Origin: Diadema setosum
Lineage: Eukaryota; Echinodermata; Echinoidea; Diadematoida; Diadematidae
Length of the DNA: 64,000 nt
Reading direction: 5' to 3'
NCBI RefSeq assembly: GCF_964275005.1
Contig: NC_092693.1
Span: 23,897,122-23,961,121 of the forward strand
Each line of letters begins with the position of its first letter. Within the stretch, counting starts at the first letter, position 1. Under the pieces are notes generated by a model. The model had not been told where the DNA came from and did not search any database. It saw nothing but the letters and a program-made list of their open reading frames with translations. The position numbers were made by a program, and so were the translations under genes. Shown one piece after another: positions 1 through 64,000 of this stretch.

Positions 1-571
1 GCCATTAAGGAAACAATACAAAATTCATTTCACTCCAGCCAATATTCATTTCACTTTTAACAAATACATTTCAACCACAAACATTGATTTTACTTTTTAT
101 AAAAATACATTTCACTTTTCACAATAATACATTTCACTTTTAAATTAAAATTCATTTCACTTTTCACAAAAATACATTTCACTTTTGCATTAAACTTCAT
201 CTCACTTTTCACAAAAAATACATTTCACTTTTGAATTAAAATTCATTTCACTTTTCACAAAAATACATTTCACTTTTACATAAAGATTCATTTCACTTTT
301 CATAAAAATACATTTCACTATTAGATACAAATTCATTTCACTCTTCACAAAAATACATTTCACTTTGGCGTACCATATCACTCAGACGAAACCATTTCAC
401 TGCGCTAAAACCATTTCACTCTGATACAAAAAAAAAAAAAAATACGTTCCTCTTTTTTCCCGGCCAAAAGGTGGCGCCAGTCTGAGAGGAGTCACAGTGC
501 CATGGCACTTTGTTAGCACTGAGCTGAGGTGAGTAGCCGGCCAGCTGGCCGGCTGGCTATGCATACGCTAG
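1..571. repeat. Left arm of a very long inverted repeat with internal tandem subrepeats
   Basis: The first bases (GCCATTAAGGAAACAATAC) are the reverse complement of the sequence ending at 6887. Pairing continues, with small indels, through the subrepeats, a poly-A run, the GGCGCCAGTCTGAGAGGAG segment and the GCCGGCCAGC-rich segment to about 571. Positions 30-370 are tandem ATTTCACTTTT-type units that alternate between two roughly 20-bp variants. The true outer end may lie outside the window. This resembles a foldback-type element, but no transposase was recognised inside it. Confidence 0.85.
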
Positions 572-705
572 ATTTACTGAGTAGCCAGTCAGTCGGCAAG
601 CCCGAAAAAAACCCGTCTAGAATATCCAAGTCCTCGCACGCGAGTTGACCCCGCAAGTCATAGAGAGCGCGATTGGAGAATCGTTTTGAAATGCTCATAT
701 CTTGG

Positions 706-897
706 TCACTGAATTACGTTTTCACATGATTTTTCTTTTATTTGATAGGTAAAGGTTAAAACTTGGATGCTATCTTGTTGATTTTTCCAAGAACGACATG
801 AAAGATTATCATCTTCGTGGCTAACTAATTGCAGATGTTCCGGAAATAATGGATACAGATATTCTTCTAAAATTCTCCTAAAAGTCTTCTTTTTCAT
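706..897 (-). CDS. Possible terminal exon or small ORF, unidentified
   Basis: A 63-codon minus-strand frame starts MKKKTFRRILEEYLYPLFPE and ends in CENVIQ. Its mixed hydrophobic and charged composition looks more protein-like than the other frames nearby. A possible splice acceptor (GACTTTTAG) lies just inside the frame, so it could be the last exon of the minus-strand gene suggested at 3657-4545. A second open frame (513-698) follows on the same strand and runs into the inverted-repeat arm. I recognise no family. It could also be chance coding capacity. Confidence 0.25.
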   Translation of the reverse strand: MKKKTFRRILEEYLYPLFPEHLQLVSHEDDNLSCRSWKNQQDSIQVLTFTYQIKEKSCENVIQ

Positions 898-1238
898 CGT
901 GGGGCACCAACAAAAGTTATATCATGTAAAAGAAAATTTATTCAGCTTTAAGATGATACCTAAAAGTGTAATGTGATGATTTGTAGATGGGTCAGCAGCC
1001 AGCTGATATCATAGGGATGTCATTTCTTTTTTTTTTCTCGGCACGAAATTGCGAAGTACTGTACTGTCCCACATATAGAAATTGACGTGTGTCCTCGATG
1101 CCTTTGTACGTGTGTGTTACTGTATGAGCGACCCCAGCGTAAATACACGTGGTCAGTTTCGAGCGTCTAGCTGTGATATACTGTACTTGTGTCTGTCATT
1201 AGACATTACGTACTAATAGTCTACAGCCTCTTGCTGGG

Positions 1239-1262
1239 CCTCCCTCTCTCTCTCTCTCTCCC
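1239..1262. repeat. CT microsatellite
   Basis: A run of CT dinucleotides with small interruptions, followed by a short T tract. Confidence 0.9.
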
Positions 1263-1782
1263 TCTCTTTTTTTTGATTATATGTCTTGTTCTTGTTATTC
1301 ATAATACAATGTATGTTTGTTTTGTTGGCTTTTGTCCACCCTTCTGATTTTGTCAACAGGAAGTGTCTGATTCTCAGTTTCATTCTGCCATCAATCATTC
1401 ACATCTGCACTCTCTCTCAATTCAAAGCATCCTAAGCATCCACTCAAATACATTATAACCACTACTTATACCGTTCACTCCGCTAAAGTGAACACAGTTA
1501 CATTATATCGAAATTCCGCTTACATTACCCACTTTTTTTTTTTTTACATGCTTGGTTATAACAACATTTTGATATAACAAAAGAAAGCTGTTGATCCCAA
1601 GGACTTCACTACATTACTTCACTCTATTACTATAGGCCTACCTAACTAGGCAGAGAAATTTACATACATTATTGCACGTGCCATTCTCATCAATTAATAA
1701 AATACCTTTTTTTTTTCATTAATAACAACAGAGAAAGGAGCACAATCCACAAGTTTTTTTTTCTTTATAAATGTATATACAT

Positions 1783-1784
1783 CT

Positions 1785-1822
<38 letters not shown>
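1783..1822. repeat. AT microsatellite
   Basis: About 20 uninterrupted AT dinucleotides. Confidence 0.95.
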
Positions 1823-1826
<4 letters not shown>

Positions 1827-2524
1827 TTATTTATTCATTACATGTAAGTGTTGAAAGAACTACATTACAGTTAAGTTTCAAGGTATCCACCAATCTTCAT
1901 GACAATGTATCACACACATAACAAAAAAAAAATAATACCTAAAGTAAGAGCTGCATAAGCAGTCTACAGTTTTATCTACTTTTTAGCAGTATAGTCAAAT
2001 GTAGTTTTAGATCATTTTATTTTTTTTCATTTATAACTCATTTATTTATTCATCCATTTATTAATCATTTTTAATTTATTTTTTGGTGGTGGTATTGGAC
2101 TCAGTCTCCAGCCAAGTGGCATGTAAGAGACCTGCGAAAGGTACAACTGTCAGCGGTCTTGTGAGTACATGTAGGAACGCGAGTAGGATCAGTCTGTCTT
2201 GACTACAACAGTGATGTACAGTGAACATTTCAAAAAAAAAATTCTTCTGGTGAAGCTCAGTAATAAGACAAGAGCAAATGAATGTACCAGGTAGTTTGAA
2301 CAATTGCAGAGCTACATTGTATGGAGCAGATCTGTACAAATAAAATGCCGGCAAATTTTGACACTGGCAATAAACAAACTATACTGATACCGATGTTGCA
2401 CAAACATGAAACAGTTGTGAATATGGCTTGAATGTTATGTAAGTGAATAAAATCAAGCAAGAATACCACAAATGTTTTGAGGCAATACTCTGTAAATTAC
2501 ATGCCATCTACAATTTCGGCAAGG

Positions 2525-3150
2525 TTTCACTCAAATGATACATGTACAGAGATAACTTCATTAACAGTTCAAACTGCATGAATGTTTGAGGGTGTACAAA
2601 TGCCCTTGAGTACTCTGAAGGCAAGTACACATACGTGTATCTACTATAGTATTCACATCGCCAAGGTTTCACACACATGAATAGAGGGGCGACAGTAAAC
2701 TGGCAGCTGCAAGAGCAATTTGAAAGTGTACATGTATACATATGAAGTGTACTTACTGGAAACAAAATGAAACATGTACAAAATATATAAACTTCATCGA
2801 CAGTCCAAACAGCAGAGAATGTTTTGAAGGTGTACATATGCCCTTAAATACTTTGAAGGCAAGTACAATGTATCTATTGGTCACACTGCCAATGTTTCAA
2901 ACACATGAACTGGCAGCTGCATCAACAATTCAGAAGTGTACATACTACATATGAAGCAGGGGCGGATCCAGGAATTCCGTAAAGAGGGGACGCGTTTACA
3001 AAATTAAAGGGGGGGTGCATGCACCCCTCCCCCATTTTTTTCTTTTAATTTCTTTTGTTTAAACAAAAAATAAAGGGGGGCGTGCGCCAGTTGCGGTCCT
3101 AACTGGATCCGCCAATGTATGAAGTACACTTACTGGAAACTAAACAGATA
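2525..3150. repeat. Two-copy imperfect tandem duplication, period about 237 bp
   Basis: Segments beginning near 2525 and 2762 align in order: acatgtaca, aacttcat, gtgtaca.atgccctt, gaaggcaagtaca, cacatgaa, ctggcagctgca, catatgaag, acttactggaaac. The second copy is interrupted by the small TIR element at 2957-3117, so the first copy shows the empty site. No coding function is seen in either copy. Confidence 0.75.
2957..3117. mobile_element. 161-bp MITE with GGCGGATCCAG inverted ends, copy 1
   Basis: The ends are CAGGGGCGGATCCAG and CTGGATCCGCC, complementary to each other. The interior is GC-rich and partly palindromic, with GGGGGTGCATGCACCCCTCCCCC. It is flanked by the direct repeat TATGAAG (2950-2956 and 3118-3124), consistent with a target-site duplication of 6-7 bp. 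The same element occurs at 36940-37103. No coding capacity. Confidence 0.85.
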
Positions 3151-3656
3151 AAATATTTAAAGTAACTTTAAAACATCAATATTACTGGAAATCGAAGCAG
3201 ACAGATTAGATTTGGCCTTATAGCATCTTGCAAAACATCTATGTGAAGAAATCTTTCATTTCCAACTTTAGCATTGACTGTATATAATCTTATCTGAAAT
3301 GTCAAAAGGCAAACTAATCATCCCAACATCTCTGTCAACTGAATACACATGCATCAGTACATGTACACAAGCAGTATCATACACATTTAAAATATCTGTG
3401 TGTCACTCTCTTCATGGTTATGACTGAGTGAATGATACAAATGTGTATTCGAACCCCTTACCAGTAACAACACTCGACAACCCTGGGGTAGACTACAGGC
3501 CAACATGAAACCCCCCAGGTGTTATAAAAATCTGCTCATCTTACCTTTCACAAGGTCCACAATTTTTCTTTATAGGTATCTAATAAGAGCATGCCCGTTC
3601 AACGCGAACATGTTCAAAATTTTGGTTGATTTGGGGGAAGTACTAATGTAATGTAT

Positions 3657-4545
3657 CATCTATCTAACTGTTGTGTCAAAATCTTCATCTTCCTTATCCT
3701 TTCTTGACCGTTCAATTCTTTTTGGTGATCGACATACCTTGTGTATCTTCCTGATCGAACAGAATTCTTACATCTTTGAAACCTTTTCTGAAATGAGTCA
3801 CAACCAAAATATTAGCAATAAAACATGCATACATGTACTAACTAAACCTCTTATAGTGCTTCAGTGATGATGTACAAATTAAATTCATACCTTCAGCAAC
3901 AAGACATGCCCCTGTCGAGTAATGGCTGTACGTCCAGATACTACTTCATACTGTACAATGTACTTGCTTCCATAACATTTATCAAGAATATCATGAAGGA
4001 TAATATTTAGTTTAATCAGGGCTCATAATTCTGCCATCTGTACAAACTCCAAAGTAATTTAAATGCACATAATTTAACATATACTATCTTGCATAGTTCC
4101 ACACATTGATGTATCTGTAATGGTCGAACTTCACATTTACTACAACAACCGTGCTTTTCAAAGAATATACATGTACATCCTCTTTACTAAAAATGTTACC
4201 GTAAAGATGAATGAAGTTGATATACAGTAACATACTGCAATATGTTACAATTGTATATCAACTTCATTCTTCCTATTGTATCATATCACATATTTAGCAC
4301 CTTTCTGAGGTAGGTTATCATGATCATATACTGCTCTAGGTTTTTCAATGAGATGAAAAAGTTGACAGGTGTACTAATCAGTTGTTTCTATTCTTGTGAG
4401 GAAGTCACTCAGCGCTTGCAAAACAGCAGTGCTCTCCTTGATAAAAATCTGTCACGAGATTGAATGGTACGTGTGCATCCAAGAAAACAAAATACACTAT
4501 AGAACTGACAGTGTAGATCTTCTCGTTTATGTCGTGCAGATTTTC
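3657..4545 (-). CDS. Candidate exons of an unidentified minus-strand gene
   Basis: Three blocks have splice-like borders and compatible phase. Block a (about 4471-4545) follows a strong acceptor (TTCTCTTCTCTGTGGCCTCCAG) and reads ENLHDINEKIYTVSS onward, with a possible GTACCA donor. Block b (3891-3950, open up to about 4020) reads YEVVSGRTAITRQGHVLLLK and ends at an AAG/GTATGA donor in phase 0. Block c starts after the acceptor GTGACTCATTTCAG at 3787 and reads KRFQRCKNSVRSGRYTR, either spliced at 3738 (GTATGT) or running to a stop at 3657. Another frame of block c is also open (KGFKDVRILFDQEDTQ), so the exact structure is uncertain. I cannot name the product. The start may lie near 5.4-5.7 kb. 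Confidence 0.35.
4209..4269. ncRNA. Perfectly paired hairpin, pre-miRNA-like
   Basis: GAATGAAGTTGATATACAG at the left pairs with the reverse complement at the right. The stem is about 26 bp with one 3-nt bulge and a loop of about 6 nt (ctgcaa). Size and near-perfect pairing resemble a miRNA precursor, but a very small palindromic MITE would look the same. No target-site duplication is evident. Confidence 0.35.
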
Positions 4546-4771
4546 CTGGAGGCCACAGAGAAGAGAATCACCTTAAATATGCATGTTCCATCGGTGTGAT
4601 GTCAGGTACTGGGGATACCTACATATACAATGTGACACAAATAGAGAAAATTAATCATAGATGATATTATAAACCATTATTCACAATAACATGTCCGAAA
4701 ACATTATGTTGGAGTAAACCCCAATTCAAGCAGAGAGAAACTACAGACATGCACTGTACTATGGTAAACAT

Positions 4772-5022
4772 ATGAAGAGTCTGTTCGCAAAAACCGATAA
4801 ATCCATTTTTGAAGATTTTCAAGTACGGTCTCTGTCATAAAGTACAAAATAACACCTTTTGAATGAGATATTGGTCACTACATATAAAAGGGCATTTTTG
4901 AAGTTATGGTCAAAAGAAGCAAAAATTTTCTTAGTATTCTCTTTATTTTTCCTGACCTTTAATCGCAAATATCTCCATTTGGCAAATATGGACTTATCGG
5001 TTTTTGCGAACAAACTCTTCAT
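4772..5022. mobile_element. About 251-bp MITE with ATGAAGAGTYTGTTCGCAAAAACCGATAA ends, copy 1
   Basis: The termini are inverted copies ending in ATGAAGAG and CTCTTCAT, with the inner TIR motif AACCGATAA.TCCAT. TA dinucleotides flank both ends, which suggests a Tc1/mariner-type TA target. Two further copies form the outer parts of the palindrome at 15662-16913. An ORF on the minus strand here is repeat-derived and also appears in the other copies. Confidence 0.8.
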
Positions 5023-5559
5023 ATTATTCTGAGAATAATTGCATTCATTCAGACATCCTCGTAAACTTTATTGTTACAAATTGTAGATGCGGAGATATAT
5101 TTACTGGCAACCTGTATACCAACTTGAAAAATTCAAATAGCCTGGTACTCTATTAGTGTTAACATTGCAGCCGGGTCAACTCTTAAACATGTCATGAAAA
5201 TTATGTTTACATCATATACTAGAATCGCTCTTGTGCCTTCTTTCTCCATGCGAAAGAAAAAAAAACTAATAATAATAATAATATTGAATCTTTTCTACTG
5301 TTCTTGTTTGTATTAAGTGATGAGTAGGTGCCTAAATCATATAATAATTAACTACTAAGAGATGAAGACTAAGACCCTGTTTATTATAGACAGCATACAC
5401 ATTGTACACTGTACAATTTTTGTGAATAAGTTGTAAATTCAAATTTACAAATTGCCATCGCCACATATAATTGTAGGCCTACCGCCACCGGCCTACACTG
5501 ACTCACTGTACACAACACACGATATCACGAAGTTCCAATTGAGCGAATGAACAACGCTA

Positions 5560-5720
5560 ATTTCAATATATGGGACTGACCCTGCACTTCCGCAGAGATC
5601 GTTAACAACGGTGCATTTACGGTCCGAAAAAGTCCCCTTCCGCACTAGATGCGATCACGTGACCTTCCGGAGGACTAGAATACATTATTTGGCCTCTAAA
5701 AATGCAATCTTCAGGCCTAA
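5560..5720. promoter_or_regulatory. Promoter-like stretch with E-box and ETS-type motifs
   Basis: It contains GATCACGTGACC (a CACGTG E-box) directly followed by CTTCCGG, and nearby CTTCCGC repeats. The base composition is less AT-rich than the surroundings. It lies upstream of the minus-strand exon candidates and could be their promoter. The call rests on motifs only. Confidence 0.3.
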
Positions 5721-6099
5721 TTTTTAACAAGTTATGCTTCTAGGGCACCGTCGATCTTGGTATCTGCGTAAAGCACGAAGTATTGCCGACCTGATGAACA
5801 AAAAGTCACATCAATCCCCTTTTTAGATGGGTCAGCAGCCAGCTATAAACACGGGAATGTTTTGAAAGAGGAAAAATACTATGTCAACTTCGAGATACTA
5901 TTTAAACGGCAAAAAAATACTCATTTTGAACCGGAAAAAATAGCATGTCGATCACAAGAAGTCAGATATCAAACTTACCCCACAACATCGCTGTTGAAAA
6001 GCGTTGTAAAACACACGTTAATTATTCAGCAAGTCAGGCGTAGATTCAATTCTCGATGTAGTATGCATGTAACGGCACGAGCGTGCTTGTGAGTGAGGC

Positions 6100-6138
6100 C
6101 CAAAGAGGTTCCATATATGTAAATATAGAACCTCTTTG
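6100..6138. repeat. 39-bp palindromic micro-insertion
   Basis: CAAAGAGGTTC and GAACCTCTTTG are inverted copies around an AT-rich centre. The unit is flanked by the direct repeat GTGAGGC (6093-6099 and 6139-6145), as expected for insertion with a 7-bp target duplication. Confidence 0.55.
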
Positions 6139-6209
6139 GTGAGGCCGAGGCGAGGACCGTCGACTGCTAGCTAGCTCGCCTCGCGTCGCTTCCGCGCCAG
6201 CGCAGCGCG

Positions 6210-6887
6210 CTAAATCTAGGTACATGTACTGCATAGCCAGCCGGCCAGCTGCTGGCTGGCCACTCACCTCAGCTCAGTGCTAAGTGCCATGGCACTGTGA
6301 CTCCTCTCAGACTGGCGCCACCTTTTGGCCGGGAAAAAAGAGGAACGTATTTTTTTTTTTTTTTATCGGAGTGAAATGGTTTTATCTACAGAACTAGTAA
6401 GAGTTCTGTGGGTTTTATCAGAGTGAAATGGTTTTAGCGCAGTGAAATGGTTTCGTCTGAGTGATGTATGGTACGCCAAAGTGAAATGTATTTTTGTGAA
6501 GAGTGAAATGAATTTGTATTTAAAAGTGAAATGTATTTTTGTGAAAAGTGAAATGAATCTTTATGTAAAAGTGAAATGTATTTTTGTGAAAAGTGAAATG
6601 AATCTTTATGTAAAAGTGAAATGTATTTTTGTGAAAAGTGAAATGAATTTTAATTCAAAAGTGAAATGTATTTTTGTGAAAAGTGAGATGAAGTTTAATT
6701 CAAAAGTGAAATGTATTTTTGTGAAAAGTGAAATGAATTTTAATTTAAAAGTGAAATGTATTATTGTGAAAAGTGAAATGTATTTTTATAAAAAGTAAAA
6801 TCAATGTTTGTGAGTGAAATGTATTTGTTAAAAGTGAAATGAATATTGGCTGGAGTGAAATGAATTTTGTATTGTTTCCTTAATGGC
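6210..6887. repeat. Right arm of the long inverted repeat
   Basis: This is the reverse complement of the left arm. It runs from the CTAAATCTAGG region through GCCAGCCGGCCAGC and CTCCTCTCAGACTGGCGCC to GTGAAATG/GTATTTTTGTGAA subrepeats at 6365-6860, ending in CCTTAATGGC (6878-6887). The subrepeats stay open on the plus strand from 6442 to 6798 (KVKCIFVKSEMN repeated), which I read as a by-product of a repeat with a period divisible by three, not a gene. The arm ends about 123 bp before the STMP1-like start codon. Confidence 0.85.
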
Positions 6888-7010
6888 GTTCCATAGTGCA
6901 CTGACACTGTACGTGTACGTAGCCAGGGATCGGGAACAATAACGGGGATTTTAGGCCGGAAAGCACGGACCATTACACTATACCAGCTCTCTGTAACGTG
7001 ACGTTTAGCC

Positions 7011-9838
7011 ATGGCATTCGGGTTTTTGGTAATATCTGTCTTCTCTTCTTCTCTTCTTCTTCTAAGTACGTAATACATGTATTTTTGGCATTATCGTGAA
7101 ATAGGTCCCCACTCCATTCACCGCCATTCATTTCGTCATAGCCGGGAACTTCTTTCATCCTCCATAGAATTTGTGCATAGTGCCAAGTGGAGACGCACAC
7201 GCACGTATCACACGCAGCTCAAAACAACCTGAGAGGGGACCGATATCACGATTTGATTTGGCCGTAAATTTATTTTTCATTTTCAGGGATGCCTCCTCAT
7301 TGGACTTGGAAGTTAGAGCATTCATAATTGCAATTCTCACAAGTAGTGATGTCATCTACACTGCAGAGTGCAGTGTAGATAATTTACAGAGCTTGCATAG
7401 ACTGTAGTCACTGTAATATTAACAAATTGTTAGAGCTGCTGGGGGGGGGGGGGGGGGGGGGGACCCCTAAATCCCTAGATCCGCCACTGATCTTAAAGTT
7501 AATATACAAACTTTGTCATTTTGCTAATTTTTTAATTTAGTTTCATCACATCTCGATCTTCAACTTCTTTCAACATGTTCAAGTTGAATAAACAGAGAAT
7601 TAACCAACATTCGCAACATGGCAAAGTTACAAGATTGTATGTTAGCAAGTAACCTGGAGTGTTAGGCGTAGATCCTCTAACTGTTAGAAATAATCTGTGC
7701 TTTAGAGACTGATTGTTATATGCTCTAACTTCATTCAGTCGGTATGGGTGTTTGCATTTTAATGCCGTGACAAAAATGCTGCATGCAGCAGCGTACATTT
7801 TGTAAGTCCTCTAACTACATGTTATCTAGCTCTCTTCATTTCTAGTCTACTTGATATTGTTAATAATGCGTAACATATGACAATATCATGTGTCCTTCTT
7901 CTCTTGATTTTTTTTTTTTTTTTTTAAATCTTTCAGGTTGGGTTCGCATCAGGAACTGTGTTTGGCGTGTATCTTTCACAGCATTATAACGTAAGAACAA
8001 TCTGGTGTCCATGCATTCATTTTACTATTAAAGGACAAGTTCACCTTCATTAACATAAGGATTGAGAGAATGCAGCAATATTAGTAGAACACATCAGTGA
8101 AAGTCTGAGGAAAATTGGACAATCGATGCAAAAGTTATGAATTTTTAAAACTTTTGTGTTGGAACCGCTGGATGAGGAGACTACTAAGACCCCGTTTACA
8201 GTGCGAGACTTGGCCGCGGCTCGGCCGCGGCCGTGCCCAGCCCCGCTTCAGTGTAAACGCACAAAAGGCCAAATGCGAGGCCAAAATTGGCCTCGCATTT
8301 GGCCTCGCTCTGGAGGTGGTCTCGGCCGCGGCCGAGCCGCGGCCGAGCCCGGCCTTTTCTTGGTGTAAACGCAAACTGGGCCAAATGCGCGGCCAAATGC
8401 GCGGCCAATTTTAGTCTGGCTTCCAAACCCTCTGCATGTATCTTTCGCTATTCAGGATATTAATCCCCTCAAAGTCGAAAACTAGTATAGTTTAAGGTGG
8501 TTTTGTCCTGCAAAGGATTCTTTCCTTCGGCAAAGGCCTTTGCCCGAACGGCGACTTTGTCGCCACGGAATTCATTTGGCGAAGGGTCTGAAAACCAGAC
8601 AATACCAAATCGCATTTGTTTATAAGCAGAGCGCCACTACGACAAAATATTGAAAGGTTTGAATCAAAAGCGCGGCCGAGCCCGGTAGTGTAAACGGACA
8701 AAATTGCGGGGCCCGGCCTCGCAATTGAGGCTGGGCTCGGCCGCGGCTCGGCCCAGCCCCGCACTGTAAACGGGGTCTAAGGCTCGTGATGTCATATGAG
8801 TACAACAGTATAAAGAAAATGTAAAGAAAATTCAACATATTTTTACTTTTTTTGCATAATAAAAGAGCACTTGACTTGCCTCTTTTTAAAGGCAATGGGA
8901 ATAATATTACCCATAACATGATGTCAGTAACGAGTCAAGGGAATGTGTACTTTTTTCAAAAGATGAAATTTTATGAAATTCTCTTTATATTTTCCTTATA
9001 TTGTTGTATGCATGTGACATCATACACTGCAGTAGTCTTCTCATCCAGTGGTGACTGCACAAAAACTTCAAAAATTCATAACTTTTGAACGGATTGTCCG
9101 ATTTTCCTCAAACTTTCAATGATGTGTTCTACTAATATTGCTACATTCTCTCAAATCCTTATGTTAATGAAGGTGAACTTGTCCTTTGAATACAGACAGG
9201 CATTTCTCAAATTATTTTGTGTACTGGTTTATTAGTACATAGATCGAGTTTGTGTTTAGATGGTAAAGTCATTTTTTACTCCTTATGACAAAAAAAAAGG
9301 TTTCCAAACAAAAGTGTAGGCACATGATGTTTGAAAATACATGTACTGTGTACGCTGTATATTTAGTGAGCCTTTTTTTTTCGCAATTTGCGAATGGATA
9401 AATTTGCAATTGTGGAGTAGCTTGGAAGTGTCTGTGTGCACATCACATTCATTTCAGTATCAGGGTTAACGTGTTTGCGTGTTTTTAAATTTGCGAATAG
9501 CATTCGACTTGCGATATATTTGGCGTATGCAGTACCTAGCAAACATAATTTTTTGAGTTTCACCATGTACTGCACCATTTATTGCGAAGTAATCAGCAAT
9601 ACAGTCCTACTTGGCATGAGTCATAATTCTCAAATAGACCATAAAACCAAACCATATCTGTATTTGCTAACCATGTTTAGTTCAGTTCAGTTCAGTTTAG
9701 TTCTATCCTGTTAGTTTTTTGTTTTCATTTTCATAGATTCCTGATGTTGGAAACTTGTTTGGCACTTTGAAGGAAACTGCAAAAAAGTATGAAAAAAAGG
9801 AGGAGAAAGGTAATGGATCCGGTTCATCGGAGTCATGA
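7011..9838 (+). CDS. STMP1: STMP1-like short transmembrane mitochondrial protein, three coding exons
   Basis: The coding exons are 7011-7028, 7937-7990 and 9737-9838. All junctions are phase 0 with good sites: TTG/GTAATA, ctttcag/GTTGGG, AAC/GTAAGA, tttcatag/ATTCCT. The product is 57 residues. It starts MAFGFLVGFASGTVFGVYLS, a hydrophobic glycine-rich membrane segment at about residues 2-21. It continues QHYNIPDVGNLFGTL into a lysine/glutamate-rich tail (KKYEKKEEK) ending GSGSSES. This matches the remembered human STMP1 pattern, [21 protein letters not shown] plus a Lys/Glu tail, 47 residues. STMP1 is a micropeptide of the inner mitochondrial membrane linked to respiratory-complex function. 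The start is in a good Kozak context (gccATGG). The protein is about 10 residues longer than human, at the C-terminus. Each exon is too short to stand out as a long ORF. Confidence 0.9.
7441..7490. repeat. Poly-G run joined to a MITE end fragment
   Basis: About 22 Gs are followed by ACCCCTAAATCCCTAGATCCGCCACTG. The TAGATCCGCC end resembles the terminus of the GGCGGATCCAG MITE family, so this may be a related decayed copy. It lies in intron 1 of the STMP1-like gene. Confidence 0.5.
8032..9185. mobile_element. TTAA-site TIR element in STMP1 intron 2, copy 1
   Basis: The ends are AGGACAAGTTCACCTTCATTAACATAAGGATT and its reverse complement, with TTAA at the left flank (8028-8031) and the near match TTGA at the right. 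TIR similarity extends inward for more than 100 bp (GTAGAACACATCA.TGAAAGT, AAAATT.GACAAT). TTAA targeting points to a piggyBac-type non-autonomous element. Related copies are at about 13975-14420 and 57039-57596. It contains the insertion at 8189-8776. Confidence 0.8.
8189..8776. mobile_element. GC-rich TIR element nested in the TTAA element
   Basis: The ends ACCCCGTTTACAGTGC and GCACTGTAAACGGGGT are exact inverses, flanked by CTAAG on both sides (8184-8188 and 8777-8781), a 5-bp target duplication. The interior is rich in GGCCGCGGCCGAGCC and GGCCAAATGCGAGGCC palindromes and contrasts sharply with its AT-rich host. The sister TTAA element at 57039 lacks it (empty site near 57190). No transposase ORF; the open frames on both strands come from the GC-rich palindromes. 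Confidence 0.85.
9344..9534. mobile_element. MITE with TACTGTATACGCCA ends, copy 1
   Basis: It starts TACTGTGTACGC and ends GGCGTATGCAGTA, with TTTGCGAA-type motifs inside. It is related in inverted orientation to the element at 13647-13890, sharing a central GTCACATTCACAT-like core. It is more diverged and shorter than that copy. Confidence 0.7.
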
Positions 9839-11010
9839 TGGCTTTGAGAAACGCTGTACATACTTTCACTTTCAAGGTAAGAGATAATGTTCTTCCTTTG
9901 AAGAAGTAATGTTTCTAAGTTTTTCCAACCACTGGTGTGGATATTCCAAGCACTGAACTCAGACTACAGAATACTGGAAACTATCATGATTTCAAACTTG
10001 TCAATACCACTTGAAAAGCATGTTAAACTGTGCTAAAAATCTGGGAATTGTCTGTACAAATTTTCTAAGTACTTTAATATGTGTAAAGTAAACCCTCTGA
10101 TGTATCATCAAGGTGTTTTTTGTTTTTGTTTTTTTCACTGTTTTGTGTACATATGTCCATGGCATTATATGATAATAATAATATGGCCTTCTTTACCCAA
10201 GGTGGCCTCTTTACACTGTTCTACTAGAGGGCCTTGCCATTATTATTACCCTAGTGCTGCCAGGTACCCATTTATACACCTGGGTCAAGAGGGGCATAGT
10301 GGTTAAAACATCTTGTCCAAGGACTAAAGCATTGGGCTGGATTCAGACTCGAGTCCTCCGATTGGGAGTCATAAGTCTTGTCCACTATGCCACAGTGCTT
10401 TCTATAAATAGTGACATTAGAAATAGAATTATTGATTCTACACATTTTTGTTATTTCAGTGACAATTAAATGATGATAGTGATTACTATTTCATTCATGT
10501 TAGTAATTTTTTGTTGTTGTCATCATTGATATTGTTATCACTATACTGTCATTTTTGCTAACATTGTCCCCTTTGTTGCCACAAAGCTTTGTTACGACAT
10601 ACATGTATATGATTGTGTTGAGGACACAGTGCATTTGAAATAGATGAAACTCCTTCGAAAATTTATTTGACAAGGTTTATTTTCCATTTTCCTGCTCATT
10701 GTTTTTCCAGGATAGTGTGGATACTCTATTCTCGTGGCTTGAGAAGGTTATTAGAGGGATCTATAACAAATGGATGGATTTCTCCCCTTCAGGATCAGCC
10801 TCAGTTCAAGCACGAAGGGACAACAAATGGCTGTCTTTTATTTAATTTGTCCATGTTGATAGAATCAGCTACACTGAAAGAGACAGAAAGTTTATGTAAT
10901 TCAATTCAAAATGTACATTCAGAGTGCCAACTCTCTTGTGGATTGGAGATGTTGCTGAATCATATTAGGTGATGTTTTGAAATAGAAAATAAAACCTTTT
11001 ACAAATGAAA
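9839..11010 (+). other. STMP1: Probable 3'UTR of the STMP1-like gene, with one intron
   Basis: 38 nt after the stop is a donor (TTCAAG/GTAAGAG, 9876/9877). A strong acceptor (ctgctcattgtttttccag/GATAG) is at 10710/10711, and AATAAA follows at 10988-10993. This gives a final non-coding exon of about 300 nt. The junction is close enough to the stop that nonsense-mediated decay would not be expected. Inferred from splice and poly(A) signals only. Confidence 0.45.
10185..10405. mobile_element. SINE-like dispersed repeat
   Basis: The block contains CCAGGTACCCATTTATACACCTGGGTCAAGAGGGGCA followed by a region with ATCTTGTCCAAGGACTAAAGCATTGGGCTGGATTCAGACTCGAGTCCTCCGATTGGGAG and CCACTATGCCAC. That order (ACCCATTTATACACCTGGGT, CTTGCCCAAGG, TCGAACCC-like, CCACTCGGCCA-like) matches a tRNA-related dispersed repeat that I recall from several marine invertebrate genomes. 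Recognition is from memory. Confidence 0.5.
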
Positions 11011-12900
11011 AAAAAAATGGTAAGATGCTGATTATAATGATAACTTTAATGAAAGGGAAGAAAAAAATCATATCTGCTTTGACATTCTGTGTTGACTCAG
11101 ATGTTGACATATGCGTAGCATGAAAATGTGTAATTTTTGTACTCTCATCTGCATTCCAGAACATCTGGGTTTTGGTTTGATATAAGAAAACCACCAGCCG
11201 TGACAACCTGAATATAGGGTGGTTGTTTTACTAGCACATAAGTATTAATTCATGGGCCCAGTGTCCCACCCACAAATGAATAAAAAAGGATCAAGGATAT
11301 ATGTATATACACAATATATATATATATATTTTGTTTTTTGCCAAATGATAATATGTCAGGCTTTTGTTGCATAAAGAGCCTGCAATCAACTATTGCAAGA
11401 AATACAAACTGGCTAGTGATGAAGATTGGCTTTTGAATCATGAAATGGATAGTCGAGAGAAGTCACATTAATGTTCTTTGTAATGTTCTTTGAATAAGTA
11501 TTCTACTTTTTTTTCAGACAAAGCAAATTATCTGTCAGCATGTTACTTGGTTGTTAGCAATTTGTAACTTTCACAGATTTGAACAGGCATTGTGGTATAT
11601 TATTTGGTACCATGGGGTACCAACTAAATTTCTCCATGTTGTTTGAATTATTTTTGCATTATTTAATTTCTTTTAGTGCTGTACCTTGGGCTACCGAGAG
11701 ATGGTGCTACATGATGTCATAACCTGGGGTATGACACTACCCTGGGCTATGGCATGCTGAATGAAGTGTTGGACTTAAGATGGATGATTGTGTGTTAGTG
11801 TGTTAATTTGCCTAGTTTCTTCTGCTGTTAATAACTGTTTGAATTTTATGCATGACTGTCTTCATACAGCAATGCCCCAAAGAAAGGTGACATTGCCATG
11901 TGCAATGGCACCTTACAAGCACCAGTTTGCTTATTTTCTACATAATCAATAAATGACTGTAGCTGAGTTAAAATGCCATATATCACTAATTTAGTTGTCT
12001 GTCGGAGGCTAATGAAGTTCCTAATGTACATGTTGAGTGCAAAACATTCTACTGGCCCCAGCTTCTCTTTCTTTCTTTCTTTTTTTCCCTTAACATGTGA
12101 CAATCCATAACTACGATATTCAACTTGGGTCAATGTATCATGCTGTTTACATGTCAAGAGTACCCCATATATAATATTCAGTTTGCATGGCTGTGAATGC
12201 AAAACCCATTTGTAGCTATGTGAAATAATTGTTCAGCCTCGAAAAAATGGATGCCTACCTGTGATCAGTGGACCTTACTCAGCTTAGCATGAAATCATGC
12301 AGGTGTGTGTGTACCACGAGTATGATACAGTATTTCTGATGTGGAAAGATAAATGTAAACTGTTTTCATGTGGTAGAGGCAACACAGAGTGTAATGAAGA
12401 TATTATTATATTCACTGCACATCAGAATTATAAAATGATGAAATGAGCTGCCTGTATACGGACATCTCTGACTTCTGTTGTGTGTACATATTTGAAATTG
12501 AGGTAGTTTCAAGGTTTATATCGTGCATTCATATGTCAAATACCCAGGTACGTCAGCATGTTACAGAGATTAGGATATACAGTATATTGTGTGAGAACTC
12601 TGGGATGATTGAAAAGGGCTACATATTCTTCTTGTTATTAAAGTTATTTAGAAATAGGAAAAGGGAAGGGGAATGGGGTTATATTTCATATTACTTTTCC
12701 TTTTCGTAATGTGAATGTAGGTTTTTGTTACTGCTGCAAGTACAAAACCGGTCTGAAGTGTAAAGAAAGAACTTCATCGGTTTCCAGAGTTGATAGCAAG
12801 GAAACAAATCAGATCCAAGGTCATTCACATCATCCGAAATAGTCTTGACTTGATGTTTATTCTTGCTTAAAGGCTACTCACCCAGAAAGACCATACTGAA
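11011..12900. other. No gene recognised
   Basis: AT-rich sequence with short AT and CTTT runs. I see no exon with good borders and no clear repeat family on either strand. Open frames here (for example 11846-12202 minus) lack splice context and protein-like composition. Confidence 0.5.
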
Positions 12901-12909
12901 TGAAATGTG

Positions 12910-13100
12910 GTACAGGAAACTCCCATTATAATGAAGTTCTCGCAACTGGCAGTTTTCTTTCATTGTATTGAAAATGTCATCATAGCTGAACAATAAAGTA
13001 CATGTATATAAAGATACATGTATGTAGATAATAATTTTAGCGGCTGAATTTTTGATTCATCGTAACGAGAGTTTTGTTATAAAGGGAGCAGACTGTAAAT
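12910..13100. mobile_element. Dispersed TIR-like repeat (TATAATGAAGTTCTCG...GGCAGTTTTCTTT), copy 1
   Basis: Shares with 14530-14722 the ordered blocks CTCCxxTTATAATGAAGT, GGCAGTTTTCTTTxxTT.TATTGA, CGTAACGAGAGTTTTGTTATAA and GCAGACTGT-like ends. A degenerate inverted relative may lie at 1460-1625 (ATATAACAAAAGAAAGCTG...CCAAGGACTTC). Probably an old MITE. Confidence 0.55.
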
Positions 13101-13646
13101 ATTTTCACCATATTTCCTATCGGAGTGGATGAATTGAATTAAGCTTGTTAGCAAATTATTAGCAAAGAAAGGAAACAAAACACAAATGACAACTAAGACA
13201 TCTGTATGTACCACATGTTATATCCATACACTGTATTTCATTTCATATTTATCACATTCAAGCGTATGCCAGTTTTCATCAAAATATATCAGTAGTAGAG
13301 AGTATGTCTTGCTACAAGAGATGATTATGTGTGGTTTGTGCAGTAGCATGCCCTGAATGATTGTATAAATGAATACTTGTGCTATTTTTCATACTGGAGG
13401 CAGTTTGTATGCACCATCAACATTTTTACAGTGATATATGAATGGTGTTTTGCAAAAAGTATCTTCATATGGATAATGAAATAAAAGATTACTCATAGTG
13501 CAATGTCACAATGTAATCAACACCCGCGAAACATTATCCGTGACTTCTTTTGCCCAAGTCAAGCATTTGCTATTCTGATAGTATGTGGCATATGGGTGCT
13601 GTATTGCCTTTTTAGTGTGTGTGTTTATGTCTTTATACAGCTGTAT

Positions 13647-13890
13647 TACTGTATACGCCAAATATTTCGCGAGGTTTTTATTTTCGTGAATTTCGCGAGT
13701 CGGGTGCTATTCGCGAAATTAAAGACACGCAAAAATATTGACTCTGATTCCGATGTGAATGTGACGTACGTGTGTACTCTTCTCCGTTCAGTACAGGACT
13801 CCACGATCGCGAATTTAACCACTCGCAAAATCGTCGGGAATTCCCAATTCGCGAAAATTTAGACTCACGAAATATATGGCGTATACAGTA
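13647..13890. mobile_element. MITE with TACTGTATACGCCA ends, copy 2
   Basis: 244 bp beginning TACTGTATACGCCAAATATTTCGCGAG and ending in CACGAAATATATGGCGTATACAGTA. The interior repeats the TTCGCGAA motif in both orientations. This is the better-preserved copy of the family also seen at 9344-9534. The 119-codon plus-strand frame that crosses it derives from the repeat. Confidence 0.85.
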
Positions 13891-13974
13891 TGCTGTTGAT
13901 ACCCTTTTCAGACTTTAGCTCTGATTGTTAGACCATTGAAATGGCTTTGACTGCTTGAAGGTTTGAATGTAGAT

Positions 13975-14420
13975 GTACACATCAGTGGAGTTTGAGAAAA
14001 TCAAACAGTCTTTTCAAAAATTATGCAATGTTAAATTTTGGTTGCATCCACTTGCCATTTTTGCAGGATAAAAAGACTACAAGGATTGTGATGTCACAGT
14101 AGATCAATGATTTAAAGAAGATATAACGGAATCCAACATGATTTCTTTTTCTCGCATGATAAAAGAGCACTTGACATACCTCTTTCATAAGACGGGGGAA
14201 TGGTATTACGGTTAATGTGTCAGCAACAAGTAAAAGGAATGTGTACTTGTTATTAAAAATTCAATTTTGTTGAATTCTCTTTATACATATATATATTTCA
14301 TTTTTTAATTTTAAAGTGTATGGTCCTACCATGACAATGCAAACAGTTGTGGCCTTCTTATTCAGCAAGGATGACAATGAAACTTGTAATACATGTACAG
14401 TATTCTAACTTTGTACATGT
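13975..14420. mobile_element. Decayed third copy of the TTAA element family
   Basis: Shares in order with 8032-9185 the blocks ACACATCAGTG, GATAAAAGAGCACTTGACNTNCCTCTTT, GGGAATNNTATTAC, GTCAG.AAC.AGT.AA.GGAATGTGTACTT and AATTCTCTTTATA. The termini are too diverged to place exactly. Confidence 0.6.
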
Positions 14421-14529
14421 CTTGCCAATACTTTCAACAAGCATGAAATCGCCTCATAATGAAGACACCACACACCATCTAACATTGGACACATAATATC
14501 TTGGGGTTTCCCCAGATGCTAAATAGGAG

Positions 14530-14722
14530 CTACAGTGGATTCCTGTTGTAACGAAGTCCTCAGGACAGGCAGTTTTCTTTTGTTATATTGACATTTTGCC
14601 ATATCCGAACAAATAAACAATAAGAAAACATAGAGCAGGTAATTTTTGGGCCTGAATTGCTATTTCGTTGTAACCTGAATTTCATTATAACCGTGTTCGC
14701 TATGACAGGAGTGCACTGTATA
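14530..14722. mobile_element. Dispersed TIR-like repeat, copy 2
   Basis: Begins CAGTGGATTCCTGTTGTAACGAAGTCCTC and ends ATAACCGTGTTCGCTATGACAGGAGTGCACTG. The ends are approximately inverted (CAGTG...CACTG; TTGTAACGAA...). Same family as 12910-13100. Confidence 0.6.
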
Positions 14723-15661
14723 CGTCACAAACCTCATAAAGACTGCTTTTACAATGATCTACAATTGTAAGGGTGTATGGGTAGGTGCTTGGTGTAAATA
14801 TACAGCAGCCAATGCAGATGAAAGTGTGTGAGGTCTGCAGTGTCCTTTAAAGTATTTGACTGTTACAGTTTGAAAGTATAAAAAAAGAGATCAGGACATT
14901 GAATGAATGTGTCCATGTTTTTGTGGTATGATAAAGCTGTCTGTGTGTCCATTTGTGTGTGTATGTGTTTATGCTGAATGTGTATAGATGTGTATTGGCA
15001 TCCCACCAATTTTTAAGCTTTTAAAGAAAAAATCCACTCCAAAATGTTATCAGTTTCATAAGAAAGAGAGAAAAGAAATCCCTGCAGAACAGTGCAAAAA
15101 CTATCAAAATCATATAAGAAATAAGAAAACTGTGACATTCTGAATCATGACCAATCATTACGAATATAATCAAATCAGCCATCTGATGATGTCATGCTTT
15201 TTTGCCCCCCCCCCCCCCTTCAGATCTCGGTCATGGATCGCGTGATCCTCGTGAAAATTTCCACTAAGGTAGAGGCCAATGTAATCTACAAGACTGTATA
15301 GTTAGATTTTTCAAATTTTAATTAAAGTATTCATATTAATTAATTTATGCTAATTTATGCAATTTTTCCCTATAAATCAAAAAATAAAGCTCCAAGACTT
15401 CTAATTTTTGGTGAACATATTCTTTCAATATCCTCAACAATAATATTGAAGCAAAAATTCGGCTACATAATTATTTCTTATGTATTTTATTGTTTTTTGA
15501 ATTTCTTATGTATTTCTCTGTTTTTTACTTTTTGATTTTGTTGGGGTTTTTTTTTGTCAAAATTTGTCGCACAAACTTTTTAAAGCATAATCAGGCTAGA
15601 ATAAATCATTATCAGCCATTGAAAGTAAAAATGAAGAGTTTGTTTGCCATTGAAAGTAAAA

Positions 15662-15917
15662 ATGAAGAGTTTGTTTGCAAAAACCGATAAGTCCATATTT
15701 GCCAAATGGAGATATTTGCGATTAAAGGTCAAGAAAAATAAAGAGAATAATAAGAAAATTTTTGCTTCTTTTGACCATAACTTCAAAAATATACCTTTAT
15801 ATGTAGTGACCAATATATCATTTAAAAGGTATTATTTTGTACTTTATGACAAAAATCACACTTCAAAATCTTCAAAAATGGACTTATCGGTTTTGCAAAC
15901 AAAATCTTCATATAATT

Positions 15918-15976
<59 letters not shown>

Positions 15977-16913
15977 CTTCCTTCAATCAAATAAAACAAG
16001 AAATGATGGAATAACATCAGAAAGAAGTCCATCAGACTGACCTACTATGTACATTAAAAAAAAAAAACCAAAAAAAAAAAACAACAACATGATTTGAAGT
16101 CATGGTTGGTAATTCATATTTTTGCAGAGGGAGACATCTACCCCCTGGAATAGATCAACCAACAAACAATTGGGGTCATTTAATTGGACTGGATTGAGAA
16201 ATGTGTCTGGGTTTCATGACCTCAAAAGAGCATTGGACAAGGAGGCAAAATAATCTCAACATTCTCCTGGAACCCCCAATGTCGTATTCAATTTCCATAT
16301 CTACCTTTTGTTTTAGTATCATTTCAACACAGAAAGATTGTGAAAATACTTACATGTTGAATATCTGCTACCTTTCTTTCTGCACCAAGATATACACTCA
16401 AAGGTTGCAGTGACATGGATAGAATCATGTGACATACTGGTAAAGGGGGGAAAAAACCCATTAACGTTTGACGTGAAGTTATGCAAAGCAAAAATATGAA
16501 TTACAAACCATGACTTCAAATCATGTTGTTGTTTTTGGGTGTTTTTTTTTTAAATGTACATAGTAGTTCAGTCTGATGGACTTCTTTCTGATGTTATTCC
16601 ATCATTTCTTGTTTTATTTGATTGAAGGAAGAATAATATATATATATATATTGTAATTATATGAAGATTTTGTTTGCAAAACCGATAAGTCCATTTTTTA
16701 AGATTTGAAGTACGGTATCTGTCATAAAGTACAAAATAATACGTTTTAAATGATATATTGGTCCTTACATAATCATAAAGGTACATTTTTGAAGTTATGG
16801 TCAAAAAAAGCAAAAAATTTTTTATTATTCTCTTTATTTTTCTTGACCTTTGATCGCAAATATCTCCATTTGGCAAATATGGACTTATCGGTTTTTGCGA
16901 ACAAACTCTTCAT
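15662..16913. mobile_element. 1.25-kb composite palindrome with MITE copies at both ends
   Basis: The left arm (15662 to about 16125) and right arm (about 16490-16913) are inverted copies. Each has an outer ATGAAGAG-type MITE (15662-15912 and 16661-16913), an AT microsatellite, an AATAAAACAAGAAATGATGGAATAAC segment and a CATGATTTGAAGTCATGG segment. The spacer of about 365 bp is unique in the window. A 36-bp direct repeat (CCATTGAAAGTAAAAATGAAGAG...) abuts the left end. It may be a larger TIR element whose ends gave rise to the shorter MITE. Confidence 0.8.
15923..15972. repeat. AT microsatellite
   Basis: About 25 AT dinucleotides inside the left palindrome arm. The matching right arm has a much shorter run, so the tract lengths diverged after the arms formed. 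Confidence 0.95.
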
Positions 16914-17842
16914 ATATTATCTCAAGGAATAGTATTAGTGCTTGCAGTATATCAAAAGATTTTATATTGATGCTTCAAAGCTATGTTAGATTGAACTACA
17001 TGTATATCACTACACTTTTACTTGAGTCTTCAAGAACAAACAAAAAAGTAAGGTGGAAAACACGCCAAGCTCTCAATAAAACTAAAATGTATAGAAACAC
17101 AAACCACATATCGAGTACACAAAATCCAAATTGTCAACACTTTTATTACTTGTAGAATGAAGTTGGAACTTTTTTCTCAAGTCATAGTTCCCCAATATTG
17201 TGAGTATTGTTATTGTAGCACAGCGCCATCTCTGATACAACGTCCATCTTCGCACATTTCACCACGGGCCTCTAACTACTGACCTCTATGGAAGTATTTG
17301 GATATCGTATATTGGTCAACCTTTTTGAAGTTATTTAGCCGCCATCTTACCACATTCTTCGCCGCGCCCGTACGACGTGTACAGCGAGCGTGAACAGGCC
17401 AATGAGTTGTCCAGAATCCAGATGCTTCCTATAGAGATCAGTGGCATCCTCGAGCTCGCTATGGGTGCGTTTGAACGGCAGTGTAAACGCAGCTTAGCAT
17501 TGCAGGTGTGTGTGTGTGTGTGTGTGTGTGTATTCGGATTCTCCTAGGATGAGGATTCTGTCTCCCTATATCGGTCGCCTTGTTGCACGCGTAGCCTTGT
17601 CCTCAGCGGGAAGATTCTGCAACGACAAGGGTAATCTCTCTCGGAATTACAAACAAGTTACTCATATTCTGTCGGTAAGCGACTGTGAGAGGAATCCTCA
17701 TTTGAGTTATAAGCTTACTCACCATGCATAAACAGTCAGCAAGAGGACACAAAGCGACCTGTTTCGTTTGTGAACATAATAAGAACCCCTTCTAAACAGA
17801 GAATCTAACGTAGAGTCAGTACACCAGTAACGTTAGATAAAT
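16914..17842. other. No gene recognised, GT microsatellite
   Basis: Mostly non-coding. It includes a GT run at about 17503-17530 and a less AT-rich stretch at 17340-17480 with GCCGCGCCCGTACGACG, which could be a promoter or exon border for a gene cut by the adjacent gap. No reading frame could be supported. Confidence 0.4.
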
Positions 17843-17942
17843 NNNNNNNNNNNNNNNNNNNNNNNNNNNNNNNNNNNNNNNNNNNNNNNNNNNNNNNNNN
17901 NNNNNNNNNNNNNNNNNNNNNNNNNNNNNNNNNNNNNNNNNN
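17843..17942. other. Assembly gap (100 Ns)
   Basis: A run of exactly 100 N characters, the usual placeholder for a gap of unknown size. Distances and orientation across it should not be trusted. Confidence 1.
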
Positions 17943-18328
17943 TGGTCTATCGGTATCTTCAATAGCTATATATTTGTGTAGGCGCCCTATACAGTATGTA
18001 AATTTATACAGTATAGAATCGTGAGAATAAGCGCAAGTCTTGACTTTTGATACCTGATGTGCGAATATGACTCGCTGTTTGTCCTGGTCGAAATTTTCAA
18101 CTAGACTAGATTCTAGATAAAGTTCTGCGTACCGGCGTGAAGTTAGACAGATATTCGACGTTTGATATTCACATACTCAGTACATGGAAACATCGAACTG
18201 AACCTGTTTCGATATTCGCACGCGCGCGCGTCCCGCACGCTGCATATGGTAGGCCATCGCATTCAAAAGTCGCACAATCGATACGTATAAAAAGTAGACG
18301 GCGAGTTTTCACAATATTGGGGTGTGTA

Positions 18329-18587
18329 TAACCCCTAAATTTAACATCAACGCTAAGTGTAATATCGACCCTAAATGTAATAACAACCCTAAATATAATA
18401 CATTTCAACGCTCAATGTAATAATCGAGTCAACCCTAAATGTAATACATTTTAACCCTAAATGTAATAACCGGAGAAAACCCTAAATGTAATACATGTCA
18501 ACCCTAAATGTAATATCGACCCTAAATGCAATACATCTTAACCCTACATGTAATACGCCTTAACCCTAAATGTAATAACAACCCTAT
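18329..18587. repeat. Telomere-like interstitial tandem repeat
   Basis: About 14 degenerate copies of AACCCTAAATGTAATA, separated by short variable spacers (acattt, acaa, cgag, tcg). The AACCCTAA core contains the metazoan telomeric hexamer, but the spacing is irregular and the ATGTAATA part is not telomeric. Confidence 0.8.
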
Positions 18588-18851
18588 GAATGTTATATGT
18601 ATGTCAAGTGGACCCCTTTCAAAATCAGCTGTGCTGAAAGGGCTATCCACCCTATTGCTGGAAATAAATAAATAAATGTATAAATAAATATACATATAAA
18701 TATATAGCGAAAACTTTGAGCAAAGAAAATTTGTTTCAAAATACATATAAATATATGTATATGTAAAAAAAAATGTATATGTAAAATATATAAAAATATG
18801 TAAAAAATGTATAAAAAATGTATGTGTAAAAAAAAACTTGTTTCAAAATAC

Positions 18852-18893
<42 letters not shown>

Positions 18894-18920
18894 TATGTAT
18901 ATATGTAATACATAATATAG

Positions 18921-21398
18921 GTGAGGGTCACAGTAATATCAGCACTCCCCCCCCCTTTCTGTGATGATCACACTCGCTCATCATATCATGTGGTATATAT
19001 ATGTATGTGTATGTATTTGATTTGCTATCCACGTATATGAAAGATATATCACAGTATAGAAGAGGTACATACACTGTTATGTAAGGTCAGGAGGTAATTT
19101 ACATAATCATGGGGAACACCCCCCCCCCCCATCAGTTGAATCTCCCTGTGAGGGGTAACGCGTCTTCTCAAGTTATTCAGAAGGGCCACTTCCTTAGATC
19201 ATTCCTGAGAAGGCGTCCAAGCAGGCAACGTCTTTCTAATCAACCTGCTCCTGTGGCTGTAGCTTTAGTCCCTCATCCTTTGGACAAAGAAGACATCAAT
19301 ACTTCTGTCAAGTGGATGGACCCCAGCGCACTGCACATGCTGTAATGTCAGAGCTTCTGTGGGAAAGGGACACGGACTTGATGTATTCTGAGTCGGACAG
19401 TGTTGCGTTCCTTTTAAGAGTTGTTGTATAGTTGCGTTATTTTGAACTAGCAAGTTTCAGTGTTGCGTTGTGTTAGATGCGTTGCATTTAACAATCGATT
19501 TGTTTGAAGTTGCTCTTCGTTCTTTTAAACTCATTTCTTTTGTGTTCAGTCAAGCGTTACAATTTTGGAGGTGTTTGAAATTTGGTTTAATTTGAAATAC
19601 TGCAGCGTAGTGAAGTAATAAAGACACCTTCTTTTTGTAGCGGAAACATCATAAAAAATCATTTTTGAGCATTCCTTCTTTTCCCAGTCCTTATGAAATT
19701 GAACCAGGTGATTGGTTTTGTCTCATTGAGTCAAAGCTACTGTAGGCTGAGATTGATCGTCAGCGACGCTCATCGAGAACACGACGAACTCCCCAAAGAT
19801 ACCGGAGGCCCAACCTCTTCCCTCGTCGTGCAACAAACATGATCCCGAACAAATTCCATTTAAATGTTATTTTCGTATCTGCATTGTTGAGGACAACAAT
19901 GGTTTTAAACGGCGGCGATCATGTGAGGGTCACAGTAATATCAGCACTCACACCCCCCCCCTCTTTCTGTAATGATCACACTCGCTCATCATATCATGTA
20001 GTATTTATATGTACAGTTGTATGTGTATCTATTTGATTTGCTATCCACTCATGTATATGCAAGATATATCACAGTACTCTAGTTGTATAGTAGAGGTGCA
20101 TACACTGTTGTGTATAAAGGTCAGGAGGTAATACACATGTATACATAATTATGGGGAACCCCCCCCCCTTAAGTGGAATCTCCCTGTGAGGGGTAAAGCG
20201 TGTTCTCGTTACTCAGAAGGGCCACTTCCTTTGATCATTCCCGAGAAGGCGTCCGAGCAGGCAACGTCACTTTACTCAACCTGCTCCTGCATGTAGCTGT
20301 AGCTACAGTCCAGTCCCTCATCCTTTGTACAAAGAAGACATCAATACTTCTGTCAAGTGGATGGACCCCAGTGCACTGCACATGCTGTAATGTCAGAGCT
20401 TCTGTGGGAAAGGGACACAGACTTGACGTATTCTGAGTCGGACAGTGTTGCATTGCTTTTAAGAGTTGTTGTATAGTTGCGTTACTTAAACTTGCTTTTA
20501 GTTTTGCGTTGTGTTAGTTGTGTTGCATTTAACAATTGATTTGTTTGATTTTCCCCATATTTCTGCAAATTCCGAATGGAGAAATATGAAATTTTTATCA
20601 ATATTTTTGGACAGTGAGACGAATTATTCTGTGAATTTGATGTTGTTATTTTGATGATGTTTAAAGAAGACTGTGGGTCACGGGGCTTTGTACGGGTCGG
20701 TTGAGAGTGCTAGGGTATATAAGTTACATATGATAATTCAGCCATCAGAATGAAATTTGGTTATGAAATTTATTATATTGGGGGTTGTGGAATCACATTA
20801 TAAAATATCTTTTATTTATCAGTCATGTAAACCTGATGCTTTGTGTATGATGTTTTATAGTTTTATTGGAGTAGAAGCAAATCAGTCGTCACAGTATTTT
20901 TTGTGTAGTTCTGCGTTTATCTTGACAAATGCGGAATATGTTCTTATCTTGCATAATGCTCAACCTATTGATTTGTGTAATTATGATATTTTCCCTCTCA
21001 TTTCTATCACATGTGTAAATGCTTTATTCTGTAATTGTCAGAATGTTTGAATTTGTATGTACATATTTTATGTTATATCACACACAATTTAGCCCTTGGG
21101 CTACGAGATGTGATATGAATAAATAAACCTTTCAATAAAAAAAAAATAATTGAAGTTGCTCTTCGTTGTTTTAAACTCGTTTCTTTTGTGTTTAGTCAAG
21201 TGTTACAATTTTGGAGGTGTTTGAAATTTGCTTTAATTTGAAATACTGCAGCGTAGTGAAGTAATAAAGACACCTTCTTTTTGTAGCGGAAACATCATAA
21301 AAAATCATTTTTGAGCATTCCTTCTTTTCCCAGTCCTTATGAAATTGAACCAGGTGATTGGTTTTGTCTCATTGAGTCAAAGCTACTGTAGGTCAACA
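18921..21398 (+). mobile_element. Broken LTR retrotransposon (probably Ty3/Gypsy-like), internally deleted fossil
   Basis: Two direct repeats of about 825-875 bp, at 18921-19745 and 19922-21398 (the latter excluding an insertion), flank a short internal remnant. The 3' repeat begins TGTGAGGGTCACAG and ends GTCAACA, the TG...CA pattern of LTRs, and both repeats carry AATAAA (GTAATAAAGACACC). The internal remnant just before the 3' repeat encodes RQRRSSRTRRTPQRYRRPN, an Arg/Pro-rich tail like those at the C-terminus of Gypsy-type Pol. The element is broken, with nearly all of its coding interior missing. The LTRs are visibly diverged, so it is not recent. Confidence 0.6.
20549..21149 (+). mobile_element. 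Non-LTR retroelement 3' fragment inserted in the 3' LTR
   Basis: This 0.6-kb block is absent from the 5' LTR, where GATTTGTTTGAAGTTGCTC is continuous. It ends in AATAAATAAACCTTTCAATAAAAAAAAAA, a poly(A)-like tail, and is bordered by a short TTGA direct repeat. That fits a 5'-truncated LINE copy. An open frame at 20757-21050 shows no motif I recognise. Confidence 0.5.
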
Positions 21399-21412
21399 CT
21401 GACAGGACGTGT

Positions 21413-21550
<138 letters not shown>

Positions 21551-21569
21551 CAGATGAAGTTGAGTGGTA

Positions 21570-21890
21570 ATTCATTTTGACAATCTAACAGTGTTATTTA
21601 TTCAGACAAAATTTTCGACGATACATTCGTCTTCCTCAGGGTCAACAATAACTATTGTTGTACTGTAAAAATGCATTACCACTCTACTTCTTCATCTTTT
21701 CTATACTGGTACCAACACGCGGACTAATATATGTATATATGTATATCATATATCATATAGAGCAAAACTTGAACAAAGTTCATACTGTATTCAACAACGG
21801 TTTAATTTTTCGAGCAACTCGCTCTTTCTCAAGTGTTGGAATTCCCTGTCGTCGGAAATTGTTTCAGTGGAATAATTACGTGGGATCGTT
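21570..21890 (-). mobile_element. Possible Penelope-like or LINE 3' tails
   Basis: On the minus strand, CCTGAGGAAGACGAATGTATCGTCGAAAATTTTGTC (about 21603-21638) and CTTGAGAAAGAGCGAGTTGCTCGAAAAATTAAAC (about 21800-21834) share the layout of a short palindromic stretch after GAGGAAG/GAGAAAG. I associate this layout with 3' ends of Penelope-like and some other retroelements. The following GGAATTCCCTGTCGTCGGAAATTGTTTCAG recurs inverted near 23565-23600. Family assignment is tentative. Confidence 0.35.
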
Positions 21891-21990
21891 ACTTAACCGT
21901 GTAACTGTTGATTTAATTTGCTATTTATTTTCTTCAAATTTGTTAGGTGCTTGTAATCTGTAAATAAACTGTATTGTAATGTAAAAAGTA

Positions 21991-22451
21991 CAGTCTGCAA
22001 GAATCTTTAGCCTATTGAAGGAAGCAGACTTAATCAGGGGGTGTTTCATCTATATAGTCAGCGCTGACTATTTCAGTAACATCCTTGGTTTTGATTGGTT
22101 GAGACGCTCTTGTCACTAACTGATGCTATGGTAATTGTCAGTGACTGACAACTTGTCAGCGCTGACAACATTCGTGAAACGGTGCCCAGAAGAAGAGGAA
22201 GAAGATAGTGAGAGAACAATAACAAAAATTAATCCATAAGATTATTGCAACCGCGTCACCAAGGATGATCGTTGTCATTGCATTATGACGTATGACATTA
22301 TACCGTTGCCAGGATGCGCGCTGGGTGTTACCTTGCGTAACACGGTTTGAGTATTGTAACACGGCTTAAAAAATAATTGTTATTGCTCTCTTCTTCTTCT
22401 TCTTCTGATTAAGTCTGCCTCCTTCAATAGGCTGAAGATTCTTGCAGACTG
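21991..22451. mobile_element. 461-bp element with about 50-bp terminal inverted repeats
   Basis: The ends CAGTCTGCAAGAATCTTTAGCC and its inverse at 22451 pair through CTATTGAAGGA.GCAGACTTAATCAG. Inside is a second inverted pair (GGGTGTTTCATC...GTCAGCGCTGAC and GTCAGCGCTGACAACATTCGTGAAACGGTGCCC, about 22037-22188), so it may be one MITE within another. Confidence 0.8.
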
Positions 22452-22659
22452 TGCCATTGACATTATAATATAGTTCATTTACAGATATTTACAAGAACAT
22501 TAAGAGATTTGAAGAAATAAGAAGGGACCCGGGGGTCACGCGTTCACCTGAGTATCGCAATTTCACCTTCCATTCATTCTTGCACACTCTTACCTGAGAA
22601 CATTGGAAACCATGCTTTATCATTTCTGGTTCCAGAGTAGAAGATTTTAAATATTCCTT

Positions 22660-23480
22660 AATGTGGGGGGGGGGGGGGGGGGGGGGGCGGGGCCTAGGGA
22701 CCTCCAACAGGGACATGGTCCCATTTGAAGGAATTGAAATTCTATCCCCCTAGGGATGCTACCTGCTAAGATTGGTAAAAATTCATGAGGTTTTCAAGAA
22801 GATGAACATATTTTTTTACAATTCAGGCTCCATTACAACTGTGGGACTTCTCCCCATCCCCTCTCCTGGGTCCCAAGGGGGGGGGGGGGGCACCCCTGAT
22901 TCCACTAACCCCATGAACAAACTTGAACTACAGTCATCAATGTACTAACTCATAGTATTATCTAAGCCCTATCACTTCTGGTTCTAGAGAAGATTTTTAA
23001 AGATTTCTTAATTTTGGGGGGTTTGGGACCCCGTGGGGGCCCCCAGGTGGGCCATGGTGCCCATATGAACAATTGAGATCCTATCCCCCTAGGGATGCTA
23101 CCTACCAAGTTTGGTGAAAGTCAGACATGGCAATCTCAACGTGACGATGAAAATGTACAATTTAGGCCCCATTAGGACCCCTCCCCAACCCCCTCCCCTG
23201 GGCCCCAAGGGGGGAAGGGGCACCCCTGATTCCCCCATGAACAAACTTTAAACTACAGTCATCAATGTACTTACTCATAGTATCAACTAAGCCCTATCAC
23301 TTCTAATGGTGCCCATGTGAACAAATTGAGATCCTATCCCCCTAGGGATGCTACCTGCCAAGTTTGGTGAAAATCGGTGATGGGGTTCTCAAGAAGAAGA
23401 TGAAAATGTAAACAAGTTTATGCACGACGCACGACGCACGACGGACGACGCACGACGCACGACGGGCGCCGGATGAGGAG
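22660..23480. repeat. Dispersed repeat with three copies of CTATCCCCCTAGGGATGCTACC
   Basis: The CCCCCTAGGGATGCTACCTNCCAA core recurs near 22743, 23083 and 23332, each preceded by CCATNTGAA.NAATTGA and separated by GGGNCCCAAGGGGGG/CACCCCTGATTCC blocks and poly-G runs (22666-22687). It ends in a GACGCACGACGCACGACG tract and GCGATCGCAATAGCTCACTTGAGCC. This resembles a repeat I recall as widespread in marine invertebrates. Confidence 0.6.
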
Positions 23481-23519
23481 CGATCGCAATAGCTCACTTG
23501 AGCCTGAGCTAACTAGCCA

Positions 23520-23760
23520 CTGTGATCAACCGTTAGTCAGGCATGGAATGATCCCACAGATGACGCTGAAACAAATTCCGACGACAGGGAATTCCAGCTC
23601 CTCGCAGTTCTTCGAAAGAACGAATGACGATGTGATTCAGTTCTCGATTATGGTACATGATAGGAATGTGGTTGCGTGGCTCTCGTCTACTTAGTAATCT
23701 GTTTGATGTTATAGTCCTGTGCTGAAAGATGGGTAAGATTTTGTGTATTTCGTACATCAT
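23520..23760 (-). other. Inverted relative of the 21.8-kb retroelement tail
   Basis: The minus strand carries GGAATTCCCTGTCGTCGGAATTTGTTTCAG and a downstream GTGGGATCATT block that matches about 100 bp at 21837-21930. The minus frame (RSFEELRGAGIPCRRNLFQ) parallels GIPCRRKLFQW there, so both probably come from one retroelement family. Confidence 0.45.
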
Positions 23761-23920
23761 CTCTTTGTGTCAACACTTTAGAAAAAGCGAATTGCTCGAA
23801 AATTTGTGTGCAGAAAAAAACCCCAAAAACATGGTGAATACAGCATGAAATTGTTCCATTTTTTTGTATGTGTATTACATGTATACATTTACATTATTAT
23901 TATAACAATAAACCTATAGG

Positions 23921-24317
23921 CCCGAATTCACGAAGGTGGTACAAATGAAATCATGAACAAAAACCATGGAGCGCCAAGTGTCACACTAGACTACGAGTTC
24001 TTCTCACTCAAAAAATCACCTATTTTCCGTACACGTACCCAATGAAATAATTATAGTCCCCTCAAATTCCATCAGAAAAGCTTTCATCTTCCAACCAAAA
24101 ATGCAGTTTGTAGAGGAATTCATACTCAATATCTACAGCTATTCAGGGTTTTTTGTTGTTGTTGCCAAAATACATCATTGATTTTTAATCAATTTGTTCC
24201 ATCATTTCATTTGGTATCTTTGGTACGAATTTGTGAAGGGGTCTGGGATATTCCATTGTATTTACGGGTGTGAGCTCTAAACCATGGTTTCATTTGTACC
24301 ACCTTCGTGAATTCGGG
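23921..24317. mobile_element. 397-bp MITE with CCCGAATTCACGAAGGTGGTACAAATGAAA ends
   Basis: Thirty terminal bases are inverted at the right end (TTTCATTTGTACCACCTTCGTGAATTCGGG). Part of its interior (about 23990-24165) recurs in inverted orientation at 30930-31115, inside the unit-2 insertion of the tandem array. No coding capacity. Confidence 0.85.
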
Positions 24318-25066
24318 ACATAGAGTACAACGTTGCTATTACAACAATGTAAATTTATTCAAAATTGGACACAAATCGGGGGTATTTACGCAATTTTGAA
24401 GTTATGCTCACTTTTGTATAGTACACTTTTGTACCATTTATATGAATATGCAAATGATTGAGCTAGCTGCTTATGTCATGAGCTTAAAATTTTCCATTAA
24501 TCGTGTAAAAACAAAAGAAATAACTAAAATTTAGTGTTTCTTTTGCTAAGATGTTAAATAAAATGTTCTTTCCGGTCGTCTAACTTCAGATTACTTCACA
24601 TCTGCTTTTCGTTATTATTTTCTGCCTTCCAGTATCCAGTCCTATGCAATTTGTGTTTGGAAATTGTTTTGTGTACATTTCCGTGTTATGTTGTGTAGTA
24701 CGTCGATGTTTTCACTTTTTAAAGGATTAGAATGCACTGAATTGAATTGAAAATCGATAAACAGTCAGATATGACTGACAGGATTTCAGACTGGTTCGCA
24801 ATTCTTAAAAAAAAGAAGAAATTTCGAGATTTGATTGTACTTTAATAGTATACGGCAAGTTACGAGGGGATGACATTAAGTCATTAGTTCAAAAAGTGCT
24901 TCTTGAGAATTATACAGACTTCAAAATATCATCCCTTCTGTTGAGTATGATCTAGTTTTCTTGCTACTCCTCTTAGACTAAATTATAACTTTAAATATAT
25001 CTATATTAAATGTTTATGTGAATCTTCTTGAAATCATCATTTTCACAGACAATGAACAATACACAC

Positions 25067-25102
<36 letters not shown>

Positions 25103-26525
25103 AACACAAATTAAATAAAGGAAAGATGTAAAACATTATGATATATATCAGTTCCAGATCAGGCTAATTATGCTCACAGGCTCAATGGATATTACTCGAT
25201 CATTATCATTGTCATCTATACTGTGTAGGTAGCACAGTAATAATATAGAAAATACACGATTACAAATCTTGGTTTCATTTACCTCTCATGGACTGTATTT
25301 CGTGGAGGAGCCATATCTTACATGAAATTAGATTTGTAATTAGGATGAACAGAATGCGGGAAAGACACGTGATAGCAGAGAGCATAACAAAAATAATGCA
25401 AAGTGATAAAGACACCAACGTGACATGACGTGGCACATTGTTCTGTTAATCTTTTAATCCCATCTTATCCATCGAGTCACATAGCTACAAGGTGTTCAGA
25501 CAAGATTTCAGAGTATGCCATGGTGACAGAGATGCAAAACTTGACAACACATAGCATTGCTGCAGCATTCCGACGGCTGATAAGGTACACTTCTTATTTA
25601 TACGTTTCCTGCATTCATGTACAGTATCAGACGTGTTGCACGTGCAAAGAGTTGCACGCTTGCCTGTTCTTGACATTATGGCGCTTTTCATTTAACAGTG
25701 AATATGTATGCTACGGCTTAGTCCAAGGGTAAAAAATGTAACTTTTTTGTTTCAGCTTCCGAGCATAACATATGGCCAACATCAAAAGCAAATGAAATAG
25801 ATTATGTCTCACCCTGCAAGAATCTAAACGTTGTGGACTAAGTATTCGCTTGCAGAACGTAACAATGTAATCACACCGTATGCCTGTATTGTAACTGATT
25901 GTAAAATTTTACGAATGTAACTTTGATATCTACGTCACACCGCAACTCTCAATCAACCATAAATAGATATTGTAATGGATATCTAGCAGAGAGCACTTGA
26001 TCTAGAGAATTGATAATTAATGTCATACTTATTGTCCTCTCGTGCACCAAATATTAGACAGCGCCTATCCGTCTGTCTGGAAGAGTTACATAACTTTTTT
26101 CCCCTTCAACGGTCCTCCTCTGGAGACATGAAGGAGTAAAATACCGTTTCTTGCAATCTACGTTGACTTGTTGAAGTCTCTGACATCACAAATATTGACG
26201 TTTGGCAATGCTAGCGTGTTCCTGTACATATAAAGGTATAGCCTGGGGGAACTATATCGCCTTCCAGTTGACAATACCGATTACCTGTACCAAATCTAGT
26301 TTCATATATCAGGATATCTGGTCTTGCGAGACTTACATCCTAAAATCGGACCCGGAAGGACAAAAACGATTACCACGCTCGGGTTTTTCCTTGCTTCCAC
26401 AAATGTTGAATTGACGTAAATACTACTATACCATTTTCACATAATACATTAGTGAACGTAGTGTGCAAGACGAGAGAGATACAGAGACAGACAGACAGAG
26501 AGAGAGAGCGAGGGAGAGATAGATC

Positions 26526-26559
<34 letters not shown>

Positions 26560-28034
26560 CCGTAAAAAGAATACCTTAAAAGTGCCTTGTAAGCATTAAA
26601 CCGTAGATGGCCGTTTCCCTGGTATATAATGTGTGTCGGTTGTGTGTTCAACAGAGGCCAAACATAACATGTTTATAATAGCCTTGCCTTATCCAAAAAA
26701 TGATTTTTAAACAAGATAAGATATTTTCAGATATGCTGAAAGACAATTTCGACTTTAAGATCACAGTTAATAGACGATACAAAAAAAGTCTTTCATCGTA
26801 TATGACAACTGATTTAAGTAGAAATACACCTGTGCTGCGATGCAGCTCTTCATCATATTCACATAGACGACATGACTGCGCTTTTTACTTGCTTAGTCTT
26901 GCCTGAAAACGAAGTTCTTTAAGTGTAAGTTAAAAACTCAAGAAAGTGTTTATATAATATGTATATCACGTACAAACACATACACACACCCACAAATACT
27001 GGCATCCCTGCGTCTTCTAATCTCTCTCAAGTACCCATACATCGATGGAAATAGAACTCACATTTCCACACATTATTGTCAGTTACTTATGTAAGAGCCT
27101 ATACTCGAAATACGAAATACAGGGCCAGCATGACTTCACAGAAGAGTTTGCTTCTAAATACCTATAATCACTACAAACAGAAAAAAAAAATCAACAATTA
27201 CATAAAATGCCAAAATCCTTTGATAACTTTTGTCTTTTCATGTTCACATTTTCTTGTCAGTTTCATAGTGTTTTCCGCTCCATATTAATCGAAATAATCA
27301 GCGTCAAACTCTAACTTTGGAGGGTCAACCCAAGTACACCCAACAATTCTATATTGTCCACTCTATTGACAGGAAAATATCTTTCTTTTGTTGGTATTTC
27401 CATTGCATATTTGCAAAATCCCGCAAACGTAATCCAATCATTCGACAGTTTCGTAAAATCATCATTGAATATCGTGTACAATTAAGCAATGTCCATACCT
27501 GAGGCGTGATTTTTCAAACTGGACCCGATAGTAACGATAATAATAATGACATTAGCAATGGAAATGGTAATTGAAATCAAATAATAACAATGCACGCTTC
27601 CTGGACATAAATATATTCGATGTTCTTTTCACCCCTCCAATATCAAATTAATAATGCTACAAATAATATCTGATTAGCATCTTCGGAGAGATAGTCTCCT
27701 TTAAATTTCCCTTATATTGTTCTGGTTATGTCGATACCCCCCCCCCCCATGTGCATATTACTTCAAATAAACTAATGAATCATCAAACAAAGACCCGAGT
27801 ACGTCGGTATAGTATAGATTTTATGTCAAGAAAAACTTCAGGGGAAAAGTCACTGTCCTATTTACACATTGAGACAGAAATTGATTCCAAATATCGGGCC
27901 TATTCCAAGGAAACGTTATAATTATCACATCATGTTTGTGTAGAATGGGTGGTGTCAGTAAACTGTTATACAGGACGAAATGAAAAGTGAAAATAATACG
28001 ATGTCACTGTTATGTGACTGTATTGTGAATTGGG
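24318..28034. other. No gene recognised before the array, microsatellites only
   Basis: Unique-looking AT-rich DNA. It holds an AC run at 25061-25099, a GA run at about 26480-26558 and a poly-C run at about 27738-27749. The frame at 25430-25732 has no splice or family support. The tandem array starts at its right edge. Confidence 0.5.
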
Positions 28035-28526
28035 ACTTTGTAATACTTTTTTGTTGAGTCATGAATATGCTGATAAATAAAAGCATGGTATTAAGTATAT
28101 AGGGGCACTATTTGATCTTCATCAATTTGAAGGTCTGTTCGGCTAAATAATAACGTCAAGTTGTTTATTACATTACTGCTTGTAATGGACTGTTTCATAC
28201 TGTCATATGAGGGCTCTCAGTATATAACATTATATTGGTCTCGATAAGGCACATCTGCGCTCGAGTGGTAAATGAATTTTGCATTACATCTCTATATCAC
28301 GATCTAGCCAAGCACTTGTATATTGCGAAATTTAAATCTATCTGACAAACTCACCCTAGTTCGATTGTGGTGCCCATCCTTTCAGTGACTGGTTTGGGAC
28401 AACTTCGGCTGGAATACTTCGAAGTTTGTGTGTTTGCTTTGAAGACATCAAGGTGTTGAACATAATATCATGTTCAGATCCGTATGCACTACACGTCTGA
28501 GGACTGTGCAGCTGCAGTTCTTATCT

Positions 28527-29310
28527 TCATATTTTGTGTAGCAATTCTACTTTCGCAAGTGACCACTCCGTAGCATCGCAAAGTTAGAGAACACGTTTAT
28601 TTCTCTTGGTATTTAGGGTCTTACTGTCACTGACGGCTTCTTGCATTACAGTGTGCTGCTCATCAATTTTGGTTAGAATGACAAGTATGTTGTCAATTGT
28701 GCATGTGTTTGCTAGGAAAATTTCTTCTCATTTAATTGTGGTCCTTCCTCCCACACTGGGAAATTCAGCAAACGGCAAAACTGACTTCGGCGCCTCGGTG
28801 CTATTCCTCTTGTTTTTCTCTTCGGTTTCCAATCACAGACTCCATTTTTCATCACCTTATTCCATTCTACTTTTGGATTCAACACATCCTCGTTTCTTAC
28901 AGACTTCTTATGTCTTGGGGATTTTCCTCGGGCATCCACCTTTTTGACACATTTTTGTTTACTGTCGTTCTCGGCTTTACGAGAGTTTTGACGCATTTTC
29001 TTCTTTGGCTTGATCACTAGTTCTACACGAGGTGAGTTGAAGTACTTCCCCTGTCTTTTGCGGGCATGGTTTGTTGTTCTCAATGACTGCGGAAATTTCG
29101 TTCCTTTGATGGATCGAAATTGTGTCTATGCAACACGACATCTGACATTGAAGATTTGAAGTACGAGTTTCTCATGAACTTTCCGGGAGTAATCCCTGAT
29201 CTCCCACCCTGAATAAAATCTTTCTTCACTGTTCCGAACCAGTTTTCCACGAGCGCGTTAGTGTCTCTATTGGAACTTGGAGGACAAGGCCATAATCCTA
29301 CCAACCACAT
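28527..29310 (-). CDS. Array block alpha, unit 1 (one ENWFGTVKK repeat)
   Basis: It starts at MWLVGLWPCPPSSNRDTNAL, leading into VENWFGTVKKDFIQGG and GKFMRNSYF. Full units follow this with VRGRVAETQF and a Lys/Arg-rich stretch. I recall T-N-x-x-V-E-N-W/Y-F-x-x-K and G-x-F-I as the C-terminal part of a transposase-derived family found beside USP-like domains in invertebrates. This is memory, not a search. The frame passes from repeat to lysine-rich tail without a break between 29083 and 28712, but the downstream donor GTAAGT is CGAAGT here. The block has one repeat, the fewest in the array, and its partner exons A and H are missing at the array edge. Confidence 0.55.
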
Positions 29311-30271
29311 TACTTAATCCATGTATTCATCAACCAGTTTACCAAAACAAAAGTCACTCTCAAGTGACTGTATTGTGACTTGTCAATCACCCTTAATCCA
29401 GGCAATGTTATCTTTTGCGTTCAGTTCGGTTATATTATATCCTATGGCGAAAGGAAATTACATTCAAGTAATAGGCTAGCGGCTGCAATTGTACACTTTC
29501 CTAAAACAAAGAATTGTATGTTACTGTAAGATTTTGACGTCATCGAGCGCGTACAGTACGTATCCAAGTGACTCTCCATGTGCTGGCAATGGCGCTGCAG
29601 TTTCTTCCACACCGTCCCTTAGTCCATCGTAACAAAACCACCGTCCCCCTTCTCTGAAGATGCAGGTGAAGTGTGCACGTTGGTACTTTGTCAAGCCTTG
29701 CAGTGTATACCTACATTTTAGAGAAGAGTGAATGACCAATCATAAGAACCTTGAAAACTTCATAGACCACACAACATCTCTCGATCTCGAGTGCGAAAAT
29801 GCGAACAAAGCAGTACACGGTAGACTGTCAGACTATGAAATATATTATGTAGGGGCCTAATTAATAATCGTTCCTTTTCATAAATCCTAAGTAATATAAT
29901 TACATACAATACGCATCTATGCATTATTGGTGTACGTTCTGGTCATATCTTCCCATATCATGGTCTGGGATGATATTTATATTTTTCATCACAAATTTTC
30001 ATTTTCATAATGGCAGTGTGGTTCATTGTTTATATATTAGTTTTTACGATGATATCATATCATTTCAACCACTTCGTAGAATTCATACCTTTAAGCTATT
30101 CACAAAATAAACAATGGGAACTTGAGTGTAGACTAGAAAGTAGTTTGAGCATTATGGCGATTGCACATGTCCCTGCTCATACCATAAAATCAAACAACAT
30201 CATTTACACTAGTAAACAAGACCATTGTGACGTAACTAGAAAACGGCGAAAGGTCATTGCGTCGAATATTT

Positions 30272-31650
30272 GGGTCTCACACCTGTAAATAAAATGGACT
30301 GTCCCAGACCCCATAAAGGCAGGGAATCCCATTTGCACGCCTTAAATGAAGAGTTGTATAAATACAGTGGTATGTTGAAGAGAGTATCATTTTAGAAACT
30401 CCCATAAAGTATTGAAAGTGGAAAGTAACATTTAGTACATTTTTTTGACCGTTAGATTTTGAATTGAATTGTTTTCGGGGCTCACCGTAAATTCCAGTAC
30501 ATTACTAGGCTACCTTTGCAGACCCATGTACTGCATGTGTGTCCATCATGTATATTTTGTGAAGAAAGTTCATCAACACTTACAAACATTTCTATATACA
30601 TTCTTGCCACACACTCTATATGTTATTACATCAGCTCTTGTACTTGTAGATTTGTGTTTATAGATCACAAATACAGAAGAATGCAACAAAAAGGCGTAAG
30701 TGTGGCTGACACACAGAACTACTGAATAGTTGAGTTTTGTGCATTATTAAAATTTTAGATAACTGTTGACTTCCAAATTTCTAAGCAGTGGCCTAAGCAA
30801 GTCCCCTGATGTTCATATTTAATGTTTTGCTGCATTTTGGGAGGTCTGTAAAAGGTATCCCCTACCTTGATACCAAAATAAATGAAGAAAAAATGATAAT
30901 TACAAATCAATGTGGTAGTTGGACAAAAAAAAAAAAAAAAACCTGAATAGCTGTAGATATTGAGTATGAATTCCTCTACAAACTGCTTTTAGCTTGGAAG
31001 ATGAAAGTTTTTCTGATGGAATTTGAGGGGACTTTATTTCATTGGGTACGTGTACGGAAAATACTTTAGTAGGTGATTTTTTGAGTGACAAGAACTCGTA
31101 GTCTGGCTTTGCGGACCCTTGGACAAAATTTGAGCCGAAGCACTCACCCTTGAAATATGATGGATGAAAGGGTGTATCTCACTTATCCAGGTTAGTGAAG
31201 CTGAAACACCTCATTTCTCCCAGCTATTTTACAGAATTTTTTGAAATTTGAAGTTTAACACACGTCTCTATGGGGAATTATTTACCCCTGTGAGCCCAAT
31301 AGAGAATGCACGCAATGCATACAAGTCTATGGGAAGTGTTCTTCCCATACAAGCTCTGCTGGTTTATGTTTATCTTGTATTGTATCAGATCTCATAAGGT
31401 GATGACGGCACCCCCACAATCAACGACAACTGCCTGTATCTACATGTATTCATCTTATGAAGAACTAATCAACACTGCAAAATTTATTTACAAAAAAACA
31501 AAAAACAAAGGGCATGATTTTCAAAAGTGTCCCTTTGAGAAGCTTTATAACCCTTGAATGTGTAATTTCTCATATGATGTAGAGGAAAATATCATCAAAA
31601 GCACATTTATGATGTTAAAAAGTGAAATAAGAAATATGACCTTCATTATA
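30272..31650. mobile_element. 1.38-kb insertion in the A-H intron of unit 2
   Basis: In other units GCGTCGAATATCTT runs directly into AAAGTCGAGCGCATTTAAAC. Here 1.38 kb separates the two. The insert starts GGGTCTCACACC, contains ACTGTCCCAGACCCCATAAAGGCAGGGAATCCC and holds a segment (30930-31115) inverted relative to the MITE interior at 23990-24165. It sits at the same point as the TTAA element in the 57-kb unit. Confidence 0.65.
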
Positions 31651-31738
31651 AAGTCGAGCGCATTTAAACAGTGTGCTGCCATCTACTGTTCAATAAATGT
31701 ACAGGATCCCAGCACTGACAGCTTCCACTGCCAATAAT

Positions 31739-32000
31739 GGCAGTGTGGTTTGGCAATAATTGATTATATAACTTAGTTTTTACGATGATATGATATCATT
31801 TGAACCACTTCGTAGAGTTCAGACATTTTAGCAATTCACAAAATAAACAATGGAAACTTGAGAGTAGACTAGAAAGTAGTTTGCGCATTATGGCGTTTGT
31901 ACATACCCCTGCTCAACATCAGTTACACTATGTATGACGGTTTAACATGACCATTGTGACGTAACTACAAAACGACGAAATATCATTGCGTCGAATATTT
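31739..32000. repeat. Local duplication at a recombination junction in unit 2
   Basis: After the unit sequence CTTCCACTGCCAATAATGGCAG the text jumps back to GTGTGGTTT and repeats the section seen at about 30015-30270. It then runs again into GTCGATCGCATTTAGATAGTG and TCTACTGTTCGATAAATG. The switch occurs at TAATGGCAGTG, present at both places, suggesting a microhomology-mediated exchange. Confidence 0.6.
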
Positions 32001-32348
32001 AAAGTCGATCGCATTTAGATAGTGTCCTGTCATCTACTGTTCGATAAATGTACAGGATCCGAGCAATGACAGCTTCCACTGCCAAAAATGGCAGCTCTTT
32101 GGCGCGGCGGTCTCCGCTACAAGACTACTCCTTGTTGTGGTATAATCCCTTTGACAGACGCAATGTTTATGGGAGCAAAGCTTGTCCAAAATAATTGCCC
32201 ACGAAATTATCATGTCCAAAGTGTTATTATGTCTCTAAACACGTAGATACACAAAATGTTAAACAAACATAAGTGCGAGGTATATAAAATTGCCTCACAT
32301 CACTACCAACAGAAAAAAAAGAAATTGCTACCGTCACTCTCACAGACT

Positions 32349-32379
<31 letters not shown>

Positions 32380-33349
32380 TGGTGGTCTGTAATGACAAAG
32401 TTTCCAGTTTACTCACTCTTCAGAAACAGATGTTTCGCCGCATCGCGAACCAGTTGTTTAGGGCATGTTGTACTGTGTCTACATTCTGCTCCTTGGCTCC
32501 TCTGAAATAGAAACAAATACATGAATACAGATATCTTAAAAGATGTAGAGCAATAAACGCATAAATGAGCAAAAGATAGAATGAATAAACTAACCACATT
32601 CAGCTATATCTCTCTTACAGTAGGACGGTTTTATTACAACTGTCCCTTTATACAAGCTAATAGGTATAATGGCATCATAATGTCATTGCTTAAAAGTCAA
32701 TGTATGCACCAGACAGAACAAGTTACGTGTAGTACTAATTTCCAAAGATTCACTTTCGATTTCTTTACTGATGGTAGTGTGGCATCAGTCTATAACATAT
32801 GGATTGACATATGAGAATCCATACCACAAACGACTTGTGTTCATAAATCAAAATGAAGTAGGGCATTTGAATACTTTGCTGTTGAGTCATGACTATGTTG
32901 ATAATAAAAAGCATGGTATTAAGTTTGTAGGGGGGCTATGTGATTTTCATGAATTTGAAGGTCTCTTCAGTGAAATGATGACGTCAAGTTCTTTATTACA
33001 TCACTGCTTGTAATGGACTGTTTCATATGAGGGCTCTCAGTATAACATTATATTGGTCTAGATATGGCACATCTGCGCTAGAGTGGTAAATTCATAAATT
33101 TGACATTAAATCTCGATATCACGATCTAGCTAAGCACTTGTATATTGCGAAATTTAAATCTGACAAACTCACCCTAGTTCCATTGTGGTGCCCTTCCTTT
33201 ATGTGACTAGTTTGGGACAACTTCGGCTGGAATACTTCGACGTTTGTGTGTTTGCTTTGAAGACATCAAGGTGTTGAACATGATATAATTTTCAGATCCG
33301 TATGCACTCCACGTCTGAGGACTGTGCAGCTGCAGTTCTTATCTTCGTA

Positions 33350-35146
33350 TTTTGTGTTGCCATTCTTCTTTCGCAAGTGACCACTCCTTAGCAGCGCAAA
33401 GTTCAAGAACACGTTTATTTCTCTTGGTATTTAGGGTCTTACTGTCACTGGGAACTTCTTGCATTGCAGTGTGCTGCTCCTCAATTTTGGTTAGAATGAC
33501 AAGTATGTTGTCAAATGTGCATGTGTTTGCTAGGAAAATGTCTTTTCATTAAATTGTGGTCTTTTCTCCCCATCTGGGAAATTCAGCAATAGGCATAACT
33601 GACTAACGCGCGTTGAGGCTATTCCTCTTTTTTTTTCTCTTCGGTTTCCGATTACAACCCCGATTTCTCATTCCCTTGTTCCATTCTTCTTTTGGATTCA
33701 ACGAATCCTCTTTTCTTGGAGACTTCTTACGTCTTATGGGATTTTTGACATCTTTTTGTTCACTTTCGTTCTAAGTTTCGCGAGAGGTTTGATGCGTTTT
33801 CTTCTCTGGCTTGATCAGTTCTACACGAGGTGAGTTGAAGTACTTCCCCTGTCTTTTGCGGGTATGGTTTGTTGTTGTCAATGACTGCGGACATTTCCTT
33901 CCTTTGATGGGTCGAAATTGTGTCTCTGCAACACGACCTCTGACATTGAAGTACGAGTTTCTGATGAACTTTCCTGGACTAATCCCTGATGTCCCCCCCC
34001 CCCCCCCCCGGAATTAAAATTTATCTTCACTGTTCCGAACCAGTTTTCCACCTTTTTTACATCTTTTTGTTCACTGTCGCTCTCAGCTTTACGAGAGTTT
34101 TGACGCGTTTTCTTCTCTGGCTTGATCAGTTCTACACGAGGTGAGTTGAAGTACATCCCTTGTCTTTTGCGGGCATGGTTTGTTGTTGTCAATGACTTCG
34201 GACATTTCCTTCCTTTAATGGGTCGAAATTGTGTCTCTGCAACACGACCCCTGACATTGAAGTACGAGTTTTTGATGAACTTTCCGAGAGTAATACCTGA
34301 TCTCCCACCGGGAATGAAATGTTTCTTCACTGTTCAGAACCAGTTTTCCACCTTTTTCACATCTTTTTGTTCACTGTACTTCTCCGCTTTACGAGAGTTT
34401 TGACGCGTTTTCTTCTTTGGCATGATCAGTTCTTCACGAGGTGATTTGAAGTACTTCCCCTGTCTTTTTCGAAATTGTGTCTCTGCAACACGACCTCTGA
34501 CATTGAAGTACGAGTTCCTGATGAACTTTCCTAGAGTAATACCTGATCTCACACCGGGAATGACATCTTTCTTCACGGTTCCGAACCAGTTTTTCACCTT
34601 TTTCACATCTTTTTGTTCACGATCGTTCTCAGCTTTGCGAGCGTTTTGACGCGTTTCCTTCTCTGGCTTGATCAGCTCTTCACGAGGTGAGTTGAAGTAC
34701 TTCCCCTGTCTTTTCTGAAATCGTGTCTCTGCAACACGACCTCTGACATTGAAGTACGAGTTTCTAATGAACTTTACGGGAGTAATCCCTGATCTCCCAC
34801 CGGGAATGAAATGTTTCTTCACTGTTCCGAACCAGTTTTCCACCTTTTTCACATCTTTCTGTTCACTGTCATTCTCAGTTTTACGAGAGTTTTGACGCGT
34901 TTCCTTCTCTGGCTTGATCAGTTCTTCACGAGGTGAGTTGAAGTACTTCCCCTGTCTTGTTCGAAATTGTGTCTCTGCAACACGACCTCTGACATTGAAG
35001 TACGAGTTTCTAATGAACTTTACGGGAGTATTCCCTGATCTCCCACCGGGACCGGGAATGAAATCTTTCTTCAGTGTTCCGAACCAGTTTTTCACGAGCG
35101 CGTTAGTGTCACTATTGGAACTTGGAGGACAGCGCCAAAATCCCAC
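33350..35146 (-). CDS. Array block alpha, unit 2 (five repeats, longest open frame)
   Basis: Starts MGFWRCPPSSNSDTNALVKN. A single frame of 270 codons (34334-35146) spans three consecutive 82-residue repeats, each with WFGTVKK.FIPGG, GKFIRNSYFNVRGRVAET, KRQGKYFNSPREELI and KTRQNSRKAENDSEQKDVKK. Two more repeats follow, both of the terminal type with an extra PIKGRKCPKSLTTTNH segment. The first is still in frame, the last is shifted at a C/G run. The usual stop and lysine-rich tail are diverged here. Frame conservation across three repeats is the best evidence that the minus strand is the coding strand. Confidence 0.6.
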
Positions 35147-35373
35147 CTACTACATTACTTAATTTATGTGTTGGTCAACCAATTTTCCAAATCAAAAGTC
35201 ACTCTCACGTGACTGTACTGTGACTGATAGTCAGTCACCATTAATCCATGTGCAGGCAATGTTATCTTTTCTGTTCAGTCAGTTGGGTAATATCCTATAG
35301 CGAAAGGAACTTACTTTCAAGTTATATGCCAGCAGCTGCAATTCTACACTTTCCTAAAACAAGGAATTGTATT

Positions 35374-37320
35374 TTACTGTAAAGTTCTGACGTCATCGAG
35401 CGCGTACAGTATGTATCCAAGTGGCTCTCCATATGCTGGCAATGGCGCTGCAGTTTCTTCCACACCGTCCCTTCGTCCATCCAGGGAGGTGAGAGCACCT
35501 CCCTGGTCCATCGTAACAAAACCACCGCTCCCCCCCCCCCCCCTTCTCTGAAGATGCAGAAGTGTGCACTTTGGTACTTTGTCAATCCTTGCAGTGGATA
35601 CCTACATTTTAGAGAAGAGTGAATGACCAATCATAAGAACCTTGAAAACTTCATAGACCACACAACATCTCTCGATCTCGAGTGCGAAAATGCGTACAAA
35701 GCAGTAAACGTTTGAATGTCAAACTATGTAAGATATAATATAATAATCGTTCCTTTTCAACTGGAACTTAAATGATTTAATTACATTCAATATACATCTT
35801 GGCATTATCAGTCTACGTTCAGGTCATATCTTCTCATATAATGCCTGGAATGATATGTCTATCATTCATAAGAAATTTTCGTTTTCATCATTTAAGTGTG
35901 GTCAATTGTTTAGACATTAGTTTCTACGATGATATCATATCATTTGAACTCTTCGTAGAGTTCAGACCTTTTAGCTATTCACGCTACCGTTCAATTAAAA
36001 TGTACAGGATCCGAGCAATGACAGGTTCCACTGACAAATATGGCAGCTCTTCGGCGCGGCAGCCTCCGCTACAAGACTACTCCTTGTTGTGGTAAAATCT
36101 CTTTGGTAGTCGCAATGATTCTGGGAGCAAAGCTCGTCCAAAATAATTGCCCACGAAATTATCATGTCCAAAGTGTTATTATGTCTCTAAACACATAGAT
36201 ACACAAAATGTTAAGGAAACATAAGTGGGGGTATATAAAATTGCCTCACATCACTACGAACAGAAATAACAACAACATCAAATTATGCTACAGTCACTCT
36301 TACAGACTGATTGGATTATGGTGCTATGTAATGACAAATTTTTAAGTTTACTTACTCTTCAGAAGCAGATGTTTCGATGCATCGGGTCTCTGCAAATGGC
36401 GGGGCGAACCAGTTGTTTAAGGCATCTTGTACTGTGCCTATATTATGTTCCTTGGCAGCTCTGAAATAAAAAGAAATAAATGAATACAGATATCTTAATG
36501 GATGTTTAGCAGTAAATGCATAAATGAGCAAAGATAGAATAAAAAAAAAAACTTAACGCATTCAGTTACATCTCTCTAACAAAATGACGGTTTTTGTTAT
36601 AATGGTCCCTTTATATAAGCGAATAGGTATAATGGCATCACGATGTCATTGCTTAAAAGTCAATGTATGCACCAGACAGAAGAAGTTACGTATAGTACAA
36701 ATTTCCAAAGATTCACTTTCGATTTCTTCACTGATGGTAGTGTGACATCAGTCTATAATGGATCGACATCTTTGAATCTATAACACGGACGAATTGTGTT
36801 CATAAACCAAAATAAAGTAGGACATTGGAATACTTTGTTGCTGAGTCATGAATATGTTGATAATAAAAAGCATGGTCGGGGTCCTACGTGATCTTCATCA
36901 ATTTGACAGTCTCTTCGGTGAAAAAAGAACGTCAAGTTGCAGAGGCGGATCCAGGAATTTCGTAAAGAGGGGGCGTGTTTACAAAAATAAAGGGGGGCGC
37001 ACGCACCCCTCCCCCATTTGTTTCTTTTTATTTCTTTTGTTTCAACAAAAAATAAAGGGGGGGGGGCGTGCGCCGTTTGTGGTCCTCACTGGATCCGCCC
37101 CTGAAGTTGTTTATTACATCACTGTTTGTAAGGGACTGTTTAATATGAGGACTCTCAGTATATAACATTATATTGGTCTCGATATGGCACAACTGTGCTC
37201 GAGTGATAAATTAATGAATTTTGCATTTCATCTTTATATCACGATCTTCCTAAGCATTCTATATTTTGCGAATTTTAAATCTATCTAACCAACTCACCCT
37301 AGTTCGATTGTGGTGCAATT
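35374..37320 (-). pseudogene. USP-tail gene, unit 3, degenerate
   Basis: Exon A (36356-36460, 105 nt) keeps both splice sites and reads AKEHNIGTVQDALNNWFAPP. Exon H (35374-35601) is 228 nt, lengthened by an insertion between RDG and the VEETAA part and by a G run. The first exon (near 37298) lacks the ATG. A 164-bp MITE (36940-37103) sits upstream in the intron. Confidence 0.6.
36940..37103. mobile_element. GGCGGATCCAG MITE, copy 2, inserted in an array unit
   Basis: The ends are CAGAGGCGGATCCAG and CTGGATCCGCCCCTG, flanked by AAGTTG on both sides (36934-36939, 37104-37109). Sister units read GTCAAGTTGTTTAT without interruption, so the insertion came after the array had begun to expand. Confidence 0.9.
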
Positions 37321-37469
37321 CCTTTCAGTGACTGGTTTGGGACAACTTCGGCTGGAATACTTCGAAGTTTGTCTGTTTGCTTTGAAGACATCAAGGTGTT
37401 GAACATAATATCATGTTCAGATCCGTATGCACTCCACGTCTGAGGACTGTGCAGCTGCAGTTCTTATCT

Positions 37470-38505
37470 TCATATTTTGTGTAGCCATTTTACATTCGCA
37501 AGTGACTACTCCTTAGCATCGCAAAGTTAAAGAACGCGTTTATTTCTCTTGGTTTTTAGGGTCTTACTGTCACTGAGGGCTTCTTGCATTACAGTGTGCT
37601 GCTCATCAATTTTGGTTAGAATGACAAGTATGTTGTCAATTGTGCATGTGTTTGCTAGGATAAGTTTCTTCTCATTTAATTGTGGTCCTTCCTCCCCTTT
37701 GGGAAATTCAGCAAACGGCAAAACTGACTTACGCGCCTCGTTTCTATTCCTCATCTTTTTTCTCTTCGGTTTCCGATCACAGACTCGATTTTTCTTTCCC
37801 TTATTCCATTCTTCTTTTCGATTCAACGCATCCTCTTTTCTTGGAGACTTTTAACGTCTTGGGGATTTTCCTTGGTCATCCACCTTTTGACATCTTTTTC
37901 TTCTCTGTCGTTCTCAGCTTTACGAGAGTTTTGACTCGTTTTCTTCTTTGGCTTGATCAGACCTTCACGAGGTGAGTTGAAGTACTTCCTCTGTTGGATG
38001 GTTTGTTGTTGTCAATGACTGGGGACATTTCCTTCCTTTCATGGGTCGAAATTGTGTCTCTGCAACACAACCTCCGACATTGAAGTACGAGTTTCTGATG
38101 AACTTTCCGGGACTAATCCCTGATCTCCATCCCCCCCACCCCCGGGAATGAAATCTTTCTTTACTGTTCCGAACCAGTTTTCCACCTTTTTCACATCTTT
38201 TTGTTCACTGTACTTCTCACTTTTACGAGAGTTTTGACGCGTTTTCTTCTCTGGCATGATCAGTTCTTCACGAGGTGAGTTGATGTACTTCCCCTGCATT
38301 TGCCCTGTCTTTTTCGAAATCGTGTCTCTGCAACACGACCTCTGACATTGAAGTACGAGTTTCTGATGAACTTTCCGGGAGTAATCCCTGATCTCCCACC
38401 CTGAATGAAATCTTTCTTCACTGTTCCGAACCAGTTTTCCACGAGCGCGTTAGTGTCTCTATTGGAACTTGGAGGACAAGGCCATAATCCTACCAACCAC
38501 ATCAC
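37470..38505 (-). CDS. Array block alpha, unit 3 (two repeats)
   Basis: Two ENWFGTVKK repeats are followed by the lysine-rich tail. A 78-bp intron (37655-37732; GCGC/GTAAGT and CCTAG/CAAAC) removes a stretch whose frame differs between units and joins NRNEA in phase to P-NTCTIDNILVILTKIDEQHT. The closing exon here meets a stop early (KRVL). The first repeat carries an 11-nt GGCAAATGCAG-type insertion that shifts its frame. Confidence 0.5.
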
Positions 38506-38714
38506 TTAATTCATGTGTTGATCTACCAATTTACCAAAACAAAAGTCTCTCTCATGTGACTGTGTTCTGACTAGTTAATCATCATTAATCCAGGCAATGT
38601 TATCTTCAAGTTGCGTTCAGTTGGGTAATATCCTATAGCGTTAGGAAATTACATTGAAGTTATAGGAAAGCAGCTGCAATTCTACAATTTATTATAACAA
38701 ACAATTGCAGTTTG

Positions 38715-40670
38715 CTATAAGGTTTTCACGTTATTGAGCGCGTGAAGTATGTATCCAAGTGGCTCTCCATATGCTGGCAATGGCGCTGCAGTTTCTTCCA
38801 CACCGTCCCTTAGTCCATCGTAACAAAACCACCGCTCCTCCCCCCCCCCCTTCTCTGAAGATGCATGTGAAGTGTGCACTTTGGTACTTTGTCAATCCTT
38901 GCAGTGTATACCTACATTTTAGAGAAGAGTGAATGACCAATCATAAGAACCTTGAAAACTTAATAGACCACACAACATCTCTCGATCTCGAGTGCGAAAA
39001 TGCGTACAAAGCAGTAAACGTTTGAATGCCAAACTAGGTAAGATATAATATAATAATCGTTTCTTTTCAACTTGATCCTAAATGATTTAATTACATGCAA
39101 TATACATCTTGGCATTATCAATCTACGTTCATGTCATATCTTCTCATATACTGCCTGGAAGGATATATCTATTTATCATAAGAAATTTTCGTTTTCATCA
39201 TTTAAGTGTGGTCAATTGTTTAGACATTAGTTTTTACGATGATATCATATGATTTAAACTCTTCGTACAGTTCAGACTATTTAGTTATTCACAGAATAAA
39301 CAACGGAAACTTTAGTCTTAGACTAGAAAGTAGTTTGAGCATTATGACGTTTTTTTACATACCCCTGCTCAGCATCAGGAACACTACATAAATAACGCTT
39401 TAATATGATATTGTGACGTAACTACAAAACGGCGAAAGGTCATTGCGTCGAATATCTTAAAGCCGAGCGCATTTAAACAGTGTGCTGCCATCTACTGTTC
39501 AATAAATGTACAGGATCCGAGCAATGACAGCTTCCGCTGACAAAAATGGCAGCTCTTTGGCGCAGCAGCCTCCGCTACAAGACTACTCCTTGTTGTGGTA
39601 AAATCTCCTTGGTAGTCGCAATGATTCTGGGAGCAAAGCTCGTCCAAAATAATTGACCACGAAATTATCATATCCAAAGTGTTATTATGTCTCTAAACAC
39701 ATAGATACACAAAATGTTAAGGAAACATAAGTGCGAGGTATATAAAATTGCCTCACATCACTACGAACAGAAATAACAACAACATCAAATTATGCTACCG
39801 TCACTCTTACAGACTGATTGGATTATGGTGATATGTAATGACAAAGTTTCAAGTTTACTTACTCTTCAGAAGCAGATGTTTCGCTGCATCGGGTCTCTGC
39901 AAATGGCGGGGCGAACCAGTTGTTTAAGGCATCTTGTACTGTGCCTATATTATGTTCCTTGGCAGCTCTGAAATAAAAAGAAATAAATGAATACAGATAT
40001 CTTAATGGATGTTTAGCAGTAAATGCATACATGAGCAAAGATACAATTAAGAACAAACTTAACGCATTCAGTTATATCTCTCTAACAAATCACGGTTTTT
40101 GTTATAATGGTCCCTTTATATAAGCGAATAGGTTTAATCGCATCATGTTATTGCCTAAAAGTCAATGTATGCACCCGACAGAACAAGTTTCGCATAGTAC
40201 TAATTTCCAAAGATTCACTTTCGATTTCTTCACTGATGGTAGAGTGGCATCAGTATATAAAAAATATATGGATTGGCATCTTTGAATCTATAACACGGAC
40301 GAATTGTGTTCATAAACCAAAATAAAGTAGGACATTGGAATACTTTGTTGTTGAGTCATGAATATGTTAATAAAAAAAAAGAATGGTATTAAGTATGTAG
40401 GGGTGTTATGTGATCTTCAGCACTTTGGCGGTCTCTTCGATGAAAAAATAACGTCAAGTTGTTTATACATCACTGTTTGTAATGGACTGTTTCATATGAA
40501 AGCTCTCACTATATAAAATTATATTGGTCTCGATATAGCACATCTGCGCTCCAGTGATAAATTAATGAATTTTGCATTAAATCTCTATATCACGATCTAG
40601 CTAAGCACTTGCATATTGCGAAATTCAAATCTATCTGACAAACTCACCCTAGTTCGATTGTGGTACCCAT
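38715..40670 (-). pseudogene. USP-tail gene, unit 4, frame-shifted by the G run
   Basis: Exon E (40648-40670, ATG present), exon A (39863-39967) and exon H (38715-38911) are all there with intact splice sites. Exon H is 197 nt where 196 keeps frame, because of the G run before the RWFCYDG part. The encoded tail therefore switches to GGAVVLLRWTKG. Confidence 0.65.
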
Positions 40671-40819
40671 CCTTTCAGTGACTGGTTTGGGACAACTTCG
40701 GCTGGAATACTTCGAAGTTTGTCTGTTTGCTTTGAAGACATCAAAGTGTTGAACATAATATCATGTTCAGATCCGTATGCACTCCACGTCTCAGGACTGT
40801 GCAGCTGCAGTTCTTATCT

Positions 40820-41858
40820 TCATATTTTGTGTAGCCATTCTACTTCCGCAAGTGACCACTTCTTAGCATCGCAAAGTTCTAGAACACGTTTACTTCTCTT
40901 GGTATTTAGGGTCTTACTGTCACTGAGAACTTCTTCCATTACAGTCTGCTGCTCATCAATTTTGGTTAGAATGACAAGTATGTTGTCAATTGTGCATGTG
41001 TTTGCTAGGATAATTTCTTCTCATTTAATTGTGGTCCTTCCTCCCCATTTGGGAAATTCAGCAAACGGCAAAACTGACTTACGCGCCTCGTTTCTATTCC
41101 TGTTCTTTTTTCTCTTCGGTTTCCTATCACATACTCGATTTTTCTTTCCCTTATTCCATTCTCCTTTTCGATTCAACGCATCCTCTTTTTCTTGGAGACT
41201 TCTTACGTCTTTGGCATTTTCCTCGGTCATCGACCTTCTGACATCTTTTTATTTTTACTGTCGTTCTCAGCTTTACGAGAGTTTTGACGCGTTTTCTTCT
41301 CTGGCTTGATCAGTTCTACACGAGGTGAGTTGAAGTACTTCCCTTGTCTTTTGCGGGTATGGTTTGTTGTTGTCAATGACTGCGGACATTTCCTTCCTTT
41401 GATGGGTCGAAATTGTGTCTCTGCAATACGACCTCTGACATTGAAGTACGAGTTTCTGATGAACTTTCCGGGACTAATCGCTGATCTCTCCCCCCCCCCC
41501 GGAATGAAATCTTTCTTCACTGTTCCGAACCAGTTTTCCACCTTTTTGACATCTTTTTGTTCAGTGTCATTCTCACTGTTACGAGAGTTTTGACGCGTTT
41601 TCTTCTTTGGCATTATCAGTTCTTCACGAGGTGAGTTGATGTACTTCCCCTGCATTTGCCCTGTCTTTTTCGAAATTGTGTCTCTGCAACACGACCTCTG
41701 ACATTGAAGTACGAGTTTCTGATGAACTTTCCGGGAGTAATCCATGATCTCCCACCCTGAATGAAATCTTTCTTCACTGTTCCGAACCAGTTTTCCACGA
41801 GCGCGTTAGTGTCTCTATTGGAACTTGGAGGACAAGGCCATAATCCTACCAACCACAT
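40820..41858 (-). CDS. Array block alpha, unit 4 (two repeats)
   Basis: The frame opens MWLVGLWPCPPSSNRDTNAL. The second repeat is the terminal type, with PIKGRKCPQSLTTTNH. The lysine-rich exon (EENAKDVRSLQEKEDALNRK) ends at 41083. The intron is 41005-41082. The last exon reads TIDNILVILTKIDEQ and ends ELCDAKKWSLAEVEWLHKI then stop at 40820. A one-base difference near KNKKMSEGR puts the repeat frame and the tail frame out of register. Confidence 0.5.
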
Positions 41859-42066
41859 TACTTAATCCATGTGTTCATCAACCAGTTTACCAAAACAAAA
41901 GTCCCTCTCATGTGACTGTATTGTGACTAGTTAATCATCATTAATCCATGGAATGTTATCTTTTGCGTTCAGTTGGGTAATATCCTATAGCGTACGGAAA
42001 TTACATTGAAGTTATAGGCAAGCAGCTGCATTTCTACACTTTCCTATAACAAACAATTGCAGTTTG

Positions 42067-44032
42067 CTATAAGGTTTTCACGTCATCGAGCGCGTGAAGT
42101 ATGTATCCAAGTGGCTCTCCATATGCTGGCAATGGCGCTGCAGTTTCTTCCACACCGTCCCTTAGTCCATCGTAACAAAACCACCGCTCCTCCCCCCCCC
42201 CTTCTCTGAAGATGCATGTGAAGTGTGCACTTTGGTACTTTGTCAATCCTTGCAGTGTATACCTACATTTTAGAGAAGAGTGAATGACCAATCATAAGAA
42301 CCTTGAAAACTTAATAGACCACACAACATCTCTCGATCTCGAGAGCGAAAATGGGTTCAAAGCAGTAAACGTTTGAATGTCAAACTATGTAAGATACAAT
42401 ATAATAATCGTTCCTTTTCAACTGGATCCTAAATGATTTCATTACATTCAATATACATCTTGGCATTATCAATCTACGTTCATGTCATATCTTTTCATAT
42501 AATGCCTGGAAGGATATATCTATTTTTCATAAGAAATTTTCGTTTTCATCATTTAAGTGTGGTCAATTGTTTAGACATTAATTTTTACGATGATATCATA
42601 TGATTTAAACTCTTTGTAGAGTTCAGACCTTTTAGTTATTCACAGAATAAACAATGGAAACTTTAGTCTTAGACTAGAAAGTAGTTTGAGCATTATGACG
42701 TTTTTTTACATACCCCTGCTCAGTATCAGGAACACTACATATAACGCTTTAATATGATATTGTGACGTGACTACAAAACGGCGAAAGGTCATTGCGTCGA
42801 ATATCTTAAAGTCGAGCGCATTTAAACAGTGTGCTGCCATCTACTGTTCGATAAATGTACAGGATCCGAGCAATGACAGCTTCCACTGACAAAAATGGCA
42901 GCTCTTTGGCGCGGCAGACTCCGCTACAAGACTACTCCTTGTTGTGGTAAAATCTCTTTGGTAGTCGCAATGATTCCGGGAGCAAAGCTCGTCCAAAATA
43001 TTTGCCCACGAAATTATCATATCCAAAGTGTTATTATGTCTCTAAACACAAAGATACACAAAATGTTAAGGAAACATAAGTGCGAGGTATATAAAATTGC
43101 CTCACATCACTACGAACAGAAATAACAACAACATCAAATTATGCTACCGTCACTCTTACAGACTGATTGGATTATGGTGCTATGTAATGACAAAGTTTCC
43201 AGTTTACTTACTCTTCAGAAGCAGATGTTTCTCTGCATCGGGTCTCTGCAAATGGCGGGGCGAACCAGTTGTTTAAGGCATCTTGTACTGTGCCTATATT
43301 ATGTTCCTTGGCAGCTCTGAATTAAAAAGAAATAGATGAATACAGATATCTGAATGGATGTTTAGCAGTAAATGCATAAATGAGCAAAGATAGAATTAAG
43401 AACACACTAAACGCATTCAGTTATATCTCTCCAACAAATTACGATTTTTGTTATAATGGTCCCTTTATATAAGCGAATAGGTTTAATGGCATCACGATGT
43501 CATTGCTTAAAAGTCAATGTATGCACCCGACAGAAGAAGTTACGTATAGTACTAATTTCCAAAGATTCACTTTCGATTTCTTCACTGATGGTAGTGTGGC
43601 ATTAATATAAAGAAGAAAAAATATATGGATTGACATCTTTGAATCTATAACACGGACGAATTGTTTTCATAAACCAAAGTAAAATAGGACATTATAATAC
43701 CGTGTTGTTGAGTCATGAATATGTTGATATAAAAAAAAGAAAGAATGGTATTAAGTATGTAGGGGTGGTATGTGATCTTCATCACTTTGGCGGTCTCTTC
43801 GATGAAAATATACCGTCAAGTTGTTTATACATCACTGTTTGCAATGGACTGTTTCACATGTAAGCTCTCAGTATATAACACTATATTGGTCTCGATATAG
43901 CAAATCTGCGCTGGAGTGGTAAATTAATGAATTTTGCATTACATCTCTATATCACAATCTAGCCAAGCACTTGTATATTGCGAAATTTAAATCTATCTGA
44001 CAAACTCACCCTAGTTCGATTGTGGTGCCCAT
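42067..44032 (-). CDS. USP-tail gene, unit 5, intact three-exon model (107 residues)
   Basis: Exons on the minus strand are 44010-44032, 43212-43316 and 42067-42262. The sites are GG/GTGAGT, a pyrimidine-rich tract then TTTCAG/AGCTGCC, GAAGA/GTAAGT and AAAATGTAG/GTATACAC. Phases match exactly and 324 nt encode 107 residues plus stop. The ATG is in a strong context (AGGATGG). Residues 17-29 (TVQDALNNWFAPP) resemble the segment before the metal-knuckle region of ubiquitin-specific proteases. Residues 44-75 (Y.L.GL.....HFT.......W..YDG) fit a USP His box, with His56 and Asp74 as candidate catalytic positions. No Cys box is present, so it is either a non-catalytic tail or part of a longer protein. 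Homology is from pattern memory. Confidence 0.6.
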
Positions 44033-44181
44033 CCTTTCAGTGACTGGTTTGGGACAACTTCGGCTGGAATACTTCGAAGTTTGTGTGTTTGCTTTGAAGA
44101 CATCAAGGTGTTGAACATAATATCATGTGCAGATCCGTATGCACTCCACGTCTGAGGACTGCGCAGCTGCAGTTCTAATCT

Positions 44182-45212
44182 TCATATTTTGTGTAGCCAT
44201 TTTACCTTCGCAAGTGACCACTCCGTAGCATCGCAAAGTTCAAGAACACGTTTATTTCTCTTGGTTTTTAGGGTCTTACTGTCACTAACGGCTTCTTGCA
44301 TTACAGTGTGCTTCTCATCAATTTTGGTTAGAATGACAAGTATGTTGTCAATTGTACATGTGTTTGCTAGGATAATTTCTTCTCATTTAATTGTGGTCCT
44401 TCCTCCCCATTTGGGAAATTCAGCAAACGACAAAACTGACTTACGCGCCTCGTTACTATTCCTGTTCTTTTTTCTCTTCGGTTTCCTATCACATACTCGA
44501 TTTTTCTTTCCCTTATTCCATTCTTCTTTTGGATTCAACGCATCCTCTTTTTCTTGGAGACTTCTTACGTCTTTGGGATTTTCCTCGGTCATCGACCTTC
44601 TGACATCTTTTTATTTTTACTGTCGTTCTCAGCTTTACGAGAGTTTTGACGCGTTTTCTTCTCTGGCTTGATCAGTTCTACACGAGGTGAGTTGAAGTAC
44701 TTCCCCTGTCTTGCGGGTATGGTTTGTTGTTGTCAATGACTGCGGACATTTCCTTCCTTTGATGGGTCGAAATTGTGTCTCTGCAATACGACCTCTGACA
44801 TTAAAGTACGAGTTTCTGATGAACTTTCCGGGACTAATGCCTGATCTCCCCCCCCCCCCCCCCCGGAATGAAATCTTTCTTCACTGTTCCGAACCAGTTT
44901 TCCACCTTTTTGATATCTTTTTGTTCACTGTCATTCTCACTTTTACGAGAGTTTTGAGGCGTTTTCTTCTTTTGGTATGATCAGTTCTTCACGAGGTGAG
45001 TTGAATTACTTCCCCTGTCTTTTTCGCAATTGTGTCTGTGCAACACGACCTCTGACATTGAAGTACGAGTTTCTGATGAACTTTCCGGGAGTAATCCCTG
45101 ATCTCCCACCCTGAATGAAATCTTTCTTCACTGTTCCGAACCAGTTTTCCACGAGCGTGTTAGTGTCTCTATTGGAACTTGGAGGACAATGCCATAATCC
45201 TACTAACCACAT
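44182..45212 (-). CDS. Array block alpha, unit 5 (two repeats)
   Basis: Starts MWLVGLWHCPPSSNRDTNTL. The 78-bp intron is 44367-44444. The final exon (44182-44366) reads TIDNILVILTKIDEKHTVMQ and ends WLHKI. The USP-tail first exon begins only 150 bp further on. The repeat frame breaks at KRQGK and again at the 17-base C run, so a continuous product is not visible. Confidence 0.5.
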
Positions 45213-45420
45213 TACTTAATTCATGTGTTCATCAACCAGTTTACCAAAACAAAAGTAACTCTCATGTGACTGTATTGTGACTAGTTAATCATCATTAATC
45301 CATGCAATCTTATCTTTTGCGTTCAGTTGGGTAATATCCTATAGCGTTAGGAAATTACATTAAAGTTATAGGTAAGCAGCTGCATTTCTACACTTTCCTA
45401 TAACAAACAATTGCAGTTTG

Positions 45421-47387
45421 CTATAAGGTTTTCACGTCATCGAGCGCGTGAAGTATGTATCCAAGTGACTCTCCATATGCTGGCAATGGCGCTGCAGTTT
45501 CTTCCACACCGTCCCTTAGTCCATCGTAACAAAACCACCGCTCCTCCCCCCCCCCCTTCTCTGAAGATGCATGTGAAGTGTGCACTTTGGTACTTTGTCA
45601 ATCCTTGCAGTGTATACCTACATTTTAGAGAAGAATGAATAACCAACCATAAGAACCTTGAAAACTTAATAGACCACACAACATCTCTCGATCTCGAGTG
45701 CGAAAATGCGTACAAAGCAGTAAACGTTTGAATGCCAAGCTAGGTAAGATATAAGATAATAATCGTTCCTTTTCAACTGGATCCTAAATGATTTAATTAC
45801 ATGCAATATACATCTTGGCATTATCAATCTACGTTCATGTCATATCCTCTCATATAATGCCTGGAAGGATATATCTATTATTCATAAGAAATTTTCGTTT
45901 TCATCATTTAAGTGTGGTCAAATGTTTAGACATTAGTTTTTACGATGATATCATATGATTTAAACTCTTCGTAGAGTTCAGACCTTTTAGTTATTCACAG
46001 AATAAACAATGGAAACTTTAGTCTTAGACTAGAAAGTAGTTTGAGCATTATGACGTTTTTTTACATACCCCTGCTCGGTATCAGGAACACTACATATAAC
46101 GCTTTAATATGATATTGTGACGTAACTACAAAACGGCGAAAGGTCATTGCGTCGAATATCTTAAAGTCGAGCGCATTTAAACAGTGTGCTGTCATCTACT
46201 GTTCGATAAATGTACAGGATCCGAGCAATGACAGCTTCCACTGACAAAAATGGCAGCTCTTTGGCGCGGCAGACTCCGCTACAAGACTACTCCTTGTTGT
46301 GGTAAAATCTCTTTGGTAGTCGCAATGATTCCGGGAGCAAAGCTCGTCCAAAATATTTGCCCACGAAATTATCATATCCAAAGTGTTATTATGTCTCTAA
46401 ACACAAAGATACACAAAATGTTAAGGAAACATAAGTGCGAGGTATATAAAATTGCCTCACATCACTACGAACAGAAATAACAACAACATCAAATTATGCT
46501 ACCGTCACTCTTACAGACTGATTGGATTATGGTGCTATGTAATGACAAAGTTTCCAGTTTACTTACTCTTCAGAAGCAGATGTTTCTCTGCATCGGGTCT
46601 CTGCAAATGGCGGGGCGAACCAGTTGTTTAAGGCATCTTGTACTGTGCCTATATTATGTTCCTTGGCAGCTCTGAATTAAAAAGAAATAGATGAATACAG
46701 ATATCTGAATGGATGTTTAGCAGTAAATGCATAAATGAGCAAAGATAGAATTAAGAACACACTAAACGCATTCAGTTATATCTCTCCAACAAATTACGAT
46801 TTTTGTTATAATGGTCCCTTTATATAAGCGAATAGGTTTAATGGCATCACGATGTCATTGCTTAAAAGTCAATGTATGCACCCGACAGAAGAAGTTACGT
46901 ATAGTACTAATTTCCAAAGATTCACTTTCGATTTCTTCACTGATGGTAGTGTGGCATTAATATAAAGAAGAAAAAATATATGGATTGACATCTTTGAATC
47001 TATAACACGGACGAATTGTTTTCATAAACCAAAGTAAAATAGGACATTATAATACCGTGTTGTTGAGTCATGAATATGTTGATATAAAAAAAAGAAAGAA
47101 TGGTATTAAGTATGTAGGGGTGGTATGTGATCTTCATCACTTTGGCGGTCTCTTCGATGAAAATATACCGTCAAGTTGTTTATACATCACTGTTTGCAAT
47201 GGACTGTTTCACATGTAAGCTCTCAGTATATAACACTATATTGGTCTCGATATAGCAAATCTGCGCTGGAGTGGTAAATTAATGAATTTTGCATTACATC
47301 TCTATATCACAATCTAGCCAAGCACTTGTATATTGCGAAATTTAAATCTATCTGACAAACTCACCCTAGTTCGATTGTGGTGCCCAT
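45421..47387 (-). pseudogene. USP-tail gene, unit 6, frame-shifted by the G run
   Basis: Exons are 47365-47387, 46567-46671 and 45421-45617. Splice sites and ATG are intact. Exon H is 197 nt, one base over the in-frame length, located in the G run. It is otherwise nearly the same as the intact neighbours, so the loss of frame looks recent. Confidence 0.65.
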
Positions 47388-47536
47388 CCTTTCAGTGACT
47401 GGTTTGGGACAACTTCGGCTGGAATACTTCGAAGTTTGTGTGTTTGCTTTGAAGACATCAAGGTGTTGAACATAATATCATGTGCAGATCCGTATGCACT
47501 CCACGTCTGAGGACTGCGCAGCTGCAGTTCTAATCT

Positions 47537-48564
47537 TCATATTTTGTGTAGCCATTTTACCTTCGCAAGTGACCACTCCGTAGCATCGCAAAGTTCAAGA
47601 ACACGTTTATTTCTCTTGGTTTTTAGGGTCTTACTGTCACTAACGGCTTCTTGCATTACAGTGTGCTTCTCATCAATTTTGGTTAGAATGACAAGTATGT
47701 TGTCAATTGTACATGTGTTTGCTAGGATAATTTCTTCTCATTTAATTGTGGTCCTTCCTCCCCATTTGGGAAATTCAGCAAACGACAAAACTGACTTACG
47801 CGCCTCGTTACTATTCCTGTTCTTTTTTCTCTTCGGTTTCCTATCACATACTCGATTTTTCTTTCCCTTATTCCATTCTTCTTTTGGATTCAACGCATCC
47901 TCTTTTTCTTGGAGACTTCTTACGTCTTTGGGATTTTCCTCGGTCATCGACCTTCTGACATCTTTTTATTTTTACTGTCGTTCTCAGCTTTACGAGAGTT
48001 TTGACGCGTTTTCTTCTCTGGCTTGATCAGTTCTACACGAGGTGAGTTGAAGTACTTCCCCTGTCTTGCGGGTATGGTTTGTTGTTGTCAATGACTGCGG
48101 ACATTTCCTTCCTTTGATGGGTCGAAATTGTGTCTCTGCAATACGACCTCTGACATTAAAGTACGAGTTTCTGATGAACTTTCCGGGACTAATGCCTGAT
48201 CTCCCCCCCCCCCCCCGGAATGAAATCTTTCTTCACTGTTCCGAACCAGTTTTCCACCTTTTTGATATCTTTTTGTTCACTGTCATTCTCACTTTTACGA
48301 GAGTTTTGAGGCGTTTTCTTCTTTTGGTATGATCAGTTCTTCACGAGGTGAGTTGAATTACTTCCCCTGTCTTTTTCGCAATTGTGTCTGTGCAACACGA
48401 CCTCTGACATTGAAGTACGAGTTTCTGATGAACTTTCCGGGAGTAATCCCTGATCTCCCACCCTGAATGAAATCTTTCTTCACTGTTCCGAACCAGTTTT
48501 CCACGAGCGTGTTAGTGTCTCTATTGGAACTTGGAGGACAATGCCATAATCCTACTAACCACAT
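47537..48564 (-). CDS. Array block alpha, unit 6 (two repeats, twin of unit 5)
   Basis: Same peptides as unit 5 at +3355 bp; intron at 47722-47799. Its C run near 48205 is three bases shorter than in the twin, so the plus- and minus-strand frames keep the same register. Confidence 0.5.
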
Positions 48565-48772
48565 TACTTAATTCATGTGTTCATCAACCAGTTTACCAAA
48601 ACAAAAGTAACTCTCATGTGACTGTATTGTGACTAGTTAATCATCATTAATCCATGCAATCTTATCTTTTGCGTTCAGTTGGGTAATATCCTATAGCGTT
48701 AGGAAATTACATTAAAGTTATAGGTAAGCAGCTGCATTTCTACACTTTCCTATAACAAACAATTGCAGTTTG

Positions 48773-50727
48773 CTATAAGGTTTTCACGTCATCGAGCGCG
48801 TGAAGTATGTATCCAAGTGACTCTCCATATGCTGGCAATGGCGCTGCAGTTTCTTCCACACCGTCCCTTAGTCCATCGTAACAAAACCACCGCTCCTCCC
48901 CCCCCCCTTCTCTGAAGATGCATGTGAAGTGTGCACTTTGGTACTTTGTCAATCCTTGCAGTGTATACCTACATTTTAGAGAAGAATGAATAACCAACCA
49001 TAAGAACCTTGAAAACTTAATAGACCACACAACATCTCTCGATCTCGAGTGCGAAAATGCGTACAAAGCAGTAAACGTTTGAATGCCAAGCTAGGTAAGA
49101 TATAAGATAATAATCGTTCCTTTTCAACTGGATCCTAAATGATTTAATTACATGCAATATACATCTTGGCATTATCAATCTACGTTCATGTCATATCCTC
49201 TCATATAATGCCTGGAAGGATATATCTATTATTCATAAGAAATTTTCGTTTTCATCATTTAAGTGTGGTCAAATGTTTAGACATTAGTTTTTACGATGAT
49301 ATCATATGATTTAAACTCTTCGTAGAGTTCAGACCTTTTAGTTATTCACAGAATAAACAATGGAAACTTTAGTCTTAGACTAGAAAGTAGTTTGAGCATT
49401 ATGACGTTTTTTTACATACCCCTGCTCGGTATCAGGAACACTACATATAACGCTTTAATATGATATTGTGACGTAACTACAAAACGGCGAAAGGTCATTG
49501 CGTCGAATATCTTAAAGTCGAGCGCATTTAAACAGTGTGCTGTCATCTACTGTTCGATAAATGTACAGGATCCGAGCAATGACAGCTTCCACTGACAAAA
49601 ATGGCAGCTCTTTGGCGCGGCAGACTCCGCTACAAGACTACTCCTTGTTGTGGTAAAATCTCTTTGGTAGTCGCAATGATTCCGGGAGCAAAGCTCGTCC
49701 AAAATATTTGCCCACGAAATTATCATGTCCAAAGTGTTATTATGTCTATAAACACATAGATACACAAAATGTTAAGGAAACATAAGTGCGAGGTATATAA
49801 AATTGCCTCACGTCACTACGAACAGAAATAACAACAACATCAAATTATGCTACCGTCACTCTTACAGACTGATTGGATTATGGTGCTATGTAATGACAAA
49901 GTTTCCAGTTTACTTACTCTTCAGAAGCAGATGTTTCGCTGCATCGGGTCTCTGCAAATGGCGGGGCGAACCAGTTGTTTAAGGCATCTTGTACTGTGCC
50001 TATATTATGCTCCTTGGCAGCTCTGAAATAAAAAGAAATGAATGAATACAGATATCTTAATGGATGTTTAGCAGTAAATGCATAAATGCATAAATGAGCA
50101 AAGATAGAATATAAAAAAAAAAGCTTAACACATTCAGTTATATCTCTCTCAGAAAATGACAATTTTATTATAATGGTCCCTTTATATAAGCGAATAGGTA
50201 TAATGGCATCACGATGTCATTGCTTAAAAGTCAATGTATGCACCAGACAGAACAAATTACGTATAGTACTAATTTCCAAAGATTCACTTTCGATTTCTTC
50301 AGTGATGGTAGTGTGGCATCAGTCTATAATGGATTGACATCTTTGTATCTATAACACGGACGAATTGTGTTCATAAACCAAAATAGAATAAGACATTGGA
50401 ATACTTTGTTTTTGAGTCATGAATATGTTGATAAGAAAGCATGGTATTAAGTATGTAGGGATGCTAAGTGATCTTCATCAATTTGACAGTCTCCGATGAA
50501 AAAAGAACGTCAAGTTGTTTATTACATCACTGTTTGTAATGGACTGTTTAATATGAGGGCTCTCAGTATATAACATTATATTGGTGTCGATATAGCACAT
50601 CTGCGCTCGAGTGATACATTAATGAATTTTGCATTACATCTCTATATCACGATCCAGCCAAGCACTTGTATATTGCGAAATTTAAATCTATCTGACAAAC
50701 TCACCCTAGTTCGATTGTGGTGCCCAT
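48773..50727 (-). CDS. USP-tail gene, unit 7, intact three-exon model
   Basis: Exons are 50705-50727, 49918-50022 and 48773-48968 (23, 105 and 196 nt; in frame, 107 residues). It differs from the unit 5 copy at a few residues (CSET instead of CRET in exon A; GESLGY instead of GEPLGY in exon H). The G run reads in frame as REGGGEERWFCYDG. Confidence 0.6.
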
Positions 50728-50875
50728 CCTTTCAGTGACTGGTTTGGGACAACTTCGGCTGGAATACTTCGAAGTTTGTGTGTTCGCTTTGAAGACATCC
50801 AGGTGCTGAACATTATATCATGTTTAGATCCGTATGCACTCCACGTCTGAGGACTGTACAGCTCAGTTCTTACCT

Positions 50876-52400
50876 TCATATTTTGTGTAGCATTCTACTT
50901 TCGCAAGTGACCACTCCGTAGCATCGCAAAGTTAGAGAACACGTTTATTTCTCTTGGTTTTTAGGGTCTTACTGTCACTGACGGCTTCTTGCATTACAGT
51001 GTGCTTCTCATCAATTTTGGTTAGAATGACAAGTATGTTGTCAATTGTGCATGTTTTTGCTAGGATAATTTCTTCTCATTTAATTGTGGTCCTTCCTCCC
51101 CATTTGGGAAATTCAGCAAACGGCAAAACTGACTTACGCGCCTCATTGCTATTCCTGTTCTTTTTTCTCTTCGGTTTCCTATCACATACTCGATTTTTCT
51201 TTCCCTAATTCTATCTTCTTTTGGATTCAACGCATCCTCTTTTTCTTGGAGACTTCTTACGTCTTTGGGATTTTCCTCGGTCATCGACCTTCTGACATCT
51301 TTTTATTTTTACTGTCGTTCTCAGCTTTACGAGAGTTTTGACGCGTTTTCTTCTCTGGCTTGATCAGTTCTACATGAGGTGAGTTGAAGTACTTCCCCTG
51401 TCTTTTGCGGGTGTGGTTTGTTGTTGTCAATGACTGCGGACATTTCCTTCCTTTGATGGGTCGACATTGTGTCTCTGCAATACGACCTCTGACATTAAAG
51501 TACGAGTTTCTGATGAACTTTCCGGGACTAATCCCTGATCTCCCCCCCCCCCCCCCGGGAATGAAATCTTTCTTCACTGTTCCGAACCAGTTTTCCACCT
51601 TTTTGATATCTTTTTGTTCACTGTCATTCTCACTTTTACGAGAGTTTTGACGCGTTTTCTTCTTTGGCATTATCAGTTCTTCACGAGGTGAGTTGATGTA
51701 CTTCCCCTGCATTTGCCCTGTCTTTTTCGAAATTGTGTCTCTGCAACACGACATCTGACATTGAAGTACGAGTTTCTGCTGAACTTTCCGGGAGTAATCC
51801 CTGATCTCCCACCCTGAAAGAAATCTTTCTTCACTGTTCCGAACCAGTTTTCCACCTTTTTGATATCTTTCTGTTTACCGTCATACTCACTTTTACGAGA
51901 GTTTTGACACGTTTTCTTCTATGGCATAATCAGTTTTTCACGAGGTGAGTTGAAGTACTTCCCCTGCATTTGCCCTGTCTTTTTCGAAATTGTGTCTCTG
52001 CAACACGACCTCTGACATCGAAGTATGAGTTTCTGATGAACTTTCCGGGACTAATCCCTGATCTCTCCCCCCCCCCCCCCCCCAGGAATGAAATCTTTCT
52101 TCACTGTTCCGAACCAGTTTTCCACCTTTTTGACATCTTTTTGTTCACTGTCATTCTCACTTTTACGAGAGTTTTGACGCGTTTTCTTCTTTGGCATGAT
52201 CAGTTCCCCTGTCTTTTTCGAAATTGTGTCTCTGCAACACGACCTCTGACATTGAAGTACGAGTTTCTGATGAACTTTCCGGGAGTAATCCCTGATCTCC
52301 CACCCTGAATGAAATCTTTCTTCACTGTTCCGAACCAGTTTTCCACGAGCGTGTTAGTGTCTCTATTGGAACTTGGAGGACAAGGCCATAATCCTACCAA
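50876..52400 (-). CDS. Array block alpha, unit 7 (four repeats)
   Basis: Opens MVGLWPCPPSSNRDTNTL. The two middle repeats include the KKTGQMQGKY variant made by the 11-nt insertion. The terminal repeat has PIKGRKCPQSLTTTNH. Long C runs near 51543 and 52067 fall at the same glycine codons of different repeats. Confidence 0.5.
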
Positions 52401-52614
52401 CCATATTACTTAATTCATGTGTTCATCAACCAGTTTACCAAAACAAAAGTCACTCTCATGTGACTGTATTGTGACTAGTTAATCATCATTAATCCATGCA
52501 ATCTTATCTTTTGCGTTCAGTTGGGTAATATCCTATAGCGAAAGGAAATTACATTGAAGTTATAGGCAAGCAGCTGCATTTCTACACTTTCCTATAACAA
52601 ATAATTGCAGTTTG

Positions 52615-54560
52615 CTATAAGGTTTTCACGTCATCGAGCGCGTGAAGTATGTATCCAAGTGACTCTCCATATGCTGGCAATGGCGCTGCAGTTTCTTCCA
52701 CACCGTCCCTTAGTCCATCGTAACAAAACCACCGCTCCTCCCCCCCCCCCCTTCTCTGAAGATGCATGTGAAGTGTGCACTTTGGTACTTTGTCAAGCCT
52801 TGCAGTGTATACCTACATTTTAGAGAAGAGTGAATGACCAATCATAAGAACCTTGAAAACTTAATAGACCACACAACATCTCTCGATCTCGAGTGCGAAA
52901 ATGCGTACAAAGCAGTAAGCGTTTGAATGTCAAACTATGTAAGATATAATATTATAATGGTTCCTTTTCAACTGGATCCTAAATGATTTAATTACATGGA
53001 ATATACATCTTGGCATTATCAATCTACGTTCATGTCATATCTTCTCATATAATGCCTGGCATGATATGTCTATCATTCATAAGAAATTTTCGTTTTCATC
53101 ATTTAAGTGTGGTCAATTGTTTAGACATTAATTTTTACGATGATATCATATTATTTAAACTCTTCGTAGAGTTCAGACCTTTTAGTTATTCACAGAATAA
53201 ACAATAGAAACTTTAGTCTTAGACTAGAATAGTTTGAGCATTGTGACGTTTTTTTACATACCCCTGCTCAGCATCAGGAACACTACATATAACGCTTTAA
53301 TATGATATTGTGACGTAACTACAAAACGGCGAAAGGTCATTGCGTCGAATATCTTAAAGTCGAGCGCATTTAAACAGTGTGCTGTCATCTACTGTTCGAT
53401 AAATGTACAGGATCCGAGCAATGACAGCTTCCACTGACAAAAATGGCAGCTCTTTGGCGCGCAGACTCCGCTACAAGACTACTCCTTGTTGTGGTAAAAT
53501 CTCTTTGGTAGTCGCAATGATTCTGGGAGCAAAGCTCGTCCAAAATAATTGCCCACGAAATTATCATGCCCAAAGTGTTATTATGTCTCTAAACACATAG
53601 ATACACAAAATGTTAAGGAAACATAAGTGCGAGGTATATAAAATTGCCTCACGTCACTACGAACAGAAATAACAACAACATCAAATTATGCTACAGTCAC
53701 TCTTTCAGACTGATTGGATTATGGTGCTATGTAATGACAAAGTTTCCAGTTTACTTACTCTTCAGAAGCAGATGTTTCTCTGCATCGGGTCTCTGCAAAT
53801 GGCGCGGCGAACCAGTTGTTTAAGGCATCTTGTACTGTGCCTATATTATGCTCATTGGCAGCTCTGAAATAAAAAGAAATAAATGGTTACAGATATCTTA
53901 ATGGATGTTTAGCAGTGAATGCATAAATGAGCAAAGATAGAATATAAAAAAAAAAGCTTAACACATTCTGTTATATCTCTCTCAGAAAATGACAATTTTA
54001 TTATAATGGTCCCTTTATATAAGCAAATAGGTATAATGGCATCACGATGTCATTGCTTAAAAGTCAATGTATGCACCAGACAGAACAAATTACGAATAGT
54101 ACTAATTTCCAAAGATTCACTTTCGATTTCTTCAGTGATGGTAGTGTGGCATCAGTCTATAATGGATTGACATCTTTGAATCTATAACACGGACGAATTG
54201 TGTTCATAAACCAAAATAGAATAAGACATTGGAATACTTTGTTGTTGAGTCATGAATATGTTGATAAGAAAGCATGGTATTAAGTATGTAAGGATGCTAC
54301 GTGATCTTCATCAATTTGACAGTCTCCGATGAAAAAAGAACGTCAAGTTGTTTATTACATCACTGTTTATAATGGACTCTTTAATATGAGGGCTCTCAGT
54401 ATATAACATTATATTGGTTTCGATATAGCACATCTGCGCTCGAGTGATACATTAATGAATTTTGCATTACATCTCTATATCACGATCTAGCCAAGCACTT
54501 GTATATTGCGAAATTTAAATCTATCTGACAAACTCACCCTAGTTCGATTGTGGTGCCCAT
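52615..54560 (-). pseudogene. USP-tail gene, unit 8, frame-shifted by the G run
   Basis: Exons are 54538-54560, 53759-53863 and 52615-52812. Exon H is 198 nt, two over the in-frame length, due to the G run. Exon A and both its splice sites are intact. Confidence 0.6.
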
Positions 54561-54709
54561 CCTTTCAGTGACTGGTTTGGGACAACTTCGGCTGGAATAC
54601 TTCGAAGTTTGTGTGTTTGCTTTGAAGACATCAAGGTGTTGAACATAATATCATGTTCAGATCCGTATGCACTCCACGTCTGAGGACTGTGCAGCTGCAG
54701 TTCTTATCT

Positions 54710-56272
54710 TCATTTTTTGTGTAGCCATTCTACTTTCGCAAGTGACCACTCCGTAGCATCGCAAAGTTAGAGAACACGTCTATTTCTCTTGGGTTTTAGG
54801 GTCCTAATGTCACTGACGGCTTCTTGTATTACAGTGTGCTTCTCATCAATTTTGGTTAGAATGACAAATATGTTGTCAATTGTGCATGTGTTTGCTAGGA
54901 TAATTTCTTCTCATTTAATTGTGGTCCTTCCTCCTCATTTGGGAAATTCAGCAAACGGCAAAACTGACTTACGCGCCTCGTTACTATTCCTCTTTTTTTT
55001 CTCTTCGGTTTCCTATCACATACTCGATTTTTCTTTCCCTAATTCTATCTTCTTTTGGATTAAACGCATCCTCTTTTTCTTGGAGACTTCTTACGTCTTT
55101 GGGATTTTCCTCGGTCATCGACCTTCTGACATCTTTTTATTTTTACTGTCGTTCTCAGCTTTACGAGAGTTTTGACGCGTTTTCTTCTCTGGCTTGATCA
55201 GTTCTACATGAGGTGAGTTGAAGTACTTCCCCTGTCTTTTGCGGGTATGGTTTGTTGTTGTCAATGACTGCGGACATTTCCTTCCTTTGATGGGTCGAAA
55301 TTGTGTCTCTGCAATACGACCTCTGACATTAAAGTACGAGTTTCTGATGAACTTTCCGGGACTAATCCCTGATCTCTCTCCCCCACCCCCCCCCCCCCCG
55401 GGAATGAAATGTTTCTTCACTGTTCCAAACCAGTTTTCCACCTTTTTGATATCTTTTTGTTCACTGTCATTCTCACTTTTACGAGAGTTTTGACGCGTTT
55501 TCTTCTTTGGCTTTATCAGTTCTTCACGAGGTGAGTTGATGTACTTCCCCTGCATTTGCCCTGTCTTTTTCGAAATTGTGTCTCTCCAATACGACCTCTG
55601 ACATTAAAGTACGAGTTTCTGATGAACTTTCCGGGAGTAATCCCTGATCTCCCACCCTGAGAGAAATCTTTCTTCACTGTTCCGAACCAGTTTTCCACCT
55701 TTTTGATATCTTTCTGTTTACCGTCATACTCACTTTTACGAGAGTTTTTGACACGTTTTCTTCTTTGGCATAATCAGTTTTTCACGAGGTGAGTTGAAGT
55801 ACTTCCCCTGCATTTGCCCTGTCTTTTTCGAAATTGTGTCTCTGCAACACGACCTCTGACATCGAAGTACGAGTTTCTGATGAACTTTCCGGGACTAATC
55901 CCTGATCTCCCCCCCCCCCCCCCCGGGAATGAAATCTTTCTTCACTGTTCCGAACTAGTTTTCCACCTTTTTGACATCTTTTTGTTCACTGTCATTCTCA
56001 CTTTTACGAGAGTTTTGACGCGTTTTCTCTTTTGGCATGATCAGTTCTTCACGAGGTGAGTTGAATTACTTCCCCTGTCTTTTTCGAAATTGTGTCTCTG
56101 CAACACGACCTCTGACATTGCAGTACGAGTTTCTGATGAACTTTCCGGGAGTAATCCCTGATCTCCCACCCTGAATGAAATCTTTCTTCACTGTCCCGAA
56201 CCAGTTTTCCACTAGCGCGTTAGTGTCTCTATTGGAACTTGGAGGACAAGGCCATAGTCCTACCAACCACAT
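54710..56272 (-). CDS. Array block alpha, unit 8 (four repeats)
   Basis: Opens MWLVGLWPCPPSSNRDTNAL. The repeat order and variant types parallel unit 7, pointing to a shared four-repeat ancestor. The C run near 55379-55399 is interrupted (CCCCCACCCCC...), which may limit further slippage. Confidence 0.5.
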
Positions 56273-56482
56273 TACTTAATTCATGTGTTCATCAACCAGT
56301 TTAGCAAAACAAAAGTCACTCTCATGTGACTGTATTGTGACTATAGTTAATCATCATTAATCCATGCAATGTTATCTTTTGCGTTTAGTTGGGTAATATC
56401 CTATAGCGTACGGAAATTACATTGAAGTTATAGGCAAGCAGCTGCATTTCTACACTTTCCTATAACAAAGAATTGGAGTTTG

Positions 56483-58813
56483 CTATAAGGTTTTCACATC
56501 ATCGAGCGCGTGAAGTATGTATCCAACTGGCTCTCCATATGCTGGCAATGGCGCTGCAGTTTCTTCCACACCGTCCCTTCGTCCATCGTAACAAAACCAC
56601 CGTTCCTCCCCCCCCCCCCCTTCTCTGAAGATGCATGTGAAGTGTGCACTTTGGTACTTTGTCAAGCCTTGCAGTGTATACCTACATTTTAGAGAAGAGT
56701 GAATGACCAATCATAAGAACCTTGAAAACTTAATAGACCACACAACATCTCTCGATCTCGAGTGCGAAAATGCGTACAAAGCAGTAAGCGTTTGAATGTC
56801 AAACTATTAATTTTTACGATGATATCATATCATTTAAACTCTTCGTAGAGTTCAGACCTTTCAGTTATTCACAGAATAAACAATGGAAACTTTAGTCTTA
56901 GACTAGAAAGTAGTTTGAGCATTATGACGTTTTTTTACATACCCCTGCTCAGCATCAGGAACACTACATATAACGCTTTAATATGATATTGTGACGTAAC
57001 TACAAAACGGCGAAAGGTCATTGCGTCGAATATCTTAAAGGGAAGATAAACCCCAAGAACAAAGTGGATTGAGTGAAAGCAGCAACATTAGTAGAACACA
57101 TCAATGAAAGTTTGAGGAAAATCGGACAATCGATGCAAAAGTTATGAATTTTTAAAGTTTTGGTGTTGGAACCGCTGGATGGGGAGACTACTAGAGGATA
57201 TGACGTATGAGTGGACAACAATACAAAGAAAATATAAAGGAAATTCAACAAAAATTCACTTTTCTAGAATTATGAAAGAGCAGTGGACCAACCGCTTTCA
57301 GAAAGCAGGGGGAATAATTGCTACCCTTAACATATGTCAATATCAAGTTGATGGAATTTGTAATTTTCATGAAAAATTGATTTTTGTAGTATTTTCTTTA
57401 TATTTCCTTGGTATTGTTGTCCACTCATACGTCATAACCTCCAGTAGTCTCCTCATCCAGCGGTTCCAACATCAAAACTTTAAAAATTCATAACTTTTGC
57501 ATCGATTGTCTGATTTTCTTCAAACTTTCACTGATGTGTTCCAATAATGTTGCTGCTTTCACTCAATCCACATTGTTCTTGGGGTTTATCTTCCCTTTAA
57601 AGTCGAGCGCATTTAAACAGTGTGCTGCCATCTACTGTTCAATAAATGTACAGGATCCGAGCAATGACAGCTTCCACTGACAAAAATGGCAGCTCTTTGG
57701 CGCGGCAGCCTCCGCTACAAGACTACTCCTTGTTGTGGTAAAATCTCTTTGGTAGTCGCAATGATTCTGGGAGCAAAGCTCGTCCAAAATAATTGCCCAC
57801 GAAATTATCATGTCCAAAGTGTTATTATGTCTATATACACATAGATACACAAAATGTTAAGGAAACATAAGTGCGAGGTATATAAAATTGCCTCACATCA
57901 CTAGGAACAGAAATAACAACAACATCAAATTATGCTACCGTCACTCTTACAGACTGATTGGATTATGGTGCTATGTCATTACAAAGTTTCCAGTTTACTT
58001 ACTTTTCAGAAGCAGATGTTTCGCTGCATCTGGTCTCTGCAAATGCCGGGGCGAACCAGTTGTTTAAGGCATCTTGTACTGTGCCTATATTATGCTCCTT
58101 GGCAGCTCTGAAATACACAGAAATAAATGAATACAGATATCTTAATGGATGTTTAGCAGTAAATGCATAAATGAGCAAAGATAGAATTAAAAAAAAAACA
58201 ACTTAACGCATTCAGTTATATCTCTCTAACAAATTACGATTTATGTTATAATGGTCCCTTTATATAAACGAATAGGTTTAATGGCATCATGTAATTGCTT
58301 AAAAGTCAATGTGTGCACCTGACTTAAGAAGTTACGTATAGTGCTAATTTCCAAAGATTCACTTTCGATTTCTTCACTGATGGTAGTGTGGCATCAGTAT
58401 ATAAAAAATATATGCATTGACATCTTTGAATCTATAACACGGACGAATTGTTTTCATAAACTAAAATAAAATAGGACATTGGAATACTTTGTTGTTGAGT
58501 CATGAATATGTTGATTAAAAAAAAAAGAATGGTATTAAGTATGTAGGGGTGCTATGTGATCTTCATCATTTTGGCGGTCTCTTCGATGAAAAAATAACGT
58601 CAAGTTGTTTATACATCACTGTTTCCAATGGACTGTTTCATATGAAAGCTCTCTTATAACATTATGTTGGTCTCGATATAGCACATCTGCGCTCGAGTGG
58701 TAAATTAATTAATTTTGCATTACATCTCTATATCACGATCTAGCCAAGCACTTGTATATTGCGAAATTTAAATCTATCTGACAAACTCACCCTAGTTCGA
58801 TTGTGGTGCCCAT
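56483..58813 (-). CDS. USP-tail gene, unit 9, in-frame model with TE-expanded intron
   Basis: Exons are 58791-58813, 58003-58107 and 56483-56681 (23, 105 and 199 nt; in frame, 108 residues, one more glycine than unit 7). The A-H intron is enlarged by the 558-bp TTAA element but keeps its splice sites (GAAAA/GTAAGT). Confidence 0.6.
57039..57596. mobile_element. 558-bp TTAA-site MITE inserted in an array unit
   Basis: The ends AGGGAAGATAAACCCCAAGAAC and their exact inverse are flanked by TTAA on both sides (57035-57038, 57597-57600). Other units read TATCTTAAAGTCGAG, the single-TTAA empty site. The long inner TIR (GGAACCGCTGGATG...CATCCAGCGGTTCC) matches the family at 8032-9185. The good preservation suggests recent movement. 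piggyBac-type targeting; no transposase. Confidence 0.92.
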
Positions 58814-58962
58814 CATTTCAGTGACTGGTTTGGGACAACTTCGGCTGGAATACTTCGAAGTTTGTGTGTTTGCTTTGAAGACATCAAGGTGTTGAACATA
58901 ATATCATGTTCAGATCCGTATGCACTCCACGTCTGAGGACTGTGCAGCTGCAGTTCTTATCT

Positions 58963-60754
58963 TCATTTTATGTGTAGCAATTCTACTTTCCCAAGTGACC
59001 ACTCCGTAGCATCGCAAAGTTAGAGAACACGTCTATTTCTCTTGGGTTTTAGGGTCCTAATGTCACTGACGGCTTCTTGCATTACAGTGTGCTTCTCATC
59101 AATTTTGGTTAGAATGACAAATATGTTGTCAATTGTGCATGTGTTTGCTAGGATAATTTCTTCTCATTTAATTGTGGTCCTTCCTCCTCATTTGGGAAAT
59201 TCAGCAAACGGCAAAACTGACTTACGCGCCTCGTTACTATTCCTCTTTTTTTTTTCTCTTCGGTTTCCTATCACATACTCGATTTTTCTTTCCCTAATTC
59301 CATCTTCTTTTGGATTCAACGCATCCTCTTTTTCTTCGAGACTTCTTACGTCTTTGGGATTTTCCTCGGTCATCGACCTTCTGACATCTTTTTATTTTTA
59401 CTGTCGTTCTCAGCTTTACGAGAGTTTTGACGCGTTTTCTTCTCTGCCTTGATCAGTTCTACATGAGGTGAGTTGAAGTACTTCCCCTGTCTTTTGCGGG
59501 TATGGTTTGTTGTTGTCAATGACTGCGGACATTTCCTTCCTTTGATGGGTCGAAATTGTGTCTCTGCAATACGACCTCTGACATTAAAGTACGAGTTTCT
59601 GATGAACTTTCAGGGACTAATCCCTGATCTCCCCCCCCCCCCTGGGAATGAAATCTTTCTTCACTGTTCCGAACCAGTTTTCCACCTTTTTGATATCTTT
59701 TTGTTCACTGTCATTCTCACTTTTACGAGAGTTTTGACGCGTTTTCTTCTTTGGCATTATCAGTTCTTCACGAGGTGAGTTGAAGTACTTCCCCTGCATT
59801 TGCCCTGTCTTTTTCGAAATTGTGTCTGTGCAACACGACCTCTGACATCGAAGTACGAGTTTCTGATGAACTTTCCGGGACTAATCCCTGATCTCCCCCC
59901 CCCCCCCCGGAATGAAATCTTTCTTCACTGTTCCGAACTAGTTTTCCACCTTTTTGACATCTTTTTGTTCACTGTCATTCTCACTTTTACGAGAGTTTTG
60001 ACGCGTTTTCTCTTTTGGCATGATCAGTTCTTCACGAGGTGAGTTGAATTACTTCCCCTGTCTTTTTCGAAATTGTGTCTCTGCAACACGACCTCTGACA
60101 TTGCAGTACGAGTTTCTGATGAACTTTCCGGGAGTAATCCCTGATCTCCCACCCTGAATGAAATCATTCTTTACTGTTCCGAACCAGTTTTCCACCTTTT
60201 TGATATCTTTTTGTTCACTGTCATTCTCACTTTTACGAGAGTTTTGACGAGTTTTCTTCTTTGGCGTAATCAGTTTTACCACGAGGTGAGTTAAAGTACT
60301 TCCCCTGCATTTGCCCTGTCTTTTTCGAAATTGTGTCTCTGCAACACGACCTCTGACATTGAAGTACGAGTTTCTGATCACTTTCCGGGAGTAATCCCTG
60401 ATCTCCCACCCTGGGAATGAAATCTTTCTTCACTGTTCCGAACCAGTTTTCCACCTTTTTGACATCTTTTTGTTCACTGTCATTCTCACTTTTACGAGAG
60501 TTTTGACGAGTTTTCTTCTTTGGCATGATAAGTTCTTCACGAGGTGAGTTGATGTACTTCCCCTGTCTTTTTCGAAATTGTGTCTCTGCAACACGACCTC
60601 TGACATTGAAGTACGAGTTTCTGATGAACTTTCCGGGAGTAATCCCTGATCTCCCACCCTGAATGAAATCTTTCTTCACTGTTCCGAACCAGTTTTCCAC
60701 GAGCGCGTTAGTGTCTCTATTGGAACTTGGAGGACAAGGCCATAATCCTACCAA
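58963..60754 (-). CDS. Array block alpha, unit 9 (five repeats)
   Basis: The first repeats read continuously for 173 codons from 60754 (MVGLWPCPPSSNRDTNAL). This is the second-longest frame of this block in the window after unit 2. Several repeats have short poly-C runs or none (CCACCCTG in place of the run), which is where the frame stays open. Confidence 0.5.
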
Positions 60755-60970
60755 CCACTTTACTTAATTCATGTGTTCATCAACCAGTTTACCAAAACAA
60801 AAGTCACTCTCATGTGACTGTATTGTGACTATAGTTAATCATCATTAATCCATGCAATGTTATCTTTTGCGTTTAGTTAGGTAATATCCTATAGCGTACG
60901 GAAATTACATTGAAGTTATAGGCAAGCAGCTGCATTTCTACACTTTCCTATAACAAAGAATTGCAGTTTG

Positions 60971-62927
60971 CTATAAGGTTTTCACGTCATCGAGCGCGTG
61001 AAGTATGTATCCAAGTGGCTCTCCATATGCTGGCAATGGCGCTGCAGTTTCTTCCACACCGTCCCTTAGTCCATCGTAACAAAACCACCGCTCCTCCCCC
61101 CCCCCTTCTCTGAAGATGCATGTGAAGTGTGCACTTTGGTACTTTGTCAAGCCTTGCAGTGTATACCTACATTTTAGAGAAGAGTGAATGACCAATCATA
61201 AGAACCTTGAAAACTTCATAGACCACACAACATCTCTCTATCTCGAGAGCGAAAATGCGTACAAAGCAGTAAGCGTTTGAATGTCAAACTATGTAAGATA
61301 TAATATTATAATCGTTCCTTTTCAACTGGATCCTAAATGATTTAAGTACATTCAATATACACCTTGGCATTATCAATCTACGTTCATGTCATATCTTCTC
61401 ATATAATGCCTGGAATGATATATCTATTATTCATAAGAAATTTTCGTTTTCATCATTTAAGTGAGGTCAATTGTTTAGACATTAATTTTTACGATGATAT
61501 CATATCATTTAAACTCTTCGTAGAGTTCAGACTTTTTAGTTATTCACAGAATAAACAATGGAAACTTAAGTCTTAGACTAGAGAGTAGTTTGAGCATTAT
61601 GACGTTTTTTTACATACCTCTGCTCAGCATCAGGAACACTACATATAACGCTTTAATATGATATTGTGACGTGACTACAAAACGGCGAAAGGTCATTGCG
61701 TCGAATATCTTAAAGTCGAGCTCATTTAAACAGTGTGCTGCCATCTACTGTTCAATAAATGTACAGGATCCGAGCAATGACAGCTTCCACTGACAAAAAT
61801 GGCAGCTCTTTGGCGCGGCAGCCTCCGCTACACTACTCCTTGTTGTGGTAAAATCTCTTTGGTAGTCGCAATGATTCTGGGAGCAAAGCTCGTCCAAAAT
61901 AATTGCCCACAAAATTATCATGTCCAAAGTGTTATTATGTCTCTAAACACATAGATACACAAAATGTTAAGGAAACATAAGTGCGAGGTATATAAAATTG
62001 CCTCACGTCACTACGAACAGAAATAACAACAACATCAAATTATGCTACCGTCACTCTTACAGACTGATTGGATTATGGTGCTATGTAATGACAAAGTTTC
62101 CAGTTTACTTACTTTTCTGAAGCAGATGTTTCGCTGCATCTGGTCTCTGCAAATGGCGGGGCGAACCAGTTGTTTAAGGCATCTTGTACTGTGCCTATAT
62201 TATGCTCCTTGGCAGCTCTGAAATAAAAAGAAATAAATGAACACAGATATCTTAATGGATGTTTAGCAGTAAATGCATAAATGAGCAAAGATAGAATAAA
62301 AAAAAACTTAACGCATTCAGTTATATCTCTTTAACAAATTACGATTTTTTTTTTTATAATGGTCCCTTTATATAAGCGAATAGGTTTAATGGCATCATGT
62401 AATTGCTTAAAAGTCAATGTGTGCACCTGACTTAAGAAGTTACGTATAGTGCTAATTTCCAAAAATTCACTTTCGATTTCTTCACTGATGGTAGTGTGGC
62501 ATCAGTATATAAAAAATATATGCATTGACATCTTTGAATCTATAACACGGACGAATTGTTTTCATAAACTAAAATAAAATAGGACATTGGAATACTTTGT
62601 TGTTGAGTCATGAATGTGTTGATAAAAAAAAGAAAGAATGGTATTAAATATGTAGGGGTGCTATGTGATCTTCATCACTTTGGCGGTCTCTTCGATGAAA
62701 AAATAACGTCAAGTTGTTTATACATCACTGGTGGCAATGGATTGTTTCATATGAAAGCTCTCTTATAACATTATATTGGTCTCGATATAGCACATATATT
62801 CTGCGCTCGAGTGGTAAATTAATTAATTTTGCATTACATCTCTATATCACGATCTAGCCAAGCACGTGTATATTGCGAAATTTAAATCTATCTGACAAAC
62901 TCACCCTAGTTCGATTGTGGTGCCCAT
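60971..62927 (-). CDS. USP-tail gene, unit 10, intact three-exon model
   Basis: Exons are 62905-62927, 62113-62217 and 60971-61166 (23, 105 and 196 nt; 107 residues). Exon H carries GEPLGYILHALDDVKTL as in unit 5. ATG and all four splice sites are present. Confidence 0.6.
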
Positions 62928-63076
62928 CCTTTCAGTGACTGGTTTGGGACAACTTCGGCTGGAATGCTTCGAAGTTTGTGTGTTTGCTTTGAAGACATCA
63001 AGGTGTTGAACATAATATCATGTTCAGATCCGTATGCACTCCACGTCTGAGGACTGTGCAGCTGCAGTTCTTATCT

Positions 63077-64000
63077 TCATATTTTGTGTAGCCATTCTAC
63101 TTTCCCAAGTGACCACTCCTTAGCAGCGCAAACTTAAAGAACACGTTTATTTCTCTTGGTTTTTAGGGTCTTACTGTCACTGACGGCTTCTTGTATTACA
63201 GTGTGCTGCTCATCAATTTTGGTTGGAATGACAAGTATGTTGTCAATTGTGCATGTGTTTGCTAGGATAATTTCTTCTCATTTAATTGTGGTCCTTCCTC
63301 CCCATCTGGGAAATTCAGCAAACGACAAAACTGACTTACGCGCCTCGTTGCTATTCCTCATCTTTTTTCTCTTCGGTTTCCTATCACATACTCGATTTTT
63401 CTTTCCCTTATTCCATTCTTCTTTTGGATTCAACGCATCCTCTTTTTCTTGGAGACTTCTTACGTCATTGGGATTTTCCTCGGCCATCGACCTTCTAACA
63501 TGTTTTTATTTTTACTGTCGTTCTCAGCTTTACGCGAGTTTTGACGCGTTTTCTTCTCTGGCTTGATCAGTTCTACACGAGGTGAGTTGAAGTACTTCCC
63601 CTGTCTTTTGCGGGTATGGTTTGTTGTTGTCAATGACTGCGGACATTTCCTTCCTTTGATGGGTCGAAATTGTTTCTCTGCAATATGACCTCTGACATTG
63701 AAGTACGGGTTTCTGATGAACTTTCCGGGACTAATCCCTGATCTCTCTCCCCCCCCCCCCCCCGGGAATGAAATCTTTCTTCACTGTTCCGAACCAGTTT
63801 TCCACCTTTTTGACATCTTTTTGTTCACTGTACATCATTCTCACTTTTACGAGAGTTTTGACGCGTTTTCTTCTTTGGCATGATCAGTTCTTCACGAGGT
63901 GAGTTGAATTACTTCCCCTGTCTTTTTCGAAATTGTGTCTCTGCAACACCACCTCTGACATTGAGGTACGAGTTTCTGATGAACTTTCCGGGAGTAATCC
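63077..64000 (-). CDS. Array block alpha, unit 10, partial at window edge
   Basis: The last exon and lysine-rich exon are visible (AEENPNDVRSLQEKEDALNP), followed by the terminal-type repeat and the start of a second repeat. The 5' end lies beyond the window. Confidence 0.5.

Follow-up and report, generated by a model that had tools for sequence, protein, structure and literature searches.

Results

The window, by which we mean the whole 64,000-nucleotide stretch of Diadema setosum DNA analysed here (contig NC_092693.1, below C9, positions 23,897,122 to 23,961,121), ends in a tandem array of direct units, all on the minus strand, which self-blastn, genome matches and the unit map place at 28025..64000 and which extends past the window end. 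As assembled, the array totals ~120 kb and comprises 27 tail/alpha units, continuing to ~C9:24,027,660, beyond which a 1.06-kb segment of intron/exon A sequence recurs 16-17 times as far as ~C9:24,045,700. Adjoining it is an unbroken parent gene (C9:24046861-24055123, 86 kb beyond the window end) of four exons and 1230 codons, which encodes a USP-like protease behind a DDE-like transposase core. The 1078-aa frame of its exon 1 (C9:24051890-24055123) is the sole unbroken full-length frame among the 59 matches listed (43 of 1008 candidates scored), and exons A, C and D have GT-AG splice sites and compatible phases. A candidate 'exon B' (HNNTLDMII...) is intronic in the parent model and was dropped because the phases join exon A to exon C.

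The two alternating blocks of the array correspond to parts of this gene: the 'USP tail' is its last exon, exon D, and 'alpha' the 3' portion of exon 1. In the units, exon D and its 3' flank are joined to exon 1 (from ~residue 777 onwards), which is followed by intron 1, exon A and some of intron 2; units match the parent frame only at ~residues 777-1078, with a nucleotide identity of ~79-87%. The sequence-only reading had taken the blocks for paired genes, which they are not: they are exons of one spliced gene, and in units that carry the founder junction the intervening exon is missing. Its direct minus-strand arrangement is confirmed from ~28,025 to the window end, with in-window tails spaced at 3.31-5.89 kb. 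The interval of ~210 bp from tail stop to alpha also stands (e.g., 45421 to 45215, ~205 bp), whereas the ~150 bp claimed between alpha stop and tail ATG does not, as alpha ends ~1.7 kb before the next tail (44009 to 42261), an interval occupied by intron 1, exon A and what is left of intron 2.

The window holds nine USP tails and ten alpha blocks of the array, all on the minus strand. The edge unit contributes alpha block 1 (28354..29289; ~parent residues 777-1078, one ENWF module) and an unbroken exon D tail without G-tract expansion (29527..29709), and its array homology stops inside intron 1 near 28,030. Alpha block 2 (33172..35131, five ENWF modules) is part of the most diverged full unit and is accompanied by a tail at 35380..35600. 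Alpha blocks 3 (37297..38481) and 5 (44009..45188) lie beside tails with a G-tract frameshift (38718..38910 and 45424..45616), while the tail beside alpha block 4 (40647..41837) has a G-tract that is expanded yet in frame (42070..42261). A copy of exon A lies at 43211..43315, and the founder deletion junction, in which parent intron 2 is fused to sequence immediately 5' of exon D with loss of exon C, at 45763..45883. In-frame tails accompany alpha block 6 (47364..48540; tail 48776..48967), alpha block 8 (54537..56251, four ENWF modules; tail 56486..56680) and alpha block 9 (58790..60739, five ENWF modules; tail 60974..61165); the tail of alpha block 7 (50704..52385, four ENWF modules) is frameshifted (52618..52811). 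A self-complementary (foldback/MITE-like) stretch found by self-blastn (57035..57600, no strand assigned) breaks up one unit, and alpha block 10 (62904..64000), truncated by the window end, extends on the map to array position 64,094.

Repetition occurs at three nested levels, with ENWFGTVKK modules of ~250 bp inside units of 3.0-5.9 kb, which in turn lie in duplicated blocks as long as 9.5 kb. We counted 76 modules in the array, 28 of them in the window, by blastn (77 with the parent's own), which we used instead of a fuzzy pattern count of 53 that missed the parent. Self-matches within the window span 4.4-11.5 kb at 91.8-95.8% identity, far above chance. Searches of the window for tRNAs and against Rfam at the gathering threshold gave no matches, and bacterial-code ORF lists on their own said nothing informative about the array.

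Protein domains and relatives

Homologues lie outside the array on C3, C7, C12, C18 and C19, so that their absence, which the sequence-only reading would have counted against itself, is not what we found. The relatives on C12 and C18 carry the same core joined to Pfam UCH domains (L054 on C12, 2.5e-18; L053 on C18, 1.6e-20), and the C18 relative additionally has PHD and C48. The joined 287-aa domain of the C9 parent gave no match to Pfam UCH up to E 1. Its N-x-C, two single downstream Cys, P-x-x-L-x-I and H-x-T-C-x-F align with L053/L054, and pairwise BLASTP against L053 covered the His box alone (E 0.009). A profile of the domain (A2), two of whose three rows are L053 and L054, had 79 PDB matches up to E 0.01, and the 60 listed were all named ubiquitin/Ubl hydrolases. 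A PDB phmmer search with the 61-aa tail returned weak arabinanase matches only (best E 0.47).

Neither the 1078-aa frame nor the core profile (A1) matched any PDB entry up to E 1, and Pfam transposase profiles matched none of three family members up to E 10. Residues D479, D555, C602xxH605, T786-N787-E791 and K799 are unchanged between P0001 and two sequences that show 24-25% identity to it, and would be candidates for catalytic roles. A Mutator-like (MULE) assignment found no support: in addition to the missing Pfam profile, CxxH lies 47 aa beyond D555 in the parent core, as against the 11-19 aa past D2 given for the C/D(2)H of prokaryotic Mutator-like transposases (PMC3942029). Nor were the terminal inverted repeats of a cut-and-paste transposon seen, the best inverted match between the parent's flanks being 26 bp at 88%; the downstream flank runs into the array, so an old transposon end could be lost.

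Sister loci show some of the same features. The exon D-linker-exon 1 junction occurs on C3 and C7 too, and the ENWFGTVKK segment is also multiplied on C3, as 154-bp modules with ends unlike those on C9. C7 holds a spliced copy in which exon C meets exon D save for 6 extra bases, with an exact 27-bp direct repeat and an AATAAA that ends 9 bases before the end of the insert; no poly(A) tract was seen there. This copy suggests that a transcript of a related locus once spanned the tail-alpha junction. In viral contigs, neither of two pattern matches was a relative.

Decay and turnover of the units

The junction that removes exon C occurs 26 times across the array and at none of four C3/C7 loci compared, and within the array region exon C sequence matches the parent alone. 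In the array units, where exon C is gone and stops are shared, no complete protease with its Cys box and His box within a single spliced frame is left. In an alignment of 24 of the 27 units (three were left out), all 24 share a 1-base deletion. Among the 18 units that extend there, stops are common to 17 at residue 877 and to 18 at residue 953; among the 24, to 20 at residue 1001 and to 22 each at residues 1020 and 1022.

Divergence between units is 3.35, 3.68 and 2.95% at codon positions 1, 2 and 3, and synonymous and non-synonymous change are nearly equal (dS 0.030, dN 0.033), a result that the sequence-only reading had named as evidence against itself. The pooled between-unit dN/dS is 1.09, set beside 0.155 for the parent line against a C3 relative, and the parent line thus looks constrained. 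The G-tract places tails in all three frames (6/9/8 over 23 tails, chi-square p=0.74), although the units are related and neither the pooled dN/dS nor this test consists of independent counts. For the test, 28 tails were chosen by hand from the map; those at 35600, 68325 and 94809 and the two without a G-tract (29709 and the parent's) were left out. Some observations weigh against plain decay. The edge tail and 6 of the 23 interior tails are in frame. Exons also diverge slightly less than introns: the values between units are 2.95-3.68% for exon 1 and exon A and 4.25-5.03% for introns, and those between units and parent are 8.0-10.2% for exon 1, 10.2-13.7% for exon A and 14.1-16.3% for introns, with a mean unit-parent dN of 0.073 and dS of 0.119. 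The lower divergence of exons and the unit-parent dN below dS could stem from conversion, or from constraint acting either on the parent or on the founder prior to its decay. Judged by their sequences, the units are best described as pseudogenes drifting neutrally, and they would probably yield no protein.

Turnover of the array is recent, as three unit pairs are identical to four decimals, and block copies of up to 9.5 kb reach 99.1% identity. The outermost full unit is 87% identical to other units, which fits the prediction of unequal exchange. The array thus has the head-to-tail copies, homogenised core, neutral drift and diverged edge of a TE-derived tandem (satellite-like) array.

Discussion

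We conclude, with a probability of about 0.9, that this is a nested tandem array of pseudogene fragments derived by local duplication of one transposase-protease fusion gene. A partial tandem duplication would first have created the exon D-linker-exon 1 junction, after which a founder on C9 would have lost exon C and gained disabling mutations. Amplification would then have produced the 27 units and multiplied both the module within alpha and the 1.06-kb intron/exon A segment, with turnover continuing in the core while the edge diverges. Both amplification and homogenisation presumably proceeded via unequal crossing-over or replication slippage. The array looks like a gene graveyard under continuing reshuffling, not a working-gene cluster.

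It is unlikely, though somewhat less so than the other alternatives, that the array acts as RNA, as a piRNA-like source of small RNAs silencing the unbroken parent and its relatives by a logic like that of Suppressor of Stellate. Some ~120 kb of one-strand fragments adjoin the parent they resemble, and the C7 spliced copy hints at a past transcript over the tail-alpha junction; however, units and parent lie in the same sense, so silencing would need antisense transcription, and ~79-87% identity is modest for guiding. Equally improbable is an RNA-level trap, in which read-through transcripts of the fragments would feed small-RNA silencing while recombination homogenises the core. In a weaker version, the ENWFGTVKK segment may be inherently prone to amplification, having formed modules on both C9 and C3.

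We rejected a family of small functional gene pairs, transposase-repeat and USP-like, domesticated or defence-like and transcribed as one or several units, which we regard as very improbable. The regular single-strand alternation of the blocks, the in-frame tails with a His box and the homologues elsewhere would suit it, but the between-unit dN/dS, the shared stops and frameshift, the loss of exon C, the middle of the protease, and the spread of tails across three phases argue against it. Nor was there support for genes chained through common promoters, or for a cluster of domesticated or defence type; the blocks are exons of one gene. What did find support were the transposase C-terminus, the USP-like His box, the joint amplification of both blocks and a transposon-like ancestry. 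Successive insertion of non-autonomous transposons, suggested by the transposase-like core and the related pieces on C3 and C7, is just as improbable, given head-to-tail units with internal junctions identical in kind, no terminal inverted repeat found around the parent and an exon C deletion junction confined to C9 among the loci compared.

The array, which we read as decayed copies of the parent, resembles satellite DNA born of transposable elements, such as 18HT from HeT-A/TART at the Drosophila Y centromere, where part of a transposon, 3' ends included, was amplified and homogenised in tandem, with unequal crossover as the mechanism (PMC9659126). Unlike there, the substrate on C9 is the exons and introns of a spliced transposase-protease gene, in units of 3.0-5.9 kb that contain smaller repeats and lie within larger ones, and the unbroken parent persists alongside. 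Fusions of a transposase core to a deubiquitinase- or deSUMOylase-like protease are known from Ginger1 (with Ulp1 or OTU), Mutator elements (with Ulp1) and a Trichomonas protein (transposase_11 with peptidase C19) (PMC2836005). The C9 parent has the same order, but its family's core matches no Pfam transposase family, and the protease is USP/C19-like and, in the C9 gene, spread over four exons. A literature search for transposase-USP fusions found the Ginger discussion alone; it covered subscription journals thinly, and an earlier description is possible. Like Suppressor of Stellate-type loci, the array consists of diverged tandem gene copies that could in principle feed silencing; it differs in sharing sense and locus with its parent.

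As a search for a functional gene cluster the outcome is negative. The locus instead lets us follow in stages how a coding gene's 3' half can turn into tandem repeats at several levels: the unbroken parent gene, the deletion in the founder, the sister loci and the recently copied blocks can all be read from a single genome. It also draws attention to a transposase-like core, not covered by any Pfam model, with a USP-like protease attached and with clear UCH domains in two relatives, one of which also has PHD and C48, and this bears on the recurrence of ubiquitin proteases in DNA transposons.

The array and its source gene

Self-comparison of the window (C9:23897122-23961121, C9 being contig NC_092693.1 of a genome of 912.7 Mb and 102 contigs) revealed repeats from ~28,025 to the window end, all direct and in one orientation as the sequence-only reading had proposed, the longest spanning 4.4-11.5 kb at 91.8-95.8% identity. 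By protein search, the window holds 10 alpha blocks, which carry ENWFGTVKK modules, and 9 USP tails. Joining the window with C9:23961001-24061000 gave a 163.9-kb map (position p = C9:23897121+p) with 28 USP tails, one of which belongs to an unbroken parent gene, and therefore 27 array units. Tails are spaced 3.0-4.9 kb apart, with a single exception of 5.9 kb. Searching with blastn identified 77 ENWFGTVKK modules, 76 in the array (1-5 per unit, 28 of them inside the window) and one in the parent. The tail/alpha units are followed by a sub-array of 16-17 copies of a 1.06-kb segment that contains exon A together with intron sequence (16 by exon A matches, 17 by matches over 600 bp), which ends at ~148.5 kb on the map, with the parent gene next.

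The parent begins with an unbroken open frame of 1078 codons (C9:24051890-24055123), the only full-length one without a break among 59 matches listed, counts that are lower bounds because 43 of 1008 candidates were scored. This exon 1 contains the ENWFGTVKK segment once, followed by a Cys box (NTCTIDNIL), and has a 3' donor, GTGAGC. It is joined in agreeing phases to exon A (C9:24051050-24051154; AG acceptor, donor GTAAGT), exon C (C9:24048374-24048538; AG acceptor, donor GTATCC) and exon D, the USP tail (C9:24046861-24047050; AG acceptor), for a total of 1230 codons if counting starts at the preceding stop, the first Met being codon 14. Because splice sites and phases match, the alpha block and USP tail, previously taken for paired genes, instead both belong to a single predicted gene, the first as the 3' part of exon 1 and the second as the final exon. 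Compared with a relative at C3:22443230, on another contig, the parent has dN 0.052 and dS 0.340 (ratio 0.155; 353 codons, two stops omitted); comparisons with three other pieces gave ratios of 0.24-0.52.

Two very long open frames elsewhere join a parent-type transposase-like core to UCH. The frame on C18 (C18:7941501-7948500; 1990 aa, open at the 5' edge of the stretch analysed) has PHD (5e-6), UCH (1.6e-20) and Peptidase_C48 (5.1e-9) domains and is 25% identical to the parent core over 585 aa (E 2e-39), and that on C12 (C12:34951001-34955000) has the same core with UCH at 2.5e-18. Since D479, D555, C602xxH605, T786-N787-E791 and K799 are invariant in the three-way alignment, we infer a DDE-type core; no Pfam transposase family matched it. 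The amplified module starts close to the TN...E...K segment. In motif order and alignment the C9 protease resembles a USP, but it gave no match of its own to the Pfam UCH profile.

Other repeats occur in the window. A self-complementary, MITE-like stretch of 565 bp (57035-57600) lies within one array unit and has a 75% relative at 8789-9154. Inverted arms at 1-563 and 6230-6887, ~83% alike and flanking ~5.7 kb, contain a 45-bp TTTCACTTTT-type minisatellite; window 1-6887 looks like a long foldback-type element. CCCTAAATGTAATA-type units form a degenerate tandem repeat at 18333-18586.

Decay and turnover

We aligned 24 of the 27 units to the parent. Among units reaching these residues, stops are present at 877 in 17 of 18 and at 953 in all 18; further stops occur at 1001 (20/24), 1020 (22/24) and 1022 (22/24), and a single-base loss is common to all 24. 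A junction joining parent intron 2 (map 153,175) to 150,111, with ~3.06 kb including exon C lost, is present at 26 array positions and absent from all four C3/C7 loci compared. Interior tails have an expanded G-tract, which scatters the His-box frame over the three phases (6/9/8 in 23 tails), the edge tail and six interior ones being in frame. Divergence between units is about equal at codon positions 1, 2 and 3 (3.35, 3.68 and 2.95%), with a pooled dN/dS of 1.09 (pairs not independent). The shared stops, base loss, exon C deletion, dN/dS and scattered tail frames argue against the functional gene cluster suggested earlier; judged by their sequence, the units are pseudogenes. Counting against this, exons are less divergent than introns, both between units and against the parent, and unit-parent means are dN 0.073 and dS 0.119, so some founder constraint before decay, parent constraint or conversion is likely; the in-frame tails also count against it.

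Block copies reach 9.5 kb at 99.1% identity, and three unit pairs, separated by 2-7 positions among the 24 aligned units, show identity to four decimals, gaps not counted. Similarity also declines with distance (Spearman -0.38), and the outermost full unit averages 87% similarity to the others. A homogenised core with a diverged edge is what unequal exchange would produce.

Sister loci and precedents

The exon D-linker-exon 1 order of the C9 units recurs on C3 (19.68-19.69 Mb) in one unit; a second alpha block lies ~7 kb further on, where no USP tail was detected. Both the unit and the second block contain ~8 copies of a 154-bp module around the same ENWF segment (C3 stretches L019:3173-4300 and L020:467-1700), which looks like a separate amplification. 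Tc1/mariner-like transposase pieces beside the C3 units (L019:5631-6920) and, at L019:7069-8868, short repeated frames with a FLYWCH-like YWRC...HDHPPN pattern were recognised by eye. On C7, exon C abuts exon D, the intron being absent and 6 extra bases present; the sequence continues via the linker to alpha, terminates 9 bases past AATAAA, and is bounded by an exact 27-bp direct repeat, with no poly(A) seen. This locus is probably a processed copy, so a transcript would once have spanned the tail-alpha junction, the only hint of transcription.

Satellites derived from transposons, 3' ends included, are well described (PMC9659126), and the Ginger paper (PMC2836005) discusses transposases carrying Ulp1 or OTU domains, or C19 in one protist. 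Our literature search, of incomplete coverage, found no published match for this combination. Overall, we conclude that the whole is a multi-level tandem array of decayed transposase-protease gene 3' ends.
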